Assembly (NCBI RefSeq): GCF_003432075.1
Contig: NZ_QWBU01000006.1
Location: 1-64,000, forward strand
Length of the DNA: 64,000 bases
Direction: 5' to 3'
Origin: Shinella sp. WSJ-2
Lineage (GTDB): Bacteria > Pseudomonadota > Alphaproteobacteria > Rhizobiales > Rhizobiaceae
The position numbers and the translations under genes are program-made. The notes under the pieces were generated by a model, which saw only the letters and a list, made by a program, of their open reading frames with translations, was not told the DNA's origin and ran no database searches. This document shows, one piece after another, positions 1-64,000 of this stretch. How positions within the stretch are numbered: the first letter of the stretch is position 1; each line of letters starts with the position of its first letter.

Positions 1-151
1 CCTTCAGACGCAGCGCCTCTTCAACCGAAATCTCGTCGAACGGGTTCATCGACATCTTCACATTCGCAAGCTCAACGCCTGACCCATCCGCCTTGACGCG
101 GATCTTTACGTTGTAATCAACAACGCGTTTGACGGGCACCAGCAGTTTCAT
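1..151 (-). CDS. etfB: Electron transfer flavoprotein beta subunit (N-terminal part, runs off the window)
   Basis: The first 50 codons are visible on the minus strand. The protein starts [20 protein letters not shown] and goes on with the [18 protein letters not shown] stretch that is characteristic of EtfB. EtfB pairs with EtfA to carry electrons from acyl-CoA dehydrogenases to ETF-ubiquinone oxidoreductase. An AAGGAG ribosome site lies just upstream and the preceding isomerase gene ends 16 bases away, so it is probably the last visible gene of the acyl-CoA dehydrogenase operon. EtfA would be expected beyond the window edge (inference). Confidence 0.93.
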
Positions 152-167
152 GGAATTCTCCTTGTGG

Positions 168-1025
168 TCAGCAGAGTGTGCGAAAACGATCGACCATCAC
201 GTCGAGAACCTCGCCGGGATCGCGTTTCCACCAGTTGTTTGCGGAAAAAATCTCGACCTCGCACGGGCCGGTATACCCTGCGCCTTCAACGTTCGCACGT
301 ATCGCCTTAAGATCGGCGACGCCATCGCCCATCATGCCGCGGTCCAGCAGCACGTCACGCGTGTCGGCGAGCCAGTCGCAGAGATGATAGCCGAAAATCC
401 TGTCCTCGCCGGCGCGTCGCAGCTGAGCGCCCAAATCACTGTCCCACCAGACATGATAGACATCGATGGCAACGCCGAGGTTCGGCGCATCGACCGCATC
501 GCAGATATCGAGGGCATCCCGCACCGTGGTCAGGCAAGAGCGGTTTCCGGCATAGGCAGGATTGAGGGGTTCCAGTGCCAGTTTGACCTTGCGTTCTGCC
601 GCATAGGGTGCGAGATCGGCGACGCGGTCCGCCACGATCTTCAGGCTGTCGGCCGTGCCCTTGCTGGCAGGATGCACACCGCCCACGACAATCGTCAATA
701 CGGCAGCCCCGAGGCCTGCGGCCATGTCGATGGCGGCTTTCGCCTCGTCGAGAACGGCGATTTTGTCGATGGCATCCGTGCCGACGAGAAACGGCGTACG
801 GCAAAGGCCAGCAACGGAGAGGCCAGCCTTGCGCGCCCGCTCACCGATCTGCACGGCTCCCAACCCGATCTCCCGCCGCCAGAAGACGATCGAGCCAAAG
901 CCGCGCGCGGCGCAGGCATCGATGACGCGTTCCGGCTCCCATCCGGCGCCGCGGCCTTCGAGATTGTGACCGAGGCTCGCGGTGTTGAGCGCAAGCGCGG
1001 AATGGTCGCTTGAAAAATCACGCAT
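168..1025 (-). CDS. Sugar phosphate isomerase/epimerase family TIM-barrel protein
   Basis: About 285 residues, the usual length for the xylose isomerase-like TIM-barrel family (AP_endonuc_2). Recognisable parts are the [10 protein letters not shown] strand (a metal-ligand Glu region), the [11 protein letters not shown] strand with a metal-binding Asp/His pair, and the C-terminal [20 protein letters not shown] segment. Such proteins isomerise or epimerise sugars and related hydroxy-ketones with a divalent metal. The previous gene stops in a GTGA overlap. The start could be that GTG (base 1031) or the ATG two codons later, which I chose. Its place beside a DUF993 protein suggests the two act on the same carbon skeleton, but the substrate is unknown. 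Confidence 0.85.
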
Positions 1026-1027
1026 CG

Positions 1028-2176
1028 TCACGCGCCATAGACGGAGAGCAGCTTTTTCACGCGTGCAACGGCAAGTTCCGGATCACGCAACAGCCCGCAT
1101 TGATCGGCGAGGCGGAAGATCTCGGTGAAATAAGGCAGCGGCCGCATCGCCTGCGCGCCGTTCAACATCACGAAATGATCCTGGAAGCCATTCAGCCAGG
1201 CGAGGAAAACGACGCCCGTCTTGTAGTATTGCGTCGGCGCACGGAAAATCAGGCGCGCAAGCGGCACGGTTGGATCGAGCGTCGCGCGGAAGGCTGCCTT
1301 GTCGCCCTCGCCCAACCGCTCGACCGCATAGGCCGCGGCAGGTGCGAGCGGGTCGAAGATGCCAAGCAGTGCATGCGAAAACCCTTCACTGTCACCTTCG
1401 ATGAGTTCAGGATAATTGAAGTCGTCGCCCGTATACATTTTCACGCCGGCCGGGAGCCGGCGGCGCATGGCGATCTCTTTCTCCTTGTCGAGGAGAGAAA
1501 TCTTAATCCCGTCAACCTTGGCCACGTTCGCGTCGATGACGGCAAGTGCCGTCCCCATGGCGGGCTCGAATGCCGAGCCGCCCCAATAATTGGCGAGCTG
1601 CGGGTCGAACATATCCCCGAGCCAGTGCAGAATCACCGGCTCGTCGCAGGCGGAAATCACATCGGAATAGACCTTGAGGTAGTCCTCAGGCCCCTTCGCA
1701 ACACGCACCAGGGCACGTGACGCCATGAGGATCAGGCGGCCACCGAGTTTTTGGATGGCCTCCGCCTGCTCCAGATAGGCTCGGCGGACGTCGTCCAGAC
1801 GTGTCACTGTTGCAGGATCAAGATGATCCGTGCCGCAACCATTGGCCACGAGCGCATCCGGAAGCTCTTCGCGCGTGCGGCGAATCAGCTCCAGCGCACC
1901 CGGCCAATCAAGCCCCATGCCACGCTGGGCGGTGTCCATCGCCTCGGCAATGCCAAGGCCAAGCCCGGCGAGGTAGCGGCGAAACTCCATCGTCTTTGCC
2001 CAGTCCACCGTCGCACGGCCCGAGGGGTCGTTTGCGGTGAAGGGATCGGCGACGACATGGGCGGCGGAATAAACAACACGCGCCGGGTTTTTGCCGAGCG
2101 TTGCGGCCGCGATCGGTGTTCCGGCCAGGACATAATCGGTGCTGCGGCCGGCGGGGTCTGGAAGAGCAATTTTCAT
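1028..2176 (-). CDS. DUF993 family protein (dihydrodipicolinate synthase-like)
   Basis: 382 residues, matching the DUF993 family often annotated as dihydrodipicolinate synthase-like. These are predicted TIM-barrel lyases or aldolases without a well-established reaction. Visible segments include DALVANGCGTDHL, AEAIQKLGGRLILMASRAL and VILHWLGDMFDPQLANYWGG. It follows the SDR gene by 11 bases and overlaps the next gene, so it is in the acyl-CoA dehydrogenase operon. In a catabolic pathway a retro-aldol or lyase step is the natural guess, but this is inference from fold and neighbourhood only. Confidence 0.85.
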   Translation of the reverse strand: MKIALPDPAGRSTDYVLAGTPIAAATLGKNPARVVYSAAHVVADPFTANDPSGRATVDWAKTMEFRRYLAGLGLGIAEAMDTAQRGMGLDWPGALELIRRTREELPDALVANGCGTDHLDPATVTRLDDVRRAYLEQAEAIQKLGGRLILMASRALVRVAKGPEDYLKVYSDVISACDEPVILHWLGDMFDPQLANYWGGSAFEPAMGTALAVIDANVAKVDGIKISLLDKEKEIAMRRRLPAGVKMYTGDDFNYPELIEGDSEGFSHALLGIFDPLAPAAAYAVERLGEGDKAAFRATLDPTVPLARLIFRAPTQYYKTGVVFLAWLNGFQDHFVMLNGAQAMRPLPYFTEIFRLADQCGLLRDPELAVARVKKLLSVYGA

Positions 2177-2187
2177 GGTGAAGGACC

Positions 2188-2967
2188 TCAGAAGCGCGGA
2201 ACGAGCATGCCGGCATCGGCCGGGATCGTTAGTCCGGTGGTGTAGGGAAGCCGCCCGGTGGCCAGCGATGCGATCAGCTTGCCGACTTCGGCCGGCTCCC
2301 CGACGCGCGGAAAGAGCGTGAGGCCCTGGGCGGCGCGCTCGCGGTAGGTGTCGATTACGGGAGCTGTCATTTCGGTCGCGATCAGGCCGGGCTGGACATC
2401 ATAGACGGCAATGTTCTCCCGCCCGAGCCGGACGGCAAGGGTCTTGGACACCATCGACGCCGCAGCTTTCGAGGCGCAATATTCAGAGCGCTGTTCTGCG
2501 ACCGCCACGGCGTTCGACGAGGTGACGTTGACGATCGAATAGAACTGGGAGGAGCGAGGGCGCGCAAGCACGCGGCGCGCGAAGGCTTGGCTCAGGAAGA
2601 ACATGGCTTTCGTGTTGACGGAAAAGCAGCGGTCCCAGCTTTCCTCCGAGACCTCCAGCATATCGCCGCGCCTGAGCACACCGACGCCGGCATTGTTGAC
2701 CAGCGTGGTGAGTGGCCCGAGTTTCTGCTCGATCGCATCGAATGCCGCATCGTGCCCACCGATCGCCGCGACGTCGAATGCCGCGGCAGCGACCGGAACG
2801 TCATAGGTGGCGATGCGCGCGACAGCAGCGGCAAGCTCGGCGTCTTCGACGGGCCCGTTGACGGCAATCGCAAAGCCTTCGCGCGCCAGAGCCTCCGCAA
2901 CGGCAAGACCGATGCCGCGGGATGAGCCGGTGACCAGCGCCGCCGGCCGATTGTCAGCAGCACTCAT
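2188..2967 (-). CDS. SDR family oxidoreductase (3-ketoacyl reductase-like)
   Basis: 259 residues, a classical short-chain dehydrogenase. The NAD(P) site is TGSSRGIGLAVAEALA near residue 13, followed by the LVNNAGVG strand. The catalytic set is the Ser in IVNVTSSNAVA and the YCASKAA motif (Tyr-x3-Lys). The start is the ATG that overlaps the acyl-CoA dehydrogenase stop (ATGA), which indicates translational coupling. A longer reading frame extends upstream but only inside the ACAD gene. It probably oxidises a hydroxyl made after the hydration step, or reduces a keto group; the direction cannot be read from sequence. Confidence 0.9.
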   Translation of the reverse strand: MSAADNRPAALVTGSSRGIGLAVAEALAREGFAIAVNGPVEDAELAAAVARIATYDVPVAAAAFDVAAIGGHDAAFDAIEQKLGPLTTLVNNAGVGVLRRGDMLEVSEESWDRCFSVNTKAMFFLSQAFARRVLARPRSSQFYSIVNVTSSNAVAVAEQRSEYCASKAAASMVSKTLAVRLGRENIAVYDVQPGLIATEMTAPVIDTYRERAAQGLTLFPRVGEPAEVGKLIASLATGRLPYTTGLTIPADAGMLVPRF

Positions 2968-4106
2968 GCCCTTGCCCCCTTTTTCAGGAGTTCGCGCGCG
3001 ATGATCATGCGCTGGATCTGGTTCGTACCTTCGTAGATCTGCGTGATCTTCGCATCGCGATAAAGACGCTCCACTTCGAAGCCGCGGATATAGCCGGAGC
3101 CACCAAAGACCTGCACGGCATCGGCGGTGCGCTGCACGGCCATGTCGCCGGCAAAGCATTTTGCGATGGAGCAGGCTTTCGTCGCATCCGCACCGCTGTC
3201 GATTTTGGATGCTGCGGAATGGACCAGCAGGCGCGCGGCCTCGATGTCCTTCGCCATGTCGGCGAGCAGCCATTGCACACCCTGGAAATCGGAGATCGCC
3301 TTGCCGAATTGCTTACGCGTGCCAGCATAATCCAGCGCCGCCTCGAGGCCGGCCTGCGCGATGCCGACCGCGAGCGAGGCGATGCCGACGCGCCCCTTGT
3401 CGAGCACCGACATCATCATGTGGAAACCGCGGCCTTCCGTGCCGAGCAGGGCATCGGCCGGCAGGCGAACGTCCGAGAAATTCAGCGCGCCGACCTGGCT
3501 GGCACGCTGGCCCATCTTGTGTTCCTTCGGCCCCTTTTCGACACCATCGGCATGGAGGTCGACGATGAAAATCGACATGCCACGGTTGCCGGCATCCTTG
3601 TCGGTCCGGGCCAGAACGAAACCGTAGTCGGCAACCGGCGCGTTGTGAATCCAGATCTTGCCACCGTTCAGCCGCCAGCCGTTCCCGTCACGCGCCGCGG
3701 TGGTGCGAATGCCGGAGACATCCGTGCCGGCTTCGGGCTCCGTGATGCAATAGGCAACCTTCGAGCGCATGCCGAGAATTTCCGGCAGCAGCGCCTGCTG
3801 GCTTTCCGTGCCATGGCGCACGAGGAGGCTCGATATCAGTTCGATCAGTCCGCACTGGTCGGCGACCGAGGCATAGCCGCGACTCAATTCCTCCATAACG
3901 AGCGCGTAGGTCAGCGTATCGAAGCCCGGCCCGCCGAGAGCCTCCGGCACGCCTATGCCGAAAAGGCCAAGCTTCGCCATTTCCTCATAGAGCTCGGCGG
4001 GAAAACGCTCTTCCCGGTCAAGTTCCTCCGCCAAAGGACGGATCGTTTCGTCAGCAAAGGCGCGCGCCATCTCGCGCACCTGCTCCTGCGTTTCGGTGAG
4101 ATACAT
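2964..4106 (-). CDS. Acyl-CoA dehydrogenase
   Basis: 380 residues, the standard length of the FAD-dependent acyl-CoA dehydrogenase family. It shows the CITEPEAGTDVSGIRTTA FAD and substrate loop, the KIWIHNAPVADYGFVLART middle domain, and the C-terminal QIYEGTNQIQRM motif carrying the catalytic Glu. The enzyme introduces a 2,3-double bond into an acyl-CoA and passes electrons to ETF, and an ETF-beta gene lies at the end of the same operon. It is the first gene of the operon and faces a palindrome about 20 bases upstream of its start. The acyl substrate is unknown; the family includes short- and branched-chain enzymes. Confidence 0.93.
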   Translation of the reverse strand: MYLTETQEQVREMARAFADETIRPLAEELDREERFPAELYEEMAKLGLFGIGVPEALGGPGFDTLTYALVMEELSRGYASVADQCGLIELISSLLVRHGTESQQALLPEILGMRSKVAYCITEPEAGTDVSGIRTTAARDGNGWRLNGGKIWIHNAPVADYGFVLARTDKDAGNRGMSIFIVDLHADGVEKGPKEHKMGQRASQVGALNFSDVRLPADALLGTEGRGFHMMMSVLDKGRVGIASLAVGIAQAGLEAALDYAGTRKQFGKAISDFQGVQWLLADMAKDIEAARLLVHSAASKIDSGADATKACSIAKCFAGDMAVQRTADAVQVFGGSGYIRGFEVERLYRDAKITQIYEGTNQIQRMIIARELLKKGARA

Positions 4107-4125
4107 CTGCCTCGTCTCGCAACTA

Positions 4126-4141
4126 GTAACTATCTAGTTAC
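4126..4141. promoter_or_regulatory. Perfect palindrome, candidate TetR-family operator (site 1)
   Basis: GTAACTATCTAGTTAC has two perfect 7-base arms around TC. It lies between the divergent acyl-CoA dehydrogenase and aldo/keto reductase genes, about 20 bases before the dehydrogenase start. Related sites occur at 4233, 7913 and 17778. The TetR gene at 17936 is the likeliest owner (inference from position). Confidence 0.7.
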
Positions 4142-4232
4142 ATACATTCGGCGATTGGCGAACGTCAAGACGGAAAAATTCACGCGGGCTGAATGTCACT
4201 GCTTGCACAGCCGTTTGGGGCTGTGCATATTA

Positions 4233-4248
4233 TTCACTATTCAGTTAC
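4233..4248. promoter_or_regulatory. Imperfect copy of the TetR-type palindrome (site 2)
   Basis: TTCACTATTCAGTTAC keeps ACTA and AGTTAC at the same spacing as the perfect site 107 bases away, with changed outer left-arm bases. It sits 15 bases before the aldo/keto reductase start, so each divergent gene of this intergenic region has its own site. Confidence 0.5.
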
Positions 4249-4262
4249 TTATGGAGGAAAGC

Positions 4263-5279
4263 ATGCACCCGGGAGAAAAGCGAAAATTTGGCCGGACAGA
4301 CCTTGAGGTTACCGCCTTTGGCTTCGGCACGGCGCCGCTCGGCAATATTTTCCGCGAGATCGACGAGGCGACATCTCAGGATATGTTCGCGCGCGCCTGG
4401 GAAGCCGGCGTGCGATTCTTTGATACCGCCCCGATGTACGGTCATGGCCTTGCCGAACTGCGAACAAGTCATGCTCTCCGCTGGAAGAACCGTGACGATT
4501 TCGTGCTCGCATCCAAGGTGGGGCGCCTTCTGCGCCCGGCGCGGCGTGACACGATCAACTTCGCGCCGTGGACGAACGCCGCGCCCTTCACCATGCATTT
4601 CGACTACAGCTACGATGGCACCATGCGGGCGTTCGAGGACAGCCTGCAGCGGCTGGGGCTGGAACGCATGGATATGTGCTTCATACATGACATCGACGTT
4701 TTCACGCGGGGAAGCGAGCAGCCAGAAGTATTCGAGCAGGCGATGGACGGCGCGTGGCGGGCGCTGGAACGGTTGCGTTCGGAAAAGGTCGTGAAGGCGA
4801 TCGGTGTCGGTGTCAACGAATGGCAGGTCTGCCATGACGCGCTTCTACGCCATGATTTCGACTGCTTCCTCCTGGCTGGCCGCTATACATTGCTTGAACA
4901 GGAAGCGCTGGATGCGTTCCTCCCGCTGTGCGAAGCACGCGGTGCTGCGGTCGTTGTCGGCGGTGGCTTCAACTCGGGTATCCTTGCCACGGGTGCGAAG
5001 GAGGGCGCGAAATACAATTATGCACCCGCACCCCGCGAGATCATGGAAAAGGTCGCGAAGATCGAAGCCGTATGCGCCGAGCATAGCGTGCCGCTTGCCG
5101 CAGCAGCGCTGCAATTCGTCGTCGCTCATCCTGCCGTTCCGTCCTTCATGGCGGGCACGCGCACGATCGAACAGTTGGACCAGAATCTCGCCTGGTTCTC
5201 CCACGCGATCCCGGCCGATTTCTGGGCGGACCTGAAGAAAAAAGGCCTCCTGCGCGAGGATGCGCCTGTTCCGGCGTAA
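4263..5279 (+). CDS. Aldo/keto reductase, aldose dehydrogenase-like
   Basis: 338 residues in the aldo/keto reductase family. The catalytic tetrad is visible: Asp54 and Tyr59 in FFDTAPMYGHG, Lys85 in LASKVG and His142 in FIHDIDV. Overall it resembles the subgroup of D-threo-aldose (L-fucose) dehydrogenases and pyridoxal 4-dehydrogenase, which oxidise rather than reduce. The start is the ATG 5 bases after GGAGG; an in-frame ATG four codons earlier overlaps that ribosome site. It is divergent from the acyl-CoA dehydrogenase operon and shares its regulatory region. A weak G+C hairpin follows the stop. Confidence 0.9.
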   Translation: MHPGEKRKFGRTDLEVTAFGFGTAPLGNIFREIDEATSQDMFARAWEAGVRFFDTAPMYGHGLAELRTSHALRWKNRDDFVLASKVGRLLRPARRDTINFAPWTNAAPFTMHFDYSYDGTMRAFEDSLQRLGLERMDMCFIHDIDVFTRGSEQPEVFEQAMDGAWRALERLRSEKVVKAIGVGVNEWQVCHDALLRHDFDCFLLAGRYTLLEQEALDAFLPLCEARGAAVVVGGGFNSGILATGAKEGAKYNYAPAPREIMEKVAKIEAVCAEHSVPLAAAALQFVVAHPAVPSFMAGTRTIEQLDQNLAWFSHAIPADFWADLKKKGLLREDAPVPA

Positions 5280-5289
5280 ACAGACATAA

Positions 5290-5315
5290 GCCCGCGTTGC
5301 GAAGGCATCGCGGGC
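5290..5315 (+). terminator. Possible terminator after the aldo/keto reductase
   Basis: GCCCGCG and CGCGGGC form a 7-base stem with a 12-base loop 11 bases after the stop codon. There is no T-run, so termination is only possible, not shown. Confidence 0.35.
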
Positions 5316-5540
5316 CTCTAGCGCACCAGTATTGCCGTGAAGTCATAAGCGCCATCCGCAAAGGCACCCGGCATTGTCCTTCAACAGTCGATACCATCCG
5401 TATCGGCGGCCCGTTGCGAAGGCGACGTCCTCGCCTGCGGACGAGAGCGACATCTCGCGCCTCGGCCCTAAATGCAGTCCGGCAGAGTGACGGCATGCAC
5501 GCCAGCGGCTTGCGCTCGTTGCGCCGCCGCCTCGCGGAGG

Positions 5541-6314
5541 CTACTTGCCGAAACGGGTCGGCCGTTTCTGCCGGTAGGCAGTCAGTCCTTCCGTCAGATC
5601 ATCGGATGCAGCCGCCACGGCACCGGCTAAGGCTTCCACGACCCGCTCATTTTCCTCCCCTTCGGCGGCGTTGATCAGCATCTTTGTCAGTTCTGTCGCG
5701 CGCGGAGACCGTTTCAACACGCGTCCTGCGGCAGCTTCGGCGGCCGCAGCCCCCTCTCCCGTCGCGACGACCTTATCGACAAGGCCGGCGGCAAGCGCTT
5801 CTTGCGCGTTGTAGATCTCGCCGAAAAGCGCCATACGGCGAACGAGTTGCGTTCCGAAGCGACGAGAGGCGCGCTGCGTGCCGGACCAGCCGGGGATGAT
5901 GCCGAGGCCGGGCTCCGGCTGGCCGATCTTCACATGCTCCTCGGCGATACGCAGGTCGGCACAGGCGGCGAGCTCCAGTCCACCACCGAGCGCGTGGCCA
6001 TTCAGCACCGCGATCAACGGCACGGTAAGGCGTGCCAGTGCGTCAAATGCACCATGCCCGTCACGCAACCAGCGGCGCGAAAACGTTTCCGCGTCAAGGT
6101 TGCCCCACGCCTCGATATCACCACCCGCACAGAAGGACTTGCCGCCCTCGCCCGCGACAATTGCAACGCGGGCATCTGAGCGCTCGATGGTCCGGCAAGC
6201 CTTCAGCAGTGCGTCGATCATATCCTCATCGATAGCGTTCAGCTTTTCCGGGCGGCGCAGCGTGATCCGCGCGACATGTCCTTCGATGGAAAGATCGATA
6301 CGCGGATCGCTCAA
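5541..6314 (-). CDS. Enoyl-CoA hydratase/isomerase family protein
   Basis: 257 residues of the crotonase family. The oxyanion-hole loops are SFCAGGDIEAWG and NGHALGGGLELAACADLR, and both Glu positions used by true hydratases are kept (in RIAEEH and GQPEPGLG). It would add water across the enoyl-CoA double bond made by the acyl-CoA dehydrogenase. Its start overlaps the CoA-transferase stop (ATGA), so the two are co-translated. Substrate chain and stereochemistry cannot be read from the sequence. Confidence 0.9.
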   Translation of the reverse strand: MSDPRIDLSIEGHVARITLRRPEKLNAIDEDMIDALLKACRTIERSDARVAIVAGEGGKSFCAGGDIEAWGNLDAETFSRRWLRDGHGAFDALARLTVPLIAVLNGHALGGGLELAACADLRIAEEHVKIGQPEPGLGIIPGWSGTQRASRRFGTQLVRRMALFGEIYNAQEALAAGLVDKVVATGEGAAAAEAAAGRVLKRSPRATELTKMLINAAEGEENERVVEALAGAVAAASDDLTEGLTAYRQKRPTRFGK

Positions 6315-7882
6315 AGCGCCAGCCCCATGGTGTCTGCGCGAAACAGCGCATCGTCCATCACCTTGAGCGTTTTCGAAACTCGCAACGGCGTCGCGGCCTG
6401 ATTGAGGACATCGCGCTGGAGATCAAGACCCGGCGCGATTTCGGTAACGATCAGCCCGTCCGCATCAAGCTCGATGACGCAACGTTCGGTGACATAGGTG
6501 ATCTCCTGCCCCTGCGCCCGCGCGCGCTTGCCGGAAAAGCTAACCTGATCGACTTTCGGTACGAATTTTGCGATGCGCCCCTCCTTGTCGATGACCAGGC
6601 AGCCATCCTCCACATGCATCTTCGCGCCGGCATTGAAATTGCCCGAGAAGACGATCTTCTTCGCGCGTGAGGTGATGTCCACGAACCCGCCGGCGCCCGC
6701 CGTGCGGTGCGGCGTTGCCGCGAGCCGGCTGACATTGACCGAACCTTCGGCATCGATTTCGAGGAAGGATAGGAGCGAGCAATCGAACCCGCCCGCCTGG
6801 AAATAGCAAAACTGGTGCGGCGAGGCGACGAACGCCTCGGCATTGGAAGCGCAGCCAAATTTGAAATCGAGAAGCGGCACACCGCCCACGGCGCCCTGCT
6901 CGATCACCCAGGTGACTTTGCCGTGCAGCCCCTCCTCGATCAGGATGCGCGGCACATTGGCAGAAATGCCGAAACCGATGTTGACCGCCCAGCCATCCCT
7001 CAACTCCTGCGCCACACGCCGCGCGATGACCTTGCCGACATCGAGTTCCGGCAGCCGGAAGGTTTCGAGCGGGCGGAAGAGTTCACCTGAGATCGCCGGA
7101 TCATAGGGCGTTGCCGTCGTCTGCAACTGGTCGGGCGCCTCGACGATCACGTCGACGAGAATGCCGGGGACGCGCACATCATGCGGACGCAAGGTTCCGC
7201 TTGCCGCGACGCGCTTGACCTGCGCGATGACGAGACCGCCGGAATTGCGCGCTGCGAGCGCCATTTCCATCGCGCCGAGGGTCGCGCCCTCCTGTTCGAA
7301 GGTGAGATTGCCCTTCTCGTCTGCGGTCGTCGCGCGGATGATCGCGACATCGGGGCGGATCGCCGGGAAGTGCAGCCAGTCTTCGCCTTCGAAGGTAACG
7401 CGCTTGACGAGCGGCGCGGCGCGCGCGCTGGCGTTCATTGCACAACCGTCCTGCTCAGGATCGACGAAGGTCTCCATGCCGACCTTCGTCAGCACGCCCG
7501 GGCGCTTGGCTGCCCCCTCCCGCAGCATGTCGAAGACGATTCCGGACGGCACGTTCCAGGCGGCCAGTTCCTCCTTGAGGATCATCTGCCAGATGAGCGG
7601 CGGCTCGGCATTGCTCGGACCGGAAGGATAGGAGCCCCCGATGATCTTCACCAGCATGCCGGGTTTGGCGATGTGATCCACACCACGCGTGCCGAAAAAA
7701 TCGCCGGCAGCAATCGGATGGATGGAGGTAAGACCACGCGGATGGCCCTCGCTGTCGAAGCGCTCACCCAATGCCTTCAACACGGCGTCGGGGCAGCAAA
7801 GGCCGGAAGAAGAGTTCACAGCAACGACTGCTCCATCCCTGATAAGCCGGACAGCCTCCTGCGCAGTCTTCACCTTCTTCAT
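6311..7882 (-). CDS. Acyl-CoA:acetate/3-ketoacid CoA-transferase (fused subunits)
   Basis: 523 residues with two CoA_trans domains in one chain, as in the YdiF / acetate CoA-transferase type. The N-terminal half begins KTAQEAVRLIRDGAVVAVN. The second half carries VTWVIEQGAVGGVPLLDF, whose Glu is the expected site of the covalent CoA ester, and later AGAGGFVDIT. The ATG at 7882 is preceded by GGAG at good spacing. A frame nine codons longer starts closer to the operator and has no such site. The enzyme would activate a carboxylic acid by moving CoA from acetyl-CoA or succinyl-CoA, which suits an acid produced by the aldehyde dehydrogenase nearby. Confidence 0.9.
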   Translation of the reverse strand: MKKVKTAQEAVRLIRDGAVVAVNSSSGLCCPDAVLKALGERFDSEGHPRGLTSIHPIAAGDFFGTRGVDHIAKPGMLVKIIGGSYPSGPSNAEPPLIWQMILKEELAAWNVPSGIVFDMLREGAAKRPGVLTKVGMETFVDPEQDGCAMNASARAAPLVKRVTFEGEDWLHFPAIRPDVAIIRATTADEKGNLTFEQEGATLGAMEMALAARNSGGLVIAQVKRVAASGTLRPHDVRVPGILVDVIVEAPDQLQTTATPYDPAISGELFRPLETFRLPELDVGKVIARRVAQELRDGWAVNIGFGISANVPRILIEEGLHGKVTWVIEQGAVGGVPLLDFKFGCASNAEAFVASPHQFCYFQAGGFDCSLLSFLEIDAEGSVNVSRLAATPHRTAGAGGFVDITSRAKKIVFSGNFNAGAKMHVEDGCLVIDKEGRIAKFVPKVDQVSFSGKRARAQGQEITYVTERCVIELDADGLIVTEIAPGLDLQRDVLNQAATPLRVSKTLKVMDDALFRADTMGLAL

Positions 7883-7912
7883 TGCTGAATTCTCCGTTCT
7901 CGATTGCATTAA

Positions 7913-7928
7913 GTAACTAACTAGTTAT
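7913..7928. promoter_or_regulatory. TetR-type palindrome (site 3)
   Basis: GTAACTAACTAGTTAT differs from a perfect GTAACTA-NN-TAGTTAC palindrome only in the last base. It is 31 bases upstream of the CoA-transferase start and 91 upstream of the plus-strand aldo/keto reductase, so it can control both divergent genes. Confidence 0.65.
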
Positions 7929-8018
7929 ACATTAATTTCTGCCGGGGCAATCCGCCAAGTGAGATTTTCGTGTTGGAAGAGACGCGATGAGGTCAGATCG
8001 CCCTGCAAAGGAGGAGGC

Positions 8019-8837
8019 ATGAACATCTATTTCCAGAAGCAATTTCAGCGCGGTTTCGGCACATATCCATTGAAAGGCGACGAACTCCGCAATGCTATCG
8101 ACGCCGCGATCGATGCCGGCTATCGGGCTTTCGATACGGCGCAGATGTATGGCAACGAGGCTGACACGGGCACGGCACTTGCAGCCTGCGGTGTTGCACG
8201 AGAGGAACTGTGCATCACGACGAAGGTGCATCCGGACAACTATTCGGAAGAGAAATTCCTGCCGTCGGTCCAGGCCAGCCTCAAGGCGCTGCAGATCGAT
8301 CGCGTCGACGCCCTTCTGCTGCATTGGCCGCCCGTTGGCGGAGACGTGGCACCGTCCCTGCGCCTGCTGCAAACAGCCCGGGATCGCGGCCTCGCGGACA
8401 CGATCGGCGTGTCGAACTATACGGCGCGCATGATGCATGTGGCGCGTGCTGTGATCGATGGGCCGCTTGTCACCAACCAGGTAGAGTTCCACCCACTGGT
8501 CGACCAGCGGAAACTGCTTGCTGCCGCATCGGAGACCGGCATTCCGCTCTCGTCCTATGCCTCGATTGCCCGCGGCGAAGTCTTCAAGCACGGCCTTTTC
8601 GCCGAGATCGGCAAAGCCTATGGCAAGTCGGCCGCGCAGATCGTCCTGCGCTGGATCCTTCAAAAGGGCGTGCCGCTGAACACGATGTCGACGAAACCGG
8701 AAAACATCAGAGCCAATTTCGACATTATGGATTTCACGCTGTCGTCCATCGACATGAATCGCATCGACGCTCTGAATGTCACCGGCTACCGCATCATCAA
8801 GCCGGGCCAGCTGCCCTGGGCTCCCGAATGGGACTAG
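8019..8837 (+). CDS. Aldo/keto reductase, 2,5-diketo-D-gluconate reductase-like
   Basis: 272 residues, the compact aldo/keto reductase class of the 2,5-diketo-D-gluconate reductase type. The tetrad is Asp39 and Tyr44 (FDTAQMYGNE), Lys69 (TTKVH) and His102 (LLHWPP). The ATG at 8019 follows AAAGGAGGAGG closely; the frame is open 20 codons further upstream without a ribosome site. It is divergent from the CoA-transferase and convergent with the GMC oxidase, and is closed by a strong terminator. It probably interconverts a carbonyl and a hydroxyl of a sugar-derived intermediate using NADP(H). Confidence 0.9.
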   Translation: MNIYFQKQFQRGFGTYPLKGDELRNAIDAAIDAGYRAFDTAQMYGNEADTGTALAACGVAREELCITTKVHPDNYSEEKFLPSVQASLKALQIDRVDALLLHWPPVGGDVAPSLRLLQTARDRGLADTIGVSNYTARMMHVARAVIDGPLVTNQVEFHPLVDQRKLLAAASETGIPLSSYASIARGEVFKHGLFAEIGKAYGKSAAQIVLRWILQKGVPLNTMSTKPENIRANFDIMDFTLSSIDMNRIDALNVTGYRIIKPGQLPWAPEWD

Positions 8838-8843
8838 ATGCAA

Positions 8844-8867
8844 AAGGGCGGCCGCAAGGCCGCCCTT
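8844..8867. terminator. Strong hairpin terminator, probably bidirectional
   Basis: AAGGGCGGCC-GCAA-GGCCGCCCTT is a perfect 10-base stem with a 4-base loop, followed by CTTATTTGTT. It lies between the convergent aldo/keto reductase and GMC oxidase genes and can end transcripts from both sides. Confidence 0.85.
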
Positions 8868-8888
8868 CTTATTTGTTGTGTCGATCGA

Positions 8889-10487
8889 TCAAGCATTGCC
8901 GCGGATCATATCCGATGCCTTTTCCCCGATCATGATCGTCGCCGCATTGGTGTTGGAGCCGACAAGGCTCGGCATGGTGGAGCTGTCGCAGATGCGGATG
9001 CCATCAAGGCCGTGCACACGCAGTTGCGGATCGACCACCGACATCTCGTCCCGGCCCATCTTGCAGGTGCAGGTCGGGTGATAGGAGGTGCGGCCGTATT
9101 GACGCGCATAGGCCACATAGTCCGCTTCCGTCCGCACATTGCGGTCGGGGAAATGCAATGTCCTGATATATTTTTGCAGCGATGGCTGCGCAAAAATCTC
9201 CTGACTGATCTTCACGCCGTCGACCGAGATTTTTACGTCATCCGGGTCCGCAAGAAAGTTCGGATCAACGATCGGCAGGGCACGCGGATCAGCCGAGCGC
9301 AGGCTCACCGTTCCGCGTGACTTGGGCCGCAATGTGTAGGAGTTGAGCGTGATGCCGGAGGAACCTTTCGGCACGCCGGGGACGCCGGCCTCAGCGCCTG
9401 CGCCCGCCAGGAAATGGAACTGCAGATCGGGCGTCGGGTTCGCCTTGTCGCCATACCAGAACGCACCGCCCTCCACGACGTTCGACGTGATGGGGCCGGA
9501 GTTGAAAAGGGCGTACTGAATGCCCGCCCAGATCGACCAATGCAGCTTGTTGTACTTGTCGAGGCTGTCGTGGTTCTTGAGCTCTGCGACGATGTCGACG
9601 CCGAAGTGGTCCTGTAGGTTCTGCCCGACCCCGGCCATATCCTGCACGACATCGATGCCTTGGCTGCGCAGATGGTCCGCCGGACCGACGCCAGAGAGCA
9701 TCATCAGCTTCGGCGTGCCAATGGCACCGGAGGTGAGAAGCACTTCGCTGTCCGCCCGCGCCACCGTGCGGCTTCCGCCAGCTTCATATTCGACACCGAC
9801 AGCACGACGGCCTTCGAAAACCACGCGCAATACTAGCGCACCGGTGACGACCGTCAGGTTTGGACGTTTCAACGCCGGCCGCAGATAGCCGACGGCCGCC
9901 GAGCAGCGCCGGTTGTTGCGCGTGGTCGTCTGATAGACTCCTGCTCCCTCCTGCACCGGACCGTTGAAGTCCGGATTGTAGGGAATGCCGGCCTCCTGGC
10001 AGCTCTGTACGAAAGCGCGCGTCATACGCTGCGGTTCGGGGATATTCGAAACGCCGAGCGGGCCATCCGTTCCATGCCAGGCGCCGGAGAGGATGGAATT
10101 GCCTTCCGAGCGCAGGAAATACTTCTGGATGTCCTTGAAGCCCCAGCCTTCGGCACCTTCGTCCACCCAGCGGTCATAGTCACCGGGAACGCCGCGCGTA
10201 AAAACCTCTGCATTGATTGACGAGCCGCCGCCGAGCACCTTGGCCTGCGCATACAGGATCTCACGGTTGTTCGCATGCTTCTGGGGCGCGGTCCTCAGGC
10301 CCCAGGTCAGCGGCCCCGTCGTCATCTTGGCGAAGCCGACGGGCATATGAATAAGCGGATTGGTATCACGCCCGCCCGCCTCAATGAGGCAGACCCGGAC
10401 GGAGGAATTTTCCGAGAGCCGTGCCGCCAGAACGCAGCCCGAAGTGCCGCCGCCGACGATCACATAATCATATCCCGTGGCCATCAT
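8889..10487 (-). CDS. GMC family FAD-dependent oxidoreductase (choline dehydrogenase-like)
   Basis: About 532 residues, normal for glucose-methanol-choline oxidoreductases. The FAD motif is YVIVGGGTSGCVLAARLSE near the N-terminus, followed by GGRDTNPLIHMPVG. The C-terminal part has the catalytic His region RTSYHPTCTCKMG and GSNTNAATIMIGEKASDMI. Family members oxidise primary alcohols to aldehydes. The start ATGATG overlaps the stop of the aldehyde dehydrogenase gene, so alcohol and aldehyde oxidation are translationally coupled. It is the last gene of the transporter operon. The alcohol substrate is not identifiable. Confidence 0.92.
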   Translation of the reverse strand: MMATGYDYVIVGGGTSGCVLAARLSENSSVRVCLIEAGGRDTNPLIHMPVGFAKMTTGPLTWGLRTAPQKHANNREILYAQAKVLGGGSSINAEVFTRGVPGDYDRWVDEGAEGWGFKDIQKYFLRSEGNSILSGAWHGTDGPLGVSNIPEPQRMTRAFVQSCQEAGIPYNPDFNGPVQEGAGVYQTTTRNNRRCSAAVGYLRPALKRPNLTVVTGALVLRVVFEGRRAVGVEYEAGGSRTVARADSEVLLTSGAIGTPKLMMLSGVGPADHLRSQGIDVVQDMAGVGQNLQDHFGVDIVAELKNHDSLDKYNKLHWSIWAGIQYALFNSGPITSNVVEGGAFWYGDKANPTPDLQFHFLAGAGAEAGVPGVPKGSSGITLNSYTLRPKSRGTVSLRSADPRALPIVDPNFLADPDDVKISVDGVKISQEIFAQPSLQKYIRTLHFPDRNVRTEADYVAYARQYGRTSYHPTCTCKMGRDEMSVVDPQLRVHGLDGIRICDSSTMPSLVGSNTNAATIMIGEKASDMIRGNA

Positions 10488-11980
10488 GCGATCCAATGCG
10501 TGCGCTTGCCGATTTCGACATGAACGGACTTCACCTGCGTATATTCCTCCACACCATAGATGCCGGCTTCGCGGCCCCAGCCGGACTGCTTGAAACCACC
10601 AAGCGGCATTTCGGGGCCACCGGCCATGATCGTATTGACCCAGAAGCGCCCCGCCCGAACGCGGCGGCTCACCGTGAGCGCCTTGTCGATATTCTTCGTC
10701 CAGACGCTCGCGGCAAGCCCGTAAACCGTATCGTTGGCGAGCTGGATGGCTTCTTCAACCGTATCGAAATGCATGGAGCACAGAACGGGACCGAAAATCT
10801 CGTCGCGGGCGATCGCCATGTCGCTGGAGACGCCGGAGAAGAGCGTCGGCGCGATATATTGGCCCCGGCCGAGATCGACCGCCGCGCCGCCGGTCAGCAG
10901 CTTGGCGCCGCCCGCCTTGCCTTTTTCGATATAGTCGAGGATCGTCGCATTCTGCGCTTCGGTGGTGATGGCACCGACCTGCGTGCGCTCATCAAGAGGA
11001 TCGCCGACGCGGATCTTCTTCATCTTCTCGACAAGCAGTTTTTCAAACTTTGCCGCCACTGAGCGCTCGACGATCAGACGTGAAGACGAGACGCAGCATT
11101 GCCCTGTGTTGAAGCTGATGCCGAAGGCAGCGCCATCGGCCGCATCTTCAAGATCGGAATCAGCAAAGACAATGATCGGGTTCTTGCCGCCCAGTTCGAG
11201 GCCGAGCTTCTTGAAGTTGCTGTCGGCGGCGGCGTGGACGCAGGACCGCCCGACGGCCGTCGAGCCGGTGAAGGAGAGCATGTCGACGTCGGGATGCTCG
11301 GAAAGCGCCTGGCCGATCGTGCGGCCGGAGCCGGTGATAACGTTGTAGACACCGGCCGGCAGGCCCGCCTCGGCCAGCACTTCGGCAAGCAGCAGCGTCG
11401 TCGCGGCGGTAACTTCCGAGGGCTTTACGACCATCGTGCAGCCCGACGCCAGAATGAAGGGTACGCGCTCGCAGAGGATGAGGAACGGGAAGTTCCACGG
11501 TGTGATCAGGCCGACGACGCCGATGGGTTCGCGCAGCACCATGCCGAAGAGATCGTCACCGAGCGAATTGAAGCTGTCGCCATGCAGCATGCGGGCGGCA
11601 CCGGCACCCACTTCGAAACAGGCGATGCAATGGTCGATCTCGCCGCGCGCCTGGGAAATCGGCTTGCCGTTTTCCAAGGCTTCCCAGTAGGCAATCTCGT
11701 CGCGACGGCGGCGCAGGATTTCGGCGACGCGCAGCAGGACGCTGCCGCGTGCCGCCCCCGAAAGGCCAGCCCAGCGACGATCTTCGAAAGCCCGGCGCGC
11801 GGCGGCAACAGCGGCATTCAGATCATCGATCGTGCAACGCACCGTGCGCGTGACCGGCGTGCCGTGGCCCGGCGAAGCGCGCTCGAAGTGCTCCGCGCCA
11901 TCCTTCCATTGCCCGTCGACAAAAAAGCCGAAGGTGCGCGCCGCTGTCGGGGCAGAAAGAAACTGGTTTTTCTGGTCCAT
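10484..11980 (-). CDS. Aldehyde dehydrogenase
   Basis: 498 residues of the NAD(P)-dependent aldehyde dehydrogenase superfamily, similar in length and motifs to betaine-aldehyde-type enzymes. The cofactor and general-base region LGLELGGKNPIIVFAD and the catalytic Cys in FNTGQCCVSSSRL are intact, as is the PWNFP segment. It oxidises an aldehyde to the carboxylic acid. Its coupling to the GMC oxidase suggests a two-step alcohol-to-acid conversion that supplies the substrate of the CoA-transferase (inference). It lies 24 bases after the Zn alcohol dehydrogenase. Confidence 0.93.
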   Translation of the reverse strand: MDQKNQFLSAPTAARTFGFFVDGQWKDGAEHFERASPGHGTPVTRTVRCTIDDLNAAVAAARRAFEDRRWAGLSGAARGSVLLRVAEILRRRRDEIAYWEALENGKPISQARGEIDHCIACFEVGAGAARMLHGDSFNSLGDDLFGMVLREPIGVVGLITPWNFPFLILCERVPFILASGCTMVVKPSEVTAATTLLLAEVLAEAGLPAGVYNVITGSGRTIGQALSEHPDVDMLSFTGSTAVGRSCVHAAADSNFKKLGLELGGKNPIIVFADSDLEDAADGAAFGISFNTGQCCVSSSRLIVERSVAAKFEKLLVEKMKKIRVGDPLDERTQVGAITTEAQNATILDYIEKGKAGGAKLLTGGAAVDLGRGQYIAPTLFSGVSSDMAIARDEIFGPVLCSMHFDTVEEAIQLANDTVYGLAASVWTKNIDKALTVSRRVRAGRFWVNTIMAGGPEMPLGGFKQSGWGREAGIYGVEEYTQVKSVHVEIGKRTHWIA

Positions 11981-12004
11981 GATATACCTCCACTTCGATA
12001 GGTC

Positions 12005-13039
12005 TTACGCCGCAATGGCGATCTGTGTCTTCAGGTCCTGCGGTCGGTCGCCGAGGCTTTCGAACGCCTCCTGGATCGCATCCAGCGGATAGCTAGCCTT
12101 GGTAAAATCATCGGTACGGAACCGGTTGTGCGACAGAAGGGTCAGCGCGTCGTACATATCCTGCCCCATGCCGGCCACGGACCCCTTGAGGCTGCCCTCC
12201 TCCAGAACCGTGCGAAGAATATCGATGGGGACCGTTTCGCCCGGCGGCGTAATGCCGAAGAAGGCGACATGCCCGCCGCGGCGCGTCAGATCGAAAGCCT
12301 GTTCATACAGCTTTCGATTGCCGACGCTTTCGATGACGATGTCCGCACCGAGTCCACCGGTCATGCGAAGCACGGTCGCTTTCAGCTCCGCCGGGTCGGA
12401 GATGGCGGAATCTGCGCCGGCTTCGAGCGCCATCCGGCAGCGATCGGCCGAAAGATCCGCAATGATGATGGGAGCGGCCCCTACAAGCCGCATCATCTGT
12501 ACGTGCAGATTGCCGATCGGCCCTGCACCAAAGATGACCACTGACTGGCCGAACGAGATCCTCGCCTTGCGCGCGGCCCGAACGACGCAGGCAACCGGCT
12601 CTGTAAGGGCCAGAATCTCGTCGGAAATTGAAGCGCCGACTGGAATCGCGAGGCGGGCGGGTATGGCGACAAACTCGGCGAAAGCGCCGTCCCGGCCGAT
12701 GCCGATCTGCGTGACTTCGGCACAGTTCAGCACCTCGTTGTGACGGCACCAGAAGCAGTTGCCGCAACCGATATTGATGTCGACAACGACGCGTGCGCCG
12801 ACCGCAAGATGCCGAACATTTTCGCCACGCTCGGCGATCGTTCCGCAAAATTCGTGCCCTGGGACCAGCGGCAACTTGTCAGCGGCATAGTGACCGTTGA
12901 AGATGTGGATATCCGTGCCGCAGATGCCCGTGCGTGTCACCCGCACGAGAACATCCTCCGGCCCGATGATCGGCACCGGGACCTCGCGAAGTTCAAACCG
13001 CTTGGGCGCAGTCAGAACGGCAGCGCGCATCTTGCTCAT
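12005..13039 (-). CDS. Zinc-dependent alcohol dehydrogenase (sorbitol/threonine dehydrogenase-like)
   Basis: 344 residues of the medium-chain dehydrogenase family. Catalytic zinc ligands are Cys40 in RTGICGTDIH and His62-Glu63 in GHEF. A structural zinc loop is present with Cys92, Cys95, Cys98 and Cys106. The Rossmann motif is VVIFGAGPIGN. The sequence is nearest in style to sorbitol, threonine and related polyol dehydrogenases. It follows the second ABC permease by 7 bases and belongs to the transporter operon. It probably oxidises a secondary hydroxyl of the imported compound; the exact substrate is open. Confidence 0.92.
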   Translation of the reverse strand: MSKMRAAVLTAPKRFELREVPVPIIGPEDVLVRVTRTGICGTDIHIFNGHYAADKLPLVPGHEFCGTIAERGENVRHLAVGARVVVDINIGCGNCFWCRHNEVLNCAEVTQIGIGRDGAFAEFVAIPARLAIPVGASISDEILALTEPVACVVRAARKARISFGQSVVIFGAGPIGNLHVQMMRLVGAAPIIIADLSADRCRMALEAGADSAISDPAELKATVLRMTGGLGADIVIESVGNRKLYEQAFDLTRRGGHVAFFGITPPGETVPIDILRTVLEEGSLKGSVAGMGQDMYDALTLLSHNRFRTDDFTKASYPLDAIQEAFESLGDRPQDLKTQIAIAA

Positions 13040-13046
13040 CGCCCTC

Positions 13047-13988
13047 TCACTTTACAGTGCGCAGCTTGGCGCGGTCGATGGTCAGGGCAATGGCAACGAT
13101 CAGCACGACGCCGAAGACCATCTGCTGGCGGGTCGCATCAATCTCGAAATAGAGCATCGAAGCGCGGATGACCGCGACGATGAGTGTACCGATCACCGTA
13201 TTGACCACACCGCCTACACCGCCCGTCAACGGTGTGCCCCCGACGAGAACGGCAACGATGGCCGGCAGCAGAAAGCCGTTGGCGATGGTCGGCGCGCCGC
13301 CCGAAAGTTTCACGGCGAAGAGCAGGCCGGCGATTGCGGCGAGCGCGCCGGAGATAGCAAAAGCGAGGATCTTGTAACGCGCGACATTGAGACCTGAAGC
13401 GGCGGCGGCAAGTTCACCGGCACCGACGGCCTTCAAGGCGCGGCCGAGCGTTGTCCGGCGTTCGATGAAAAGGCAGATTGCAACGAGCACCGCGGCAATC
13501 AGCAGTTCATTCGGCACACCCCAGGTATGGCCGATCATCCAGCCAAAGGTTTCGTTGCGCTGCGTCGCATCCATGTTGAGCGCCCGCTGGCCGGAAAGCC
13601 ATTGCGCAATCGAGAAAGCGATGCCGCCGACGGCGAGCGTCGAGATGAAAGATGGCACAAAAAGGCGTGTCGTGACGTAGCCCGAAAGCATGCCGAGCAG
13701 AAACCCCGCGACGACACAGAGAACTGCGACCCACGCCCCCATCGACGCGAGATAGACCGAGGCGACGACCGTCACCATGTTGGCCATGGACTGGGCCGAA
13801 AGATCGATGCCGCCGATATAGATGGCGAAGGTAAGCCCGAGCGCCATGATGAACAGCGGCACGATATCGCCGGCGATGCCGAGCAGGTTGGAAGGGCGAA
13901 CGAAACCCGGATTGTTGATGCCGACGATCGCGACGAGCACGACCAGCGTGATCCAGGGCAGGTGCGGTTTGAGGCGCTGAATATCCAT
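13047..13988 (-). CDS. Sugar ABC transporter permease (RbsC/MglC type)
   Basis: 313 residues, highly hydrophobic, in the BPD_transp_2 permease family of ribose/galactose-type importers. The start MDIQRLKPHLPWITLVVLVA was chosen because it follows the ATPase stop by 8 bases. A frame reaching to 14639 exists only because it runs antisense-free inside the ATPase gene in another frame, and its N-terminal part is arginine-rich and not membrane-like. IGGIDLSAQSMANM and VGGTPLTGGVGGVVNTVIG are typical family segments. It forms the inner-membrane channel with the second permease at 15511. Confidence 0.9.
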   Translation of the reverse strand: MDIQRLKPHLPWITLVVLVAIVGINNPGFVRPSNLLGIAGDIVPLFIMALGLTFAIYIGGIDLSAQSMANMVTVVASVYLASMGAWVAVLCVVAGFLLGMLSGYVTTRLFVPSFISTLAVGGIAFSIAQWLSGQRALNMDATQRNETFGWMIGHTWGVPNELLIAAVLVAICLFIERRTTLGRALKAVGAGELAAAASGLNVARYKILAFAISGALAAIAGLLFAVKLSGGAPTIANGFLLPAIVAVLVGGTPLTGGVGGVVNTVIGTLIVAVIRASMLYFEIDATRQQMVFGVVLIVAIALTIDRAKLRTVK

Positions 13989-13996
13989 CTTGTCCC

Positions 13997-15502
13997 TCAG
14001 ATCATGTAGTGCAGCAGGTCGAAGGGCGCGGGCTTGGCGCCCGGTTCGCATGCGAATTGCTTCTGCATGCGCCCGTCCTTGACGACGATGATGGTGTGCG
14101 ACAGGCCGATCGCCTCTTCCAGCGTATCGGCGACGAGCACGATGCCGACGCCCGCCGCGCTCATCGCCCGGATCATGTCGTAGACGTCTTCCTTTGCGCC
14201 GATGTCGAGGCCGCGTGTCGGGTGGTCGAGCAGCATGATATCCGAGCCGCCTGACCGCCATTTGGCGAGCACGACCTTCTGCTGGTTGCCGCCCGAGAGA
14301 TTGCCGCAATCGGCAAATTCCGAATGCGCCTTGATCGAGAGTTTCTTGATCCAGTCCCTGGCCAAGGCGCGCTCTTCGGCAACCCGAAGGACGCCGCTGG
14401 TCGAATGGTTCTTCATCTGCGAGAGCGTCATGTTCTCGTAGACATTCATGCCGGCAACGATGCCTTCGATCTTGCGCTCGCGCGGGACATAACCGACGCC
14501 GTGGGCGACGGATTGGCGCGGCGAATATCCATTCGCATCCGCGCCCTTGATCTTCAACTGACCGGACACGGGCGTCAGCATGCCGTAGATCGTGCGCAGG
14601 ATTGCCTCCCGCCCGGAGCCTTCCGTGCCGACAAGGCAAAGCACCTCCCCGGCATGCACCTTGAATGAAATGTCGTGGATTCGGCCAGGCAGCCCGACAC
14701 CCGCCATCTCTACCAGCACTTTCGACTGATCATACGGCTGCTGCAGATGCTCACGGTAATACTGCTTGTCGACGTTGCGGCCGACCATCTTATGCTGGAT
14801 CGCCTCCGCCGTGGCGCCGCCACGTTCAACCACATCAACGACCTCTCCGTCTTTCATGACGTAAATGCGATCGGAGAGCTCCATCACTTCGTCCATGCGA
14901 TGCGAGACGAAGATGAAGGAGGCACGGGTCGTCAGTTCCCGGACAAGCTTGAAGAGCAGCGCCACCTCGTCCTTGGAAAGAACGGACGTCGGCTCGTCGA
15001 GCAGTATGACGAGATCGCCCTTCACGCGCTCTTCCAGCGTCAGAACCTTGGCCAACTCGACGAGTTGACGCTGGACGAACGAAAGTTTCGACGTCACCAT
15101 CGCCGGATCGATATCAAGCTTCACCTTGGCGAGCTGTGCCCTGGCCGCGCTCGCCATCGCCTTCCAGTCGACCACGCCGAAGCGTACGAACTGGCGCTCA
15201 TAGCCAAGGAAGATGTTCTCCATAACCGTCAGGTTCGGGATCAGGGACTGCTCCTGGAACACCATCCCGATGCCCTTTTCCATCGCCTGGCGCGGATTGG
15301 AAAAACGCACGCCTGCACCATTGATGAGGATCTGGCCGCCATCTGGCTGGTAGGCGCCATAGATGACCTTCATCAACGTGGATTTGCCGGCGCCGTTCTC
15401 GCCCACAAGGCCGACGATCTCACCGCGCTTGATGTGGAAGTTGATGGACTTCAACGCGTGGACGCCCGGGAATTTTTTGTCGACGGATTTCAACTCGTAC
15501 AT
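13997..15502 (-). CDS. Sugar ABC transporter ATP-binding protein (two ATPase domains)
   Basis: 501 residues with two nucleotide-binding domains, as in RbsA/MglA. Domain 1 has Walker A GENGAGKST, Walker B VILLDEPTS and an unusual signature LSFVQRQLVELAK. Domain 2 has GTEGSGREA at the Walker A position (no Lys, as is common in this family), signature LSGGNQQKV, and Walker B IMLLDHPTRGLD where His427 stands at the usual catalytic Glu. I started at MYELKSVDKKFPGV; the frame is open further upstream inside the permease gene. It lies between the two permease genes, 8 bases from each, and powers import. Confidence 0.92.
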   Translation of the reverse strand: MYELKSVDKKFPGVHALKSINFHIKRGEIVGLVGENGAGKSTLMKVIYGAYQPDGGQILINGAGVRFSNPRQAMEKGIGMVFQEQSLIPNLTVMENIFLGYERQFVRFGVVDWKAMASAARAQLAKVKLDIDPAMVTSKLSFVQRQLVELAKVLTLEERVKGDLVILLDEPTSVLSKDEVALLFKLVRELTTRASFIFVSHRMDEVMELSDRIYVMKDGEVVDVVERGGATAEAIQHKMVGRNVDKQYYREHLQQPYDQSKVLVEMAGVGLPGRIHDISFKVHAGEVLCLVGTEGSGREAILRTIYGMLTPVSGQLKIKGADANGYSPRQSVAHGVGYVPRERKIEGIVAGMNVYENMTLSQMKNHSTSGVLRVAEERALARDWIKKLSIKAHSEFADCGNLSGGNQQKVVLAKWRSGGSDIMLLDHPTRGLDIGAKEDVYDMIRAMSAAGVGIVLVADTLEEAIGLSHTIIVVKDGRMQKQFACEPGAKPAPFDLLHYMI

Positions 15503-15510
15503 GGTGCGCC

Positions 15511-16485
15511 TCACTTCACGAAGGAAACCATCTTGCGGTCGGTGGAAAGCACCACAGCAAGAATGACGAGGAGGCCGAGCACGCCGTCCTGAAGGAAATC
15601 GGGTAGGCCGATGACGACCATGCCATTGTCGATGACATTGACGATCAGCACGCCGACGAGCGCGTTCCACACACCGCCGATGCCCCCCCAGAGTGCCACA
15701 CCGCCGACGACGACCGAGGTGATGGAGACGAACATGAAGTTCGCGCCGGTAACGGACTCCGCCTGCCCGATGCGCGCCACAACAAGGATAGCAGCGATGG
15801 CGTAGAAGACACCGGCCAGCGCAAAGCCCATCACACGGACACGCGTCACATTGAGCCCGGAGGCATGCGCGAGATCCTCACCACCGCCAACGGCGTAAAA
15901 GTTTCGGCCCAGCGTCGTGTGCGTCTGGATGAACCAGCCGATGAAGAGGAAAAATCCCGCCACATAGACCATCAGCGGAAAACCGAGCCAGCGCACCGTA
16001 AGAAGACCGCGGAAGGCTGCATCACTGACCTTGACGATATCGCCGCCGGTGAGCAGGATCGCCGCACCGGTACCGACAAAGCCCATGGCAAGGCTGGCCA
16101 TGAAGGACGGAATCTTCAGCTTCACATGCACCAGCCCGTTCAAAAGGCCGATCAGGCCGCCCAGAACAAGCACAAGCGGAATGGCAATCCAACCCAGGCC
16201 GCCCAACGCGCCGCCGAGCTGTGCGAAGATGAAGGCAAAGGAGACAGCCGTCAGCGAGATCGTTCCTTCCATGGAAAGGTCGATCGATCCCATGACGATG
16301 ATGAAAGTGACGCCGACGGCGACCATAAGGGCCGGGGCCGCCGCAATCGCGATACGGGCGAAATTCCGCAACGAAAAGAAGGTCGGGTTGAGCGCGGTGA
16401 AAAAGATCACCAGCGCGATCAGCACCAGGAGTGGCGCCCATTTTATCAAGGTTTCGCGCGATAGGCGACGTGTCACGTCAGACAC
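15511..16485 (-). CDS. Sugar ABC transporter permease (second subunit)
   Basis: 324 residues, multi-spanning, of the same BPD_transp_2 permease family as the gene at 13047. It has IVMGSIDLSMEGTISLTA and VVVGGVALWGGIGGVWNALVG. Two different permeases flanking one double ATPase is a common layout for this carbohydrate importer class. The gene follows the binding protein gene by 61 bases in the operon. Confidence 0.9.
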   Translation of the reverse strand: MSDVTRRLSRETLIKWAPLLVLIALVIFFTALNPTFFSLRNFARIAIAAAPALMVAVGVTFIIVMGSIDLSMEGTISLTAVSFAFIFAQLGGALGGLGWIAIPLVLVLGGLIGLLNGLVHVKLKIPSFMASLAMGFVGTGAAILLTGGDIVKVSDAAFRGLLTVRWLGFPLMVYVAGFFLFIGWFIQTHTTLGRNFYAVGGGEDLAHASGLNVTRVRVMGFALAGVFYAIAAILVVARIGQAESVTGANFMFVSITSVVVGGVALWGGIGGVWNALVGVLIVNVIDNGMVVIGLPDFLQDGVLGLLVILAVVLSTDRKMVSFVK

Positions 16486-16546
16486 CCCTCTTATGAAAGC
16501 TCGCAGGAGATGTGGCGGCAGCCTGTGCGGCTGCCGCGGTGCCTAG

Positions 16547-17662
16547 TCAGGACTTGTACTGAATCTGACCGTTCGACGGTCCCCAGAAGTCCTTCCAGTC
16601 GTAAGCCGGTACGGAATCAAGATACTTCGCCTTGAATTCCGCCGCATCCTTTGCCGTGACGAGGATCGTCGGGCCATAGAATTCACGGTGTTCCTTCGGC
16701 TCTTCCGACGGTTTGAAGGTGCCGATGGCGGCATGGTAGGCCAACGCCGCGCTGATGCCGCCGCCCCAATGCGGATTGGTGAAGACGGTGGCGAGAAGCT
16801 GGCCGTCCATGACCATCTGCACGGCTTCCAAATTGCCGTCATAAGCGACGATCGGCATGTTCTCGATACCCTCGGCGCGCAACGCCTCGATCACGCCGTA
16901 AGCGATGTTGTCATTGGCGCAATGCACACCCTTGATCTTGTCGCCATAGCGCGTAAGGAACGAGGCCATGAGGGCCGCGCCCTTCTGGGTGTCCCAATCG
17001 GCTGGCTGCGCGTCGAGTAGTTCGATCTTCGGAAAATCCTTCAAGGCATTCTTGAGACCGGCAAGGCGCTCAACTGCGGGATTGTTTGCTGCAATGCCGC
17101 CGAGATGGACCACACCGCCCTCTCCGCCCATGGCTTCAAAGAGGATGCGCGCGGTCTCTTCCGCGGGCTTTTCATCCGACCAGGTCATATGCGATACGTA
17201 GTTATCGCCGAAATCCCAGGGATGCAGATCGTCGGTCTTGTTCCAGATCGTCGAAATATAGGCGCCGGCGGCCTGGACGGCCTCGACGACCGGGCGAGCG
17301 TTGGGACTGTCATTGGCATCACAGGCAATGGCGCAATTGCCGTTGTTCTTCGCAAGGAAGGCCTTGATGTCGGCCAGCGACTTCTCCGTCGAGCCCTCGT
17401 TGATGAGGCTTACCAGCGCGCTCTTCGGTTTGCCGAGCGATTCCACGAAGGCCTCGCCGCCGGAGACGACGGAATTCCAGTAGGCCGATGCCCGGTCACG
17501 GTAGCTCCAGGCAATTGCGGGATCCGTCAGCGCGGCACGCGCACTTCCGCCGCCAAACAGGCCCGGCATTGCCGCCGCGCCCATGCCGGCTGCTGCAGCA
17601 AACAAAAAATTGCGGCGGCTAACCGTCTCGCGCTCGATGAAATCCTTGATAAAGGTCGACAT
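16547..17662 (-). CDS. Tat-exported sugar ABC transporter substrate-binding protein
   Basis: 371 residues. The N-terminus carries a twin-arginine signal, SRRNFLFAAAAG at residues 15-26, then a hydrophobic stretch and an ARA cleavage site around residue 43. The mature part is a periplasmic-binding-protein-like 4 domain (ribose/LacI fold) with NNPAVERLAGLKNAL, VHCANDNIAYGVIEAL and MPIVAYDGNLEAVQMV. Use of the Tat route means the protein is exported folded. It is the first gene of the importer and dehydrogenase operon, with a TetR-type palindrome in the upstream gap. The ligand cannot be read from sequence. Confidence 0.92.
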   Translation of the reverse strand: MSTFIKDFIERETVSRRNFLFAAAAGMGAAAMPGLFGGGSARAALTDPAIAWSYRDRASAYWNSVVSGGEAFVESLGKPKSALVSLINEGSTEKSLADIKAFLAKNNGNCAIACDANDSPNARPVVEAVQAAGAYISTIWNKTDDLHPWDFGDNYVSHMTWSDEKPAEETARILFEAMGGEGGVVHLGGIAANNPAVERLAGLKNALKDFPKIELLDAQPADWDTQKGAALMASFLTRYGDKIKGVHCANDNIAYGVIEALRAEGIENMPIVAYDGNLEAVQMVMDGQLLATVFTNPHWGGGISAALAYHAAIGTFKPSEEPKEHREFYGPTILVTAKDAAEFKAKYLDSVPAYDWKDFWGPSNGQIQYKS

Positions 17663-17777
17663 TCTTTCCTCCCAAATCCCCGATTGAAACGCTTCCCGCG
17701 TTACCGCTCGCCCGACTGCGGCAAGGACGGCCTTGCACCCAGGTGAGGCGCTCCAGCGTGCCTCTCACGCCAATTAA

Positions 17778-17793
17778 CGCACTAACTAGTTAC
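17778..17793. promoter_or_regulatory. TetR-type palindrome (site 4)
   Basis: The right half TAGTTAC and inner ACTA match the site at 7913 exactly, while the outer left arm is degenerate (CGCACTA). It lies between the divergent binding-protein gene and the TetR gene, 116 bases from the former and 143 from the latter, so it fits autoregulation plus control of the importer. Confidence 0.55.
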
Positions 17794-17935
17794 TTCTTTA
17801 GTTTCGCGCAAGTCAAGTGGTTTTCAGTAGGATGACAACAGGCAATCGCGTCGACCGGCTTTGACGGATGGCAATGCGTGCGTGTATGAGTTGCAGGGAA
17901 GACATCGCGACTGCGCCAAAGGACAGGCTGAAAAC

Positions 17936-18589
17936 ATGACCGGAGAACAGACAAAGAAACCGGGACGCAAACCGCGCATTCGCGATGCCGAAGCCACCAA
18001 GGCGCGAATCCTTGATGCTGCCAAAAAAGAATTTGCGAAGAATGGCTTAGGCGGAGCGCGCGTCGATGACATCGCCGAGAAGGCGAAGGCCAACAAGCGC
18101 ATGATCTACCACTATTTCGAGAGCAAGGAGGGCCTGTTCCAGACGGTTCTCGAAGACGCCTATCTCGACATCCGCAGCGCAGAGCAGAAGCTGCATCTGG
18201 AAGATCTGGATCCCAAGGTAGCGCTCGAAAAACTGGTGCGCTTCACCTGGGAATATTACCTGAAAAACCCTGAATTCCTGACGCTCGTCAACAGTGAGAA
18301 CCTCCATCGCGCCAAACATCTCAAGAAATCGGAGATCATCAAGGTTTCAAGCCGCAAGCTTGTCAACATGGTCTCGAGCATTCTGGAGCGTGGCGTGACG
18401 GCGGGCATCTTCCGGGATGGCGTCGATCCGGTGCAGCTCAACATCACCATTGCTGCCGTCGGTTACTATTATCTGACGAACCGCTTCACCGGCACGATCA
18501 TTTATGAGCGCGACCTTATGGCCAGGGATGCTCTGGAACAGCGCATCCAGTTCAATATCGAGACGATCATGCGGCTTGTAACGGTTTGA
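17936..18589 (+). CDS. TetR/AcrR family transcriptional regulator
   Basis: 217 residues. The N-terminal helix-turn-helix is clear: ATKARILDAAKKEFAKNGL, then ARVDDIAEKAKANKRMIYHY and FESKEGLFQTVL. The C-terminal domain is helical and resembles the TetR_C groups found in regulators of fatty-acid and aromatic catabolism (e.g. ILERGVTAGIFRDGVDP). The ATG at 17936 follows AAAGGA at a rather long spacing; the frame is open to 17861 without a better site. The gene is divergent from the importer operon and is the natural candidate for binding the repeated palindromes at 4126, 4233, 7913 and 17778. The inducer is unknown, perhaps an acyl-CoA intermediate. Confidence 0.9.
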   Translation: MTGEQTKKPGRKPRIRDAEATKARILDAAKKEFAKNGLGGARVDDIAEKAKANKRMIYHYFESKEGLFQTVLEDAYLDIRSAEQKLHLEDLDPKVALEKLVRFTWEYYLKNPEFLTLVNSENLHRAKHLKKSEIIKVSSRKLVNMVSSILERGVTAGIFRDGVDPVQLNITIAAVGYYYLTNRFTGTIIYERDLMARDALEQRIQFNIETIMRLVTV

Positions 18590-18869
18590 GATGAGCTGTC
18601 GGCAGCTTCATATTAAAACGTCGCCGGCCACAGCAACCCTTTCGAGGCCGTGAACCGCGTTTAATTTCCAGGCGTCGGTTTATATGAGGGCCGGAGAATC
18701 CTCTAGGATCGATCACCTGCAGTGGCGACATTCTCCAGCCGCCACACGAGGGCTGGTGCGCCTTGGCTCACCCATGGCCACTACAATGCTTGTCGCTATT
18801 AAGGATAGCATTGACGAACCGTCCAGCGACACTAGCTAAGGCGGCAGTCGGCAATGATGTTAGGGTATC

Positions 18870-19256
18870 ATGGTAAAAGGCAGCCTGGAAAATAAACGCA
18901 TTCTCATTTTGGAGGACGATCCTTTGCTCGCCCTCGACCTTGAGGATTACCTCACAGAGCAAGGGGCTACGGTGGTAGGCCCTGTCTCGAGCGTCGAGCT
19001 GGCTCTTGAGGCTGTCAAGAAGGGTATCGACGCTGCTGTGCTCGACCTCAATCTGCGGGGCGTGTATTCCTACCCTGTCATCGAGGTGCTGGCCGAAGCT
19101 GGCACACCGCTCGTCGTCTGTTCTGGATACGCTGAACTGCCGGACACAAGGATGGAACTAACCGACATTGTGCTCCTGCCGAAACCTTGCGACCTCAATA
19201 TCCTGCAGAGCCGTCTGGCAGAGCAGATTGCCGAAGCATCCGGAAAATCCTCTTAG
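18870..19256 (+). CDS. Stand-alone receiver (response regulator), 128 residues
   Basis: A single REC domain without an output domain. Acidic residues are in RILILEDDPLL, the phosphoacceptor is Asp59 in AAVLDLNLRG, and the conserved Lys is in VLLPKPCD. The subfamily is the one that pairs with HWE kinases; the receiver at the end of the phytochrome at 28625 has the same LD(L/I)NL form. It converges on the HWE hybrid gene at 19306 and probably serves as a phosphate shuttle or sink. Confidence 0.85.
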   Translation: MVKGSLENKRILILEDDPLLALDLEDYLTEQGATVVGPVSSVELALEAVKKGIDAAVLDLNLRGVYSYPVIEVLAEAGTPLVVCSGYAELPDTRMELTDIVLLPKPCDLNILQSRLAEQIAEASGKSS

Positions 19257-19305
19257 AGAGACATACGAAGGTCCTGTTTGAAAGCAGGCACGCCCAGCGG
19301 TCGTA

Positions 19306-20328
19306 TCAAGCGGATAGGATCCTAGCCGTATCGCTCTCAGGCATCGTAAGATCAATCTGCGCCTTAAACCCATCGGGCGGGTAATGGAGGTTCGCCTGCC
19401 CGCCCAATTCATATTCGATATTGGCTTTTATGAGCCGGGTGCCGAACCCCTCCTCATCAGGGGCCTTAACGATTGGTCCGCCCCGCTCGGCCCAGTTCAG
19501 GCGCACCGATCGTCCCGAATCCGTCCTGTCGACGGTCCACGTAACAGAGACTCGTCCTTGATCATTCGCCAACGCACCGTATTTCGATGCGTTCGTCACG
19601 AGTTCGTTGAACACCATGCCAATGGAGAGCGCTGTCCTGGGATCGAGACGAACGAGATCGTGCCGTCCGATGTCGAAGCGCGAGAGATCCTTGTTATGGG
19701 GGCGAACTGCTCGCTGGAAAACGCTCAAAAGCTCGGTCTCGTCCCAATTCCCTTCGAATAGAAGCTCGTGCGCATCCGCCAGCGCCGAGACGCGGGCGGC
19801 AAGTTTTTCCTCGAACTCTGCCACCGACTTGCAATTGCGGCCGGTGCGGCGAATGAGTGAGAGCACGACAGCGAGATTGTTCTTCACGCGGTGGCTGAGC
19901 TCGCGGACCAGTAAGTCCTTCTGCAGCTCAATCCGCCTGCGCTCTGCCCGTTCACGTGCTTCGTTCAACGCGCGCGTCACGGCGGCGGGCAAGCGCGCGA
20001 GACGTTGCTTCAGAACGTAATCTGTCGCACCCTTGCGGAAGGCTTCGATGGCAGCGTCTTCACCGAGAACACCGGAGACGAAGATAAACGGCGCGTCGGG
20101 AGCAGAGGCGACGGCCAGGTCGAGCGCTGCCATCCCGTCAAAGTCGGGAAGAGAGAAGTCTGAAAGGATAATGTCGAAGGTGTCTTGTGCCAACGCTGCC
20201 TGATAAGCAGCGCGTGTCGCGACGCGCTTTACCTCAAAGGTTTCGTGCAGGCTCTCAAGTTGCGCTTCAATAAGTTCAGCATCGATGGTGCTGTCTTCCA
20301 GCAACAGGATACGCAGCATTTCGGCCAT
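19306..20328 (-). CDS. Receiver-HWE histidine kinase hybrid
   Basis: 340 residues. Residues 5-120 form a receiver with phosphoacceptor Asp57 (ILSDFSLPDFDG). Residues 140-335 form a HisKA_2/HWE-type kinase with phospho-His147 in ELSHRVKNNLAVV. The Trp-x-Glu motif is present (W279-A-E281, NWAERGGP), but the N-box reads FNELVTNASKYGAL, with Asn241 where HWE kinases have His. A kinase with its receiver at the N-terminus suggests regulation by upstream phosphorylation, plausibly from the phytochrome two genes before it. It starts one base after the stop of the Rcp-type regulator, so it is the third gene of the phytochrome operon. Confidence 0.88.
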   Translation of the reverse strand: MAEMLRILLLEDSTIDAELIEAQLESLHETFEVKRVATRAAYQAALAQDTFDIILSDFSLPDFDGMAALDLAVASAPDAPFIFVSGVLGEDAAIEAFRKGATDYVLKQRLARLPAAVTRALNEARERAERRRIELQKDLLVRELSHRVKNNLAVVLSLIRRTGRNCKSVAEFEEKLAARVSALADAHELLFEGNWDETELLSVFQRAVRPHNKDLSRFDIGRHDLVRLDPRTALSIGMVFNELVTNASKYGALANDQGRVSVTWTVDRTDSGRSVRLNWAERGGPIVKAPDEEGFGTRLIKANIEYELGGQANLHYPPDGFKAQIDLTMPESDTARILSA

Positions 20329-20329
20329 G

Positions 20330-20788
20330 TCAGTTCCCGCCCACCTGCCGCAGCTTCGGCGGGGGCTCGTTGAGAAGCGCCCAGAAGACGCCGAGATCCT
20401 GGATCGCCTTGAAGAACTGGTTGAATTCGACCGGCTTGACGACGAATGCGTTGACCCCGAGCTCGTAGCTTTTCACCAAATCCTGCTCTTCGCGGGAAGA
20501 GGTGAGCATGACGATCGGCACGTGACGCAGGTTTTCGTCGCGCTTCACTTTTTCGAGCACCTCCAGTCCATCGACTTTCGGCAGCTTGAGATCGAGGAGC
20601 ACAACGGCGGGATCGCCGGCATCGCGGCCGGCGTGGGAACCGCTGAGATAGAGGAAATCCAACGCCTCGGCACCGTCCCGGGCAACCACGATGTCATTGG
20701 CGATCTGACACTTCTCAAGCGCCGTCAGGGTCAGTTCGAGATCCCGGGGATTATCTTCAACGAGCAAAATAGGCCTCAGTTCTGGCAC
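20330..20788 (-). CDS. Rcp1-type response regulator
   Basis: 152 residues, a single receiver of the phytochrome-partner (Rcp1/CphB) type with an extended C-terminus. Key residues are ILLVEDNPRD, phosphoacceptor Asp66 in VVLLDLKLPKVDG, and Lys in AFVVKPVEF. The final FFKAIQDLGVFWALLNEPP helix is typical of Rcp1 proteins. It begins 3 bases after the phytochrome stop and is almost certainly the direct phosphorylation target of that kinase. Confidence 0.92.
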   Translation of the reverse strand: MPELRPILLVEDNPRDLELTLTALEKCQIANDIVVARDGAEALDFLYLSGSHAGRDAGDPAVVLLDLKLPKVDGLEVLEKVKRDENLRHVPIVMLTSSREEQDLVKSYELGVNAFVVKPVEFNQFFKAIQDLGVFWALLNEPPPKLRQVGGN

Positions 20789-20791
20789 GGA

Positions 20792-22960
20792 TCACTCCTC
20801 AGGTAGCGCCGGTAAGGAAAAAGTGAAGCATGCGCCCTCGTCAATCTTGCCCATGGCGTCCACGCTGCCGCCATGCCGCTCGACGATGCGCTTGATGAGG
20901 GCAAGGCCGATACCCGTGCCCTCGAAATCCTCGCTTCGCTGCAGTCGCTGGAATACACCGAACAGTTTGGACTTGTAAGCCATGTCGAAGCCGACGCCGT
21001 TGTCGGCGATCCGATACAGCACGCCGTCGTCGGTCGCATTGGCGGATATCTTGATATGCGCCTCTTCACGCTGTCGCGTATATTTGACCGCATTGTCGAT
21101 AAGATTGTACCAGACTTGCCGAAGGAGGGTGGCGTCCCCCGTCGCAACGGGCAGATGATCCACCTGCCATACGATCGAGCGGCCCGCCGTCTCCTCCGCA
21201 AGTCCTCGCCGCACCTCGGCGACGAGCTTGTTCATATCCACCTTGTCCGCGGAGATTGCCGCTCGACCGAGATGGGAGAACGTCAGGAGATCGTCGACGA
21301 GTTCACCTGCAGCAAGCGCCGAATCCGAAATCATCTGGAGATAATGGCGCGAGCGCTCGCCGAGATTTTTCTCCCGTTCCGTCAAAAGCTGTGAGAAGCC
21401 GACGATATGGCGGAACGGCGCCCGCAGGTCGTGCGAGATGGAATAGGAGAAAGCCTCCAATTCCCTGTTGGATTTCTGCAGGTCGGCGGCGAGCCTGGCC
21501 AGTTGCTCGGCCTTCTTCAGCACGATCTCCACGATCGAGGAGCGCAGGTCGCGGGCGGCGGCGATCTCTGCCGGGTGCCATGGCGCGCTCCTGCCGCGCA
21601 CCATCTCGCGCCAGGCCTCGAACGACTTGCGAGGATGGATCCGTCCGCTCTCCTGCACCACCTTGTGCGGATTGCCGCCCCAAGTGACCGCCTTTACCAC
21701 TTCCTGGCGGAACCAGATAAGCCAGCTGTCTTCCACTTCGGAAATGCGCAAGGCCAGGACACCGCAGGTGCCGTCGGTGAAGCCCTCGTCCTGTGGGAAC
21801 TCCGAGGCGATCGAATCCGTAAAATAGAAATCGGTGGCTGCGCCGTGCTGCGAAAGGCGGCTGACCAGGCGCCTCACATGATGTTCTTCGGGGACCTCGC
21901 CGACAGGCAGGAAGCTTTCCTGCGACAGGATCGTCGCCCCGTGCGACCGGGTGAGTTCCAGCAACGCCGCCGGCGCGCCGGCCAAGCCTTCGTCCCACCG
22001 GCCTGCCTGCGCCATCGCGGCCAATAGCCCGGTGTGCACGCGCGCAAGCTCGACGCCGAGTGCCGCAGTCTCGGCCCGGCTGTCGGCGCTGATCCGCATG
22101 GCTAGGCTCTGAACCGCGAAATCGCAGGCCTCGCGGATATCGCTTGGGACGCGGTGGGGATTACGGCTGTGGCAGGACAGGAGACCCCAGAGCTTGCCGT
22201 CCACCATGACCGATATAGACATGGACGAGAGCGTGCCCATATTGCGCATATATTCGAGATGTATCGGCGACACGCTGCGAAGCTGCGTAAACGTCATGTC
22301 GATGCCCCCCGCGTCTCGCTGCTCTCCGAACGCAGTCAAGGGGACCGGGATGTAATTCGCATCGGGTATCAGACGTATGCGGTTGAGACTGTAGAGATTG
22401 CGTGCCTGCGCCGGAATATCGGCAGCGGGGAAACGCAGGCCGAGATAGGAAGGCAGGGTACCGTTGCCGGCTTCGGCCACGACATGGCCGTTCCAGTCGG
22501 GATCGAACCGATAGACGAGGGCCCGGTCGAAACCCGTCAGGTCGGCGATCAGGCAGGCGGTCGCTGAAAGTGCGTTCCCCAGCTCCTCGGTAGCCGTCAT
22601 CTGCTGTGCGAAGCCGGTCAGACGGAAAAGAAGCTCGTTTTGAAAAACGGGCGTGCTGCGTTCGAACTCGACGATCAAGCGGCCCTGATGAACATGTGCC
22701 GCCATGTCCAAATCCGGATGCTGTAGCCGGGTACGGTAGGTATGCGTTCCGGTGGCCTGCCAATCACGCAAACCGGCCTCGACTGACCGGAGCAGTTCGA
22801 TCGGCGTCCGGCCGGTGATACCCTCGAAATTGGCCGATGCCCACAGGAGAGCGAGGCCGTCGGGATCGAGGACGAGCAGAGATCCATGGGGTTGGATTGC
22901 GCCGGGAACATGAATCGGCTCGCGGGCGCAAGTATCCAGATCGCTTCGGCTCCCTGACAT
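20792..22960 (-). CDS. bphP: Bacteriophytochrome histidine kinase (HisKA type)
   Basis: 722 residues with the order PAS-GAF-PHY-HisKA-HATPase. Cys11 in LDTCAREPIHVPGAIQPHG is the expected biliverdin attachment site. In the GAF domain the PASDIP motif is present as PAADIP (178-183), keeping the chromophore Asp181. The PHY tongue motif PRKSF is at 443-447. Phospho-His510 lies in SYSISHDLRAP, and the ATP lid motifs DNGVGF and GTGIGLAL follow. It should be a red/far-red photoreceptor controlling the Rcp1-type regulator and the HWE hybrid downstream in the same operon. Biliverdin would come from the heme oxygenase at 31149. Confidence 0.95.
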   Translation of the reverse strand: MSGSRSDLDTCAREPIHVPGAIQPHGSLLVLDPDGLALLWASANFEGITGRTPIELLRSVEAGLRDWQATGTHTYRTRLQHPDLDMAAHVHQGRLIVEFERSTPVFQNELLFRLTGFAQQMTATEELGNALSATACLIADLTGFDRALVYRFDPDWNGHVVAEAGNGTLPSYLGLRFPAADIPAQARNLYSLNRIRLIPDANYIPVPLTAFGEQRDAGGIDMTFTQLRSVSPIHLEYMRNMGTLSSMSISVMVDGKLWGLLSCHSRNPHRVPSDIREACDFAVQSLAMRISADSRAETAALGVELARVHTGLLAAMAQAGRWDEGLAGAPAALLELTRSHGATILSQESFLPVGEVPEEHHVRRLVSRLSQHGAATDFYFTDSIASEFPQDEGFTDGTCGVLALRISEVEDSWLIWFRQEVVKAVTWGGNPHKVVQESGRIHPRKSFEAWREMVRGRSAPWHPAEIAAARDLRSSIVEIVLKKAEQLARLAADLQKSNRELEAFSYSISHDLRAPFRHIVGFSQLLTEREKNLGERSRHYLQMISDSALAAGELVDDLLTFSHLGRAAISADKVDMNKLVAEVRRGLAEETAGRSIVWQVDHLPVATGDATLLRQVWYNLIDNAVKYTRQREEAHIKISANATDDGVLYRIADNGVGFDMAYKSKLFGVFQRLQRSEDFEGTGIGLALIKRIVERHGGSVDAMGKIDEGACFTFSLPALPEE

Positions 22961-23252
22961 CGAATCCTCTCTCCCTACGCAATGCAGCGAACCCTAGCGA
23001 TAATCGGGGTGGTGTAAACCGACCATCAAAGGGTTATAAAGACCACCTACTATCTAAGAGCGGGCCGCGATTTTGGTAGGCCTCTGTCGCGCCCTTACCT
23101 CGTTGGCGCATGCGACATGCCCAGACCGCGTCTCCGGCCGACAGCGAGGTTCTTTGCATTTTATTAAGATTGTTCGCAAAGACTGGCTTTGGGGACGGGC
23201 GAAATTCCAGGGGGGTGCACGTTGAGTGTGAGCCAACGAACTGGAGATATAG

Positions 23253-23657
23253 ATGGCCGCGTCGCAATCCACCATTCTCGTCGTCGAAGACGAACCTCTC
23301 ATCCGCCTCATCCTTGTCGAGGCATTGCAGGACGTGGGCTATCGAGTGTTGGCAGCGTCCAACGTCCTGGAGGCCATCGGGCAGATCGCAAGGCACTCCC
23401 GGATTGACGGCCTCGTTACGGATGTTGATTTGCCCGGCGGCCTGAGTGGCCTTGACCTGCTGGAACTGTTCAGCAACTGTCGGCCGGACGCCGCCAGGAT
23501 CGTCGTCTCGGGCAGATCCGATCTAATGCTGGAGGCATTGCCGGCGACGGGACGAATCTTCGCCAAGCCCTACAGTCTCGACACCGTGATCGCTGAACTT
23601 GACGATCAGATCAGGGCGAAGGGCAACGCCCTGCCGGCTAGGCGCATCCGTTCGTAG
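23253..23657 (+). CDS. Stand-alone receiver (response regulator), 134 residues
   Basis: Single REC domain: ILVVEDEPLIRLIL, phosphoacceptor Asp57 in LVTDVDLPGGLSG, and Lys105 in IFAKPYSLD. The DVDLPGG form is common in rhizobial receivers that follow PAS hybrid kinases. A GGAGATATAG ribosome site precedes the ATG. It lies between the divergent phytochrome operon and the hybrid kinase at 23825, with no output domain. Confidence 0.87.
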   Translation: MAASQSTILVVEDEPLIRLILVEALQDVGYRVLAASNVLEAIGQIARHSRIDGLVTDVDLPGGLSGLDLLELFSNCRPDAARIVVSGRSDLMLEALPATGRIFAKPYSLDTVIAELDDQIRAKGNALPARRIRS

Positions 23658-23824
23658 CGTCGGGGCACTCCCCCGAGCCCCACGACCGCACCGCATCGAT
23701 GTCTCCGGAGCCGTTTCACCCCTCTTATATCCCTTTCCTTTTTTAAAAATTTCACAGGATTACCGTGCTTTCCATTTCTTCGGACTTTCCCATATAAGCC
23801 GGCAACACTTCGAGAAACGGCAAT

Positions 23825-26287
23825 ATGACCTTTACGCCCGATACAACCAGCGAGATGAACAAGCACATCTGGACGATCGACTGGGAGAAAACGTCCTTCG
23901 GTGCCGAAGCCGATTGGCCACAAGAACTTCGGATGGCTTTGAGCCTTTGTCTCAACACCGCGATTCCCACGGCCCTCTACTGGGGCGACGATCTTCGTCT
24001 TCTGTACAATGATGCCTGGGCGCCGATTGCCGGGGAAAAGCACCCGTGGGCGCTGGGGCGGGCGGCCCGCGAGGTTTGGGCCGATATCTGGCATGTGATC
24101 GAGCCTCAGCTCCGCGCCGTATTGCAGACCGGCCAGGGATTTTCCGTCGCCGACCAGATGCTGCCCATGCAGCGCGGCGGCCGCACACAGCAGACCCATT
24201 GGGATTATAGCTTCGCGCCTATTTTCGGACAGAATGGCAAGGTTCTCGGCATCTTCAATCAGGGCAACGAGACGACGGCGCGCCTGTCGGCCGAGCGCGC
24301 ACTACGCGCCAGCGAGGAACGGCTGGAATATGCCTTGGGGGCATCGGATACGGTGGGCACCTGGGATTGGGATGTGCCCAATGACAGGGTGGTTGCAGAC
24401 ACGCGCTTTGCCAAGCTCTACGGCGTTCCGCGCGAAAAGGCTGCGGCTGGCGCACCAATCGCTGATTTCTTCAACGCTATCCATCCAGACGACCTTCCCT
24501 CTGTGGAAGAAGCGATCGCGGCCGCCTTGAAGGGCGGCAGCATCTTTTCCCAGGAATATCGTCTCGTGCAGGCGAACGGCGCGCACAGATGGGTCATCGC
24601 CGAGGGACGGCCGACGCTCGCGCCCGACGGAACGCCCTTGCGCTTCCCCGGCATCAGCTTGGATATAACAGACCGCAAAAATGCCGAGGCCGCACTCCGC
24701 GACAGCGAGGAACGCTTCCGTGCCATCACCAACTCCATCGACCAGATGATCTGGTCGACCACCCCGGACGGATATCACGACTACTATAACCAGCGCTGGT
24801 ACGATTTTACCGGCGTCCCGTCAGGCTCAACCGATGGCGAGGGCTGGGCGGGGATGTTTCACCCTGAAGACCAGGATCGCGCGTGGTCCGTGTGGCGGCA
24901 CAGTCTGGAGACGGGAGAGCCCTATCACATCGAATACCGGCTACGGCACCGGAGTGGGAAATACCGCTGGGTGCTGGGTCGCGCACAGCCCGTGCACAAC
25001 GAGGACGGCGCGATCACGCGTTGGTTTGGTTCCTGCACGGATATACAAGAGATCGTCGACGCGCGCGAAGTGCTCGCCCGGTCGCGCGAGGAGCTGGAAA
25101 TGGAGGTGCGCGAGCGCACCGACAGGCTGATGGAAGCCGAGGGGCAACTTCGGCAGGCGCAGAAGATGGAAGCTGTCGGCCAGCTTACCGGGGGCGTGGC
25201 GCACGATTTCAACAATATGCTCGCCGTCATCCTCGGCGCGATGAACCTGCTTGAACGTCGGCTGGCGCGCGGAGACACCGACCTTGGCCGCTACATCGAG
25301 GCGGCCAAGGATGGGGCAAATCGGGCTGCGGCGCTTACGCAGCGCCTGCTTGCGTTTTCCCGACGGCAGCCGCTTCAACCGAAGGTCATCGAGCCGAACC
25401 GGATGGTTGCCGGGATGAGTGAATTGATGACACGCGCGCTGGGTGAGCAGGTCAAGGTCGAAACCGTTCTTGCCGCAGGTCTGTGGCGCATAAACGCCGA
25501 TATCAGTCAGCTGGAGAATGCCATTCTCAACCTGGCCGTCAACGGACGAGACGCGATGCCGAATGGCGGACGACTTACCGTGGAGACTGCCAACACATTC
25601 ATCGCGGAGGACTATGCCCAGGAGCATTCGATGGCCGTCGGGCAATATGTCATGATCGCGGTCACTGATACCGGCACGGGAATGAGTGGGGATACATTAA
25701 CGAAAGCCTTCGATCCCTTCTTCACGACAAAAGAGGTCGGCAAGGGCTCGGGTCTTGGCCTGAGTCAAGTCTTCGGCTTCGTGCGGCAATCCGGTGGGCA
25801 TGTTAAAATCTATTCCGAGCTGGGCCACGGAACGACCGTGAAATTGTACTTGCCTCGCCACTACGGCGAGGCTGATGCGAATGAAACATCGCCTGCGAGC
25901 GAGGAGCTGGCACGGGGCATGCGGGGAGAACTCGTTCTTGTTGTCGAGGACGACGAGCGTGTCCGTCACTTCTCTGTGGAGGCTCTGCGGGAGCTCGGTT
26001 ACGACGTCGCGGCGGCATCGAGCGGCGCGGCGGCGATTGCCCTGCTGGAGGCCGGCATGAAGCCCGCTCTGTTGTTCACCGATGTCGTAATGCCGGAAAT
26101 GACGGGCCGGGAGCTCGCGGTCTTAGCCTTGGAAAAGGTCGCTGGCCTCAAGGTGCTGTACACGACCGGCTATACGCGCAACGCGGTCGTGCATAACGGC
26201 GTCTTGGATCCCGGAACGCATCTGCTCCAAAAACCGTTTAGCTTGGAGCAGCTCGCTCAAAAGGTGCGTCACGTTATTGATGGATAG
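23825..26287 (+). CDS. PAS-containing hybrid histidine kinase
   Basis: 820 residues. Residues 12-150 form an N-terminal sensory module (WTIDWEKTSFG, LYWGDDLRLLYNDAW, GEKHPWALGR) shared with the HWE kinase at 46465. PAS domains follow at about 165-285 and 295-410, each ending in a PAC segment (DITDRKNAE, CTDIQEIVDA), then a coiled linker. The kinase core has His460 in GGVAHDFNNMLAVI and GSGLGLSQV. The C-terminal receiver has Asp753 in LLFTDVVMPEMTG. No membrane segment is visible, so it is probably a cytoplasmic sensor. It is the paralogue of the hybrid kinase at 33199, with nearly the same catalytic core. Confidence 0.92.
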   Translation: MTFTPDTTSEMNKHIWTIDWEKTSFGAEADWPQELRMALSLCLNTAIPTALYWGDDLRLLYNDAWAPIAGEKHPWALGRAAREVWADIWHVIEPQLRAVLQTGQGFSVADQMLPMQRGGRTQQTHWDYSFAPIFGQNGKVLGIFNQGNETTARLSAERALRASEERLEYALGASDTVGTWDWDVPNDRVVADTRFAKLYGVPREKAAAGAPIADFFNAIHPDDLPSVEEAIAAALKGGSIFSQEYRLVQANGAHRWVIAEGRPTLAPDGTPLRFPGISLDITDRKNAEAALRDSEERFRAITNSIDQMIWSTTPDGYHDYYNQRWYDFTGVPSGSTDGEGWAGMFHPEDQDRAWSVWRHSLETGEPYHIEYRLRHRSGKYRWVLGRAQPVHNEDGAITRWFGSCTDIQEIVDAREVLARSREELEMEVRERTDRLMEAEGQLRQAQKMEAVGQLTGGVAHDFNNMLAVILGAMNLLERRLARGDTDLGRYIEAAKDGANRAAALTQRLLAFSRRQPLQPKVIEPNRMVAGMSELMTRALGEQVKVETVLAAGLWRINADISQLENAILNLAVNGRDAMPNGGRLTVETANTFIAEDYAQEHSMAVGQYVMIAVTDTGTGMSGDTLTKAFDPFFTTKEVGKGSGLGLSQVFGFVRQSGGHVKIYSELGHGTTVKLYLPRHYGEADANETSPASEELARGMRGELVLVVEDDERVRHFSVEALRELGYDVAAASSGAAAIALLEAGMKPALLFTDVVMPEMTGRELAVLALEKVAGLKVLYTTGYTRNAVVHNGVLDPGTHLLQKPFSLEQLAQKVRHVIDG

Positions 26288-26308
26288 ACGGTCAGCGAAA
26301 GCATGGCG

Positions 26309-27352
26309 TCATGTCTCGCGTGGCTCGCGGCCGATCGAGCCGCGCGAGACCAACGTGCAGGCCACCTTATGGAGGCCGGCTCGCCTTGCTCCAGATCTCC
26401 TTGCAAGCTGCTCGATGGCCCAGGCCCCCATGGGGCGGTGCGGAAGCTCAAGGGTCGTCAACTGCGGCCGCAGGTGACGAGACAGTTCATCGTCATCGTA
26501 GCCGACGACGGAGATGTCCTGGGGTATGCGCAGGCCGGCTTCGCCAATCGCCATGAAACAGCCCATAGCCATTTTGTCATTCTGACAGAAGATCGCGGTT
26601 GGTGGATCGGAAAGCGACAGGAGCTTTCGGGTCGCGTCGAAGCCGGATGTCGGCGTCCAGTTTCCTTCCGCCACCAAGCCATCGTCGTAGCGGAGCCCCG
26701 CTTCCGCAAGTGCCTGGCGATACCCAGCGAGGCGATCCTGCGCGGCCTCCATGAAGCTCTCGCCGACGATCGTCGCGATGCGCTTGTGTCCTTTCTTGAT
26801 GAGAGACAGGGTTGCAATGCGCCCGCCGGTGACCTCGTCGGGAACGACAGCGGGAAACTGGTTCTCACCGGTATAGCAGTTGAGCAGTACAATCGGCACG
26901 GGGAGCCTGTCGAAGACTGCATCGAGTGATACACGACGGGTGAACACCGACATGTAGACGATGCCCTGGGCCCCGGCCCGCAGAAGGCGCGCTACCGCAC
27001 TGCGCTCGTGTTCGGCCCGGCCTTGCGTCTGCGCCACGAGAATGGTGACATCATTCTCCCAGGATGCATGCCGCGCGCCCTCGATGGCGTTGACCGTCTC
27101 CGGAGTGGTCGCGAGTTGATCGACGATGAAGCCGATGCATCCACCGCGAAGATCCTCGAGGCCCGCGCGGCGAATGGGGCTCGCGAGTCCATAACCAAGC
27201 CGTGCGGCAACGTCGAGCACGCGTCCGCGAAGATCCGGAGAGATCTTGATATCCATGACATTATTGAGAACGACGGAAACTGTCGCCTGCGAGCAGCCCG
27301 CCGCCTTGGCCACATCCATCATCGTGACCCGCTTCGTTTTCCCGCCGTTCAT
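26309..27352 (-). CDS. LacI family transcriptional regulator
   Basis: 347 residues. The N-terminal HTH is VTMMDVAKAAGCSQATVSVVLNN, followed by the hinge region and a periplasmic-binding-like sensor domain (IGFIVDQLATTPETVN, GHKRIATIVGESFMEAAQDR, AIFCQNDKMAMGCF, ISVVGYDDDELSRHL). I used the ATG at 27352; an in-frame GTG six codons earlier is possible. It is divergent from the dioxygenase gene at 27458, with a perfect 14-base palindrome between them, which suggests that it controls that gene and itself. The ligand is probably a small sugar-like molecule. Confidence 0.9.
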   Translation of the reverse strand: MNGGKTKRVTMMDVAKAAGCSQATVSVVLNNVMDIKISPDLRGRVLDVAARLGYGLASPIRRAGLEDLRGGCIGFIVDQLATTPETVNAIEGARHASWENDVTILVAQTQGRAEHERSAVARLLRAGAQGIVYMSVFTRRVSLDAVFDRLPVPIVLLNCYTGENQFPAVVPDEVTGGRIATLSLIKKGHKRIATIVGESFMEAAQDRLAGYRQALAEAGLRYDDGLVAEGNWTPTSGFDATRKLLSLSDPPTAIFCQNDKMAMGCFMAIGEAGLRIPQDISVVGYDDDELSRHLRPQLTTLELPHRPMGAWAIEQLARRSGARRAGLHKVACTLVSRGSIGREPRET

Positions 27353-27406
27353 GGTGCCCCCCCGCTTCACCCTTCTCTACATCACCTAATAAAATTCGGC
27401 CATTGA

Positions 27407-27420
27407 CTAATATTTATTAG
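27407..27420. promoter_or_regulatory. Perfect palindrome, candidate LacI-family operator
   Basis: CTAATATTTATTAG is a perfect 14-base palindrome between the divergent LacI and dioxygenase genes. A second half, CTAATAAA, lies 20 bases to the left. A TTGACT hexamer at 27403 overlaps the palindrome, so bound repressor would block the plus-strand promoter. Confidence 0.6.
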
Positions 27421-27457
27421 TTGCGGTAGCCTCGCCTTAGATTGGGAGGAGAGCCAT

Positions 27458-28294
27458 ATGAAAATGACCTCAGCATGCGACTACGACATCGCCGCGCAGA
27501 TGGCGCAGCTGACAGCTGACGGCATTATCGGCTTAAAGGGGGCCTTCAGCCCCGCCTGGGCTGACGACATGCGCGAGGATATGATGACGGCCTTCTGGTC
27601 GGCAATTCAGAGGCCCGGCGGCGCGGTCGGCCGCGGCCCGCGGCGGTGGTATGTCGAAATCCACCCGCAAGCCTTCCGCGGCTTCGTCGATCTCATCACT
27701 CACCCCTGGGTCGTTGACGTGTGCACCAATGTGCTAGGACCGGATTATCAGATCGTGGAGATTGGCCTCGACGTGCCTTTCCAAGGTGCCAAGTATCAGC
27801 CTTGGCACCGTGATTTCCCCTCACCCGTCGATACCTACCGCGATCGCCAGATCACTTCGCTTGCTTTCAATCTCACGGGCGTCGATGTCACCGAAGACAT
27901 GGGACCCTTCGAAATCGCACCGGGAACGCAATATGATGATGGCCGAGAATGGAAACATGAAATGTTTCCGGACAAGGTGCTCTGGGGCCGTTTCCAGGAG
28001 CGTGCGACGCGCAAATATCCGCAGCGCGGTGACATTTCCTGCCGTTCGGCGCTGACGGTTCACCGTGGGACGGAGCATCAATCCCCGATTGCGCGCCCGG
28101 TCATGGTGCTGGGCGTCGACAGGCCAGGCGCGGGCCACGCAGAGCTGCATGACATGATGGTAACGCAGGATTGGTACGATGCCCTTCCCGAGATCGGCAA
28201 GAAACACCTCGTTTGCCGCGTCGTAAAAGAGCTTGTGCCGATCACGCAGAAACACGACATCGAAGGCCTTGTGATGGGCGCGGACCCGGCGTAG
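27458..28294 (+). CDS. Phytanoyl-CoA dioxygenase (PhyH) family protein
   Basis: 278 residues of the Fe(II)/2-oxoglutarate-dependent PhyH family. The iron triad is visible: His117 and Asp119 in QPWHRDFP, with the distal His in TVHRGTEHQSP (His202 or His207). The family hydroxylates diverse small molecules, and the bacterial members are mostly uncharacterised. A GGAGGAG ribosome site precedes the start. It stands alone with its divergent LacI regulator, so the substrate and inducer may be related compounds. Confidence 0.85.
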   Translation: MKMTSACDYDIAAQMAQLTADGIIGLKGAFSPAWADDMREDMMTAFWSAIQRPGGAVGRGPRRWYVEIHPQAFRGFVDLITHPWVVDVCTNVLGPDYQIVEIGLDVPFQGAKYQPWHRDFPSPVDTYRDRQITSLAFNLTGVDVTEDMGPFEIAPGTQYDDGREWKHEMFPDKVLWGRFQERATRKYPQRGDISCRSALTVHRGTEHQSPIARPVMVLGVDRPGAGHAELHDMMVTQDWYDALPEIGKKHLVCRVVKELVPITQKHDIEGLVMGADPA

Positions 28295-28624
28295 GCCTTT
28301 ACTCTCCGTATGCCAACCTTCGTACGAGCGCCGATTTGAAAAATAGGCCTGTCGACGCTCGTTCTCATTGTCGGACGACGGTCTGCAAAACCCTTGATGC
28401 AGTGACATCAAAGAGCGCCCGTGTTTGTGCACCGCGGGCGCTTGCCTAGCCGTCTCTATTGGAGCCGACAGCCCCGTCGTGCCCTTCGACATCCGCATGA
28501 AGCTTTCCGAGCGACCAGCCCCACCGTGACGGTGTCCCCAGCGATTGCCTTTGTCTTCCTAAACCCGGCTGGATTTTTCGTTGAAATCCGTCACCGGCGC
28601 CCAACGTTGTTACCACTACAGGTT
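28295..28624. other. Intergenic region without a supported gene
   Basis: The 330 bases between the dioxygenase and the end of the phytochrome at 28625 hold no reading frame with a ribosome site or family likeness. The only structure seen is a hairpin at 28414-28442 with AGCGCCCG/CGGGCGCT arms and a 13-base loop, which may stop transcripts from the dioxygenase. Confidence 0.5.
28414..28442. terminator. Possible terminator hairpin
   Basis: AGCGCCCG pairs with CGGGCGCT around a 13-base loop, 120 bases after the dioxygenase stop. No T-run follows. Confidence 0.35.
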
Positions 28625-31168
28625 TCACGTCAACATCAAAGAGGCAAGTGCTGCCACGATTGCGCTGCGGCTATAGGGTTTACGAACGATGGGGATGCCG
28701 GTGAATGCTTCGGGCAGTTCCGCCCCCTCGCCGTAGCCCGTTGCGAACACGAAGGGCGTGCCCCGTTTGCGCAGTTCTTCTGCGATCGTGAAGGAATTCG
28801 TCGGTCCGAGGTTGATATCGAGGATGGCGAGGTCGGGTGGGCTGGCTTCGATCTGCGCCATTGCCTGCTTCACGGAATTGGCCGTCGCGACCTTCGACAA
28901 GCCCTCATCGGCGAGCATGGCCTCAAGGTCCAGCGCAATCAGCATCTGATCCTCGACGATGAGCACAGAAGGGTCCGTGGCTTTCAGGGTGTTCGATCGT
29001 GCGGACAGATCGTCCGGTACGTCCGTTGTCCGTGCCGGGCTCGAGGCGGTGAGTTTCGCATGCGGGGGCGGGATCCTGAAGGTCGCTTCCAGCCCCGCGG
29101 GCTCGAAGTGGATCGCGCTTTCGCCATTGAGGTCGTAGGGAACGCTGCGCTCAATCAGCGCGCTGCCGAAGCCGCTGCGTGCGGGAATGTGCACAATGGG
29201 GCCGCCCCGCTCCCGCCAGAGGATTTCGCAGACGGTTTCCTTCGCCATCGTCCAGGAAATCTCCACCGAGCCGGTCGCAACCGACAAGGCGCCATATTTG
29301 GCGGCATTGGTCGCAAGCTCGTGAAACACCAGCGCCATGACGGAGAAGGCCCGGCTGTCGAGCCAGACGGCCGGACCGGAATAGCTGACGGTCGACGCCT
29401 TTGTTCGATAGGGCTGAAGTTCCGCCTGCAGCAGATCGGCCAGAATGCCGCCACCATCGCCGCGCACCACCTGATCATGAGCCACCGAGAGGGCCTCGAT
29501 GCGGCCTTGCAGGGTGGCCACATAGTCCTCCAGGCTGCTCTTGTGATGCTGCGGGCTGGTCACCAGCGACTTGATGACGGCGAGGATGTTTTTCACACGA
29601 TGGCTGAGTTCCTGGTTCAGCATGCGCTGCCGCACCTCGGATTTGCGCCGCTCGCCAGCCATCAATTCGTTGTGGCGCAGAACGATTTCGACGATCGAAA
29701 CCCGCGCGATTTCGGCAATTTCGCGCTCGGCCTCCGTCCAGGCCTGAGCCTGGGCTTTCACCGTTTCCTTCCAGATCGCAAAACTTTTCCGAGGCGTGAG
29801 CCGGTCACCGAGCGGCCCCGTCTCGTAGGTTTTTTCAGGATTGCCCGCCCAGTCCAGCGTCTGCACCAGCTCCTTACGGAAAAAGAGGAGACAATCCGAT
29901 CCCGTCTGCGAGAGCGGAATGGCGAGCAGGCCGGACACGTGGTCGCTAAAGGCTGCGGCCTCGGGCACCTTCTGCGACAGCGCATGCGTTGCCCAGACGC
30001 GGCCTTCGCTGGCGATTCTGGTGATGTCGAGAAGATGGGCGACCGCATCTTCGGGCGGGGTCGCGCCAAGGCCCGTCCATTTCCCGTCAAACATCAGGCC
30101 GACCCCGTCATTCGGCAGAAGCCGGGAGAATTCCTGCAGGCTCTGGCGAAGCAGCGCCCCCACATCCTCATGGTGAGCCGAGAGAATGAGAAAACGGTCC
30201 AGGGCCTCGCGGGTACCGGCAACGGCTGCGACGCGTTGGCGCTCCTTGAGTGATTTCAGGTGAAGCGAGAAGAATTCACCGAACACCTCCATGGCCACAC
30301 GCTGCGCCATGGGAAGCGCAAGCGGTGAATAGTGATGGCAAGCGATCAGGCCCCAAAGCGTGCCGTCGATAATGATCGAGATCGACATGGAAGCCGCGAC
30401 CCCCATATTGCGCAAATACTCGCAATGAATGGGGGAAACGCTGCGCAGATGCGCAAAACTGAGATCAAGCGGCTCGCCGGACGCATCCAGCAGCGGGGTT
30501 ACCGGCACCCGCTCACCGCTGGCGTCGGCAATCACGCGGATGGTATTCTTGAGATAGAGCGCACGGGCCTGCTGAGGAATGTCGCTTGCCGGAAAATACT
30601 GACCGAGAAAGCTCTCGAGATCGGCCCGTTTCGTTTCGCTGACGACCTTGCCCGAGCCGTCTTGTTCGAAGCGGTAAATCATGACGCGGTCGTATCCGGT
30701 CGCGCCCGCAACGATTCGGCCTGCGCGCTGCACAAGGCGATCGACATCGGTGATGTCGCTGATGCGGCCGATCATTTCACGCGCTATATGCAGCGGCTGG
30801 CCGACCGCCGGCGCCGGTTCGAACTCGATGATGACGGCGGATTTATAGTGATGAATCGCGATGTCGAAGGCACGCTCACCGCACATTACACCCAGAAGGA
30901 GCGCTGGCCGCGCCGCTGTCGACGCAGTTGCGAGGGCATTGCGCAGGTCATGCAGCAGCTTCTCGCCGACGACCTCGCCGACACCGCGACCGAGCAAAAC
31001 GCGTTCGAAACCCAAGATCGCCTGCGCATTTTCCGATACACGCTCGATCGTCGTCAGACCGATATTGCACGCCAGAAGGCAACCATGCGACTGTATGCTG
31101 CCGGGAATGTGGATAGGCTCTCGGTCGCAGGTAGCCAGATTTACAGGTTCAGTGGGCGACAAAGACAT
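28625..31168 (-). CDS. Bacteriophytochrome HWE histidine kinase with C-terminal receiver
   Basis: 847 residues with PAS-GAF-PHY-HWE kinase-REC order. Cys14 in LATCDREPIHIPGSIQSHG is the biliverdin site, PASDIP lies at 193-198 and the tongue motif PRKSF at 459-463. The kinase part has His523 in ELSHRVKNILAVI, the HWE signature His616 (FHELATNAAKYGAL) and W651-R-E653. The receiver has Asp784 in AILDINLG and Lys in IVRKPYS. Its start ATG lies 20 bases inside the heme oxygenase gene, so cofactor synthesis and photoreceptor are coupled. The layout is like HWE-type bacteriophytochromes known from Agrobacterium. A longer start at 31207 is possible but has no better ribosome site. Confidence 0.94.
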   Translation of the reverse strand: MSLSPTEPVNLATCDREPIHIPGSIQSHGCLLACNIGLTTIERVSENAQAILGFERVLLGRGVGEVVGEKLLHDLRNALATASTAARPALLLGVMCGERAFDIAIHHYKSAVIIEFEPAPAVGQPLHIAREMIGRISDITDVDRLVQRAGRIVAGATGYDRVMIYRFEQDGSGKVVSETKRADLESFLGQYFPASDIPQQARALYLKNTIRVIADASGERVPVTPLLDASGEPLDLSFAHLRSVSPIHCEYLRNMGVAASMSISIIIDGTLWGLIACHHYSPLALPMAQRVAMEVFGEFFSLHLKSLKERQRVAAVAGTREALDRFLILSAHHEDVGALLRQSLQEFSRLLPNDGVGLMFDGKWTGLGATPPEDAVAHLLDITRIASEGRVWATHALSQKVPEAAAFSDHVSGLLAIPLSQTGSDCLLFFRKELVQTLDWAGNPEKTYETGPLGDRLTPRKSFAIWKETVKAQAQAWTEAEREIAEIARVSIVEIVLRHNELMAGERRKSEVRQRMLNQELSHRVKNILAVIKSLVTSPQHHKSSLEDYVATLQGRIEALSVAHDQVVRGDGGGILADLLQAELQPYRTKASTVSYSGPAVWLDSRAFSVMALVFHELATNAAKYGALSVATGSVEISWTMAKETVCEILWRERGGPIVHIPARSGFGSALIERSVPYDLNGESAIHFEPAGLEATFRIPPPHAKLTASSPARTTDVPDDLSARSNTLKATDPSVLIVEDQMLIALDLEAMLADEGLSKVATANSVKQAMAQIEASPPDLAILDINLGPTNSFTIAEELRKRGTPFVFATGYGEGAELPEAFTGIPIVRKPYSRSAIVAALASLMLT

Positions 31169-31736
31169 CACTTTCAAAGCATCGCAGGGCGAGGGCGAAG
31201 ACCGCATTAGCAGACGCCGCGGCCCGCTCGACGTCGAAGTTTTGCGCTTCGTCCAAGAGTAATAGAAAGGACTGCCACTGCGCTATGTCCTTTGACATAA
31301 CGGCGAGATGCCGCGCGCCAAAAGTTTCATCCAGCCCCAGCGCCGCTGCCCTCTGCCGAAGAACCCGGGAGCCAAGTGTCGAGCCCTCCAGCACATAAAG
31401 CGCGCCGAGCAGAGCGCTTTCGTCGGAAAGATCCATGTCGGGATCGATGTCTTTCAAGGGTGGGATTTTGAGGTCGATCGCGTCCTCCTCAAGCACATCC
31501 GCGAGTGCGGTTGGGCGAAAGGACCAGCCGGCCGGCCAGGTCACGTGTTGCAACGCGCCGTCCACGGCAGTGCGAAACCTGCCAAGTCCCGCCAGATAGC
31601 GTCGATACTGCTCCACCGTATCGAAACCACCGACGGCGGCGTCCAATCGTTCATGTATGCTCTGTGTACGCGCCCGTAGATCAAAGCGTCGTTCGCTGAC
31701 GGCCAATCGGTTTTCCTTCCATCGGGACGCAGACAT
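31149..31736 (-). CDS. bphO: Biliverdin-producing heme oxygenase
   Basis: About 195 residues of the bacterial BphO-type heme oxygenase family. The proximal heme ligand is expected at His28 in RARTQSIHERLD, and the distal helix is ALYVLEGSTLGSRVL with its Gly-rich kink. The enzyme cleaves heme to biliverdin IX-alpha, CO and iron, supplying the chromophore for both phytochromes in this window. It overlaps the downstream phytochrome gene by 20 bases. The start is uncertain: ATG at 31736 or an in-frame TTG two codons earlier. Confidence 0.9.
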   Translation of the reverse strand: MSASRWKENRLAVSERRFDLRARTQSIHERLDAAVGGFDTVEQYRRYLAGLGRFRTAVDGALQHVTWPAGWSFRPTALADVLEEDAIDLKIPPLKDIDPDMDLSDESALLGALYVLEGSTLGSRVLRQRAAALGLDETFGARHLAVMSKDIAQWQSFLLLLDEAQNFDVERAAASANAVFALALRCFESDVFVAH

Positions 31737-32063
31737 TCCCAATGCTCATCAATCATCTTCATTGGTTTAAACGACGGCATGTGATCAGGAACAGTCAGCG
31801 AAGAAATCGCGGATAAATTAGATCGCTGGCACCGTTGCGACAAGGGGAGCCGCGGCGAGCCAGGGACAGTGAACGTCCAAAGCCGCTACTGGCGGCACAT
31901 GGTGCGGTTCAAAACGGCGCGCCCCAGGCGGATCGATTTTGCCGATCGGCAACGAGCAGGATTCGCTTTTCCGCGAGAAGGCTTCTCCATCTGCACACCT
32001 CGCCATTGCAAGGCGACATTTTTGCTCCCATCTCATTACGCCTAAGCAATGGAGAAACCGGTG
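31737..32063. other. Intergenic region upstream of bphO
   Basis: This 327-base divergent gap separates bphO from a small plus-strand gene. I see no convincing frame, palindrome or stress-sigma promoter. A GGAAC at 31788 lacks a matching -10 at the right spacing. Confidence 0.4.
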
Positions 32064-32315
32064 ATGAAGGAGTTTTTCATCAATATCGTATCCGACGATG
32101 CGGTGGAAATCGTGGCGCCGGAGGGGAAAAAGACTGGATTGCGGCGCTCGAATATCTGCCTCTGTTGCGAGCGCTCGGATCGGCCAATGGACGACGATGG
32201 CTGCGGCATCTGCGATGCGTGTCTCGGTTTGCCACTTCGCCCCGTCGATTCGCGAGACGGTCTTGAATTCCCCCCGCCCTCACCCCATCTCTCACTCACT
32301 GCCCGTAATCGATGA
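32064..32315 (+). CDS. Small Cys-rich protein, putative zinc ribbon
   Basis: 83 residues, not assigned to a family. A short beta-like N-terminus (MKEFFINIVSDDAVEIVAPE) precedes six cysteines: Cys32, Cys34, Cys35, then Cys47, Cys50 and Cys53 in CGICDAC, which could bind one zinc. The ATG at 32064 has GGAG in good position; an ATG five codons upstream is less likely. A strong hairpin terminator 52 bases after the stop supports a real transcription unit. It lies just upstream on the other strand from the bphO-phytochrome operon, but a link is not shown. Confidence 0.55.
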   Translation: MKEFFINIVSDDAVEIVAPEGKKTGLRRSNICLCCERSDRPMDDDGCGICDACLGLPLRPVDSRDGLEFPPPSPHLSLTARNR

Positions 32316-32366
32316 CTGCCTGCAGCGATAGTTCTCTGTCGCGCGTTTGTAGTCGTCCGGGTCTGG

Positions 32367-32398
32367 AAGGGCGCTCTCCGAAGGGATTGAGCGCCCTT
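32367..32398 (+). terminator. Hairpin terminator after the Cys-rich gene
   Basis: AAGGGCGCTC and GAGCGCCCTT form a perfect 10-base stem with a 12-base loop, followed by CGTCATTTC. Confidence 0.6.
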
Positions 32399-32554
32399 CG
32401 TCATTTCGGCAACCCGCGGAGTTTGGCAGCATGTTGATGTCGTCGTGTTGTGCCGCATCTGCAACGCCCTTTTCGGTCGGCAATTTTCGCGCAAGGACTT
32501 CGATGCATCTTGCGCAACCAGATCGTAGGTAGGGAGCAATCCTTGGGAAGTGGA

Positions 32555-32755
32555 ATGAGCATTTTCGAATCGAGCACGGAGCGCATGGCATGGAACATCG
32601 CGGCGCGCCACTTCGCGAATGGACAGAAGGATCCGGTCGCGATGATCGTCGAGGGCATTGAAGAGGAGCGGCGGCGCTGCATCGAATTGTTGCAGGCAGC
32701 AACCGGTGACGCCGAAATTCCGCCGTTCCTGGTCGATCCCGATCACGATTGGTGA
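32555..32755 (+). CDS. Small hypothetical protein, 66 residues
   Basis: The protein starts MSIFESSTERMAWNIAARHF and is charged and helical, with EGIEEERRRCIELLQAA, ending in PPFLVDPDHDW. I do not recognise a family. The ATG follows GGGAAGTGGA. The frame is open for 35 more codons upstream, but that part looks non-coding (rich in Arg and Leu without a ribosome site). Its amphipathic helix could mediate a protein contact. Support comes from composition and ribosome site only. Confidence 0.5.
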   Translation: MSIFESSTERMAWNIAARHFANGQKDPVAMIVEGIEEERRRCIELLQAATGDAEIPPFLVDPDHDW

Positions 32756-33198
32756 GCCCAGGAGTCCACGCTTTTGAGCCTTGTTTCAGCAAATTAACGA
32801 GCTGAGCCAGGCAACATAAATGCTGAAATCGACCGTCAGGTCGGCTCTTGCCATAGTCACTTGGCCTTTGCCGGTGTGGCGATGGACGAGTTTCCGCCTC
32901 CATTCTCCGACGGAAAATTCGGCGATGCGCAGCGCCGTCGGTGCCGGTTGAGAGTGCCGTCGCTTCCGCTGCGGCACGAAGGCCTCGATCGATCTACTCC
33001 TCCCGGGATTTCAACTCGACGGTAAGCGCACAGGACGCGGAATCGGAGTGTGACTATTCGGCAAACGCGATCGCGGGCATTTGTTTCGATGCGGCGACCG
33101 ACAGACCATCCCGATCACATCCATCGAGCGGGCTTCCTCAGCGCAGACACAATGCTTATCGTGCACTCGGATCATCAACAGGCGCAGAGATTTATCCG
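32756..33198. other. Intergenic region or unassigned 5' part of the hybrid kinase gene
   Basis: The frame of the next kinase is open back to an ATG at 32941, but residues encoded there are Ser/Arg-rich and show no domain. I treat 443 bases as leader. No operator or stress promoter was seen. Confidence 0.4.
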
Positions 33199-35940
33199 GT
33201 GCATAGCGACGACAACGTTTCCGACAGCCCCATCACCGGCGCCACGCTGTCCGCGGACATGCGGAGCCTCGTCGAAAGCGAAGCGCGCCTTCGGTTCCTC
33301 GACAGGCTGGCAAAGGCAACCGCCGCAAGTGCCGACGCCGATGAAATCCTGCGGATCACCACGCGCATGCTCGGCGAATATCTCGGCGTTTCCGTATGCG
33401 CCTATGCGGATATGGAAGCCGATCAGGATCATTTCACCATTCGCGGGGACTGGAGTGCCGAGGGATCGCCGAGTATCAAGGGTTATTATAGTCTGGCGAC
33501 CTTCGGCGCGCGCGCCGTCGACGACCTTCACGCCGGCAGACCACTCGTCATCAATGACAACAGCGCAGAGCTCCCTGCGGAAGAGGCCGCCACTTTTCAG
33601 GCAATAGGCATCTCCGCGACGATCTGCATGCCGCTGGTCAAGCGCGACCGCTTGACCGCCCTTATGGCCATCCACCACAAGGAACCGCACAGCTGGACGC
33701 TTTCGGAACTCGCCATCCTCACTGAGGTCACGGAACGTTCTTGGGCCCATATAGAACGCGTGCGATCCGGGCAAGCGGCCGACGAAGCAGCCGAACGGCT
33801 GAAACTTGCCACCGACGCCGCCTCGATCGGCATTTGGGATTATGATGTCGCTTCAAATCGTCTAACGTGGGATGCGCGTTGCAAAGCGCTTTTCGGGCTG
33901 CCGGCGGATGCGGATATCTCCTACGAAGATAGCTTTCTTGCGGGGCTTCATCCCGAGGACCGCGAGCGCGCGAACGAGGCGGTCCGCAAAGCAATCTCAG
34001 GCACCGCGTCACAACCCTTCAATATCGAATACCGAACCGTCGGTCTCCGCGATCATATCGAGCGCTGGGTTGCCGCCAGCGGCGACATGGTTGCGGCGAA
34101 GAACGGCAGGCTCAGGTTCGTGGGCACGGTGCGCGATATCACGACGCAGAAGAAAACCGAGCGCCATCTGAAAATCGTGAACGCTACGGGCGCTGCTATC
34201 GCCGCCGAACTGGATCTCGAGAAGATCGTGCAAACCGTGACCGATGCAGGTGTTGAGCTTTCCGGCGCTGAGTTCGGTGCCTTCTTCTACAATGTTCTCG
34301 ACAATGAGGGCGGGAGCTACATGCTCTATTCCCTTTCAGGCGCACCACGCAGGGCCTTCGAGAATTATCCGATGCCGCGGGCAACGGCCGTATTCAAACC
34401 CACCTTCCTAGGGGAGGGCGTGGTGCGCTCAGACGATATCCTGCAGGATCCTCGTTACGGCCAAAACAGCCCTCGAAACGGCATGCCTCCCGGTCATTTA
34501 CCCGTGCGCTCCTATCTCGCCGTGCCCGTGATATCCAGATCCGGCGAGGTGCTTGGCGGACTTTTCTTCGGGCACAAGGAGACCGGTCGTTTTGCCGAAG
34601 AGCACGAAACCGCGCTGCTGGGCATTGCGGGTCATGCCGCCACCGCGATCGATAACGCACGGTTGTTCCAGTCGGCAGAGGCGGAGCTCGCACGCCGCCG
34701 GCGCGCCGAAGAGGAACTCACCTTGCTGAACGCATCGCTCGAACAGCGGGTGGCAGAAGAAGTGCTGGAACGCGCACGCACCGAAGCGCAGTTGCGTCAG
34801 GCGCAGAAGATGGAGGCCGTTGGCCAGCTCACCGGTGGCATCGCCCACGACTTCAACAACATGCTCGCCGTCATTATCGGCGGCCTTGGCATGTTGCAGC
34901 GACGCCTCGCGCGCGGAGACACCGATGTCGGCAGGTTTGTCGATGGCGCCGTCGAGGCCGCACACCGTGCCGCCAGTCTTACACAGCGGCTGCTGGCATT
35001 CTCACGGCGCCAGCCTCTTTCACCACAACCCCTGGACCCCAATCGCATGGTCGCCGGCATGAGCGATCTCCTCTCGCGAACGCTTGGTGAGACCGTCGCG
35101 CTCGAGACGGTCCTAGCGGCGGGTGTGTGGCAGATCAATGCTGATCCCGCGCAGCTGGAAAGCGGTATTCTCAACCTCTGCGTCAATGCACGCGATGCCA
35201 TGCCAGGTGGTGGACGACTGACGATCGAGACGTCGAATGCCTATGTCGATGAACGCTATGCGAAGGAAACAGGCCTTCAAAGCGGGCAGTTCGTGCTGAT
35301 TGCGGTCACCGACACCGGCACAGGAATGGAAGAAGCGGTGATGGCGCAGGCGTTCGATCCTTTTTTTACCACCAAGGAGGTCGGCAAGGGCACCGGTCTC
35401 GGCTTGAGCCAGGTCTATGGTTTCGTGCGTCAATCGGGCGGATTGGTCAAAATCTATTCCGAGCCTCATATCGGAACCACGGTGAAAATCTATCTGCCGC
35501 GACACCACGGTGCCGTATCCCATCTCGCTGAGCAGGTTCAGCCGCAGCAGCCTCTGTCGGGTCAGGCAAGCGAGGTGATCATGGTCGTCGAGGACGACCT
35601 GCGTGTTCGGGCCATCTCCGTTGATGCCCTGCGCGAGCTGGGATACACAGTGATTGAAGCGGCCGATGCGGCGCACGCACTCCATCTCGTCGAAGGCGGC
35701 CAGCTTATCTCGCTACTCTTCACCGACGTCGTCATGCCCGGAATGTCCGGTCGGGAACTCGTGGATCGCCTGCGGCGGATCGGGGCGACGTTCCCCGTGC
35801 TTTACACGACGGGCTATACGCGAAACGCGATCGTCCACAACGGAATCCTGGATCCTCACATCCAGCTTCTCTCCAAGCCCTTCACCGTGGAGGAGTTGGC
35901 TAGAAAGGTGCGTCTGATGCTTGATGAGCGTTTGGATTAG
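33199..35940 (+). CDS. GAF-PAS-GAF hybrid histidine kinase
   Basis: About 913 residues from a GTG at 33199; the start is uncertain and could be the ATG at 32941 or 33259. Residues 25-190 are a GAF domain, 200-320 a PAS domain with PAC end (GTVRDITTQKKTER), and 330-490 a second GAF. The kinase core has His550 in GGIAHDFNNMLAVI and GTGLGLSQVYG. The receiver has Asp843 in LLFTDVVMPGMSG and Lys in LLSKPFT. There are no membrane spans. The core from LRQAQKMEAVGQLTGG to the C-terminus closely parallels the kinase at 23825, so the two are paralogues with different sensor parts. It converges on the regulator at 35960. Confidence 0.9.
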   Translation: MHSDDNVSDSPITGATLSADMRSLVESEARLRFLDRLAKATAASADADEILRITTRMLGEYLGVSVCAYADMEADQDHFTIRGDWSAEGSPSIKGYYSLATFGARAVDDLHAGRPLVINDNSAELPAEEAATFQAIGISATICMPLVKRDRLTALMAIHHKEPHSWTLSELAILTEVTERSWAHIERVRSGQAADEAAERLKLATDAASIGIWDYDVASNRLTWDARCKALFGLPADADISYEDSFLAGLHPEDRERANEAVRKAISGTASQPFNIEYRTVGLRDHIERWVAASGDMVAAKNGRLRFVGTVRDITTQKKTERHLKIVNATGAAIAAELDLEKIVQTVTDAGVELSGAEFGAFFYNVLDNEGGSYMLYSLSGAPRRAFENYPMPRATAVFKPTFLGEGVVRSDDILQDPRYGQNSPRNGMPPGHLPVRSYLAVPVISRSGEVLGGLFFGHKETGRFAEEHETALLGIAGHAATAIDNARLFQSAEAELARRRRAEEELTLLNASLEQRVAEEVLERARTEAQLRQAQKMEAVGQLTGGIAHDFNNMLAVIIGGLGMLQRRLARGDTDVGRFVDGAVEAAHRAASLTQRLLAFSRRQPLSPQPLDPNRMVAGMSDLLSRTLGETVALETVLAAGVWQINADPAQLESGILNLCVNARDAMPGGGRLTIETSNAYVDERYAKETGLQSGQFVLIAVTDTGTGMEEAVMAQAFDPFFTTKEVGKGTGLGLSQVYGFVRQSGGLVKIYSEPHIGTTVKIYLPRHHGAVSHLAEQVQPQQPLSGQASEVIMVVEDDLRVRAISVDALRELGYTVIEAADAAHALHLVEGGQLISLLFTDVVMPGMSGRELVDRLRRIGATFPVLYTTGYTRNAIVHNGILDPHIQLLSKPFTVEELARKVRLMLDERLD

Positions 35941-35959
35941 GACAACTAGTGTTTGGAGG

Positions 35960-36376
35960 TCAGGCCGGGAATTCGTTACCCTTGCAGTAAGGTTTCAAGG
36001 TCTCCACCAGCGCGCCGAGATTTTCCTTGAGGAAATAGCCCGCGACGTTCTTGTCATAGGCGGACTTCCGGTCGCTCTCGTAGCCCGATGTCGTCAGCAT
36101 GAAGACGATGCTTTGTTTGAACTCATCGTCGCGACGCAACTCGTCGAGTAGAGTGATACCATCCATGCGCGGCATGTTGATATCCAGAAGGATGACGCAA
36201 GGCTGCGGCAGTTTCGGCCGGCCGTGACTGCCGCGCAGCATTTCCAGAGCTTCCTCGCCGTCGCCGGCGCTATGGGTCGGATTTGCAAAGTCTGCTCGCC
36301 GGAATGCCCGCTTGACGGCCTCCGTATCGATATCGTTGTCCTCAACGATGAGCGCGTCGACAAGCTTACCCGTCAT
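35960..36376 (-). CDS. Rcp1-type response regulator
   Basis: 138 residues, a single receiver. It has [20 protein letters not shown], phosphoacceptor Asp65 in [13 protein letters not shown], and the Lys in [14 protein letters not shown]. Its start overlaps the stop of the double kinase at 36373 (ATGA), which makes that kinase its likely phosphodonor. No output domain is present. Confidence 0.9.
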
Positions 36377-38811
36377 TTCTCTTCGTATCCTCTATGGCCA
36401 CCCGCCGCCTTGGGCCATGTAAACGAGAACCGGGAGCCCCTACCCGGTGCCGATTCCACGGTGATTTGGCCACCGTGCGCGTCAACGTGCTTCTTCGTCA
36501 ACGCCAGACCCATGCCGCTCCCGTCTTTTTGCGACTGTGGTTTCAGCGTTTGAAACATCTCGAAGATTTTTTGATGATATTTCGGATCTATACCTGGTCC
36601 GTCATCCGCCACCGTAAAGGCAAACCGCTCGCCGATATCACGAACGCCGACATCAATGCGACCGGAGTCGCCGCTATGGTGCTTGACGGCGTTGTGGATC
36701 AAATTGTGAAAAATCTGCTGAAGCGGCATCCGCGGAACGGAAATCCCGTTGAAGCGCTGGTCCACCGTGATGATGAAACCCGTGGGAGGGGCGATCAGGC
36801 TGACGACATCCTCTAACAGCTGGTGCCCCGCTACCGCATCCTCGTCCGCAGCTGCATTGCCCTGATCGATCCGTGCGTAGCTGAGGATATCCTGGAGAAG
36901 TTTCTCCATGCGCCGTGCCTGGCCCCGCAGTTTCTGCAGGTGCTCCACACTCTGAGGCAGCAGCGTGTCGGCGGCGTCTTCCTCGATCCAGCCAGCAAGA
37001 ACGTCGATTGAGCGCAGCGGCGAGCGGAGATCGTGCGCCGTCGCATAGGCGAATTGTTCGAGGTTTTGGTTGGACCGCAGAAGTTTTTCGACGAGGACCG
37101 CTCTCTCTGCCGCCACCTTGCGCCGTTCGGCAATCAGCCGTTCGATCTTGACCAAAAGCTCCCGTGCGGAAAACGGCTTGGAAATGTATTCATGTATGCC
37201 CTCCTGCAGGAGTTGAAGCTTCAGCGGGTCATCCATCTTGGCCGTCAGCATGAGGATGGGAGTATCTCGTGTCGCCGGCTCCTCCAGCAGAGCCCGCGCC
37301 ATTTCGTCGCCCGTCATGACCGGCATCATAACATCGGTGATAACAAGATCAGGCAGAAACCGTCGAGCGGCGGCCAGCCCCGCGCGCCCATCTACTGCCG
37401 TTTCGACGCGGTAGTGCGCAGCCAACAGACTAACGACATAGCTGCGCATATCCGCGTTGTCATCGACGACGAGAATGCGGGCAGCACGATCAGAACTTTG
37501 CACGCCCGGCTCGTCGATGGGGATTCGCACCAGTTCAGGGCCAAGCATATCCGCCTCGTCGAGCGGTGCCGTAGGCTCGCCGAATTCGGCGACCGAAACC
37601 CCATGCGGTGCGGCGACAGGGAGTGAAACGCTGAAGCGTGCGCCTCCGAGTATGCTTGTGCCCACTTCGACGCTACCACGCAGCAGCGATGCGAACTCTT
37701 GGACGATGGCAAGTCCCAGTCCCGTTCCGCCCTTCGCCCGCCGGGCGCCGCCGTCCAGCTGCTGGAATCGTTCGAACACGCGACCTCGGTCTTCCTGAGG
37801 AATACCAGGACCGCTGTCATCGACATGGAAGACGGCCTGGTCGCCGACGTGCTCCAGGGAGAGTTCCACGGCACCGCCCGGTGGCGTGAATTTGAAGGCG
37901 TTCGACAGCAGATTGAGCAGAATCCGCTGCAATTTTGCCGCATCGACTTCCATCTGGAGCGCGCGCGGCTCAACCTGTCTAAAGGTGATAGCGCGCTCGC
38001 GCGCCAAGCTGGCGAAATTGGACGCCAGTGTTCTCGTAAAGCCTGCGGCGTCGAGGTGCGCATAACTCAGATCGAATTTCCCGGCTTCCAGCTTGGCAAC
38101 GTCGAGCAGATCGTTGACCTGCCCGAGCAGGATCAAAGCATTTCTCTCGGCAATCTCCAGATCCTGCCGACCCCCGATATGCCGCTCGGGCTGCGAAAGA
38201 AGTTTTCGGAGTGGTCCGAGGATCAGCGTCAACGGTGTGCGCAGTTCATGGCTGATATTGGCGAAGAAATCGGTCCTGAGTTTGTCGAGGTCGCGAAGAC
38301 GCCGGTTTGCTTCCGCCAGTTCCTGCGCGCGCTGGAAGACTTCGATCTCCATCTTCTGTGCACGGCTGCGCAGCTGCTCGTTTGCCTCAAGCTGTGCGGT
38401 GTCCCGGATTTTAAGGCTGATGAATTCAGTGACATCCTCGACCCGGTGGATCACATAGGCGACCTTGCCCTGGTCGTCGAAGACAGGTTTGTTGAACGGG
38501 CTCCAGAAGCGAGCCTCGAAACCGCTTCCGTCCGGTTTGCGCACGTCATACTTCTGGACGGCCATCGTATCACCAGCGCCAGTGGCGATTACGCGCCGCA
38601 ACGAGTCCCCCAGATTGCTGACGCCCGTCGCGCCTGCGTCATCGGGATTGTCAGGGAAAACATCGAAAATACTGCGGCCGACGATTGAGGCACGAACGGT
38701 CATCGTAGCGTTGAGGTAAGCATCGCTGACCGCGACAATCAGCAGGTTTCTGTCGAGCACCAGATAGAGTCCCGGCGCAGACTCGAACAACACACGAAAG
38801 TCCGGCAGCAT
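36373..38811 (-). CDS. PAS-kinase-receiver-kinase protein (two histidine kinase cores)
   Basis: About 812 residues. A PAS domain (1-130) is followed by a HisKA core with His188 in [15 protein letters not shown] and [10 protein letters not shown] receiver with Asp493 in [13 protein letters not shown] lies in the middle. A second HisKA core follows, with His593 in [13 protein letters not shown] and [12 protein letters not shown]. The second core is of the phytochrome type, like the kinase at 20792, and is coupled to an Rcp1-type regulator. The arrangement suggests an internal relay in which the first kinase phosphorylates the receiver that then controls the second. I chose ATG 38811 because AGGGACAGG precedes it; the frame is open to 38910. 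Confidence 0.88.
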
Positions 38812-39241
38812 CACCTGTCCCTCGCCCACATCGTGATTCGTCACGCACGGCGCAGCCGTGCTTCGGCATATTGTCGTAACCGACACCATGGCGGAAGGGC
38901 TGCTGGACATTTAAAAGGGAGGCATCTCACGGATGCGCTACCTATGCGGAACCCATCGAATAGGGTTGTCGTCCGCCGACCGGCTTTTCATGGGCGCTTG
39001 CTTTCTGCGTGCTGCGCAATACCAGCCAAGGATCAATCGGCGCTCGGAACGGGCCGTTACATAACCGTTCAATCCTCACCCGTCTCGAAGGACGCAGGAG
39101 GAGCTGATTTCAAGGATATCGCGGCCTATACTGGTGCGCTCTTTGTCGCGGGAACAGCTCGAGATGAACATCTCCAAAAAGGACACCGCAACCTTCAGTA
39201 CGCGCATTGGTGCCATCGGCCGCCCTCGGGCGAAAAACGCC
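38812..39241. other. Intergenic region between the double kinase and the ArsR gene
   Basis: No supported gene. The region could include a short N-terminal extension of the kinase (to 38910). A GGAAC at 39046 is followed by GTT one base too close to match the stress promoters further on. A small frame at 38833-39315 has no ribosome site and looks non-coding. Confidence 0.4.
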
Positions 39242-39568
39242 CTAGGCCTCGGCGCTGGCAGACAGCACTGAGCCGAGCAACCCAGGAAAACGCGCCTCCA
39301 GATCGTCATGTCTGAGGCTTAGCCGGCGACCGCGCCCCAGGGGCTCGTTACGAATAACACCCGCTTCGCGCAGCACCTTCATCAGGTGGGATTTCGTCGA
39401 TTTGGGTATCGCGGGATCGGAAAGATGGCACTGCGCCATTTCGAGCGGGCCCCCGGCGAGCTGGCGAACGATCGCCAGGCGTTCGGGATCACTCAACGCG
39501 AAAAGCACGTCGGTCAGTTGCATATCCGACCGGGCAGGATGGGGAAGTTCCGTAATCTCAGAGGTCAT
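39242..39568 (-). CDS. ArsR-type winged-helix regulator
   Basis: 108 residues with a winged HTH of the ArsR/SmtB kind: FALSDPERLAIVRQLAGG, then KSTKSHLMKVLREAGVIRNE and the wing RGRRLSLRHDDLEARFPG. No obvious metal-ligand Cys cluster is visible, so it may respond to an organic ligand. It is divergent from an MFS transporter, with a GGTTC-N10-GAACC repeat directly touching its start codon and another 44 bases further on. That fits an autorepressor of an efflux system. Confidence 0.88.
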   Translation of the reverse strand: MTSEITELPHPARSDMQLTDVLFALSDPERLAIVRQLAGGPLEMAQCHLSDPAIPKSTKSHLMKVLREAGVIRNEPLGRGRRLSLRHDDLEARFPGLLGSVLSASAEA

Positions 39569-39588
39569 GGTTCGATTTTAGTTGAACC
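39569..39588. promoter_or_regulatory. ArsR-type operator 1
   Basis: GGTTCGATTTTAGTTGAACC has 5-base outer arms and starts immediately next to the ArsR start codon. It matches operator 2 in arms and overall length. Confidence 0.65.
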
Positions 39589-39607
39589 GTCATGGAAATG
39601 ATAGTAG

Positions 39608-39637
39608 TGATTGGTTCGAAATTATTCGAACCAATCA
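39608..39637. promoter_or_regulatory. ArsR-type operator 2, long perfect inverted repeat
   Basis: Two perfect 13-base arms surround ATTA; the core GGTTCGAAATTATTCGAACC (39613-39632) is the same length as operator 1. It lies 17 bases before the MFS start I chose. The centres of the two operators are 44 bases apart, about four helical turns, which would allow cooperative binding. Confidence 0.75.
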
Positions 39638-39654
39638 GGTGTCTATTGACCGCT

Positions 39655-40842
39655 ATGACGTTCGCCGTGCCGCTCCGCAGTTCCGTCGGCTTCCGCATCA
39701 CGCTCGCCGGCATGGCGGTTATGATGGCCGGTGCCAGTGCGCCCTCGCCTTTCTATCCCGCACTCCAGCAGGAGATCGGTTTTTCGGCCGCAACGCTGAC
39801 CGGTATCTTTGCCGTCTACACCGTCGCGTTGCTGATGTCGCTGCTCGTCACCGGATCGCTGTCTGATCATATCGGCCGGCGACCGGTGATTTCGGGCGGT
39901 TTTGCCCTGATGGCGCTGAGCCTGCTGCTCTTTTGGCAAGCGGACGACGTGGCGGGATTGATCATTGCACGTGCGCTGCAAGGCATCGCAGCCGGTTTGC
40001 TCCTGTCCGCACTGTCGGCCACCGTGGTGGATCTCGAGCCAAAGAACAAACCGGGAAGTGCCTCCGTTTGGAACTCCGTCATTCCGCTGGGCGGGCTTGC
40101 CGTGGGCGCCCTGCTGGCGGGCATTTTGATGGATGTGACGGACCGCGCGGAGGCGGATGTGTTCGGCACGCTGGTTGCCGCCTATGCGCTGTTTGCCGCA
40201 GTGATCTGGCTTATCCCCGAAACAGCGCCGAGACATGAAGGTGTCTGGGCCTCGCTTCGCCCGCGGATCGGCGTGCCGCAAACGGCTGCCAAAGCCTTCT
40301 GGCGCAGCGCACCGGCGGTGATCGCCGGCTGGGCGACGGGTGGCCTCTATCTGTCGCTTGGCGCTCCGATCGTCCGTCATGTCTTCGGCGCAGAGGATCA
40401 CGTAACGCAGGCCGGCGTGATCGTGTTGCTCTGTGCAGCCGGAGCCATCGCCTGCTATGTCGCGCGCAACCGCTCCTCCCGGCAGGTTACGCTTTACGGG
40501 ACATCCGCACTGGCCATCGGCACCGCGCTGACGCTTGCCGCAATCGCCTGGTCATCGTTGCCCGCCTACCTGGCCGCTCTGACGATCGCCGGAACGGGGT
40601 TCGGCACCTGTTTTTATGGCGTGCTGCGCTCGATCGTTGCGGTGGTTCGCCCGGATGAGCGCGGAGAACTCTTTGCCGCTCTGTTTACGTTGAGCTATCT
40701 GGCTTTTGGCCTGCCCACACTATTGGCCGGCCTAGGCGTCGGCGCCTTCGGCCTGACGTTAACAACCCTCGGCTACGGCGCTCTGATCGTGGCATTCTCG
40801 GCACTCGCGGGCTTGTTGCGGAAGTTCGGAACAAGGGATTGA
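39655..40842 (+). CDS. MFS transporter (drug/metabolite efflux type)
   Basis: 395 residues with about 12 hydrophobic segments. The MFS loop motif is LVTGSLSDHIGRRPVISGG and a second-half counterpart is weaker. It resembles bacterial multidrug or sugar efflux permeases. The frame is open to 39592, but that part contains operator 2 and the ArsR-MFS promoter region, so I start at MTFAVPLRSSVGFRITLAGM. Control by the divergent ArsR regulator is very likely from the two shared operators. Confidence 0.9.
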   Translation: MTFAVPLRSSVGFRITLAGMAVMMAGASAPSPFYPALQQEIGFSAATLTGIFAVYTVALLMSLLVTGSLSDHIGRRPVISGGFALMALSLLLFWQADDVAGLIIARALQGIAAGLLLSALSATVVDLEPKNKPGSASVWNSVIPLGGLAVGALLAGILMDVTDRAEADVFGTLVAAYALFAAVIWLIPETAPRHEGVWASLRPRIGVPQTAAKAFWRSAPAVIAGWATGGLYLSLGAPIVRHVFGAEDHVTQAGVIVLLCAAGAIACYVARNRSSRQVTLYGTSALAIGTALTLAAIAWSSLPAYLAALTIAGTGFGTCFYGVLRSIVAVVRPDERGELFAALFTLSYLAFGLPTLLAGLGVGAFGLTLTTLGYGALIVAFSALAGLLRKFGTRD

Positions 40843-40885
40843 GAGGTCCCCACATCCCTCGGCAGCATGCAACACTGTCACACGG

Positions 40886-41392
40886 ATGCCAGATCACGGC
40901 GATACCAACGGAGTGAGCAAGGATTTCGGCGGCGACCGGCCGTCGGTCTTCGCGCTTTCTCTGGATGTGCGTGAAGGCGGGTTTCTTGCGCTGCTCGGGC
41001 TATCGCGCTGCGGCAAAACAACGCCGATATTGGAGAGTGTTCAGGTGGCTAGCGGCAGCGCGTCGCGCTCGCACGATGCCTTGTTCCCAGCCGGATGTCG
41101 TGCTCCTCGATGAACCGCTCGCCAATCTCGACCGGCATCTCAGGCAGGAAGTGGAAGACACTTTCCTTGACTTCAGCGGCGCTCCGGCGTCGCGATGGTC
41201 GATTTCACACCCGATCAGAGCGAGGCGATGGCGCTCGCTACCGACATCGCGGTCATGTTCGAAGGCACGCTGCCGCAGGTTTACCCGACCCGAAGGCCGT
41301 CTCGTCGGCAAGCTGATCGGACGCGGCGCGCCTTCAGTCGTCAGGCGCCGAAAATCGGCGGACAGCTTCGGATCAATATCGCGTCCGCCTAG
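40886..41392 (+). pseudogene. Decayed ABC transporter ATP-binding gene (PotA/MalK-like)
   Basis: Remnants appear in order but in three different frames. GVSKDFGGDRPSVFALSLDV and a damaged Walker A (GLSRCGKTT) come first. QRVALARCLV follows, what is left of the signature region. Then come Walker B VVLLDEPLANLD and the switch region FTPDQSEAMALATDIAVM. About 75 codons between Walker A and the signature are missing. Frame changes and the internal deletion mean no functional ATPase can be made. No permease or binding-protein gene remains beside it. Confidence 0.8.
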
Positions 41393-41524
41393 AAGCTCTA
41401 AACCGCTTCCAATCAGATTTCCGACAAAAATATTTGCATCCTGCCGTAACTTTCGTTGCCGTTTTCCGCTTGATGGGCGACATGGCCCTGCCGTTCGCCA
41501 AGCACGTTACATATGGAGATTTAC

Positions 41525-41851
41525 ATGCCGACGAGTTGCCCTATCTCCACGTCCGAGGAGCGGCGATTCATTGAAATCCAGGAGGATGCCGAGCGCGCAA
41601 TGCTTGACAAGGTTTATGCGGCGATCGCCGATGCGGCAGCCGAAGTGGCCACCAAGCTCCAAGACGCCCGCCTCCCCTTCAAGCCCACACATGCAGACTA
41701 CTTCACCGCCACCGTCCAGCAGGCGACCTTCGTGCGGCTTTGTGGTGGCGATCCCGAGACGCTCAGAGGCGGCGATCCGGCCATCGGCGAGCGCATCGTA
41801 CAAAATGGCCAGAACATCATCGACCACTATTGGCGCGTCAAGATTGCATAG
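41525..41851 (+). CDS. Small hypothetical protein, 108 residues
   Basis: It starts MPTSCPISTSEERRFIEIQE and is mostly helical (AMLDKVYAAIADAAAEVATKL), ending IIDHYWRVKIA. No signal or membrane segment is seen. GGAG stands 6 bases before the ATG at 41525; an ATG four codons earlier overlaps it. I do not recognise a family. It stands alone between an ABC pseudogene and a gene-poor stretch. Confidence 0.6.
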   Translation: MPTSCPISTSEERRFIEIQEDAERAMLDKVYAAIADAAAEVATKLQDARLPFKPTHADYFTATVQQATFVRLCGGDPETLRGGDPAIGERIVQNGQNIIDHYWRVKIA

Positions 41852-42238
41852 AACGCCGGTAGCACGATATCCCATGGGCAAGCGGTGTGAATTGCAGTCG
41901 TATCTCGCCCTTTGTCGGCCTTTTCAACGCTTCTCTCCATGGACAGCGTGCAGGATATTGACGTCAAGCTCTGCAAGACGCTTCATGGTGACTTTGGTGG
42001 CTTCGATGTAGCATCCTGGCAGATCACCGCAGATAATCGACGAGGCCGCCGTTGTACATGGCGTTCCCCGCCGAAAAATTCCCGTGCTGGCCCCAATCAA
42101 CCTGGGCTTGAATTCCGTAACAAGAGCCCTGAGGCTTGGCTTTGGAGTGTCCCTGCGGGCTAATATGGGCAGATAGGACGTACTCCTATCGGCTCTAGAT
42201 TACCCGAAAGCGAAGCGAACATTCCGCTATCTGTAGCA
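41852..42238. other. Gene-poor region
   Basis: 387 bases with no supported frame. It contains a small hairpin at 42172-42190 (GATAGGA-CGTAC-TCCTATC). Together with the pseudogene upstream it looks like decaying sequence. Confidence 0.4.
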
Positions 42239-42436
42239 TCACCGATAGATCACCATTGCCGCCGCCGCGGCGGCCATCACTGCGTTTTCCGGCCAGCCGC
42301 CTGGGCGCGTGATCGCGGCATCTTTGGGCATGTCATATGCAGCCATGTAAACCGATACCTTCTCTCCACCTTCTCCGACAAATTCGACCGTCGTCGTATC
42401 TGCGCCACTGTGAATATTTGTCCCGATGAGTTGCAT
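42239..42436 (-). CDS. Small hypothetical protein, 65 residues
   Basis: It starts [20 protein letters not shown], with a short beta-rich core ([13 protein letters not shown]) and an Ala-rich C-terminus ([14 protein letters not shown]). A CAGGGGGG ribosome site precedes the ATG. A weak stress-sigma match (GGAAC-N18-TT) lies 26-50 bases upstream on the same strand at 42462-42486. Divergent from the catalase. Family unknown. Confidence 0.6.
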
Positions 42437-42538
42437 GGTACCCCCCTGTCAGATGGGTCAAAATCTCAGAAGAGAAACGAAGTTCCGGTACGGTTGCGGA
42501 CAGATCCCGTCGTCAGCAGCACGAAAATGCCGGCGTAC

Positions 42539-42563
42539 GGAACCTTTCCCCGCGTGTTTTGTT
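42539..42563 (+). promoter_or_regulatory. General stress (EcfG/RpoE2-type) promoter for the catalase
   Basis: GGAAC followed by 17 bases and GTT matches the alphaproteobacterial general stress sigma consensus GGAAC-N18-TT. It ends 25 bases before the catalase start. Confidence 0.7.
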
Positions 42564-42588
42564 GGCCACTTACAACAGGGAGCGTACT

Positions 42589-44751
42589 ATGGCCAAGAAC
42601 ACATCACCGAAACCCTCCGCCACGAAATCCTCAAAATCCACTGCAGCGGCTGCCACTATCCACGATCAGAAGATGGTGCGCGGCAATGGCGGCGAGCTGC
42701 ATCAGATCGCCGAGGGCGACACGCCCGTTTTGACGACGGCGCAGGGTGGTCCTGTCGCCGACGACCAGAACTCTTTGCGCGTCGGTGCGCATGGGCCGCT
42801 ATTGGTCAACGACTTTCATTTCCGCGAGAAGATCTTCCATTTCGATCACGAGCGTATCCCCGAGCGGGTCGTCCATGCGCGCGGCTATGGAGCGCACGGC
42901 TTCTTCGAAACGTACGAGTCCCTAGCTGCCTATACACGCGCTGACCTCTTTCAGCGTGCCGGCGAGAAGACGCCGGCCTTTGTCCGTTTCTCCACCGTCG
43001 CCGGAAACAAGGGTTCGTTCGATCTGGCCCGCGACGTCCGCGGCTTCGCGGTGAAGCTCTACACGCAGGAGGGCAACTGGGACCTCGTCGGCAACAACAT
43101 CCCGGTCTTCTTCATTCAGGACGCCATCAAGTTCCCCGACATGGTGCATGCGGTCAAGCAGGAGCCCGACCGCGCCTTCCCGCAGGCCCAGAGCGCGCAT
43201 GACAATTTCTGGGACTTCATCAGCCTGACGCCCGAAAGCATGCACATGATCATGTGGGTGATGTCGGACCGGGCCATTCCGCGCTCCTTCCGCTTCATGG
43301 AAGGGTTCGGCGTGCACACCTTCCGCTTGGTCACCGCCAAGGGTGAGTCCAGCTTCGTCAAGTTCCACTGGAAACCCAAGCTTGGCCTGCAATCCGTCGC
43401 CTGGAACGAGGCCGTGAAGATCAACGGCGCGGACCCGGACTATCACCGCCGCGACCTGTGGAACGCAATCCAGTCCGGCAACTTCCCCGAATGGGAACTC
43501 TGTCTCCAGCTCTTCGACCAGGAATTCGCCGACAGCTTCGACTTCGATATCCTCGATCCCACGAAGATCATCCCCGAGGAAATCCTTCCGGCAAAACCGG
43601 TCGGTCGGCTGGTCCTCGATCGCATGCCGGAGAATTTCTTCGCCGAAACCGAGCAGGTCGCCTTCATGACGCAGAATGTGCCGCCCGGTATCGATTTCTC
43701 CAACGATCCGCTGTTGCAGGGGCGGAACTTCTCCTACCTCGATACGCAGCTTAAACGCCTCGGCAGTCCGAACTTCACCCATATCCCGATCAACGCACCG
43801 AAGTGTCCCTTCCACCACTTCCAGCAGGACGGGCATATGGCTATGCGCAATCCCGTCGGTCGGGCGAATTATCAGCCCAATTCCTGGGGCGAAGGACCGC
43901 GTGAATCGCCCTCCACCGGCTTTCCGCATTTCGCCACAGTCGAACAGGGCGAAACGGTGAGGCTGCGTCCCGAAAGCTTCGCCGACCATTACAGCCAGGC
44001 GCGTCAATTCTACATCAGCCAGACGCCGGCCGAGCAGCGGCACATCGCGGCCGCGCTGACCTTCGAACTCAGCAAGGTCGAAACACCCGTGATCCGTGAG
44101 CGCGTCGTCTCGCACCTGATGAATATCGACGAGACGCTCGCCAATACCGTCGGCGAAAAACTCGGTTTCCAGTCCATGCCGAAACCCGCCGATGCCGCAA
44201 TGCCGACGCGCCATGACCTCGAACCTTCGCCGGCGCTCAGCATCGTAGAGCGAGGACCGAAACGCTTCGAGGGGCGCAAGCTCGGCATTCTCATCACAGA
44301 CGGCGTCGATATCGACCTTTTGACCGGCCTGCAGGACGCTATTGTGGCGGAGAAAGCGGAGTTTGCCCTCATCGCGCCGAAAGTCGGCGGCGTGACGGCG
44401 TCAGACGGTTCATGGGTGCCGGCGCATTTTATGATAGACGGCGGACCGTCCGTGCTTTTCGACGCGATTGCATTGCTGCCGACCAAGGCAGCCATGGACG
44501 ATCTTCTGCAGGAAGCAACGGCGCGCGACTTCGTCGCCGATGCCTTCCAGCACTGCAAGTTCATCGGCCATGTCACCGATGCCTTCCCGCTTCTGGAGAA
44601 GGCCGGGATCGCCGACAAGCTCGATGAAGGTGTAATCGAACTGTCAGGTGAAGATGGCCTCTCGGCATTCGTCGCGGAACTCGGCAAGTTGCGCCTTTGG
44701 GCGCGCGAGCCCTCCGTCAAGCTCGGAAAAGCATCCGTTCCGTCCGCATAG
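42589..44751 (+). CDS. katE: Large-subunit catalase (HPII/KatE type) with C-terminal DJ-1-like domain
   Basis: 720 residues, the size of large-subunit monofunctional catalases. The catalytic His96 lies in [13 protein letters not shown], the distal Asn region in GNNIPVFF, and the proximal heme Tyr in [13 protein letters not shown]. Residues from about 570 form the class I amidotransferase/DJ-1-like C-terminal domain ([19 protein letters not shown]). It breaks down hydrogen peroxide, usually in stationary phase. The ATG at 42589 was chosen because GGGAG precedes it and it starts the Lys/Ser-rich N-terminal arm. A stress-sigma promoter lies upstream and a hairpin overlaps the stop. Confidence 0.95.
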
Positions 44752-44758
44752 CGGACGG
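44740..44758 (+). terminator. Hairpin overlapping the catalase stop
   Basis: CCGTCCGC-ATA-GCGGACGG, a perfect 8-base stem spanning the stop codon, without a following T-run. It may slow decay of the message or end it. Confidence 0.4.
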
Positions 44759-44780
44759 CTCGCCTTGCCGTATCCGGGGG

Positions 44781-44805
44781 GGAACAAAGAACCAGAAGGA
44801 TGGTT
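44781..44805 (+). promoter_or_regulatory. General stress (EcfG/RpoE2-type) promoter for the DUF892 gene
   Basis: GGAAC, 17 bases, then GTT; the same spacing as the catalase promoter. It ends 60 bases before the DUF892 start. Confidence 0.65.
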
Positions 44806-44865
44806 AGTTCACCGCGCTACCGCGCCCGCCAAATCGGCAAATATCTACAACAACAGGAGAGATCT

Positions 44866-45366
44866 ATGCCCACCAAGACAATGGAAGACCTGTTTCTCGA
44901 CGGTATCAAGGATATCTATTACGCCGAGCGCAAGATCATCGCCGGCCTGAAAAAGATGATCCGCGGCGCCGAGGCACAGGACCTGAAGGCTGCATTCGAT
45001 AAGCACCTCCAGGAAACCGAGGGTCAGGTCGAGCGGCTCGTGCAGGTGTTTGAGCTTCTCGGCAAGCCGGCACGCGGCAAGACCTGCCCTGCTATCGATG
45101 GCATTCTGGAAGAAGGACAGGAAATCCTCGAGGAATTCAAGGGTTCGCCGGCGCTCGACGCAGGTCTTCTTGCCGCCGCGCAGGCTGTCGAACATTACGA
45201 AATCGCCCGCTATGGCACGTTGAAGTCCTGGGCCATGCAGCTTGGCAAGAACGATGTCGCCAAGCTGCTCGACCAGACGCTCGCGGAGGAAACCAAAACC
45301 GATCAAGCCCTCACACAGCTTGCAGACGCTAAGGTCAACCGCGAAGGCAAGATCAAAGCCGCATGA
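44866..45366 (+). CDS. DUF892 ferritin-like protein (YciE/YciF family)
   Basis: 166 residues, nearly all helical, with the family start MEDLFLDGIKDIYYAERKII. Ferritin-like metal positions are seen as Glu/His in HLQETEGQVERL and AVEHYEIARYGTL. Members are induced by stress and starvation and may bind a di-metal site. An AGGAGAG site precedes ATG 44866; the frame is open 22 codons upstream. Preceded by a stress promoter and followed by a 14-base hairpin. Confidence 0.92.
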   Translation: MPTKTMEDLFLDGIKDIYYAERKIIAGLKKMIRGAEAQDLKAAFDKHLQETEGQVERLVQVFELLGKPARGKTCPAIDGILEEGQEILEEFKGSPALDAGLLAAAQAVEHYEIARYGTLKSWAMQLGKNDVAKLLDQTLAEETKTDQALTQLADAKVNREGKIKAA

Positions 45367-45369
45367 TCC

Positions 45370-45403
45370 GGTGCGGGCGGAGAAGCGGCTCTCCGCCCGC
45401 ACC
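45370..45403 (+). terminator. Long perfect hairpin between the DUF892 and hydrolase genes
   Basis: Two perfect 14-base arms (GGTGCGGGCGGAGA and its complement) with a 6-base loop start 3 bases after the DUF892 stop. No T-run follows, so it may act as a partial terminator or an mRNA 3'-end stabiliser. Confidence 0.55.
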
Positions 45404-45450
45404 CTCCGCGGCGCAATTCGCCCGATCCATGCGACCCAACGGGAGTAAAG

Positions 45451-46032
45451 ATGTACGGCGAGTGGCGACATATCTGTGTGGACATGCAGCGCATGTTCGC
45501 TGAAGACACACCCTGGAAAGTCGGCTGGATGGAGAGGGTCTCGCCACAAGTCCTGGAAGTCGTGGGCCGTCATGCCGAGCGTACGATCTTCTCCCGGTTC
45601 CTCCCACCCGTGCGCTCCGCCGATGCCGAGGGCCTGTGGCGGGCCTATTATGAGAAGTGGTGGATGATGACGGGCGAGCACCTGCCGGCCGAGATGTACG
45701 GCCTCCTCCCGGAGCTTGCCGCATTTACGCCGCCCGCAATCGTCTTCGACAAACGAACCTATTCTCCTTGGGTCGACGGACGGTTGAACAACTATCTAAA
45801 GCGACATGATGTGGAAACGCTGGTCATTACCGGTGGCGAGACTGATGTATGCGTTCTTGCCACGGCGCTTGGCGCCATCGACCTCGGCTATCGCGCCATC
45901 ATCCTGACGGATGCCGTCTGTAGCGGTGCGGACGAAACCCACGACGCCTCGCTGAAGCTGCTGCAAAGCCTGTTCACCGCCCAGATGGATGCCATGTCGA
46001 CGGAGGCGTTCCTCTCAGCAATTGCCGGCTAA
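45451..46032 (+). CDS. Isochorismatase-like cysteine hydrolase
   Basis: 193 residues of the cysteine hydrolase (isochorismatase/nicotinamidase) superfamily. The triad is Asp11 (CVDMQRMF), Lys101 (VFDKRTYSPW) and Cys134 (GGETDVCVLAT), with the usual cis-peptide segment before the Cys. Substrates of the family include amides and isochorismate; none is evident here. It lies 85 bases after the DUF892 gene across a hairpin and may be read through from the same stress promoter. Confidence 0.9.
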   Translation: MYGEWRHICVDMQRMFAEDTPWKVGWMERVSPQVLEVVGRHAERTIFSRFLPPVRSADAEGLWRAYYEKWWMMTGEHLPAEMYGLLPELAAFTPPAIVFDKRTYSPWVDGRLNNYLKRHDVETLVITGGETDVCVLATALGAIDLGYRAIILTDAVCSGADETHDASLKLLQSLFTAQMDAMSTEAFLSAIAG

Positions 46033-46464
46033 TCGCCACAGGCAATGCTTTGCATGTGGAAGTCTGCGATAAAAAGAACGAGGGTTAAAACCGAACGTCG
46101 GTAGAGAATAGCAAGGGCGTTCATAAAGGGCGATTTGGCCGTCATCAGCGGCTTGAGTCGCGTATCCGAAGGGTGCTTCTTTAACTCTCGTGCCTACCCG
46201 CGCTTACTTCATCGAGCCTTTCGAGCAGCTCATCGAACCTTGAATCCGCACGATCCTCAATGTGATACATAGACTGCAGACGGTCTCGCATGTCCACATT
46301 TGCTGAATAAGCAAAACGCGCGGATCGTGTGCTCTCCTTCTGATGTCTAGCCTGATGCAACGCTATCTCCGATGACTATCCACGGGAGATTGAAACAGTC
46401 AGATAGGCTCGATTGTTCCGAACTAAGGCGACGCGGGCCGACAGAGCGCTGTTTGACGCGCACC
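46033..46464. other. Intergenic region with one possible small gene
   Basis: 432 bases between convergent genes. The only frame worth noting is the 59-codon minus-strand one listed separately at 46181-46360. No stress promoter in useful orientation was found. Confidence 0.4.
46181..46360 (-). CDS. Possible small charged helical protein, 59 residues (TTG start)
   Basis: Read on the minus strand from TTG it gives MHQARHQKESTRSARFAYSA, then DRLQSMYHIEDRADSRFDEL and ends LERLDEVSAGRHES. GGAGAT stands 4 bases before the TTG. The product is charged and predicted helical, unlike random translation. It lies 104 bases after the HWE kinase on the same strand. No family is recognised and the unusual start lowers confidence. 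Confidence 0.3.
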   Translation of the reverse strand: MHQARHQKESTRSARFAYSANVDMRDRLQSMYHIEDRADSRFDELLERLDEVSAGRHES

Positions 46465-47898
46465 CTAAACCTCCTTTTCCTTCGCAAGATAAGCGTTAAC
46501 GTTACAAACGAGGCCCGAAGGGACGAACTCCAAGCGAACTTCTCCCTGAAGTTCGGAGGCCAGCAGTCGCTCTATGAGCTTCGAACCGAAGCCGCGCTTG
46601 GATGGCGTAACAACCTCCGGTCCGCCCTGCTCTTTCCACTCGAGCGTGAGCCTGGAGGCGTCCGGGCTCGGTAGCCAGCCTATTGATACGACACCCCCTG
46701 CCCGGGAGAGCGCACCATACTTCACGGCATTGGTCGCGAGTTCGTGGAATGCCAGCGTCAAGGCGGTTACCGTATGCGCCGCGACGTTGATCGCCGGCCC
46801 CTCGATACGAAAGCGATCCGGAGAATACGGCAGCAGGGCCGTATCGATCACCGTTCGCAGATCCGCCTCCTCCCAATTGCCGTTTGTGAGCACATCGTGG
46901 GCACGGGCGAGCGAGGCCAGCCGTTCGTCGAACGTCCTGACCGCTTCGCGCTCATCGTCACTGTTGACGAATGTCTGGCGGGCAATTGCCGTAACAGTGG
47001 CGAGGACGTTTTTGACCCGGTGTTTGAGCTCGCCCATTGCCATCGCCTGGAAACGCTCGAATTGCTTCTTTGCGGTTACGTCCCGCGCGATCTTCGAAGC
47101 CCCGACGATTTCGCCGCTCACATCATAAATGGGCGAAACAGTAAGAGAGACATCAAGAAGGGTGCCGTCCCGCCGGCGACGTTGAGTTTCATAAGGCGCA
47201 ACGTGTTCACCGAGACCGACGCGACGAAAGAGATCGTACTCTTCATCGCGACGGTCGTCCGGTATGAGCATCAGAACGGAATGGCCGACAGCTTCCTCGG
47301 CCTTATAGCCATAGAGACGTTCCGCACCTTTGTTCCAGCTCTCAATCGTCATGTCGAGGTTAGCACTGAGAATTGCGTCATCGCTCGATGCGATGATAGC
47401 AGCGAGCCGCCGCTCCGTTTCCTGAGCGTGCCTCAACTCCGTCGTCTCGTTGACGATACAGAAGACACCAGCAACGGCGCCGTCCTCACCGTGCACGGGA
47501 GAATACGAGATGTCGAAATAGACGGTCTCAGGCCCGCGACCGCGCTCTATGTAGAAGGGCCTGTCTTTGGCCGAGACCGTCCCGCCAGTCTTCATCACGC
47601 GCGTCAGAAGCGGCTCGAGGTCGCTCCATAGCTCGGCCCAATATTCTTGCGCGGGCCTTCCCAGAGCATGGGGATGTTTATCGCCGATGGTCGGCGCATA
47701 GGTGTCGTTGTAGATGGCCACGAATTGCGGCCCCCAGAAGAGGACGATCTGGACCCTCGCTCCCAATAAGATGTCGACGGAGGAGCGAAGACAGTGGGGC
47801 CAGTCGGAAATTGGGCCGAGGCTGGTTTCTTGCCAGTCGAACGATCCGATCAGATGTGCCATCTCGCCCGTGTGGCGAGCAAACCCCAAACTCGACAC
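46465..47898 (-). CDS. PAS-HWE histidine kinase
   Basis: 477 residues. Residues 15-150 are the same N-terminal sensory module as in the kinase at 23825 (FDWQETSLG, LFWGPQFVAIYNDTYAP, GDKHPHALGRP). A PAS domain follows at 160-280, ending SKIARDVTAKK. The HWE kinase has His293 in ELKHRVKNVLATV, His385 in FHELATNAVKYGAL and W421-K-E423, so all three signature residues are intact. The GTG start follows GAGGG. There is no receiver on the protein. HWE kinases of this kind feed the PhyR-NepR-EcfG stress pathway in relatives, and this gene sits among stress-promoter genes (inference). Confidence 0.92.
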   Translation of the reverse strand: MSSLGFARHTGEMAHLIGSFDWQETSLGPISDWPHCLRSSVDILLGARVQIVLFWGPQFVAIYNDTYAPTIGDKHPHALGRPAQEYWAELWSDLEPLLTRVMKTGGTVSAKDRPFYIERGRGPETVYFDISYSPVHGEDGAVAGVFCIVNETTELRHAQETERRLAAIIASSDDAILSANLDMTIESWNKGAERLYGYKAEEAVGHSVLMLIPDDRRDEEYDLFRRVGLGEHVAPYETQRRRRDGTLLDVSLTVSPIYDVSGEIVGASKIARDVTAKKQFERFQAMAMGELKHRVKNVLATVTAIARQTFVNSDDEREAVRTFDERLASLARAHDVLTNGNWEEADLRTVIDTALLPYSPDRFRIEGPAINVAAHTVTALTLAFHELATNAVKYGALSRAGGVVSIGWLPSPDASRLTLEWKEQGGPEVVTPSKRGFGSKLIERLLASELQGEVRLEFVPSGLVCNVNAYLAKEKEV

Positions 47899-48129
47899 AA
47901 AACCCTCATTATTCAGGTGGATAGTCCCATGCGAGTAGATAATTGCCCGGGCAATTTATACAAGAGCGGGCCGAAAAATTCAGTCATCTGCTAGGGTTAT
48001 ACCGCACAATTTTGCCTCCGACGACCGTGGTTGCAGGAAAGAGCGAGAGGCCTCGCAACTCGATGGTAGATAAGCAAATAGGCGCCGTGTGCTTTTGAAC
48101 ACGGCGCCCTGTAAGCAGCAATTCTTGCC

Positions 48130-49002
48130 TCACTCGTCGCGTTGGCGGCCACCGAGAGCGGCAGCGGCAGAGGCCACGAAGGCACCGATCAACAATGACA
48201 AGGCGCCGAGCAGCGCCACTGTGGCGGCGGACTTACGGGCTTCATCTGCAGCCTTCAGCACCGCGTTCTTCGCATCCTCGATCTGCTGCAACACCTGATC
48301 CACGCGCGCACGCGCCTCCTCCGGAGAGATATTGGCACGCGAAGCCACGATGGTGGCGACGTAGGCGCGATCCGCTTCTACGACCTCTCCCTTGGCCGCA
48401 CCCTGCGCCAGGATACGGGAAACTTCAGCGGTGGCCGCTGCGTTATCAGATTGCGCCCTCGCTGCGGCATCCTTTGGACGGAGAAGAAGGTCAGTAAAGT
48501 ATCCGGTGGCAGGATCGGTCGTGCTGTCGCTCGCGGCTGCCGTTGCAGCAGTGCCGACCGTTGCGGTGGCTGCAACCGATGACGCCACCTGGACGCCGCC
48601 GCCAACCAGCGAGGAAAAGGCGGAGCCTGCCAGCCCGGCCACAACGACCGTCGCCAGCGCCCAACTCAAGAACCCGTGTGCGGTATCGCGAAAGAACACT
48701 TCGTCGGTATGAACACCCGCCCATTTCGTGCGCAGTCGCCCTGTTAGGTAGCCACCAAGCGCCGAGGACAGCCATTGCACGATGACGAACCAGATAGCTG
48801 CCGTCACGCTGACGGTCGTAAATGAGGCGCTTTCGCCGCTCCATGGCGAGACCATGGTCAGCCCTACCCCGGAACCGAGAAGAAGGAGGATAAGGCTGAT
48901 CGCGCACGCCGCCGCCGCGCCGCCGATAACCGGCCCCCACGATAAAGCGGGGACATTGGATTCAACGCCGACGTCCGAGACGCCCGTCGTGTAACTGGCC
49001 AT
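48130..49002 (-). CDS. Membrane protein of the rhizobial PhnA-like group
   Basis: 290 residues with four or so hydrophobic segments: VIGGAAAACAISLILLLLGS, TAAIWFVIVQWLSSALGGYL, LSWALATVVVAGLAGSAFS, and a C-terminal VALLGALSLLIGAFVASAAAA. A soluble middle part (160-250) is helical with RANISPEEARARVDQVLQQI. Proteins like it are annotated in rhizobia as hypothetical or PhnA-like without proof of function. GGAGGCGGAT precedes the start. It follows a 25-residue membrane protein by 9 bases and shares its stress-type promoter. Confidence 0.8.
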   Translation of the reverse strand: MASYTTGVSDVGVESNVPALSWGPVIGGAAAACAISLILLLLGSGVGLTMVSPWSGESASFTTVSVTAAIWFVIVQWLSSALGGYLTGRLRTKWAGVHTDEVFFRDTAHGFLSWALATVVVAGLAGSAFSSLVGGGVQVASSVAATATVGTAATAAASDSTTDPATGYFTDLLLRPKDAAARAQSDNAAATAEVSRILAQGAAKGEVVEADRAYVATIVASRANISPEEARARVDQVLQQIEDAKNAVLKAADEARKSAATVALLGALSLLIGAFVASAAAALGGRQRDE

Positions 49003-49011
49003 ATCCGCCTC

Positions 49012-49089
49012 CTATCGCATGAACAGGACAAGCAGGATGACGATCGGCAGTGGGATACCCAGGAGCCAAAGAAGAATACCGCGACCCAT
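49012..49089 (-). CDS. 25-residue single-pass membrane microprotein
   Basis: The product starts MGRGILLWLLGIPLPIVILL and ends VLFMR, i.e. one hydrophobic helix with a charged residue at each end. An AAGGAGATTT ribosome site precedes the ATG. It ends 9 bases before the start of the larger membrane protein at 49002 and both lie behind the same GGAAC-N18-TT promoter. The Gly-x-Pro-x-Pro kink is unusual for a simple anchor. It may be a subunit or regulator of its neighbour. Confidence 0.7.
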   Translation of the reverse strand: MGRGILLWLLGIPLPIVILLVLFMR

Positions 49090-49136
49090 TTGAAATCTCC
49101 TTCATGTCGTGAACGCGTCGTGCGCGTGGTAACAAC

Positions 49137-49161
49137 AACTTCCCCGACGCCCCTATGTTCC
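49137..49161 (-). promoter_or_regulatory. General stress (EcfG/RpoE2-type) promoter for the 25-residue/290-residue membrane operon
   Basis: On the minus strand GGAAC (49161-49157), 17 bases, then GTT (49139-49137). The ATG of the microprotein lies 48 bases downstream. Confidence 0.65.
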
Positions 49162-49214
49162 ACGCTCTGGCACGGCCTCGCTCTAGCGCCCCTTTTTCGA
49201 AGGGACTGCCACGC

Positions 49215-49239
49215 GGAACATTCTCCGATACGGGCGGTT
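49215..49239 (+). promoter_or_regulatory. Second plus-strand stress promoter match, distal
   Basis: GGAAC, 17 bases, GTT, 220 bases upstream of the microprotein operon. It may be an extra promoter or serve an untranslated leader. Confidence 0.45.
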
Positions 49240-49411
49240 TGCTCAGGATGAGGCGTGGGGAGTTTCGGATGAAGACGGTGCTGAGAGACAACGGGCTGAC
49301 GATCGTTCAGACTCAAAACCGGTTGCCGCCCCCCATTCCTAACGGAAGCATAGGAGACGTTCACAAAGGCGAGCGCGCACAAGTTTGCGTTTCCCGCTCC
49401 TGCGGCATGAC

Positions 49412-49436
49412 GGAACATCGCGTTGCCTGCCGGGTT
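49412..49436 (+). promoter_or_regulatory. General stress (EcfG/RpoE2-type) promoter for the microprotein operon
   Basis: GGAAC, 17 bases, GTT; the -10 lies 22 bases before the ATG at 49459, with AAAGGAG between. Confidence 0.65.
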
Positions 49437-49458
49437 GGGCTTAGAAAGGAGATCAGAC

Positions 49459-49671
49459 ATGGGTATCGACAAACCCCGGGACGGCGCGCCCGGCACGACC
49501 GACCAATCCCCCCGCTGGGAAGGCCCGGAAGAGACCCGGCCTCGCGGCTATCTTCCGGCGAAGGACGACCCCGATAACACGCGTGATGCCGTCGGTGAGA
49601 CGAACAAGGACCCGGAACGCAACCGCCCGTCGGACGCTCTGAAGGTGAAGGACCGACCTCATGGAAAATAA
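49459..49671 (+). CDS. Hydrophilic stress-type microprotein 1 (70 residues)
   Basis: It starts MGIDKPRDGAPGTTDQSPRW and is rich in Asp, Pro, Arg and Lys with almost no hydrophobic core (KDDPDNTRDAVGETNKDPER), so it is probably disordered. AAAGGAG precedes the ATG. The following gene starts within its last codons (11-base overlap). No family is recognised. Disordered, charged proteins of this type often belong to desiccation or osmotic responses in rhizobia (inference). Confidence 0.65.
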   Translation: MGIDKPRDGAPGTTDQSPRWEGPEETRPRGYLPAKDDPDNTRDAVGETNKDPERNRPSDALKVKDRPHGK

Positions 49672-49855
49672 TCGTCAAAAGACCGGCGCTTTCGCCCCGT
49701 CTCAAGCGGATCGCAAAGCAGATGGTGTTGTGAGTGCGAAGCCGACCGTCATCACAGGCTCAGAGGATGCCACGGAGAACCGGACTCCCCCTGGGAAAAA
49801 GCGGCAAAAGGATTGGGATGTCGGTTTCGACGACGAACAGCCCGACAGGTCATGA
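49661..49855 (+). CDS. Hydrophilic microprotein 2 (64 residues)
   Basis: It starts MENNRQKTGAFAPSQADRKA and ends WDVGFDDEQPDRS, with a basic segment PPGKKRQKDW between. It overlaps the previous gene by 11 bases and ends 9 bases before the next. No hydrophobic core or known family is seen. Confidence 0.6.
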   Translation: MENNRQKTGAFAPSQADRKADGVVSAKPTVITGSEDATENRTPPGKKRQKDWDVGFDDEQPDRS

Positions 49856-49864
49856 GGTGCAAAA

Positions 49865-50050
49865 ATGAAAAACGGCTCAAAGCCTCTCGACAAAACGACA
49901 GACGGTAAGCACGCCCATCCGTCGCACGAATCGGACCGCGATGTTTCTGATCCACATCCGGGCAGCATATCTGACGGTACACATCCCGAAGCCAATGAAA
50001 CCAAGTTTCCGTGGGATAAAGGAGACAGCAAACATGGGACACCAAACTGA
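49865..50050 (+). CDS. Hydrophilic microprotein 3 (61 residues)
   Basis: It starts MKNGSKPLDKTTDGKHAHPS and is rich in His, Asp, Gly and Ser, with several His-x-His/Pro patches (SDPHPGS, DGTHPEANETKFPWD). His clusters might bind metal. GAGGTGC precedes the ATG and the next gene begins inside its end (17-base overlap). Family unknown. Confidence 0.6.
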   Translation: MKNGSKPLDKTTDGKHAHPSHESDRDVSDPHPGSISDGTHPEANETKFPWDKGDSKHGTPN

Positions 50051-50252
50051 ATCACCGGCCGTGCAGTCCCTGCACGACGAGCAGGCGCGCCAGGCAAACG
50101 CTGATGCCAAGGGAAAACTCCAAAATGGACTGGAGGATACGTTTCCCGCTTCGGATCCCGTCTCGGCTACGACGACCTCGACCGTGAAGAAGCATGTGAC
50201 GCCGCGTGCGTCGTCGGAGGCAAACAGCAAGAGCGGAAAAGCTAGCCTATAA
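50034..50252 (+). CDS. Hydrophilic microprotein 4 (72 residues)
   Basis: It starts MGHQTESPAVQSLHDEQARQ. It carries GKLQNGLEDTFPASDPVSAT, a segment found in many short rhizobial proteins of unknown function, then a Lys/Ser-rich tail. AAAGGAGACAG precedes the ATG, which lies inside the end of microprotein 3. A hairpin follows the stop, closing the four-gene unit. Confidence 0.7.
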   Translation: MGHQTESPAVQSLHDEQARQANADAKGKLQNGLEDTFPASDPVSATTTSTVKKHVTPRASSEANSKSGKASL

Positions 50253-50266
50253 CCTCGCTTAAGGGA

Positions 50267-50292
50267 CAGGCCGTTCGTCTGTAAACGGCCTG
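50267..50292 (+). terminator. Hairpin after the microprotein operon
   Basis: CAGGCCGTT and AACGGCCTG form a 9-base stem with an 8-base loop 14 bases after the last stop. Confidence 0.5.
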
Positions 50293-50370
50293 AATGCTCC
50301 GCGCGTCCCACCCAGGCGAGGTCATACTCGATACTTCCAAGCGTGGCTCCCGGTTTTGTATCGACTTTGA

Positions 50371-50634
50371 TCATCTGCCGACGGTGGCGACTAGCAATAG
50401 CAGGACTGCCGCACCCGTTACGCGCGTCCAGCGCATCATCTGACCGCGGTGATGCCGTATTTTGACCAGCTCCCGCAGGGCGGCGATTTCAGTGCGCAGC
50501 ACTGCGAGGTCGTGACGAATATTCTCGTCGCCCATCGACTGGATATTATCTGGACGTTCTGCCTCTTCAATTTCCTGAAGGTATTCGCGCCATTGCGCAT
50601 CGCTTTCAAAACCATGTTTGCGGATATCGGTCAT
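50371..50634 (-). CDS. Small protein with coiled region and C-terminal membrane anchor (87 residues)
   Basis: The N-terminal half is charged (ESDAQWREYLQEIEEAERPD), then a helical stretch RHDLAVLRTEIAALRELVKI, then one C-terminal hydrophobic segment VTGAAVLLLLVATVGR. It begins 11 bases after the stop of the stress SDR on the same strand and is probably co-transcribed from the promoter at 51549. Function unknown. Confidence 0.65.
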   Translation of the reverse strand: MTDIRKHGFESDAQWREYLQEIEEAERPDNIQSMGDENIRHDLAVLRTEIAALRELVKIRHHRGQMMRWTRVTGAAVLLLLVATVGR

Positions 50635-50645
50635 TGTTTTGCCTT

Positions 50646-51515
50646 TCAGATCATGATCTCGCCGCCCGTGACGGGGATCACCGCCCCGGTCATATAGCTG
50701 CCCAGGTCGGAGGCGAGCAGGACGAAGGCGCCTGCCAGCTCGGCCGGCTGGCCTGCTCGGCCAATGAGGGACTGCCTGCCGAAATTATTCGTCTTATCCG
50801 GCGGCATCGTGGAAGGAATGAGCGGTGTCCAGATCGGCCCGGGCGCCACGGCATTCACGCGAATTCCCTTTTTGGCGACCATTTCAGCGAGTCCCGCGGT
50901 GAAGTTCGAGATCGCCCCTTTCGTCGCCGCATATGCGAGAAGATGGGGAGACGGCTGGCGCGACTGGACCGAGGTCGTATTGATGATGGCGCTGCCGGGC
51001 TTCATATGAGGAATGGCCGCGCGGGCCAGGAAGAACGGTGCATAGATATTGGTACGAAAGGTCCGGTCCCATTCCTCGGTGCTGATATCGCCAATATCCG
51101 CATAGGTTCGCTGAAAGGCGGCGTTGTTCACGAGAATGTCGAGTTGACCGAAGTTCTCCAGGCATTGACGTACGAGATGACGGCAATGATCCTCGCTTGT
51201 AATATCCCCCGGAAGGACGACGGCCTTGCGTCCCGCGTCCTCAACCCAGCGCGCAGTCTCGTTGGCGTCCTGGTCTTCGCTCAGGTAAGAAATCGCAATG
51301 TCGGCGCCTTCTCGCGCATAGGCAATGGCGACGGCCCGGCCGATACCGGAATCGGCGCCGGTGATCAGCGCCACCCTCCCTTTCAGTCGTTCGCTGCCGA
51401 CGTAAGTTTCTTCGCCATGGTCCGGAACCGGATTCATCGCGCCCGTCAAACCGGGCGGGGATTGCTCCTGCGCGGGTTGCGGTGGCGAGGGACGGCGCGT
51501 ATCGTTTTCAGACAT
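50646..51515 (-). CDS. SDR family oxidoreductase (YghA/general-stress type)
   Basis: 289 residues. A 45-residue Pro-rich N-terminal arm (RRPSPPQPAQEQSPPG) precedes the Rossmann core: ALITGADSGIGRAVAIAY, ILVNNAAF, the Ser in INTTSVQS and Tyr-x3-Lys in YAATKGA. This layout matches YghA/GsiB-neighbour stress dehydrogenases. I chose the ATG after GGAGA; two codons more are possible upstream. A GGAAC-N18-TT promoter lies 34 bases upstream, which links it to the stress regulon. Confidence 0.9.
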   Translation of the reverse strand: MSENDTRRPSPPQPAQEQSPPGLTGAMNPVPDHGEETYVGSERLKGRVALITGADSGIGRAVAIAYAREGADIAISYLSEDQDANETARWVEDAGRKAVVLPGDITSEDHCRHLVRQCLENFGQLDILVNNAAFQRTYADIGDISTEEWDRTFRTNIYAPFFLARAAIPHMKPGSAIINTTSVQSRQPSPHLLAYAATKGAISNFTAGLAEMVAKKGIRVNAVAPGPIWTPLIPSTMPPDKTNNFGRQSLIGRAGQPAELAGAFVLLASDLGSYMTGAVIPVTGGEIMI

Positions 51516-51548
51516 TTCGGTCTCCATCCACAACGTGTTCGCAACCCG

Positions 51549-51573
51549 AACTCAGCGGCGCTGAAGATGTTCC
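51549..51573 (-). promoter_or_regulatory. General stress (EcfG/RpoE2-type) promoter for the SDR operon
   Basis: On the minus strand GGAAC (51573-51569), 17 bases, GTT (51551-51549), just upstream of the SDR start. Confidence 0.65.
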
Positions 51574-52065
51574 TCGATCACATACGTGGAAAACCGTGAA
51601 CGAGACTGCCGATCCTGATTGCAGAAAATGCAGCGGCATAAGCGCAAGATGGCCCGCGCGATGGCGGAGGGCGCAATACGCAACGGATGTTTGTCTATGT
51701 CGCGGCTGACCGGCTCGTCGACTATGGGATCGCCTAGCGGGCTATTGTCTCGTGCATGAACCCAGCAGGTGGTGTCATCGTTTCGAGGGAAGGTGAGAGC
51801 GCCTCAGCAAGGGAGCACCTGTCCTGGCAGTCGGACCAAGCACCCGTCGCAATGGTAAAAAGCTCGCGGAGATCTGAAGGCGGCGCTCGGCGGCCTGCTT
51901 GGTCGAATCTGGTTGTGTCGTTCAAGGCGCTGTCATCACTGGCGTCGCGCCTGACGACATTGCCTTGGATATCCGCTTGTCTGATCGCGCCGAGCCCGTT
52001 CGGGGCGGGTAAGCGAGCGGGCTAAGAAAGGGTTGGGGCAAAACCGCCTCGCCTCGCCGCGCTCC
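51574..52065. other. Intergenic region without a supported gene
   Basis: About 490 bases. A short run reading MFVYVAADRLVDYGIA before a stop near 51738 and a 63-codon minus frame at 51734-51925 have no ribosome site or family likeness. I see no terminator or mobile-element end. Confidence 0.4.
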
Positions 52066-53007
52066 TCATTTCCCAGAGCTGCGTTTTTCCTGTCGCCATG
52101 CAAGCACAGTTTCGGCATCGGCCTTGCCGCCGCGCGGGCCATGGCTCGTGACTGAACGGGACGCGGCAGCGATGGAAAAGTCGAGCGCTTCGGCGAAGGA
52201 ATGCTCCTGTGTCAGGCACCAGGTCAGCGCCCCGCCAAAGGTGTCTCCAGCGCCTGTCACGTCGACCACGGCGACGGAATAACCTGCCATCCGCAAATGC
52301 GTTTCGCCGTCGAACGCCTCGGCGCCGTCAGCCGCCATCGTACGCACTACCCAGCCGATCCCGTTTTCGCGGATCCACCCGCCGATGCGAGACATATCGT
52401 CATGACCGAAGGCCGCGCGGAATCCGACTTGGTTGAATATGACGACAGCCGCTCCGGCAAGATAGGGCATGTCCTCCGGCGTGCAGCCGCCGACATCGAG
52501 ATCGAAGATGGCATGGCGACCATGCTCACGCAGGTTGGCCAGCAGGTCAGCTTGCTTTAGAACGCCGGTCTCCGTCCGGCTATGCAAGCGGCGGACACGG
52601 TATAACGTCGTGTAGAGAAAACCCGGGCAGCGCAGGGCTGTGAGTGTTTCCGGCGCCAGCCACATCGGCTGCTCGCCCATTTCGACCGTCAGGACGACAT
52701 GCTCGCCGTCGATCAGGAAGATCAGGTTGCGAGATTCGGCAAGGGCGGGATCGATCAGCATGTGATCGACACCGACGCCGTTCTGCCGGAGATCGTCCGT
52801 GAGCCGTTCCGACAACGGACTGTCGTTCAAGAGGGAAATGAACTGGGTGGCCCCGCCCAGCGTCGCATGCATGACGGCGGCATTGGCGATGGAGCCGCCG
52901 ATTTCGGCAGGCAGTTCCTTGACCATGCCCTTGTCGGCGCGGCCGGGCCAGCGGTCGGCGGTGTAATATTCGTCCAGCGCCACGTCTCCGATGAAGAAGG
53001 CCGTCAT
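52066..53007 (-). CDS. PfkB family sugar/nucleoside kinase
   Basis: 313 residues of the ribokinase-like family. The N-terminal motif is GDVALDEYYTADRWPGRADK with IGGSIANAAV, and the C-terminal PfkB signature is VVDVTGAGDTFGGAL, with the catalytic Asp in GAGD. It phosphorylates a sugar, nucleoside or related alcohol with ATP. It is the last gene of a seven-gene minus-strand operon and overlaps the ureidoglycolate-lyase-like stop by ATGA. The substrate is not evident. Confidence 0.9.
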   Translation of the reverse strand: MTAFFIGDVALDEYYTADRWPGRADKGMVKELPAEIGGSIANAAVMHATLGGATQFISLLNDSPLSERLTDDLRQNGVGVDHMLIDPALAESRNLIFLIDGEHVVLTVEMGEQPMWLAPETLTALRCPGFLYTTLYRVRRLHSRTETGVLKQADLLANLREHGRHAIFDLDVGGCTPEDMPYLAGAAVVIFNQVGFRAAFGHDDMSRIGGWIRENGIGWVVRTMAADGAEAFDGETHLRMAGYSVAVVDVTGAGDTFGGALTWCLTQEHSFAEALDFSIAAASRSVTSHGPRGGKADAETVLAWRQEKRSSGK

Positions 53008-53507
53008 GCCGCAGGTCCGTCGTTTATCTGGACTTGGCGCGGCCCGCCCTTGACTTGGATCCAAGGGCTTTCGCCGAGGCCGCAGACGGCCATCCAATAA
53101 TAGGGGGTGGCGCGGGTGGCGCCTCGACAGGCGTCGTGCCAGACGTTTTTATGCATTACCACGGTCTGGCCGGGCACGATGATGAAGGCTTCGATCTCAC
53201 TTTGATCGGGCGCGTCGGCTTCGGAGGCCGGAGCCACGGCGAGAACGATCGGCTCGGCAGTGCAGAACAGCGCCTCCTCGGTCAGCGGGTGTCGCTCCAT
53301 GGCGGCGCAAGACCAAGGCGCGCTGCTGCCGCGAGTCATGCCGAGATGTCCCGGACTGTCGATCAACGGTGTACGGGTAAAACCGTCGTCCCAGCCATCG
53401 CCCTTCGTCCAGACAACGCCAGCATCGGTGGCTTCGGCGAGATCGTACACCTTGCCGTAGCGCGCGAAATTCTCGGCCGTTACAGGCCGTGCGACAACGG
53501 GGATCAT
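53004..53507 (-). CDS. Ureidoglycolate lyase-like protein (AllA superfamily)
   Basis: 167 residues of the cupin-like ureidoglycolate lyase family. Recognisable parts are RHPLTEEALFC, FIIVPGQTVVMHKNVWHDAC (with the metal-type His pair) and the N-terminal VTAENFARYGKVYDLAE. AllA releases urea from ureidoglycolate in allantoin breakdown, but no other purine-degradation gene is present, so the substrate may differ. It overlaps both neighbours by 4 bases. Confidence 0.8.
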   Translation of the reverse strand: MIPVVARPVTAENFARYGKVYDLAEATDAGVVWTKGDGWDDGFTRTPLIDSPGHLGMTRGSSAPWSCAAMERHPLTEEALFCTAEPIVLAVAPASEADAPDQSEIEAFIIVPGQTVVMHKNVWHDACRGATRATPYYWMAVCGLGESPWIQVKGGPRQVQINDGPAA

Positions 53508-54244
53508 GCGGCGCTCCGGACCGAGCGGACGGCGCGCATCAGACGGGCGACATGGGCCGCCTCGACGCGCCCGGTATCCTTATGGTCGTGCTTGAACCAG
53601 CTTCCGACGATGGCGCCATCGGCGTGCGAGAGCTGTTCGGCAGCATTCGTTTCGGTCAGGCCCGCACCGATAAGGAGAGGCACGCTGTCGCCGGCCGCGG
53701 CACGGAAACGGGCGACCTTGTCCATATCGGTCGGCTGACCAGTGGCATCAGATGTCACCACCAAGCCGTCGCAGCGCCTGGCGCCCAGCCGCACATCCTC
53801 TTCCTCCGGCCTGCCGGAAAGGACCGGTTGATACTTGAAGCGCACGCCGCCGAGCAGCAGCGCCGCAACGCTTGCCCGTCGGGCCGCGAAATCGGCTGCG
53901 AAGGTGGCGTCATTTTCCGGCGGCAAGTGGCCGGCGACGGAATCGACCTGGATGAAGGAAACCGGATACTGTCTGGCCAGCGCGAAGGCGCGTTTGTCGT
54001 CGCGTAGCACGTTGACACCGATCTTCACGCCAAGGCCGAGGCCGCTCAGCCGCTCGAGCACGCGCTCGACGTCGTCGGCATCCCCAAAATAGTTTTCCAC
54101 CACCAACCCATCGACGCCTTCGCCGGCCATGATGCGGGCTTCCTCCTCGGCCTGGGCGCGTTTCGCGGCGGGGCCTTCGCCGGCAAGATGCAGCATGCCG
54201 AGAATGGGTTTCACGGTGGCGAAGGTGTCACTGAGACGGCTCAT
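53504..54244 (-). CDS. BtpA/SgcQ family protein
   Basis: 246 residues of the BtpA family, a TIM-barrel group (KPILGMLHLAGEGPAAKRA, DGLVVENYFGDADD, VIGVNVLRDDKRAFALA-like strand, GAIVGSWFKHD at the end). BtpA was linked to photosystem I in cyanobacteria, while SgcQ-type members sit in sugar operons. Here the sugar-kinase neighbour favours a catabolic role. It is 26 bases after GntR and is coupled to the lyase-like gene. Confidence 0.88.
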   Translation of the reverse strand: MSRLSDTFATVKPILGMLHLAGEGPAAKRAQAEEEARIMAGEGVDGLVVENYFGDADDVERVLERLSGLGLGVKIGVNVLRDDKRAFALARQYPVSFIQVDSVAGHLPPENDATFAADFAARRASVAALLLGGVRFKYQPVLSGRPEEEDVRLGARRCDGLVVTSDATGQPTDMDKVARFRAAAGDSVPLLIGAGLTETNAAEQLSHADGAIVGSWFKHDHKDTGRVEAAHVARLMRAVRSVRSAA

Positions 54245-54270
54245 GTCGTTTCTCCTGCGTCGCGCCGCCC

Positions 54271-55053
54271 TCAGGCCGGCGCGGTATCGCGCCCCCAGCG
54301 CGTTGCGAATTTCATCTGAACGGCCGGCGAATAGACGATCGACGTGCGTTCGACCAATCGGTCGTCGGCATCGAGTACGTCTCCGCTGGCGCAAAGGTAG
54401 CCCGGCACATCGGGCGCCGAGCCGAAGACCTCCCGCAGTCGATCGGACGGCGGCACGACTGTCAGCAGCAGTTCCGAGCGCAGGGGATGGCGGTCATAGT
54501 CGCGGCGCAGCACTTCGTAGAGTGATTGCGCCGCGAAATCGTAAGTCTCGATGCCAGGATAGAGAGCGAGGTCGAGCTGAGACGTGTCGACATTCAGCCA
54601 GCTAACCGTCTCATCGTTTGCCAGGCCTCGCGCGCGCACCAGAAGCAGCTCGCCGCCGTCCACGCGATGCTCGAGTACCTTCGTCACGGGACGTTGTCCC
54701 TGGCGCCGGGCGAGTTCGGTAAAACTGCCGAAGTTCCAGATATTGTGGCTGATCGGCCGGTGCGAAACGATCGTACCGCGGCCACGCACCTGCTGGACCA
54801 GACCTTCCGACACCAGAAGCGCCATCGCATTGCGCACGGTGGTGCGTGCGATGCCAAACTGGTCGCGCAACTGGTTCTCCGAGGGAATGGATTCTCCTTC
54901 GGAAAAGTCCCCGCTCAGGATCGCGGCACGCAGCGCCCGGTAGAGCTGGCGGTAGAGCTGTTCGTTCGAATAGGCATCGAGGCGAAAGCGCGACAGCCGG
55001 TCGTCCGGATGTTCGCCCGCGGCGTGGGCGTCTGGTGTGGAAGGCTGGGTCAA
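54271..55053 (-). CDS. GntR family regulator (HutC/UTRA type)
   Basis: 260 residues. The winged HTH (25-95) reads GESIPSENQLRDQFGIARTT, then VRNAMALLVSEGLVQQVRGR. The C-terminal UTRA ligand domain includes DADDRLVERTSIVYSP. It is encoded inside the operon it probably controls, and a 7-7 palindrome at 57668 precedes the first gene. HutC-type members sense small amino-acid- or sugar-like ligands. Confidence 0.92.
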   Translation of the reverse strand: MTQPSTPDAHAAGEHPDDRLSRFRLDAYSNEQLYRQLYRALRAAILSGDFSEGESIPSENQLRDQFGIARTTVRNAMALLVSEGLVQQVRGRGTIVSHRPISHNIWNFGSFTELARRQGQRPVTKVLEHRVDGGELLLVRARGLANDETVSWLNVDTSQLDLALYPGIETYDFAAQSLYEVLRRDYDRHPLRSELLLTVVPPSDRLREVFGSAPDVPGYLCASGDVLDADDRLVERTSIVYSPAVQMKFATRWGRDTAPA

Positions 55054-55075
55054 GGCAGGCTCCGGAAATGCTGGA

Positions 55076-55933
55076 TTACTTCGTGGCTCCGTTTATCTTG
55101 AACTCTTCCACACCCGCTTCTTTCAAGCCGTAACGGTCGAGGATCTGTGCATAAGTGCCATCGGCCTTCAGCGCGTTGAGCGTTGCGTGCACAGCGTCGC
55201 GCAATTCGCCATTCGCCTTGGCGAAGGCGATGCCATAGTGGTTGACGTCGCCGACCGTGCCGATCTGGTAGAACTTGCCCGGCTCCTGCTTCATCAGGTC
55301 GAGCAAGCCTTCGAGGCCGATGACGGAAGCCTGGGCGCGGCCCTGGCGGATCTGCATGATGTGCTCGGCCTGGGTCGGGATCTGGATCACGGTGATCAGC
55401 TTGTCGGCCGGGCAAATAGACTTGCCGAGCTCTTCAGCCCAAGTGACCCAGCTCGTGCCGGTGGCCACCGCGACCGTCTTGCCGCAGAGATCGGCCTCGG
55501 TCTTGATCTCGGCCTGATGGTCGGCGCTCGAATAGAAGACGTTGCCCGTCTTGAAATAGTCGATGAAATCCAGCTGCGTCTGGCGCTCCACCTTGTCGGA
55601 GAAGGCGGTGATGATCATGTCCGAGCGGCCAGTGACGACCTGCGGGATCAACTGCGGAAACTCGACATTCTGGAACTCGGCCGTCAGGCCGAGGCGCTCG
55701 GCGATCGCCTTGGCGAGATCGATGTCAAAGCCCTTCAGCTCGGTTGAGCCGGCATCGTTGTATTCCATCGGTGGGTAGGCGAGGCTGATCGTGAAATTCA
55801 GCTTGCCGGCGGTGCGCACGACCTCTGGCAGCGCGGCTGCGAGCTTTTCGTCGCCGGCCGCCTGCGCGATGCCGGCAAGGCTGAGGAAGGTGGCAGAGGC
55901 AAGCCCCAGGATTATCGGCAGGGTGGTCTTCAT
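55076..55933 (-). CDS. Polar amino-acid-type ABC transporter substrate-binding protein
   Basis: 285 residues of the SBP_bac_3 family. A Sec signal peptide MKTTLPIILGLASATFLSLA with an AQA cleavage site is followed by FTISLAYPPMEYNDAGSTEL, KGFDIDLAKAIAERLGL and the VAVATGTSWVTWAEELGKSI lobe. The ATG at 55933 follows GGGAG; an ATG five codons earlier is less likely. It delivers a small polar solute to the permease and ATPase upstream in the operon. Substrates of the family include amino acids, opines and related compounds. Confidence 0.92.
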   Translation of the reverse strand: MKTTLPIILGLASATFLSLAGIAQAAGDEKLAAALPEVVRTAGKLNFTISLAYPPMEYNDAGSTELKGFDIDLAKAIAERLGLTAEFQNVEFPQLIPQVVTGRSDMIITAFSDKVERQTQLDFIDYFKTGNVFYSSADHQAEIKTEADLCGKTVAVATGTSWVTWAEELGKSICPADKLITVIQIPTQAEHIMQIRQGRAQASVIGLEGLLDLMKQEPGKFYQIGTVGDVNHYGIAFAKANGELRDAVHATLNALKADGTYAQILDRYGLKEAGVEEFKINGATK

Positions 55934-55970
55934 TATCCGTACTCCCATTGTTGGACGATAGAAAAAAAGG

Positions 55971-56735
55971 TCAGGCGAGCACGCGGCTCAGGAACGAGCG
56001 CACGCGCGGGTCGGTTGGGTTGGAGAGGGTGTCGCTAGGCGCACCCATTTCGCGGATTTCGCCGTCGATCATCACCAAGACACGGTCTGCCACCTCGCGG
56101 GCAAAGCCGATCTCGTGGGTGACGACGATCATGGTGGTGCCGCCGCGGGCCAGCGTGCGCATCACCTCCAGCACCTCGCCGACGAGTTCCGGGTCGAGCG
56201 CCGATGTTGGTTCGTCGAACAGCATGACGCGCGGTTCCATGGCTAGCGCTCGGGCAATCGCCACACGCTGCTTCTGGCCGCCGGAGAGTTGCGAGGGATA
56301 GCTTGTGGCCTTTCCGGCCATGCCGACCTGCTTGAGGAGTGACATGGCGCGGGCCTCCGCGTCGGTGCGCTTTAGGCCGCGCACCACCATCGGTCCTTCG
56401 ATGACATTGCCAAGCACGGTGCGATGGGCGAAGAGATTGAAGTGCTGGAACACCATACCGAGCTGGCTTTGCTGGGCGCGCAGCTGCTTGACCGGCAATT
56501 CCTGCAGGGCGCCGCGGGAAAGTGCGTAGCCCATGATGGCGCCGTCGACCCAGACATAGCCGCCATCAGGCGTTTCCAGGTGGTTGATGCAGCGCAGGAA
56601 CGTGCTCTTGCCGCTGCCGGAGGGGCCGAGGATGCAAAGCACCTCACCATAAGCGACTTCCAGATCGAGACCCTTGAGAACTTCGTGGTCGCCGAAACTC
56701 TTGCGGATACCGACCGCCTTGACTGCGAGTCTCAT
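55971..56735 (-). CDS. Polar amino-acid-type ABC transporter ATP-binding protein
   Basis: 254 residues. Walker A is [13 protein letters not shown], the Q-loop lies in [11 protein letters not shown], the signature is [16 protein letters not shown] and Walker B is [12 protein letters not shown], with the switch His in [13 protein letters not shown]. The start ATG overlaps the permease stop. It powers uptake with the neighbouring permease and binding protein. The frame is open 11 codons upstream without a ribosome site. Confidence 0.94.
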
Positions 56736-57658
56736 GCTTCCTCCGGGGCGGCCGAACCGCGTGCCCAACCTTTGAACCAGCGGCTTCCGGCTGTGGCGGC
56801 AGAAGCGTCGCGGCCGAAATGGCGTTCGAGATAATATTGTCCGATGGAAAGCATCGTGGTGCCGGCGAGGTACCAGATGGCGCAGACGAACAGAAGTTCG
56901 ATGACGGCGCCGTTGATGAAGTAGATGCGTTGTGCGGCGTTCAGCATTTCGCCCATGGCGATGGTGGCGGCGAGCGAAGAGAATTTCAGCATGCCTATGG
57001 CGCTGTTACCAAGCACCGGCAAGATCAACCGCAGCGTCTGAGGCAGGATGATGCGACGCATGGTCTGGCCGGGCGTCATGCCGAGCGTATGCGCCGCCTC
57101 TTTCTGCCCCTTGTCGACGGCGCCGATACCGCCCCGCACGACCTCGGTGAGGTAGGAGCCCTCGTTGACGCCGAGCCCGAGCACGGCCGCGACGAAGGGC
57201 GTCACGACATCGACCATGCGCGCATCGACCAGGCCCGGAATGTAAAGTCGCGGAAAGACGAGCGCGATGTTGAACCAGATGAGAAGCTGGAGCAGCACCG
57301 GCGTCCCGCGGAAGATCCAGACATAGAGCCAGGCGGCAAAGCGCAGGATCGGGTTTTCCGAGAGGCGCATGATGCCGAACGCGAAGCCGAGCACGACGCC
57401 AATTGCAAGTGCACAAGCAGAAATTAGCAGAGTCCAGCCGAAGCCGACGACGATCACTTCCGCCGTTAGAAACCGGCCGACCACGGTCCATTGGATTTGT
57501 CCGACGGCAAAGGCACGACAGATGACCGCGAGCAGCAGCAGAACAATGCAGCCGCTGATCCAGCGGCCGGAATGTCGCAGACTACGTACGGCAATGTCCC
57601 GGTCGGGAAGATCCTCAGGCGAAGGCACCGCAGTTGATTTCGAAAAGGGCTGTTGCAT
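56732..57658 (-). CDS. Polar amino-acid-type ABC transporter permease
   Basis: About 308 residues (three more if an upstream ATG at 57667 is used). Hydrophobic spans include [20 protein letters not shown] and the HisM-like conserved loop [20 protein letters not shown]. It has an extra N-terminal arm of 40 residues, and only one permease gene is present, so the channel is probably a homodimer. It is the first gene of the operon, with the GntR-type palindrome just upstream. Confidence 0.92.
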
Positions 57659-57667
57659 GATGTCCAA

Positions 57668-57687
57668 TTGTAGGGTTAGGCCTACAA
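57668..57687. promoter_or_regulatory. Perfect inverted repeat, candidate GntR operator
   Basis: TTGTAGG-N6-CCTACAA, perfect 7-base arms, 10 bases before the permease start I chose. The spacing fits HutC-type GntR binding. Confidence 0.65.
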
Positions 57688-57826
57688 CTTAGTAAGGAGC
57701 GTTTTGGCAGTTGTCAAGCAGCCAGCTGCGCGCGCCACCGCGCGGAGATTTTGAAAGAAACAGTGCGATCCGCACTTTGACAGCGACGTGATGCAAGTTG
57801 GCCAGCCAGCATCTCTCCACAGTAAG

Positions 57827-57843
57827 TTGACTAGCAAAGTCAA
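57827..57843. promoter_or_regulatory. Iron-responsive operator (TGA-N9-TCA type) upstream of the FecI gene
   Basis: TTGACT-AGCAA-AGTCAA is a perfect inverted repeat and contains TGA-N9-TCA, the core of the rhizobial iron-responsive operator recognised by RirA. It lies 97 bases before the sigma-factor start. Confidence 0.6.
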
Positions 57844-57939
57844 GTTTATTATGGCTATTTGCGGCAGAAGCGCGTCTGCGAAATTTGTGCCTCTCATGCG
57901 AACCTGGCGCGAACGCTAACAACAAAGGAACGGGTCGTC

Positions 57940-58452
57940 TTGAAGGACGAGGATGCAACGGCGTTGCTTTATGCCACCCACAGACCCGCTCTGGTGCGAT
58001 ATGCAACGCGCATTCTCGGCTCGCGGGAAGCGGCGGAGGATATCGTGCAGGATGCTTTCATTCGTTTTGCGCCCGCCAACACGACCGGCACGGCCGCCGG
58101 TCAGACCCTCGCTTATCTCTACCGCATCGTCCGAAACCTCTGCTTCGATCTTCTCAAGCGGCGGAAAATCGAGATGAGGGAGCGGGATAGGGAGCCGCCC
58201 TACTGGTCCGTGCCGCGTGCGGTAGAGACGCCGGAAGAGAACCTTCAGGTATCGCAGGAATTGCGGGTGATCCTTGACGTTCTGGCCAGCTTTCCGCTTG
58301 ATGTGCGTGTGGCTGTCGAAATGCACCGCTTCGGCGGTCACACATTGGAAGAGGTGGCGGCGCAACTCGGTATTTCCGTCGCGACGGCGCATCGCCATAT
58401 ACGCTCCGCCCTGGTCGAAATTGCGCTTCGTCTCGACGATGCCGCGTCTTGA
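57940..58452 (+). CDS. fecI: FecI-type ECF sigma factor
   Basis: 170 residues from a TTG start, the usual length for FecI-like factors. Sigma2 has REAAEDIVQDAFIRF and YLYRIVRNLCFDLLKRRK, and sigma4 has HTLEEVAAQLGISVATAHRH. An AAAGGA site is 10 bases before the TTG; the frame is open to an ATG at 57859, but that extra stretch contains bases near the iron operator and has no ribosome site. It should direct transcription of the TonB-receptor gene under FecR control. FecR follows after about 110 bases. Confidence 0.9.
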   Translation: MKDEDATALLYATHRPALVRYATRILGSREAAEDIVQDAFIRFAPANTTGTAAGQTLAYLYRIVRNLCFDLLKRRKIEMRERDREPPYWSVPRAVETPEENLQVSQELRVILDVLASFPLDVRVAVEMHRFGGHTLEEVAAQLGISVATAHRHIRSALVEIALRLDDAAS

Positions 58453-58561
58453 CACGGCCGTGTGAGAAAAAATTGTCGGTAAATCGTCCCTACGCACAGA
58501 TTGGTTATTCGGCTAGAAACACCGGCCATACGGCACGGGGAGCCGGGGCACAGGTAGTATT

Positions 58562-59539
58562 TTGATCAGGGATGATACAGACAGGCGGCGTGCGATGGAG
58601 GAAGCCATGGATTGGCTTCTGCGCCTCAAAAGCGAACCGCAATGTCAGGATGCCGCGCAGGGCCTTCATGCATGGCTGGCGCATTCGGATGGCAACCGCA
58701 CTGCATGGCAATCGGCCCTGCGCACCTGGGCGCTTCTTGGCGAGGTTACGCCGCAATACAAAGAGTTCTGGCCTGCCAAGCCTGATGCGAATGTGGTCGA
58801 TCATCGGGCGATACGCCGGCGACGCTGGCCCGCGGCCGTTGCGTTCGCGGCGGCTGCGGCCATCGTTGCTGTCTTCGCCGGTCCGACCCTGCTTCTCCGC
58901 CTCCAGGCGGATGTAATGACCGCGACGGGGGAAAGTCGGGTCGTAACGCTGGGGGATGGATCCCAGGTCAACCTTTCGGGCGGAAGTGCGATCGACGTGG
59001 ACATCACGGCCGAGGGGCGCCGGGTGCGCCTGCTCTCGGGCGAGGCCTTCTTCGATGTGGCACATGATGCCGCCCGCCCCTTCACCGTGGAGGCCGGCGA
59101 GGCCAAGGTCGTTGTGCTCGGTACAGCTTTCGATGTCGCGCTCGATCCATCCACGACAACGGTGCAACTCGCGCGCGGTGTTGTCGGTATTTCCGTCATG
59201 GGCAACGCTGCCGTTACCGAAATGGCGCCGGGCGATATGGCCACCGTCGATCATGGCAGCGGCGAAGTCGTGCGCGGGACAATACCTTCGGGCGAAATCG
59301 GCGCCTGGCGCAATGGGCTGCTCTTCGTCAACGACGTTCCCGTGGAAAATGTCATTTCGCGCCTGCAACGTTATCATTCGGCCTGGATCAGCATGCCCGA
59401 TGCGGGTCTCGCGCAGCAGCGGGTGACGGGCCTCTATGATTTGCGCGATCCCGACCGCGCCCTACAAGCTCTCGTGCAGCCGCTTGGCGGCAAGATACGC
59501 TCGGTCTCGGGCTATGTGCGGGTCGTGTCGCGTTTCTAG
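58562..59539 (+). CDS. fecR: FecR-type anti-sigma factor and signal transducer
   Basis: 325 residues. The N-terminal DUF4880 part (EEAMDWLLRLKSEP, WLAHSDGNRTAWQSA) contacts the sigma factor in the cytoplasm. One membrane span lies around residues 86-106 (WPAAVAFAAAAAIVAVFAG). The periplasmic FecR domain includes TATGESRVVTLGDGSQVNLS and LLSGEAFFDVAHDAARPF, and the C-terminus resembles the short domain that meets the receptor plug. The start is TTG; an ATG 11 codons later is possible. It links TonB-receptor occupancy to FecI. Confidence 0.92.
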   Translation: MIRDDTDRRRAMEEAMDWLLRLKSEPQCQDAAQGLHAWLAHSDGNRTAWQSALRTWALLGEVTPQYKEFWPAKPDANVVDHRAIRRRRWPAAVAFAAAAAIVAVFAGPTLLLRLQADVMTATGESRVVTLGDGSQVNLSGGSAIDVDITAEGRRVRLLSGEAFFDVAHDAARPFTVEAGEAKVVVLGTAFDVALDPSTTTVQLARGVVGISVMGNAAVTEMAPGDMATVDHGSGEVVRGTIPSGEIGAWRNGLLFVNDVPVENVISRLQRYHSAWISMPDAGLAQQRVTGLYDLRDPDRALQALVQPLGGKIRSVSGYVRVVSRF

Positions 59540-59767
59540 AATTTTTTAGGGCAGCATCGGATCGTCTCCCTGAAAATAGAAACAAAACAAAAGAGTACAG
59601 AATTTTCCTGTTTCAAATTGAACAGGGCCTGCGCTGGGCGCACAAAAAGTTTTCTGAAAAAATCAAGAAATTCGCTTCCGAGGTGAAAAAGATTTCGGGG
59701 CGGGTCGTCCTTGCACCGGGAATGCGCGCCGGGGCGGCGCGTCCCAGGGTATGACACCGGGGGTAAA

Positions 59768-62095
59768 ATGCGTTTGCATATCGATCGAATGAACGGAGCG
59801 CGTGCAGGGGCGCGGGTTCGCAATGTCTTCTTCGCCAAGCTCATGGTTTCCACGGCTGCGGCACTTCTCTTCAGCCTGCCGCAGGCCGCACTTCAGCCAG
59901 TTGCCGCACAGGAAAAGACCGCCCGCACCGGCGCCATGGTCTTCGATATTCCGGCGCAATCCCTGGCGAGCGCGCTGAATGCGTTCGGCCGCCAGTCGGG
60001 CTTGCAGGTTTCGCTTGCCGCCGCCACGTCGCGCGGCGTCACCTCGACGGCGATCAAGGGCAGCTATACGCCGGAACAGGCGCTGGCCGCCCTGCTTCGG
60101 GGCACCGATGTGCGCCATTCGATCACGCCCGAGGGCACGGCGATCGTGACGCCGAAACATGTGTCGCCGCTCGTCACCGGCTCGGTCGAGGACGGCTCGA
60201 CGACGCTGCAGCAGGTGACGGTGGAAGGCGACGGCGTCGGTCAAGGTGATGTTGCTGAAGTCAACATCACAGCCAAAGATCTCGAGCGCAAGAACCCCTC
60301 GAACCTTCAGGACGTCTTCCGCGAGGAGCCAAGCGTCAAGGTCGGCTCGTCGCTTCCGATGTCGCAGAAAGTTTATGTCAACGGCATCGAGGAGAACAAC
60401 CTCGCTGTAACCATCGACGGCAGCCGGCAGAACAACAAGGTGTTCCACCACAATGCCACGACGCTCATCGACCCCGCCCTTCTGAAGGCCGTCAGCGTCG
60501 ACGAGGGTGTCGCCCCCGCCGATGCCGGTCCGGGCGCGCTTGCCGGCGCCATCGCCTATGAGACGAAGGATGCGCGCGACTTGCTCGACGGCGATGGTTT
60601 CGGCGGCTTCGTCAATTCGACGTACAATTCGAATGGCGGCGTCTTCGGGACCGGTGTTTCCGCCTATGGTCTTCACCAGGGCTTTGAATATCTCGGCTAC
60701 TTCAACTTCAGCAAGGGCAGCGAATTCTCCGACGGCAATGGCGACAAGATGCCGGGCACCCGTTCGAACCTGCTGAGTGGCCTGGGTAAGGTCGCCTACG
60801 AATTTGAAAGCGGCGATCGTATCGAACTCAGCCACGAAAGCATCAAGGATGCCGCGCCGCGTCCTTTCCGCGCCAACATGCTCAACACCGACGGTGCCAA
60901 GCCCTGGGAACCGATCATCCGTGACTATCAGTTGGACCGGAACAACACGGTCTTTACCTATACCGATGAGACGCCCGAGGGATGGTGGGATCCGAAAGTC
61001 GTCCTGGCCTATGGCACGACCGACGTCGTCACGACGGTTTATCCGAGACCCGGCACCGGCCCGGTCTCCTATGAGATCGAAGGTGCGACGTCGACGTTCA
61101 ACGGCAAGTTCGAAAACCGTTTCCACACCGGCATCGGTACGGTGACGGCGGGCGTCGATTTCTATAGCGACCGTGCGGAACTCGACGATCTCTACGAGCC
61201 GGGCACGGAAAAGGCGCAGAATGTCGGCGCCTATGTGCAGGCCCGTCTCGAGCCGTTCGACCGTACGCGTTTGTCCTTCGGCGGCCGCGCGGACCAGCAG
61301 TGGTTCACCGGCACCGGCGGGCAGGAATTCGATAATGCCGGCCTTAGCGGCAATATCTCGGGTGAATATGATCTCATCGAGGATTTCCTGACGGCCAAGG
61401 CAGGCTATTCGCATGTCTGGTCGGGCATTCCGCTGGCGGAAAACTTCATCATGAACCCGGCCTGGACCTATGATCCGAAGCCGGAGCCGACGACCTCCAA
61501 CAACTACAATGTGGGTCTTGCCGCAACCTATAACGGGTTCACGCTGGAAGGTTCGATTTTCCGCACGGATATGGAGAACGCGCGCTACGCCCGTTACGCC
61601 AATGCCTATACGGCGCGCGAAGTGGAGTCCGAAGGTTACTCCATCGCTGCCGGCTACGAATGGACCGATGGCTTCGTCCGCGTGAAATATGTCGACATCG
61701 ATACGCTGATCGATGGCCAGCCGGCCGATTCCGATACGGGCACCTATCTCACCACCCCAGTCGGCAGGATCATCACGCTGACAGCTGCCCACACCTTTGC
61801 CGATTATGGCCTGACCGTCGGCGGCGACATCGAGTTCGCACCGAAATACGACAAGCTGCCGAAGGCGCCGGCTGGTGAGCCCAATTACAAGCCCTATGAG
61901 GCCTACAAGGTGGTCAACGCCTATGTCGAGTACAAGCCGGAAAGCCACAAGAACCTGACGCTGCGCGCCGATGTGAAGAACATCTTCAACGAGGTCTATT
62001 CGGATCGTGCCACCTACGGCCAGGAGTTCGGCGTGGTCGATCCGCTCCATCAGCCAGGCCGCTCGTTCATCGTCAGCCTGCGCGCCACCTTCTAA
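59768..62095 (+). CDS. TonB-dependent transducer receptor (heme or siderophore type)
   Basis: About 775 residues. A signal-like N-terminus (LMVSTAAALLFSLPQ then VAAQ) is followed by an STN domain (FDIPAQSLASALNAFGRQSG and SYTPEQALAALLRGTD), which lets the receptor signal to FecR. A TonB-box region (LQQVTVEGD) follows, then the plug with NNKVFHHNATTLIDPALLKA, and a beta-barrel ending in SLRATF. The plug style is close to hemoglobin/heme receptors, while the downstream siderophore genes favour a ferric siderophore; the ligand is left open. I started at MRLHIDRM, with GGGGG before it. Confidence 0.93.
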   Translation: MRLHIDRMNGARAGARVRNVFFAKLMVSTAAALLFSLPQAALQPVAAQEKTARTGAMVFDIPAQSLASALNAFGRQSGLQVSLAAATSRGVTSTAIKGSYTPEQALAALLRGTDVRHSITPEGTAIVTPKHVSPLVTGSVEDGSTTLQQVTVEGDGVGQGDVAEVNITAKDLERKNPSNLQDVFREEPSVKVGSSLPMSQKVYVNGIEENNLAVTIDGSRQNNKVFHHNATTLIDPALLKAVSVDEGVAPADAGPGALAGAIAYETKDARDLLDGDGFGGFVNSTYNSNGGVFGTGVSAYGLHQGFEYLGYFNFSKGSEFSDGNGDKMPGTRSNLLSGLGKVAYEFESGDRIELSHESIKDAAPRPFRANMLNTDGAKPWEPIIRDYQLDRNNTVFTYTDETPEGWWDPKVVLAYGTTDVVTTVYPRPGTGPVSYEIEGATSTFNGKFENRFHTGIGTVTAGVDFYSDRAELDDLYEPGTEKAQNVGAYVQARLEPFDRTRLSFGGRADQQWFTGTGGQEFDNAGLSGNISGEYDLIEDFLTAKAGYSHVWSGIPLAENFIMNPAWTYDPKPEPTTSNNYNVGLAATYNGFTLEGSIFRTDMENARYARYANAYTAREVESEGYSIAAGYEWTDGFVRVKYVDIDTLIDGQPADSDTGTYLTTPVGRIITLTAAHTFADYGLTVGGDIEFAPKYDKLPKAPAGEPNYKPYEAYKVVNAYVEYKPESHKNLTLRADVKNIFNEVYSDRATYGQEFGVVDPLHQPGRSFIVSLRATF

Positions 62096-62101
62096 TGCCA
62101 T

Positions 62102-62132
62102 CGTTCCCGGCGGCACGGTGCCGCCGGGAACG
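62102..62132 (+). promoter_or_regulatory. Very long perfect hairpin between the receptor and DUF2218 genes
   Basis: Two 15-base complementary arms with one base at the centre lie 6 bases after the receptor stop. It has no T-run. It could be a partial terminator or a processing site that sets different message levels for receptor and biosynthesis genes. Confidence 0.55.
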
Positions 62133-62157
62133 GACCATCGGAAAGAGGAGGACCCTC

Positions 62158-62445
62158 ATGGAAGCCACCACCCGATTTGAATCCGAAAACAGCGCAAAGT
62201 ATCTGCAACAGCTCTGCAAACATTTCGCGCACAAGGTCGATGTCGCCCTTGGCGATACCAGCGGTGAATGCCGCTTCTCCTGCGGCACCTCCGTGCTGAC
62301 CGTCAGGGACAACGGCCTCGACATCCACGTTGCCGCCGCGGACGCAGACGGTCTCCGCGAAACCAAGGCTGTCATAGAAGATCATCTCCTGCGCTTCGCT
62401 TTCCGCGAGGCCCCGCCGCCCTTCACGTGGCGCGCCGTCACCTGA
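62158..62445 (+). CDS. DUF2218 family protein
   Basis: 95 residues. DUF2218 proteins are small alpha/beta proteins often found beside siderophore or heme genes; the reaction is not established. Typical parts are KYLQQLCKHFAHKVDV, CRFSCGTSVLTVRDNGLDIH and VIEDHLLRFAFRE, with a C-x3-ish Cys pair. GAGGAGG precedes the ATG. It lies between a receptor and a siderophore synthetase, so a role in iron release or handling is plausible. Confidence 0.88.
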   Translation: MEATTRFESENSAKYLQQLCKHFAHKVDVALGDTSGECRFSCGTSVLTVRDNGLDIHVAAADADGLRETKAVIEDHLLRFAFREAPPPFTWRAVT

Positions 62446-62535
62446 GCACACGCTCGATATTTTGACATTCCGTCGTCAGTTTTCGGCTCGGCTCGCGTCA
62501 ACAGCGCAGCCGCAGGCCGGCGTTTCAGGTGATCT

Positions 62536-64000
62536 ATGGTTTCCGTACAACAGGCTGCCGAAGCAGCAACGTTCCAGAGTTTTGCGAACTGCTACCTCCG
62601 CGAGATCAATCCCGGCATTTCCGTCACCCATCGCGATGGTGCGCGCAGCGTCGACTGCATCGAATGGACGCTGGCCGGCCAGCGCCTCGTGCTGCGTGCC
62701 GAGATCACGTCCCGGTCCCTGTGCGGGCCGGTGCATTTCGGCAGGATTTGGATGCGTCCGGGTGTCGATCTGCAATGGCGCGGCGTCGAGCCGATGAGTG
62801 CCCTGCCCTTTCTGGTCCAGGATGCCTGCCGGCTTTTCGAGGGGGAGAAGCGGGAGAGCGCGCGTGCCTTTGAACTCGGGCTAATGCTGCGCATCATGCA
62901 GAGCTATCAGGGCACGGCGGAAAACCTTTCCGCTGCCCGTCCGCTTGTTGCCGACAGCTTTACGTTCCTCGATGCGGAGCGCGGCCTCGCCTATGGCCAC
63001 TGGCTGCATCCGACGCCAAAGAGCCGCGAGGGCATGAGCTTCTGGCAACAGGGAACCTATGCGCCCGAATTCGGCGGCGATTTTCCCCTCTCCTATTTTG
63101 CGGTGGCGCAGGAAATCGTTCGTGAAGATAGCGCCATAGGCCGCAGGGCTGCAGACATTGTACGTTCCCTCGCGCCGGATGCGCCGCTCGCCGCCGGCGA
63201 AACCCTCCTGCCGATGCATCCATTGCAGGCCGAGGCGTTGCTGCTCGATCCGGCGGTGCAGGCATTGATCGACGATGGCGCCTTGCGGCCGCTTGGTCCG
63301 CGCGGTCCACGTTTCGCCCCGACCTCCTCGGTGCGCACGGTCTACAATGCGGCCCTGTCCTTCATGCTGAAATTCTCGCTTCCGGTGCGCATTACCAATT
63401 CGCTGCGCGTCAACCGGCTGCATGAGCTGGAGGCGGGCGTCGCCATCGCGCGCCTTGTCGACCGCGCCGGTATTGCCGGCCGCTATCCGGGTTTTCACAT
63501 CGTGCGCGATCCCGCGCATATCTCGCTCGCTTTGCCCGGCAGGACGGAAAGCGGATTCGAGGTGATCGTGCGCGAAAACCCGTTCCGGGCTGGACGCGAC
63601 CGGGGGATCGTCACACTCGCCGCGCTGACGGCCGATCCCCTGCCTGGCGCGGTTTCGTTGCTTGAGGCCATTCTGCGACGGCTTTCAGCAGGCAACGCGT
63701 GGGACCTTCCGCGCATTGCAGCCATCTGGTTCGAGCGCTATCTCGACCACGCACTCGATCCCCTGCTGGCGCTTTACGACGATTTCGGCATCGCGCTCGA
63801 AGCTCACCAGCAGAACAGCCTGCTCGATCTGTCGAGCGGCTTCCCCTCCGCCTACTACTATCGCGACAATCAGGGTTTCTATCTTGCGGAGCGGCATCGC
63901 GCCTCTCTCGGCCGGCTCGTACCGGAAATGGAGACGATCGACGGGCTCTATTTCCCGGAGGCGGATATCCACGATCGCTTCGCCTACTATGCCGTCGTCA
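62536..64000 (+). CDS. IucA/IucC family siderophore synthetase (cut by window end)
   Basis: At least 488 residues are encoded before the window ends. It belongs to the NRPS-independent siderophore synthetases, which join citrate or related acids to amines with ATP. Motifs include GHWLHPTPKSREGMS, the MHPLQAE loop, TSSVRTVYNAA, LKFSLPVRITNSLRVNRL and, later, ALEAHQQNSLLDL. AGGTG precedes the ATG at 62536. No other siderophore biosynthesis gene is visible, so the product cannot be named. Confidence 0.92.
   Translation, partial: MVSVQQAAEAATFQSFANCYLREINPGISVTHRDGARSVDCIEWTLAGQRLVLRAEITSRSLCGPVHFGRIWMRPGVDLQWRGVEPMSALPFLVQDACRLFEGEKRESARAFELGLMLRIMQSYQGTAENLSAARPLVADSFTFLDAERGLAYGHWLHPTPKSREGMSFWQQGTYAPEFGGDFPLSYFAVAQEIVREDSAIGRRAADIVRSLAPDAPLAAGETLLPMHPLQAEALLLDPAVQALIDDGALRPLGPRGPRFAPTSSVRTVYNAALSFMLKFSLPVRITNSLRVNRLHELEAGVAIARLVDRAGIAGRYPGFHIVRDPAHISLALPGRTESGFEVIVRENPFRAGRDRGIVTLAALTADPLPGAVSLLEAILRRLSAGNAWDLPRIAAIWFERYLDHALDPLLALYDDFGIALEAHQQNSLLDLSSGFPSAYYYRDNQGFYLAERHRASLGRLVPEMETIDGLYFPEADIHDRFAYYAVV

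Follow-up and report, generated by a model that had tools for sequence, protein, structure and literature searches.

A candidate TetR-controlled gene cluster of Shinella sp. WSJ-2 that combines sugar-type import, alcohol oxidation and CoA-dependent steps

Introduction

L-Sorbose dehydrogenase (SDH) and L-sorbosone dehydrogenase (SNDH) of Gluconobacter form a pair whose route stops at 2-keto-L-gulonate, the precursor of vitamin C. Cyclohexanecarboxylate-type beta-oxidation is carried out by AliB, BadK and BadH, and in this route an acyl-CoA dehydrogenase, an enoyl-CoA hydratase and an SDR act on a ring acid. The oxidative pathway of deoxyribonate starts from a sugar acid, passes through a beta-keto intermediate, employs a DUF849 protein as the beta-keto acid cleavage enzyme and ends with glycerate kinase. 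Rhizobiaceae catabolize 1,5-anhydro-D-fructose (AF) by means of 1,5-anhydro-D-fructose reductase (AFR; structures 4koa and 2glx), and the published AF route, as given in a review, names an unidentified C1 hydroxylase.

The locus described here lies at the start of a window of 64,000 nucleotides from Shinella sp. WSJ-2 (contig NZ_QWBU01000006.1) and resembles each of these systems in part. Its aldehyde dehydrogenase (ALDH) is very near SNDH and a GMC oxidoreductase gene is directly next to it, but, unlike the SDH/SNDH route, the unit includes CoA-transferase, acyl-CoA dehydrogenase, ETF, SDR, DUF993 and TIM-barrel genes. It has the enzyme types of the cyclohexanecarboxylate-type route, whereas its acyl-CoA dehydrogenase scores half of the cut-off and that route has no sugar importer, GMC/ALDH pair or DUF993 protein. 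It differs from the deoxyribonate pathway in that no scanned window gene matches DUF849. The preliminary description of this DNA proposed a route joining sugar-type import, alcohol-to-acid oxidation, CoA transfer and beta-oxidation-type steps, and our analysis supports this combination. It also stated that no named pathway has such a gene set; we found none in the open-access literature on DUF993, the product names of the gene set, anhydrofructose/anhydroglucitol degradation and the SDH/SNDH locus.

Gene content and layout

All gene families named in the preliminary description were detected by Pfam. The importer is of sugar type, as described there. It consists of a periplasmic sugar-binding protein with a twin-arginine start (16547..17662, minus strand; Peripla_BP_4, signal called by eye), permease 1 (15511..16476, minus; BPD_transp_2), a duplicated, ribose-type ATPase (13997..15502, minus; two stretches of ABC_tran) and permease 2 (13047..13988, minus; BPD_transp_2). 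The closest structure to the binding protein, 2rjo (270 bits), comes without ligand information, so transporter homology gives no substrate. Also on the minus strand are a Zn-dependent alcohol dehydrogenase that resembles polyol/threonine dehydrogenases (12005..13039; Pfam, NCBIfam), the ALDH (10484..11980), the GMC oxidoreductase (8889..10487; Pfam), a fused two-domain CoA-transferase of the YdiF/FadX type (6311..7882; CoA_trans, 342 bits to YdiF structure 2ahu) and an enoyl-CoA hydratase (5541..6314; ECH_1, 166.7 bits) whose closest solved structure is 3-hydroxypropionyl-CoA dehydratase 5zai. These are followed on the same strand by an acyl-CoA dehydrogenase (2964..4106; Pfam N, M and C domains), a 3-ketoacyl reductase-like SDR (2188..2967; adh_short, NCBIfam PRK12745 at 329 bits against a cut-off of 250), a DUF993 protein (1028..2176; PF06187, 584.7 bits) and a TIM-barrel protein resembling sugar isomerases/epimerases (168..1025; AP_endonuc_2, PF01261, 136.7 bits). 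The coupling proposed earlier is borne out by overlaps of 4 bases between the ALDH and GMC genes (ATGA) and between the CoA-transferase and hydratase genes (TTGA); the acyl-CoA dehydrogenase and SDR genes overlap likewise (ATGA). Among the matches listed for the ten window proteins scanned against NCBIfam, only the SDR scored above a cut-off.

The acyl-CoA dehydrogenase was also said to have its own ETF-beta. The start of such a gene is present (1..151, coding 2-151, minus), and its reading frame is 98% identical to residues 1-50 of XES5 ETF-beta, but only these N-terminal 50 codons precede the contig end. The cluster has further members that had not been named: the SDR, the Zn-dehydrogenase, two aldo/keto reductases, a TetR gene and a glycerate kinase remnant. 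The reductases are L-galactose dehydrogenase-like (4263..5279, plus; PF00248, 149.7 bits; closest structure L-galactose dehydrogenase 7lh6 at 97 bits, query from 4254) and DkgB-like (8019..8837, plus; PF00248, 149.6 bits; NCBIfam DkgB at 226.6 of 327 bits, below the equivalog cut-off). Because these two genes are on the plus strand, the cluster comprises several divergent units and is not one operon. The glycerate kinase remnant (5280..5540, minus) consists of two colinear blocks with about 80% identity to parts of the XES5 gene; the gene is intact at the corresponding place in XES5, S. meliloti, Paracoccus and R. anhuiense. The regulator (17936..18589, plus; Pfam TetR_C_29) is divergent from the importer, and a TetR gene adjoins the importer in relatives as well.

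An operator-like palindrome common to the divergent units

The palindrome GTAACTANNTAGTTAC is located at three divergent promoters of the cluster. A palindrome search gave predicted TetR-type operators at 4126..4141 (0 mismatches) and 7913..7928 (1 mismatch) and a possible weak second operator at 4233..4248 (3 mismatches); a further predicted operator lies between the TetR and binding-protein genes (17778..17793, 3 mismatches). With up to 3 mismatches allowed, the window thus holds four matches where 0.11 would be expected. Among 77 named related loci, which belong to the best 80 of at least 577 confirmed relatives, 47 carry the palindrome, with 89 matches in total; 100 shuffled half-sites gave a mean of 1.5 and a maximum of 15 matches in the same loci. 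Since the site is common to the divergent units, they are probably one regulon. This agrees with the single regulon of the preliminary description, as a prediction from the sites, and the TetR protein would be the one that binds the palindrome.

Whole-genome counts do not exceed those of a reversed-word control. The genome itself has 2 sites (control 5), 121 genomes of the order have 17 with a relaxed pattern (control 35), and 30 cluster-bearing genomes have at least 119 (control at least 215). The weight of the operator evidence is therefore the location of the sites; genome-wide searches alone do not single out the regulon. We also fetched seven apparently off-cluster stretches, picked by hand among the matches listed, so that no rate can be derived from them. 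In one (L217) no related genes were seen, and the other six sites adjoin related genes: L215, L216 and L218 are clusters of the window type; in L213 the site is immediately upstream of a Gfo/Idh-DUF993-TIM block; in L212 two sites flank the gene of a TetR homolog, which has an ABC importer and a Gfo/Idh-like gene next to it; and SDR, shikimate-dehydrogenase-like and TRAP genes are near the site in L214.

Conservation of the gene set

The preliminary description suggested a search for the same genes elsewhere, and the gene order does recur in named genomes of several orders. The cluster is present in rhizobia, Rhodobacterales, acetic acid bacteria and others. The region matches 311 plasmid records, and in 21 of these a single place covers at least 80% of the 18.7 kb query. 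Together, the plasmid matches and the recurring order indicate that the grouping is not due to chance. Consecutive acyl-CoA dehydrogenase, SDR and DUF993 genes occur in 55 of 79 loci, and the TIM-barrel gene directly follows DUF993 in 65 of the 79; these loci were drawn from the best 80 of at least 577 confirmed relatives, and the window type is favoured for this reason. For unannotated loci, we predicted genes from codon usage with a script trained on 15 genes of the window and named them by their blastp matches to reference proteins (28% identity or more); some calls were wrong where a contig ends or a long frame runs on the opposite strand (e.g., L112, L119, L125, L168 and L172).

Complete ETF-beta and ETF-alpha genes follow the TIM-barrel gene in five of six annotated relatives, the exception being Sagittula. 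The hydratase gene was seen in none of eight loci of Gluconobacter, Komagataeibacter and Acetobacter, two of which are short or fragmentary. Hydration may thus be non-essential. For the S. meliloti locus tags, the open-access literature gave one expression table (PMC12542648) and no pathway.

The enzymes of the cluster

The ALDH matches SNDH structure 7w5l with 894.6 bits over 492 residues, against 530 bits for the next-best different protein with a solved structure. Its two cysteines at 295-296 align with the corresponding segment of 7w5l, and in SNDH the neighbouring Cys295-Cys296 act as a redox switch (PMC10602560). Gluconobacter loci have a close SNDH relative plus a GMC gene inside the cluster; the gene of the crystallised WSH-004 SNDH itself was not located. 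By sequence, the ALDH appears to be the counterpart of Gluconobacter SNDH in the dehydrogenase pair. The GMC enzyme occupies the place of SDH, and from this place we presume it to be the SDH counterpart. Among the substrates tried, L-sorbosone is the preferred one of SNDH, with a Km of 1.06 mM and a kcat of 1.8 per s (PMC10602560, Table 1). These kinetics are modest and leave room for another native substrate. The natural role of SNDH, an enzyme of vitamin C production, may lie within the route of this cluster.

For the acyl-CoA dehydrogenase, the best NCBIfam models among the matches listed were acryloyl-CoA reductase (375 of 640 bits, below cut-off) and then cyclohexane-1-carbonyl-CoA dehydrogenase (318 of 650 bits). 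We know of no acyl-CoA dehydrogenase that works on a polyhydroxylated acyl-CoA. Neither a thiolase nor an acyl-CoA ligase was among the scanned window genes, and we set aside a fatty-acid beta-oxidation operon on this ground.

The DUF993 protein matches 4dnh by sequence. When its AlphaFold model was searched with Foldseek, 4dnh was followed by 3na8 and many dihydrodipicolinate synthases (DHDPS; TMq about 0.6, TMt up to 0.80). The model thus places DUF993 among the TIM barrels of the DHDPS/NAL superfamily. In DHDPS the Schiff-base lysine sits on strand 6, and Tyr133 is a catalytic tyrosine after strand 5. All 26 aligned sequences share Lys225 of DUF993, which the model puts on barrel strand six (221-226). 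Around strand 5, alignment and model show the sequence ILHWLGDM, in which His184 and Trp185 are invariant. The fold and Lys225 suggest that DUF993 may be a Schiff-base lyase that cleaves carbon-carbon bonds. No papers on DUF993 were found in the open-access literature. In other clusters, which have no labelled CoA genes, DUF993 accompanies Gfo/Idh and TIM-barrel genes, and it may therefore act on a non-CoA intermediate. The TIM-barrel protein has 3ju2 and 3qc0 as its closest solved structures and no NCBIfam equivalog near its cut-off among the matches listed. It reached 39 of 300 bits with IolO, the Zn-dehydrogenase reached 196 of 450 bits with IolM, and the IolG and IolE models gave no match for the window proteins tried. 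An inositol (iol) pathway was rejected because IolO and IolM equivalogs are absent by NCBIfam score.

An AFR-containing sister cluster in the same genome

The Shinella genome has a sister cluster on another contig, built around AFR and including six enzymes homologous to those of the window: CoA-transferase (69% identity), DUF993 (56%), hydratase (55%), GMC (52%), ALDH (51%) and SDR (37%). Its AFR gene, beside the CoA-transferase gene, encodes a protein with 579.9 bits to 4koa. The window cluster differs by adding an acyl-CoA dehydrogenase, ETF, a TIM barrel and a ribose-type importer. Both the acyl-CoA dehydrogenase and the TIM barrel are absent from the sister cluster, whose substrate would already bear a beta-hydroxyl and so make an acyl-CoA dehydrogenase unnecessary. 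No Gfo/Idh protein was found among the scanned genes of positions 1-17662, and AF catabolism as the identity of the window cluster was rejected since the AFR gene is absent, AFR-type clusters being defined partly by this gene itself.

Proposed route and alternatives

We propose that the TetR protein controls the cluster as one regulon and that its genes serve the catabolism of a small, hydrophilic polyol with a primary alcohol, a reading to which we give about an even chance. The substrate would enter through the ribose-type ABC system. Its -CH2OH group would be oxidised by the GMC enzyme and then, by the sorbosone-dehydrogenase-type ALDH, to a carboxylate, which the CoA-transferase would put onto CoA. 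The acyl-CoA dehydrogenase would carry out alpha,beta-dehydrogenation and pass electrons to ETF, the hydratase would add water, and the SDR would oxidise the beta-hydroxyl. Finally, DUF993 would split a carbon-carbon bond as a Schiff-base lyase, and the TIM-barrel isomerase, the reductases and glycerate kinase would lead to a C3 glycolytic intermediate. We infer this order of steps and these products from the enzyme families. Cyclic (anhydro- or deoxy-) sugar alcohols or sugar-like compounds that bear a hydroxymethyl group are the likeliest substrates. Several observations weigh against this reading: the acetic acid bacterial loci without a visible hydratase gene, the lack of a thiolase among the scanned window genes, DUF993 in clusters without labelled CoA genes, the preference of SNDH for L-sorbosone, the whole-genome palindrome counts and the want of a precedent for the acyl-CoA dehydrogenase step.

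A bolder version is tentative and in our view rather unlikely to hold in full. DUF993 would mark a new kind of aerobic route that degrades cyclic anhydro- or deoxy-sugar alcohols by way of CoA: the hydroxymethyl group becomes an acid and then a CoA thioester, ring carbons undergo beta-oxidation or elimination, and DUF993 cleaves the chain. In the sister cluster one would have the aerobic 1,5-anhydrofructose/1,5-anhydromannitol route that is missing for rhizobia, the window cluster would be its counterpart for a substrate without a beta-hydroxyl, and SDH and SNDH of vitamin C production would have been borrowed from this route. The role of the industrial SNDH in nature would become testable, DUF993, a family of unknown function, would gain a concrete assay, and the sister cluster supplies named genes for aerobic 1,5-anhydro sugar degradation.

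The preliminary description favoured a sugar head with an acyl- or alcohol-type side chain, and its interpretation overall is partly supported. Here GMC, ALDH, CoA-transferase, acyl-CoA dehydrogenase, hydratase and SDR would consume the side chain, and DUF993, the TIM barrel, the reductases and glycerate kinase the sugar. The enzyme types do split cleanly in this manner, DUF993 and the TIM barrel are found together without labelled CoA genes in other clusters, and acryloyl-CoA reductase is the top, though below-cut-off, model listed for the acyl-CoA dehydrogenase. However, the AFR sister cluster keeps the GMC, ALDH, CoA-transferase, hydratase, SDR and DUF993 genes for a substrate without such a side chain, and neither a glycosidase nor an ester hydrolase was among the scanned window genes. 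We consider such a compound unlikely; both clusters could be accounted for with fewer assumptions if the substrate were a cyclic polyol bearing a hydroxymethyl group.

Catabolism of L-sorbose or a related ketose or polyol is quite unlikely in our judgement. The GMC enzyme and ALDH would yield 2-keto-L-gulonate, the Zn-dehydrogenase and DkgB-like reductase would feed or drain this route, and the CoA genes would serve a separate, later step. The nearness of the ALDH to SNDH, its adjacent GMC gene, the DkgB-like reductase on the plus strand and the ribose-type importer are all in its favour, as is the finding that SNDH works best on sorbosone, set against its modest kinetics (PMC10602560). The reading leaves the CoA-transferase, acyl-CoA dehydrogenase and ETF of a conserved, operator-marked unit unexplained, and for this reason we rejected the 2-keto-L-gulonate pathway as the role of all genes. 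In addition, a 2-keto acyl-CoA is, to our knowledge, not a usual substrate of acyl-CoA dehydrogenases. Acetoacetate/fatty-acid, inositol, deoxyribonate, pyridoxine, propanediol and polyethylene glycol routes were set aside, as they call for key enzymes that the cluster lacks or do not suit the importer. An ordinary peripheral cluster for beta-oxidation of fatty or branched-chain acids, lying beside an unrelated sugar operon, is very improbable. The acyl-CoA dehydrogenase, hydratase, SDR and ETF do belong to beta-oxidation families, and in some genera the block from acyl-CoA dehydrogenase through SDR and DUF993 to the TIM barrel adjoins a different importer. The lack of a thiolase and a CoA ligase among the scanned genes argues against it, and the operator-like site is shared by the units and synteny is kept with the importer and the GMC/ALDH pair.

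Organization and conservation of the cluster

The window spans the opening 64 kb of contig C26 in a genome of 5.14 Mb. The importer block runs on the minus strand from position 17662 downwards and encodes a sugar-binding protein (SBP), a permease, a double ATPase and another permease, in that order. Downstream on this strand lie the genes for a Zn-dehydrogenase, an aldehyde dehydrogenase (ALDH) and a GMC oxidoreductase. These are followed by a CoA-transferase and an enoyl-CoA hydratase, and then by an acyl-CoA dehydrogenase (ACAD), an SDR protein, DUF993, a TIM-barrel protein and the start of ETF-beta. Two aldo/keto reductase genes (8019-8837 and 4263-5279, plus strand) lie between the minus-strand blocks in the opposite direction, and a TetR gene (17936-18589) is divergent from the importer. 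Genes for a bacteriophytochrome histidine kinase, an HWE kinase and response regulators (20792-22960 and neighbours) adjoin the cluster, with no link to it.

The preliminary description regarded this region as a catabolic pathway without a name. The pathway is real and conserved, and it is undescribed as far as open-access papers show, as searches limited to such papers found no published pathway for this gene set. Each enzyme type is known by itself; what is new to us is how they are combined, together with two links, to vitamin C enzymes and to a sister cluster. Megablast found 311 plasmid records matching some part of the region, and in 21 of them a single place covers at least 80% of the query. 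In a scan of named genomes, the best relatives of the window DUF993 were from Shinella species (91-93% identity), which makes Shinella the most likely genus. From at least 577 confirmed relatives, the best 80 loci by DUF993 similarity were kept, with flanks of at most 10 kb, and therefore absence of the importer or GMC/ALDH genes from a locus is often a matter of range. Our gene caller found DUF993 in 79 of these best 80 loci; among the 79, SDR is directly upstream of DUF993 in 69, 55 retain ACAD-SDR-DUF993 in this order, and the TIM-barrel gene directly follows DUF993 in 65. The cluster is thus a conserved unit. DUF993 is present in all 21 genomes examined in the genus, with two copies in nine (six of the eight second copies in other genomes were inspected), and in 36 of 398 sampled genomes of the phylum. 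The plasmid record of 'Roseateles sp. XES5' (NZ_CP084753.1, L015), flagged as unverified organism, belongs to the genus of the window, probably Shinella. A contig labelled Enemella evansiae (L089), an actinobacterium, bears an alphaproteobacterial-type cluster, possibly by assembly contamination.

A shared operator-like palindrome

The palindrome GTAACTA-NN-TAGTTAC recurs in the window's three divergent promoter regions, at 4126 (no mismatch), 7913 (one mismatch) and 17778 (three mismatches); a second, weak copy with three mismatches lies at 4233. With up to three mismatches allowed, 0.11 matches were expected, compared with these four. When no more than two are allowed, the sites at 4126 and 7913 are the only ones in the whole genome, versus five for the reversed-word control. 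A relaxed pattern gave 17 matches versus 35 for the reversed word in 121 genomes of the order, and 30 genomes with the cluster had 119 versus 215. Because the controls exceed the palindrome, it is the position of sites and not their number per genome that counts. In 77 named cluster loci (L069-L145, 1.40 Mb, closest Shinella loci left out), 89 sites with no more than two mismatches were found in 47 loci, versus a mean of 1.5 and at most 15 for 100 shuffled half-site palindromes. Genera as distant as Gluconobacter, Pseudomonas and Variovorax have the sites ahead of their ACAD, CoA-transferase, SBP or GMC genes. In Labrys, XES5 and Defluviimonas, sites precede an extra importer block (GMC3-VOC-ABC-dehydrogenase), and in a Rhizobium they precede a block of Gfo/Idh, DUF993 and TIM genes. 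The window cluster is probably one regulon, and we infer that the TetR protein binds the palindrome.

Relation to L-sorbosone dehydrogenase

Against L-sorbosone dehydrogenase (SNDH; 7w5l) from Gluconobacter oxydans WSH-004, the window ALDH scores 894.6 bits across 492 residues; the next different protein reaches 530 bits. It has the Cys295-Cys296 pair, which is described as a feature of SNDH (PMC10602560). In a Gluconobacter locus (L096), the ALDH reaches 942 bits against SNDH, and the gene order there is TetR, ALDH, GMC, CoA-transferase, glycerate kinase, ACAD, SDR, DUF993, TIM, ETF-beta, ETF-alpha and ETF-QO. Therefore, it is Gluconobacter relatives of SNDH that sit in this cluster. By its position beside the ALDH gene, the window GMC protein would be a sorbose dehydrogenase, as in the gene pair of strain T-100, where the sorbose dehydrogenase gene presumably adjoins the SNDH gene. 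According to a review passage that is silent on gene order, both T-100 genes were expressed together, each pair member under its native promoter region (PMC8102297). Sorbosone was the best substrate tried for SNDH, with a Km of 1.06 mM and a kcat of 1.8 per second; in its abstract, introduction and section 2.1 and in further passages, the SNDH paper does not mention neighbouring genes (PMC10602560).

The sister cluster and 1,5-anhydrofructose

The sister cluster, on contig C25 of the same genome, encodes homologues of the window DUF993 (56% identity), CoA-transferase (69%), hydratase (55%), ALDH (51%), GMC (52%) and SDR (37%) proteins. Further genes there are for an extracellular-sugar-binding-type ABC importer, another GMC protein, a Dabb protein and two regulators of the LacI family. 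Within the stretch examined, none was labelled as ACAD, TIM-barrel or ETF. Its Gfo/Idh protein (579.9 bits to 4koa, 575.2 bits to 2glx) is, as judged from sequence, a 1,5-anhydro-D-fructose reductase (AFR). AFR adjoins the CoA-transferase in the seven clusters of the sister type where AFR was seen (L022/L023, L169, L175, L177-L180); a further similar cluster (L129) starts inside the CoA-transferase gene, with the neighbour out of view. According to passages of a 2025 review, the rhizobial anhydrofructose route consists of reduction to 1,5-anhydromannitol and then C1 hydroxylation by a P450-like enzyme, still unidentified (PMC12441222). This hydroxylation route is possible but not encoded beside AFR, because the two P450-like genes of the genome are on C10 and C22 and none is on C25. 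Gene content suggests an alternative, in which a CoA route would begin with the hydroxymethyl group at C6. The window and the sister cluster both have hydroxymethyl-to-acyl-CoA steps, whereas they differ in ACAD and ETF. As a guess, this difference may mean that the beta-hydroxyl of the anhydro sugars is missing from the window substrate.

Several points count against the proposed reaction order of the window cluster, in which the substrate is a presumed one: there is no thiolase, the ACAD substrate would be unusual, and no hydratase gene was seen in eight acetic acid bacterial loci.

DUF993 in other contexts

The AlphaFold model of the window DUF993 (mean pLDDT 89.7) matches 4dnh, an uncharacterised DUF993 protein of S. 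meliloti, and then dihydrodipicolinate synthases. Lys225, invariant in 26 aligned sequences, is on the sixth barrel strand of the model, the strand that bears the Schiff-base lysine in the dihydrodipicolinate synthase superfamily (Lys161 in the E. coli enzyme). Clusters of the Bradyrhizobium/Variovorax type combine DUF993 with TetR, Gfo/Idh dehydrogenases, a TIM-barrel protein and an ABC importer, and no CoA genes are labelled in them. The same holds, with a Gfo/Idh protein, for L142-L144, L162-L167, L170 and L173, most of which also encode a protein of about 470 aa that resembles enolase; their importer looks taurine/nitrate-type by eye. DUF993 is also found with shikimate-dehydrogenase-like proteins and TRAP importers. 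Genes for such proteins lie close to DUF993 or SDR genes in L123, L131, L133, L135, L138, L141, L101 and L214, several of them adjoining TRAP importers, and these loci make up another pathway type linked to DUF993. As it occurs in clusters of several types, DUF993 probably performs a cleavage common to several related routes, and it may act on a substrate other than a CoA ester.

Glycerate kinase and ETF ends

In four published records (XES5, S. meliloti ml46 pSymA, Paracoccus ferrooxidans and Rhizobium anhuiense), the hydratase gene is followed by one for glycerate kinase and the TIM-barrel gene by ETF-beta/ETF-alpha, with ETF-ubiquinone oxidoreductase next in XES5 and R. anhuiense. A Dabb protein replaces glycerate kinase in Sagittula and Rhizobium TH2. 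The glycerate kinase gene is decayed in the window, where two fragments remain within 261 bases (5280-5540), colinear with parts of the XES5 gene and about 80% identical to them; a homologue (67% identical) remains on C12. The spacing between operators is similarly short in L024 (genome G013). The ETF genes seem to be several near-identical copies that broke the assembly. Four near-identical N-terminal pieces of ETF-beta (98-100% to XES5) are found in the genome, at 2-151 of the window, C28:2-631, C24:510092-510721 and C8:3-116, three of them at contig starts.
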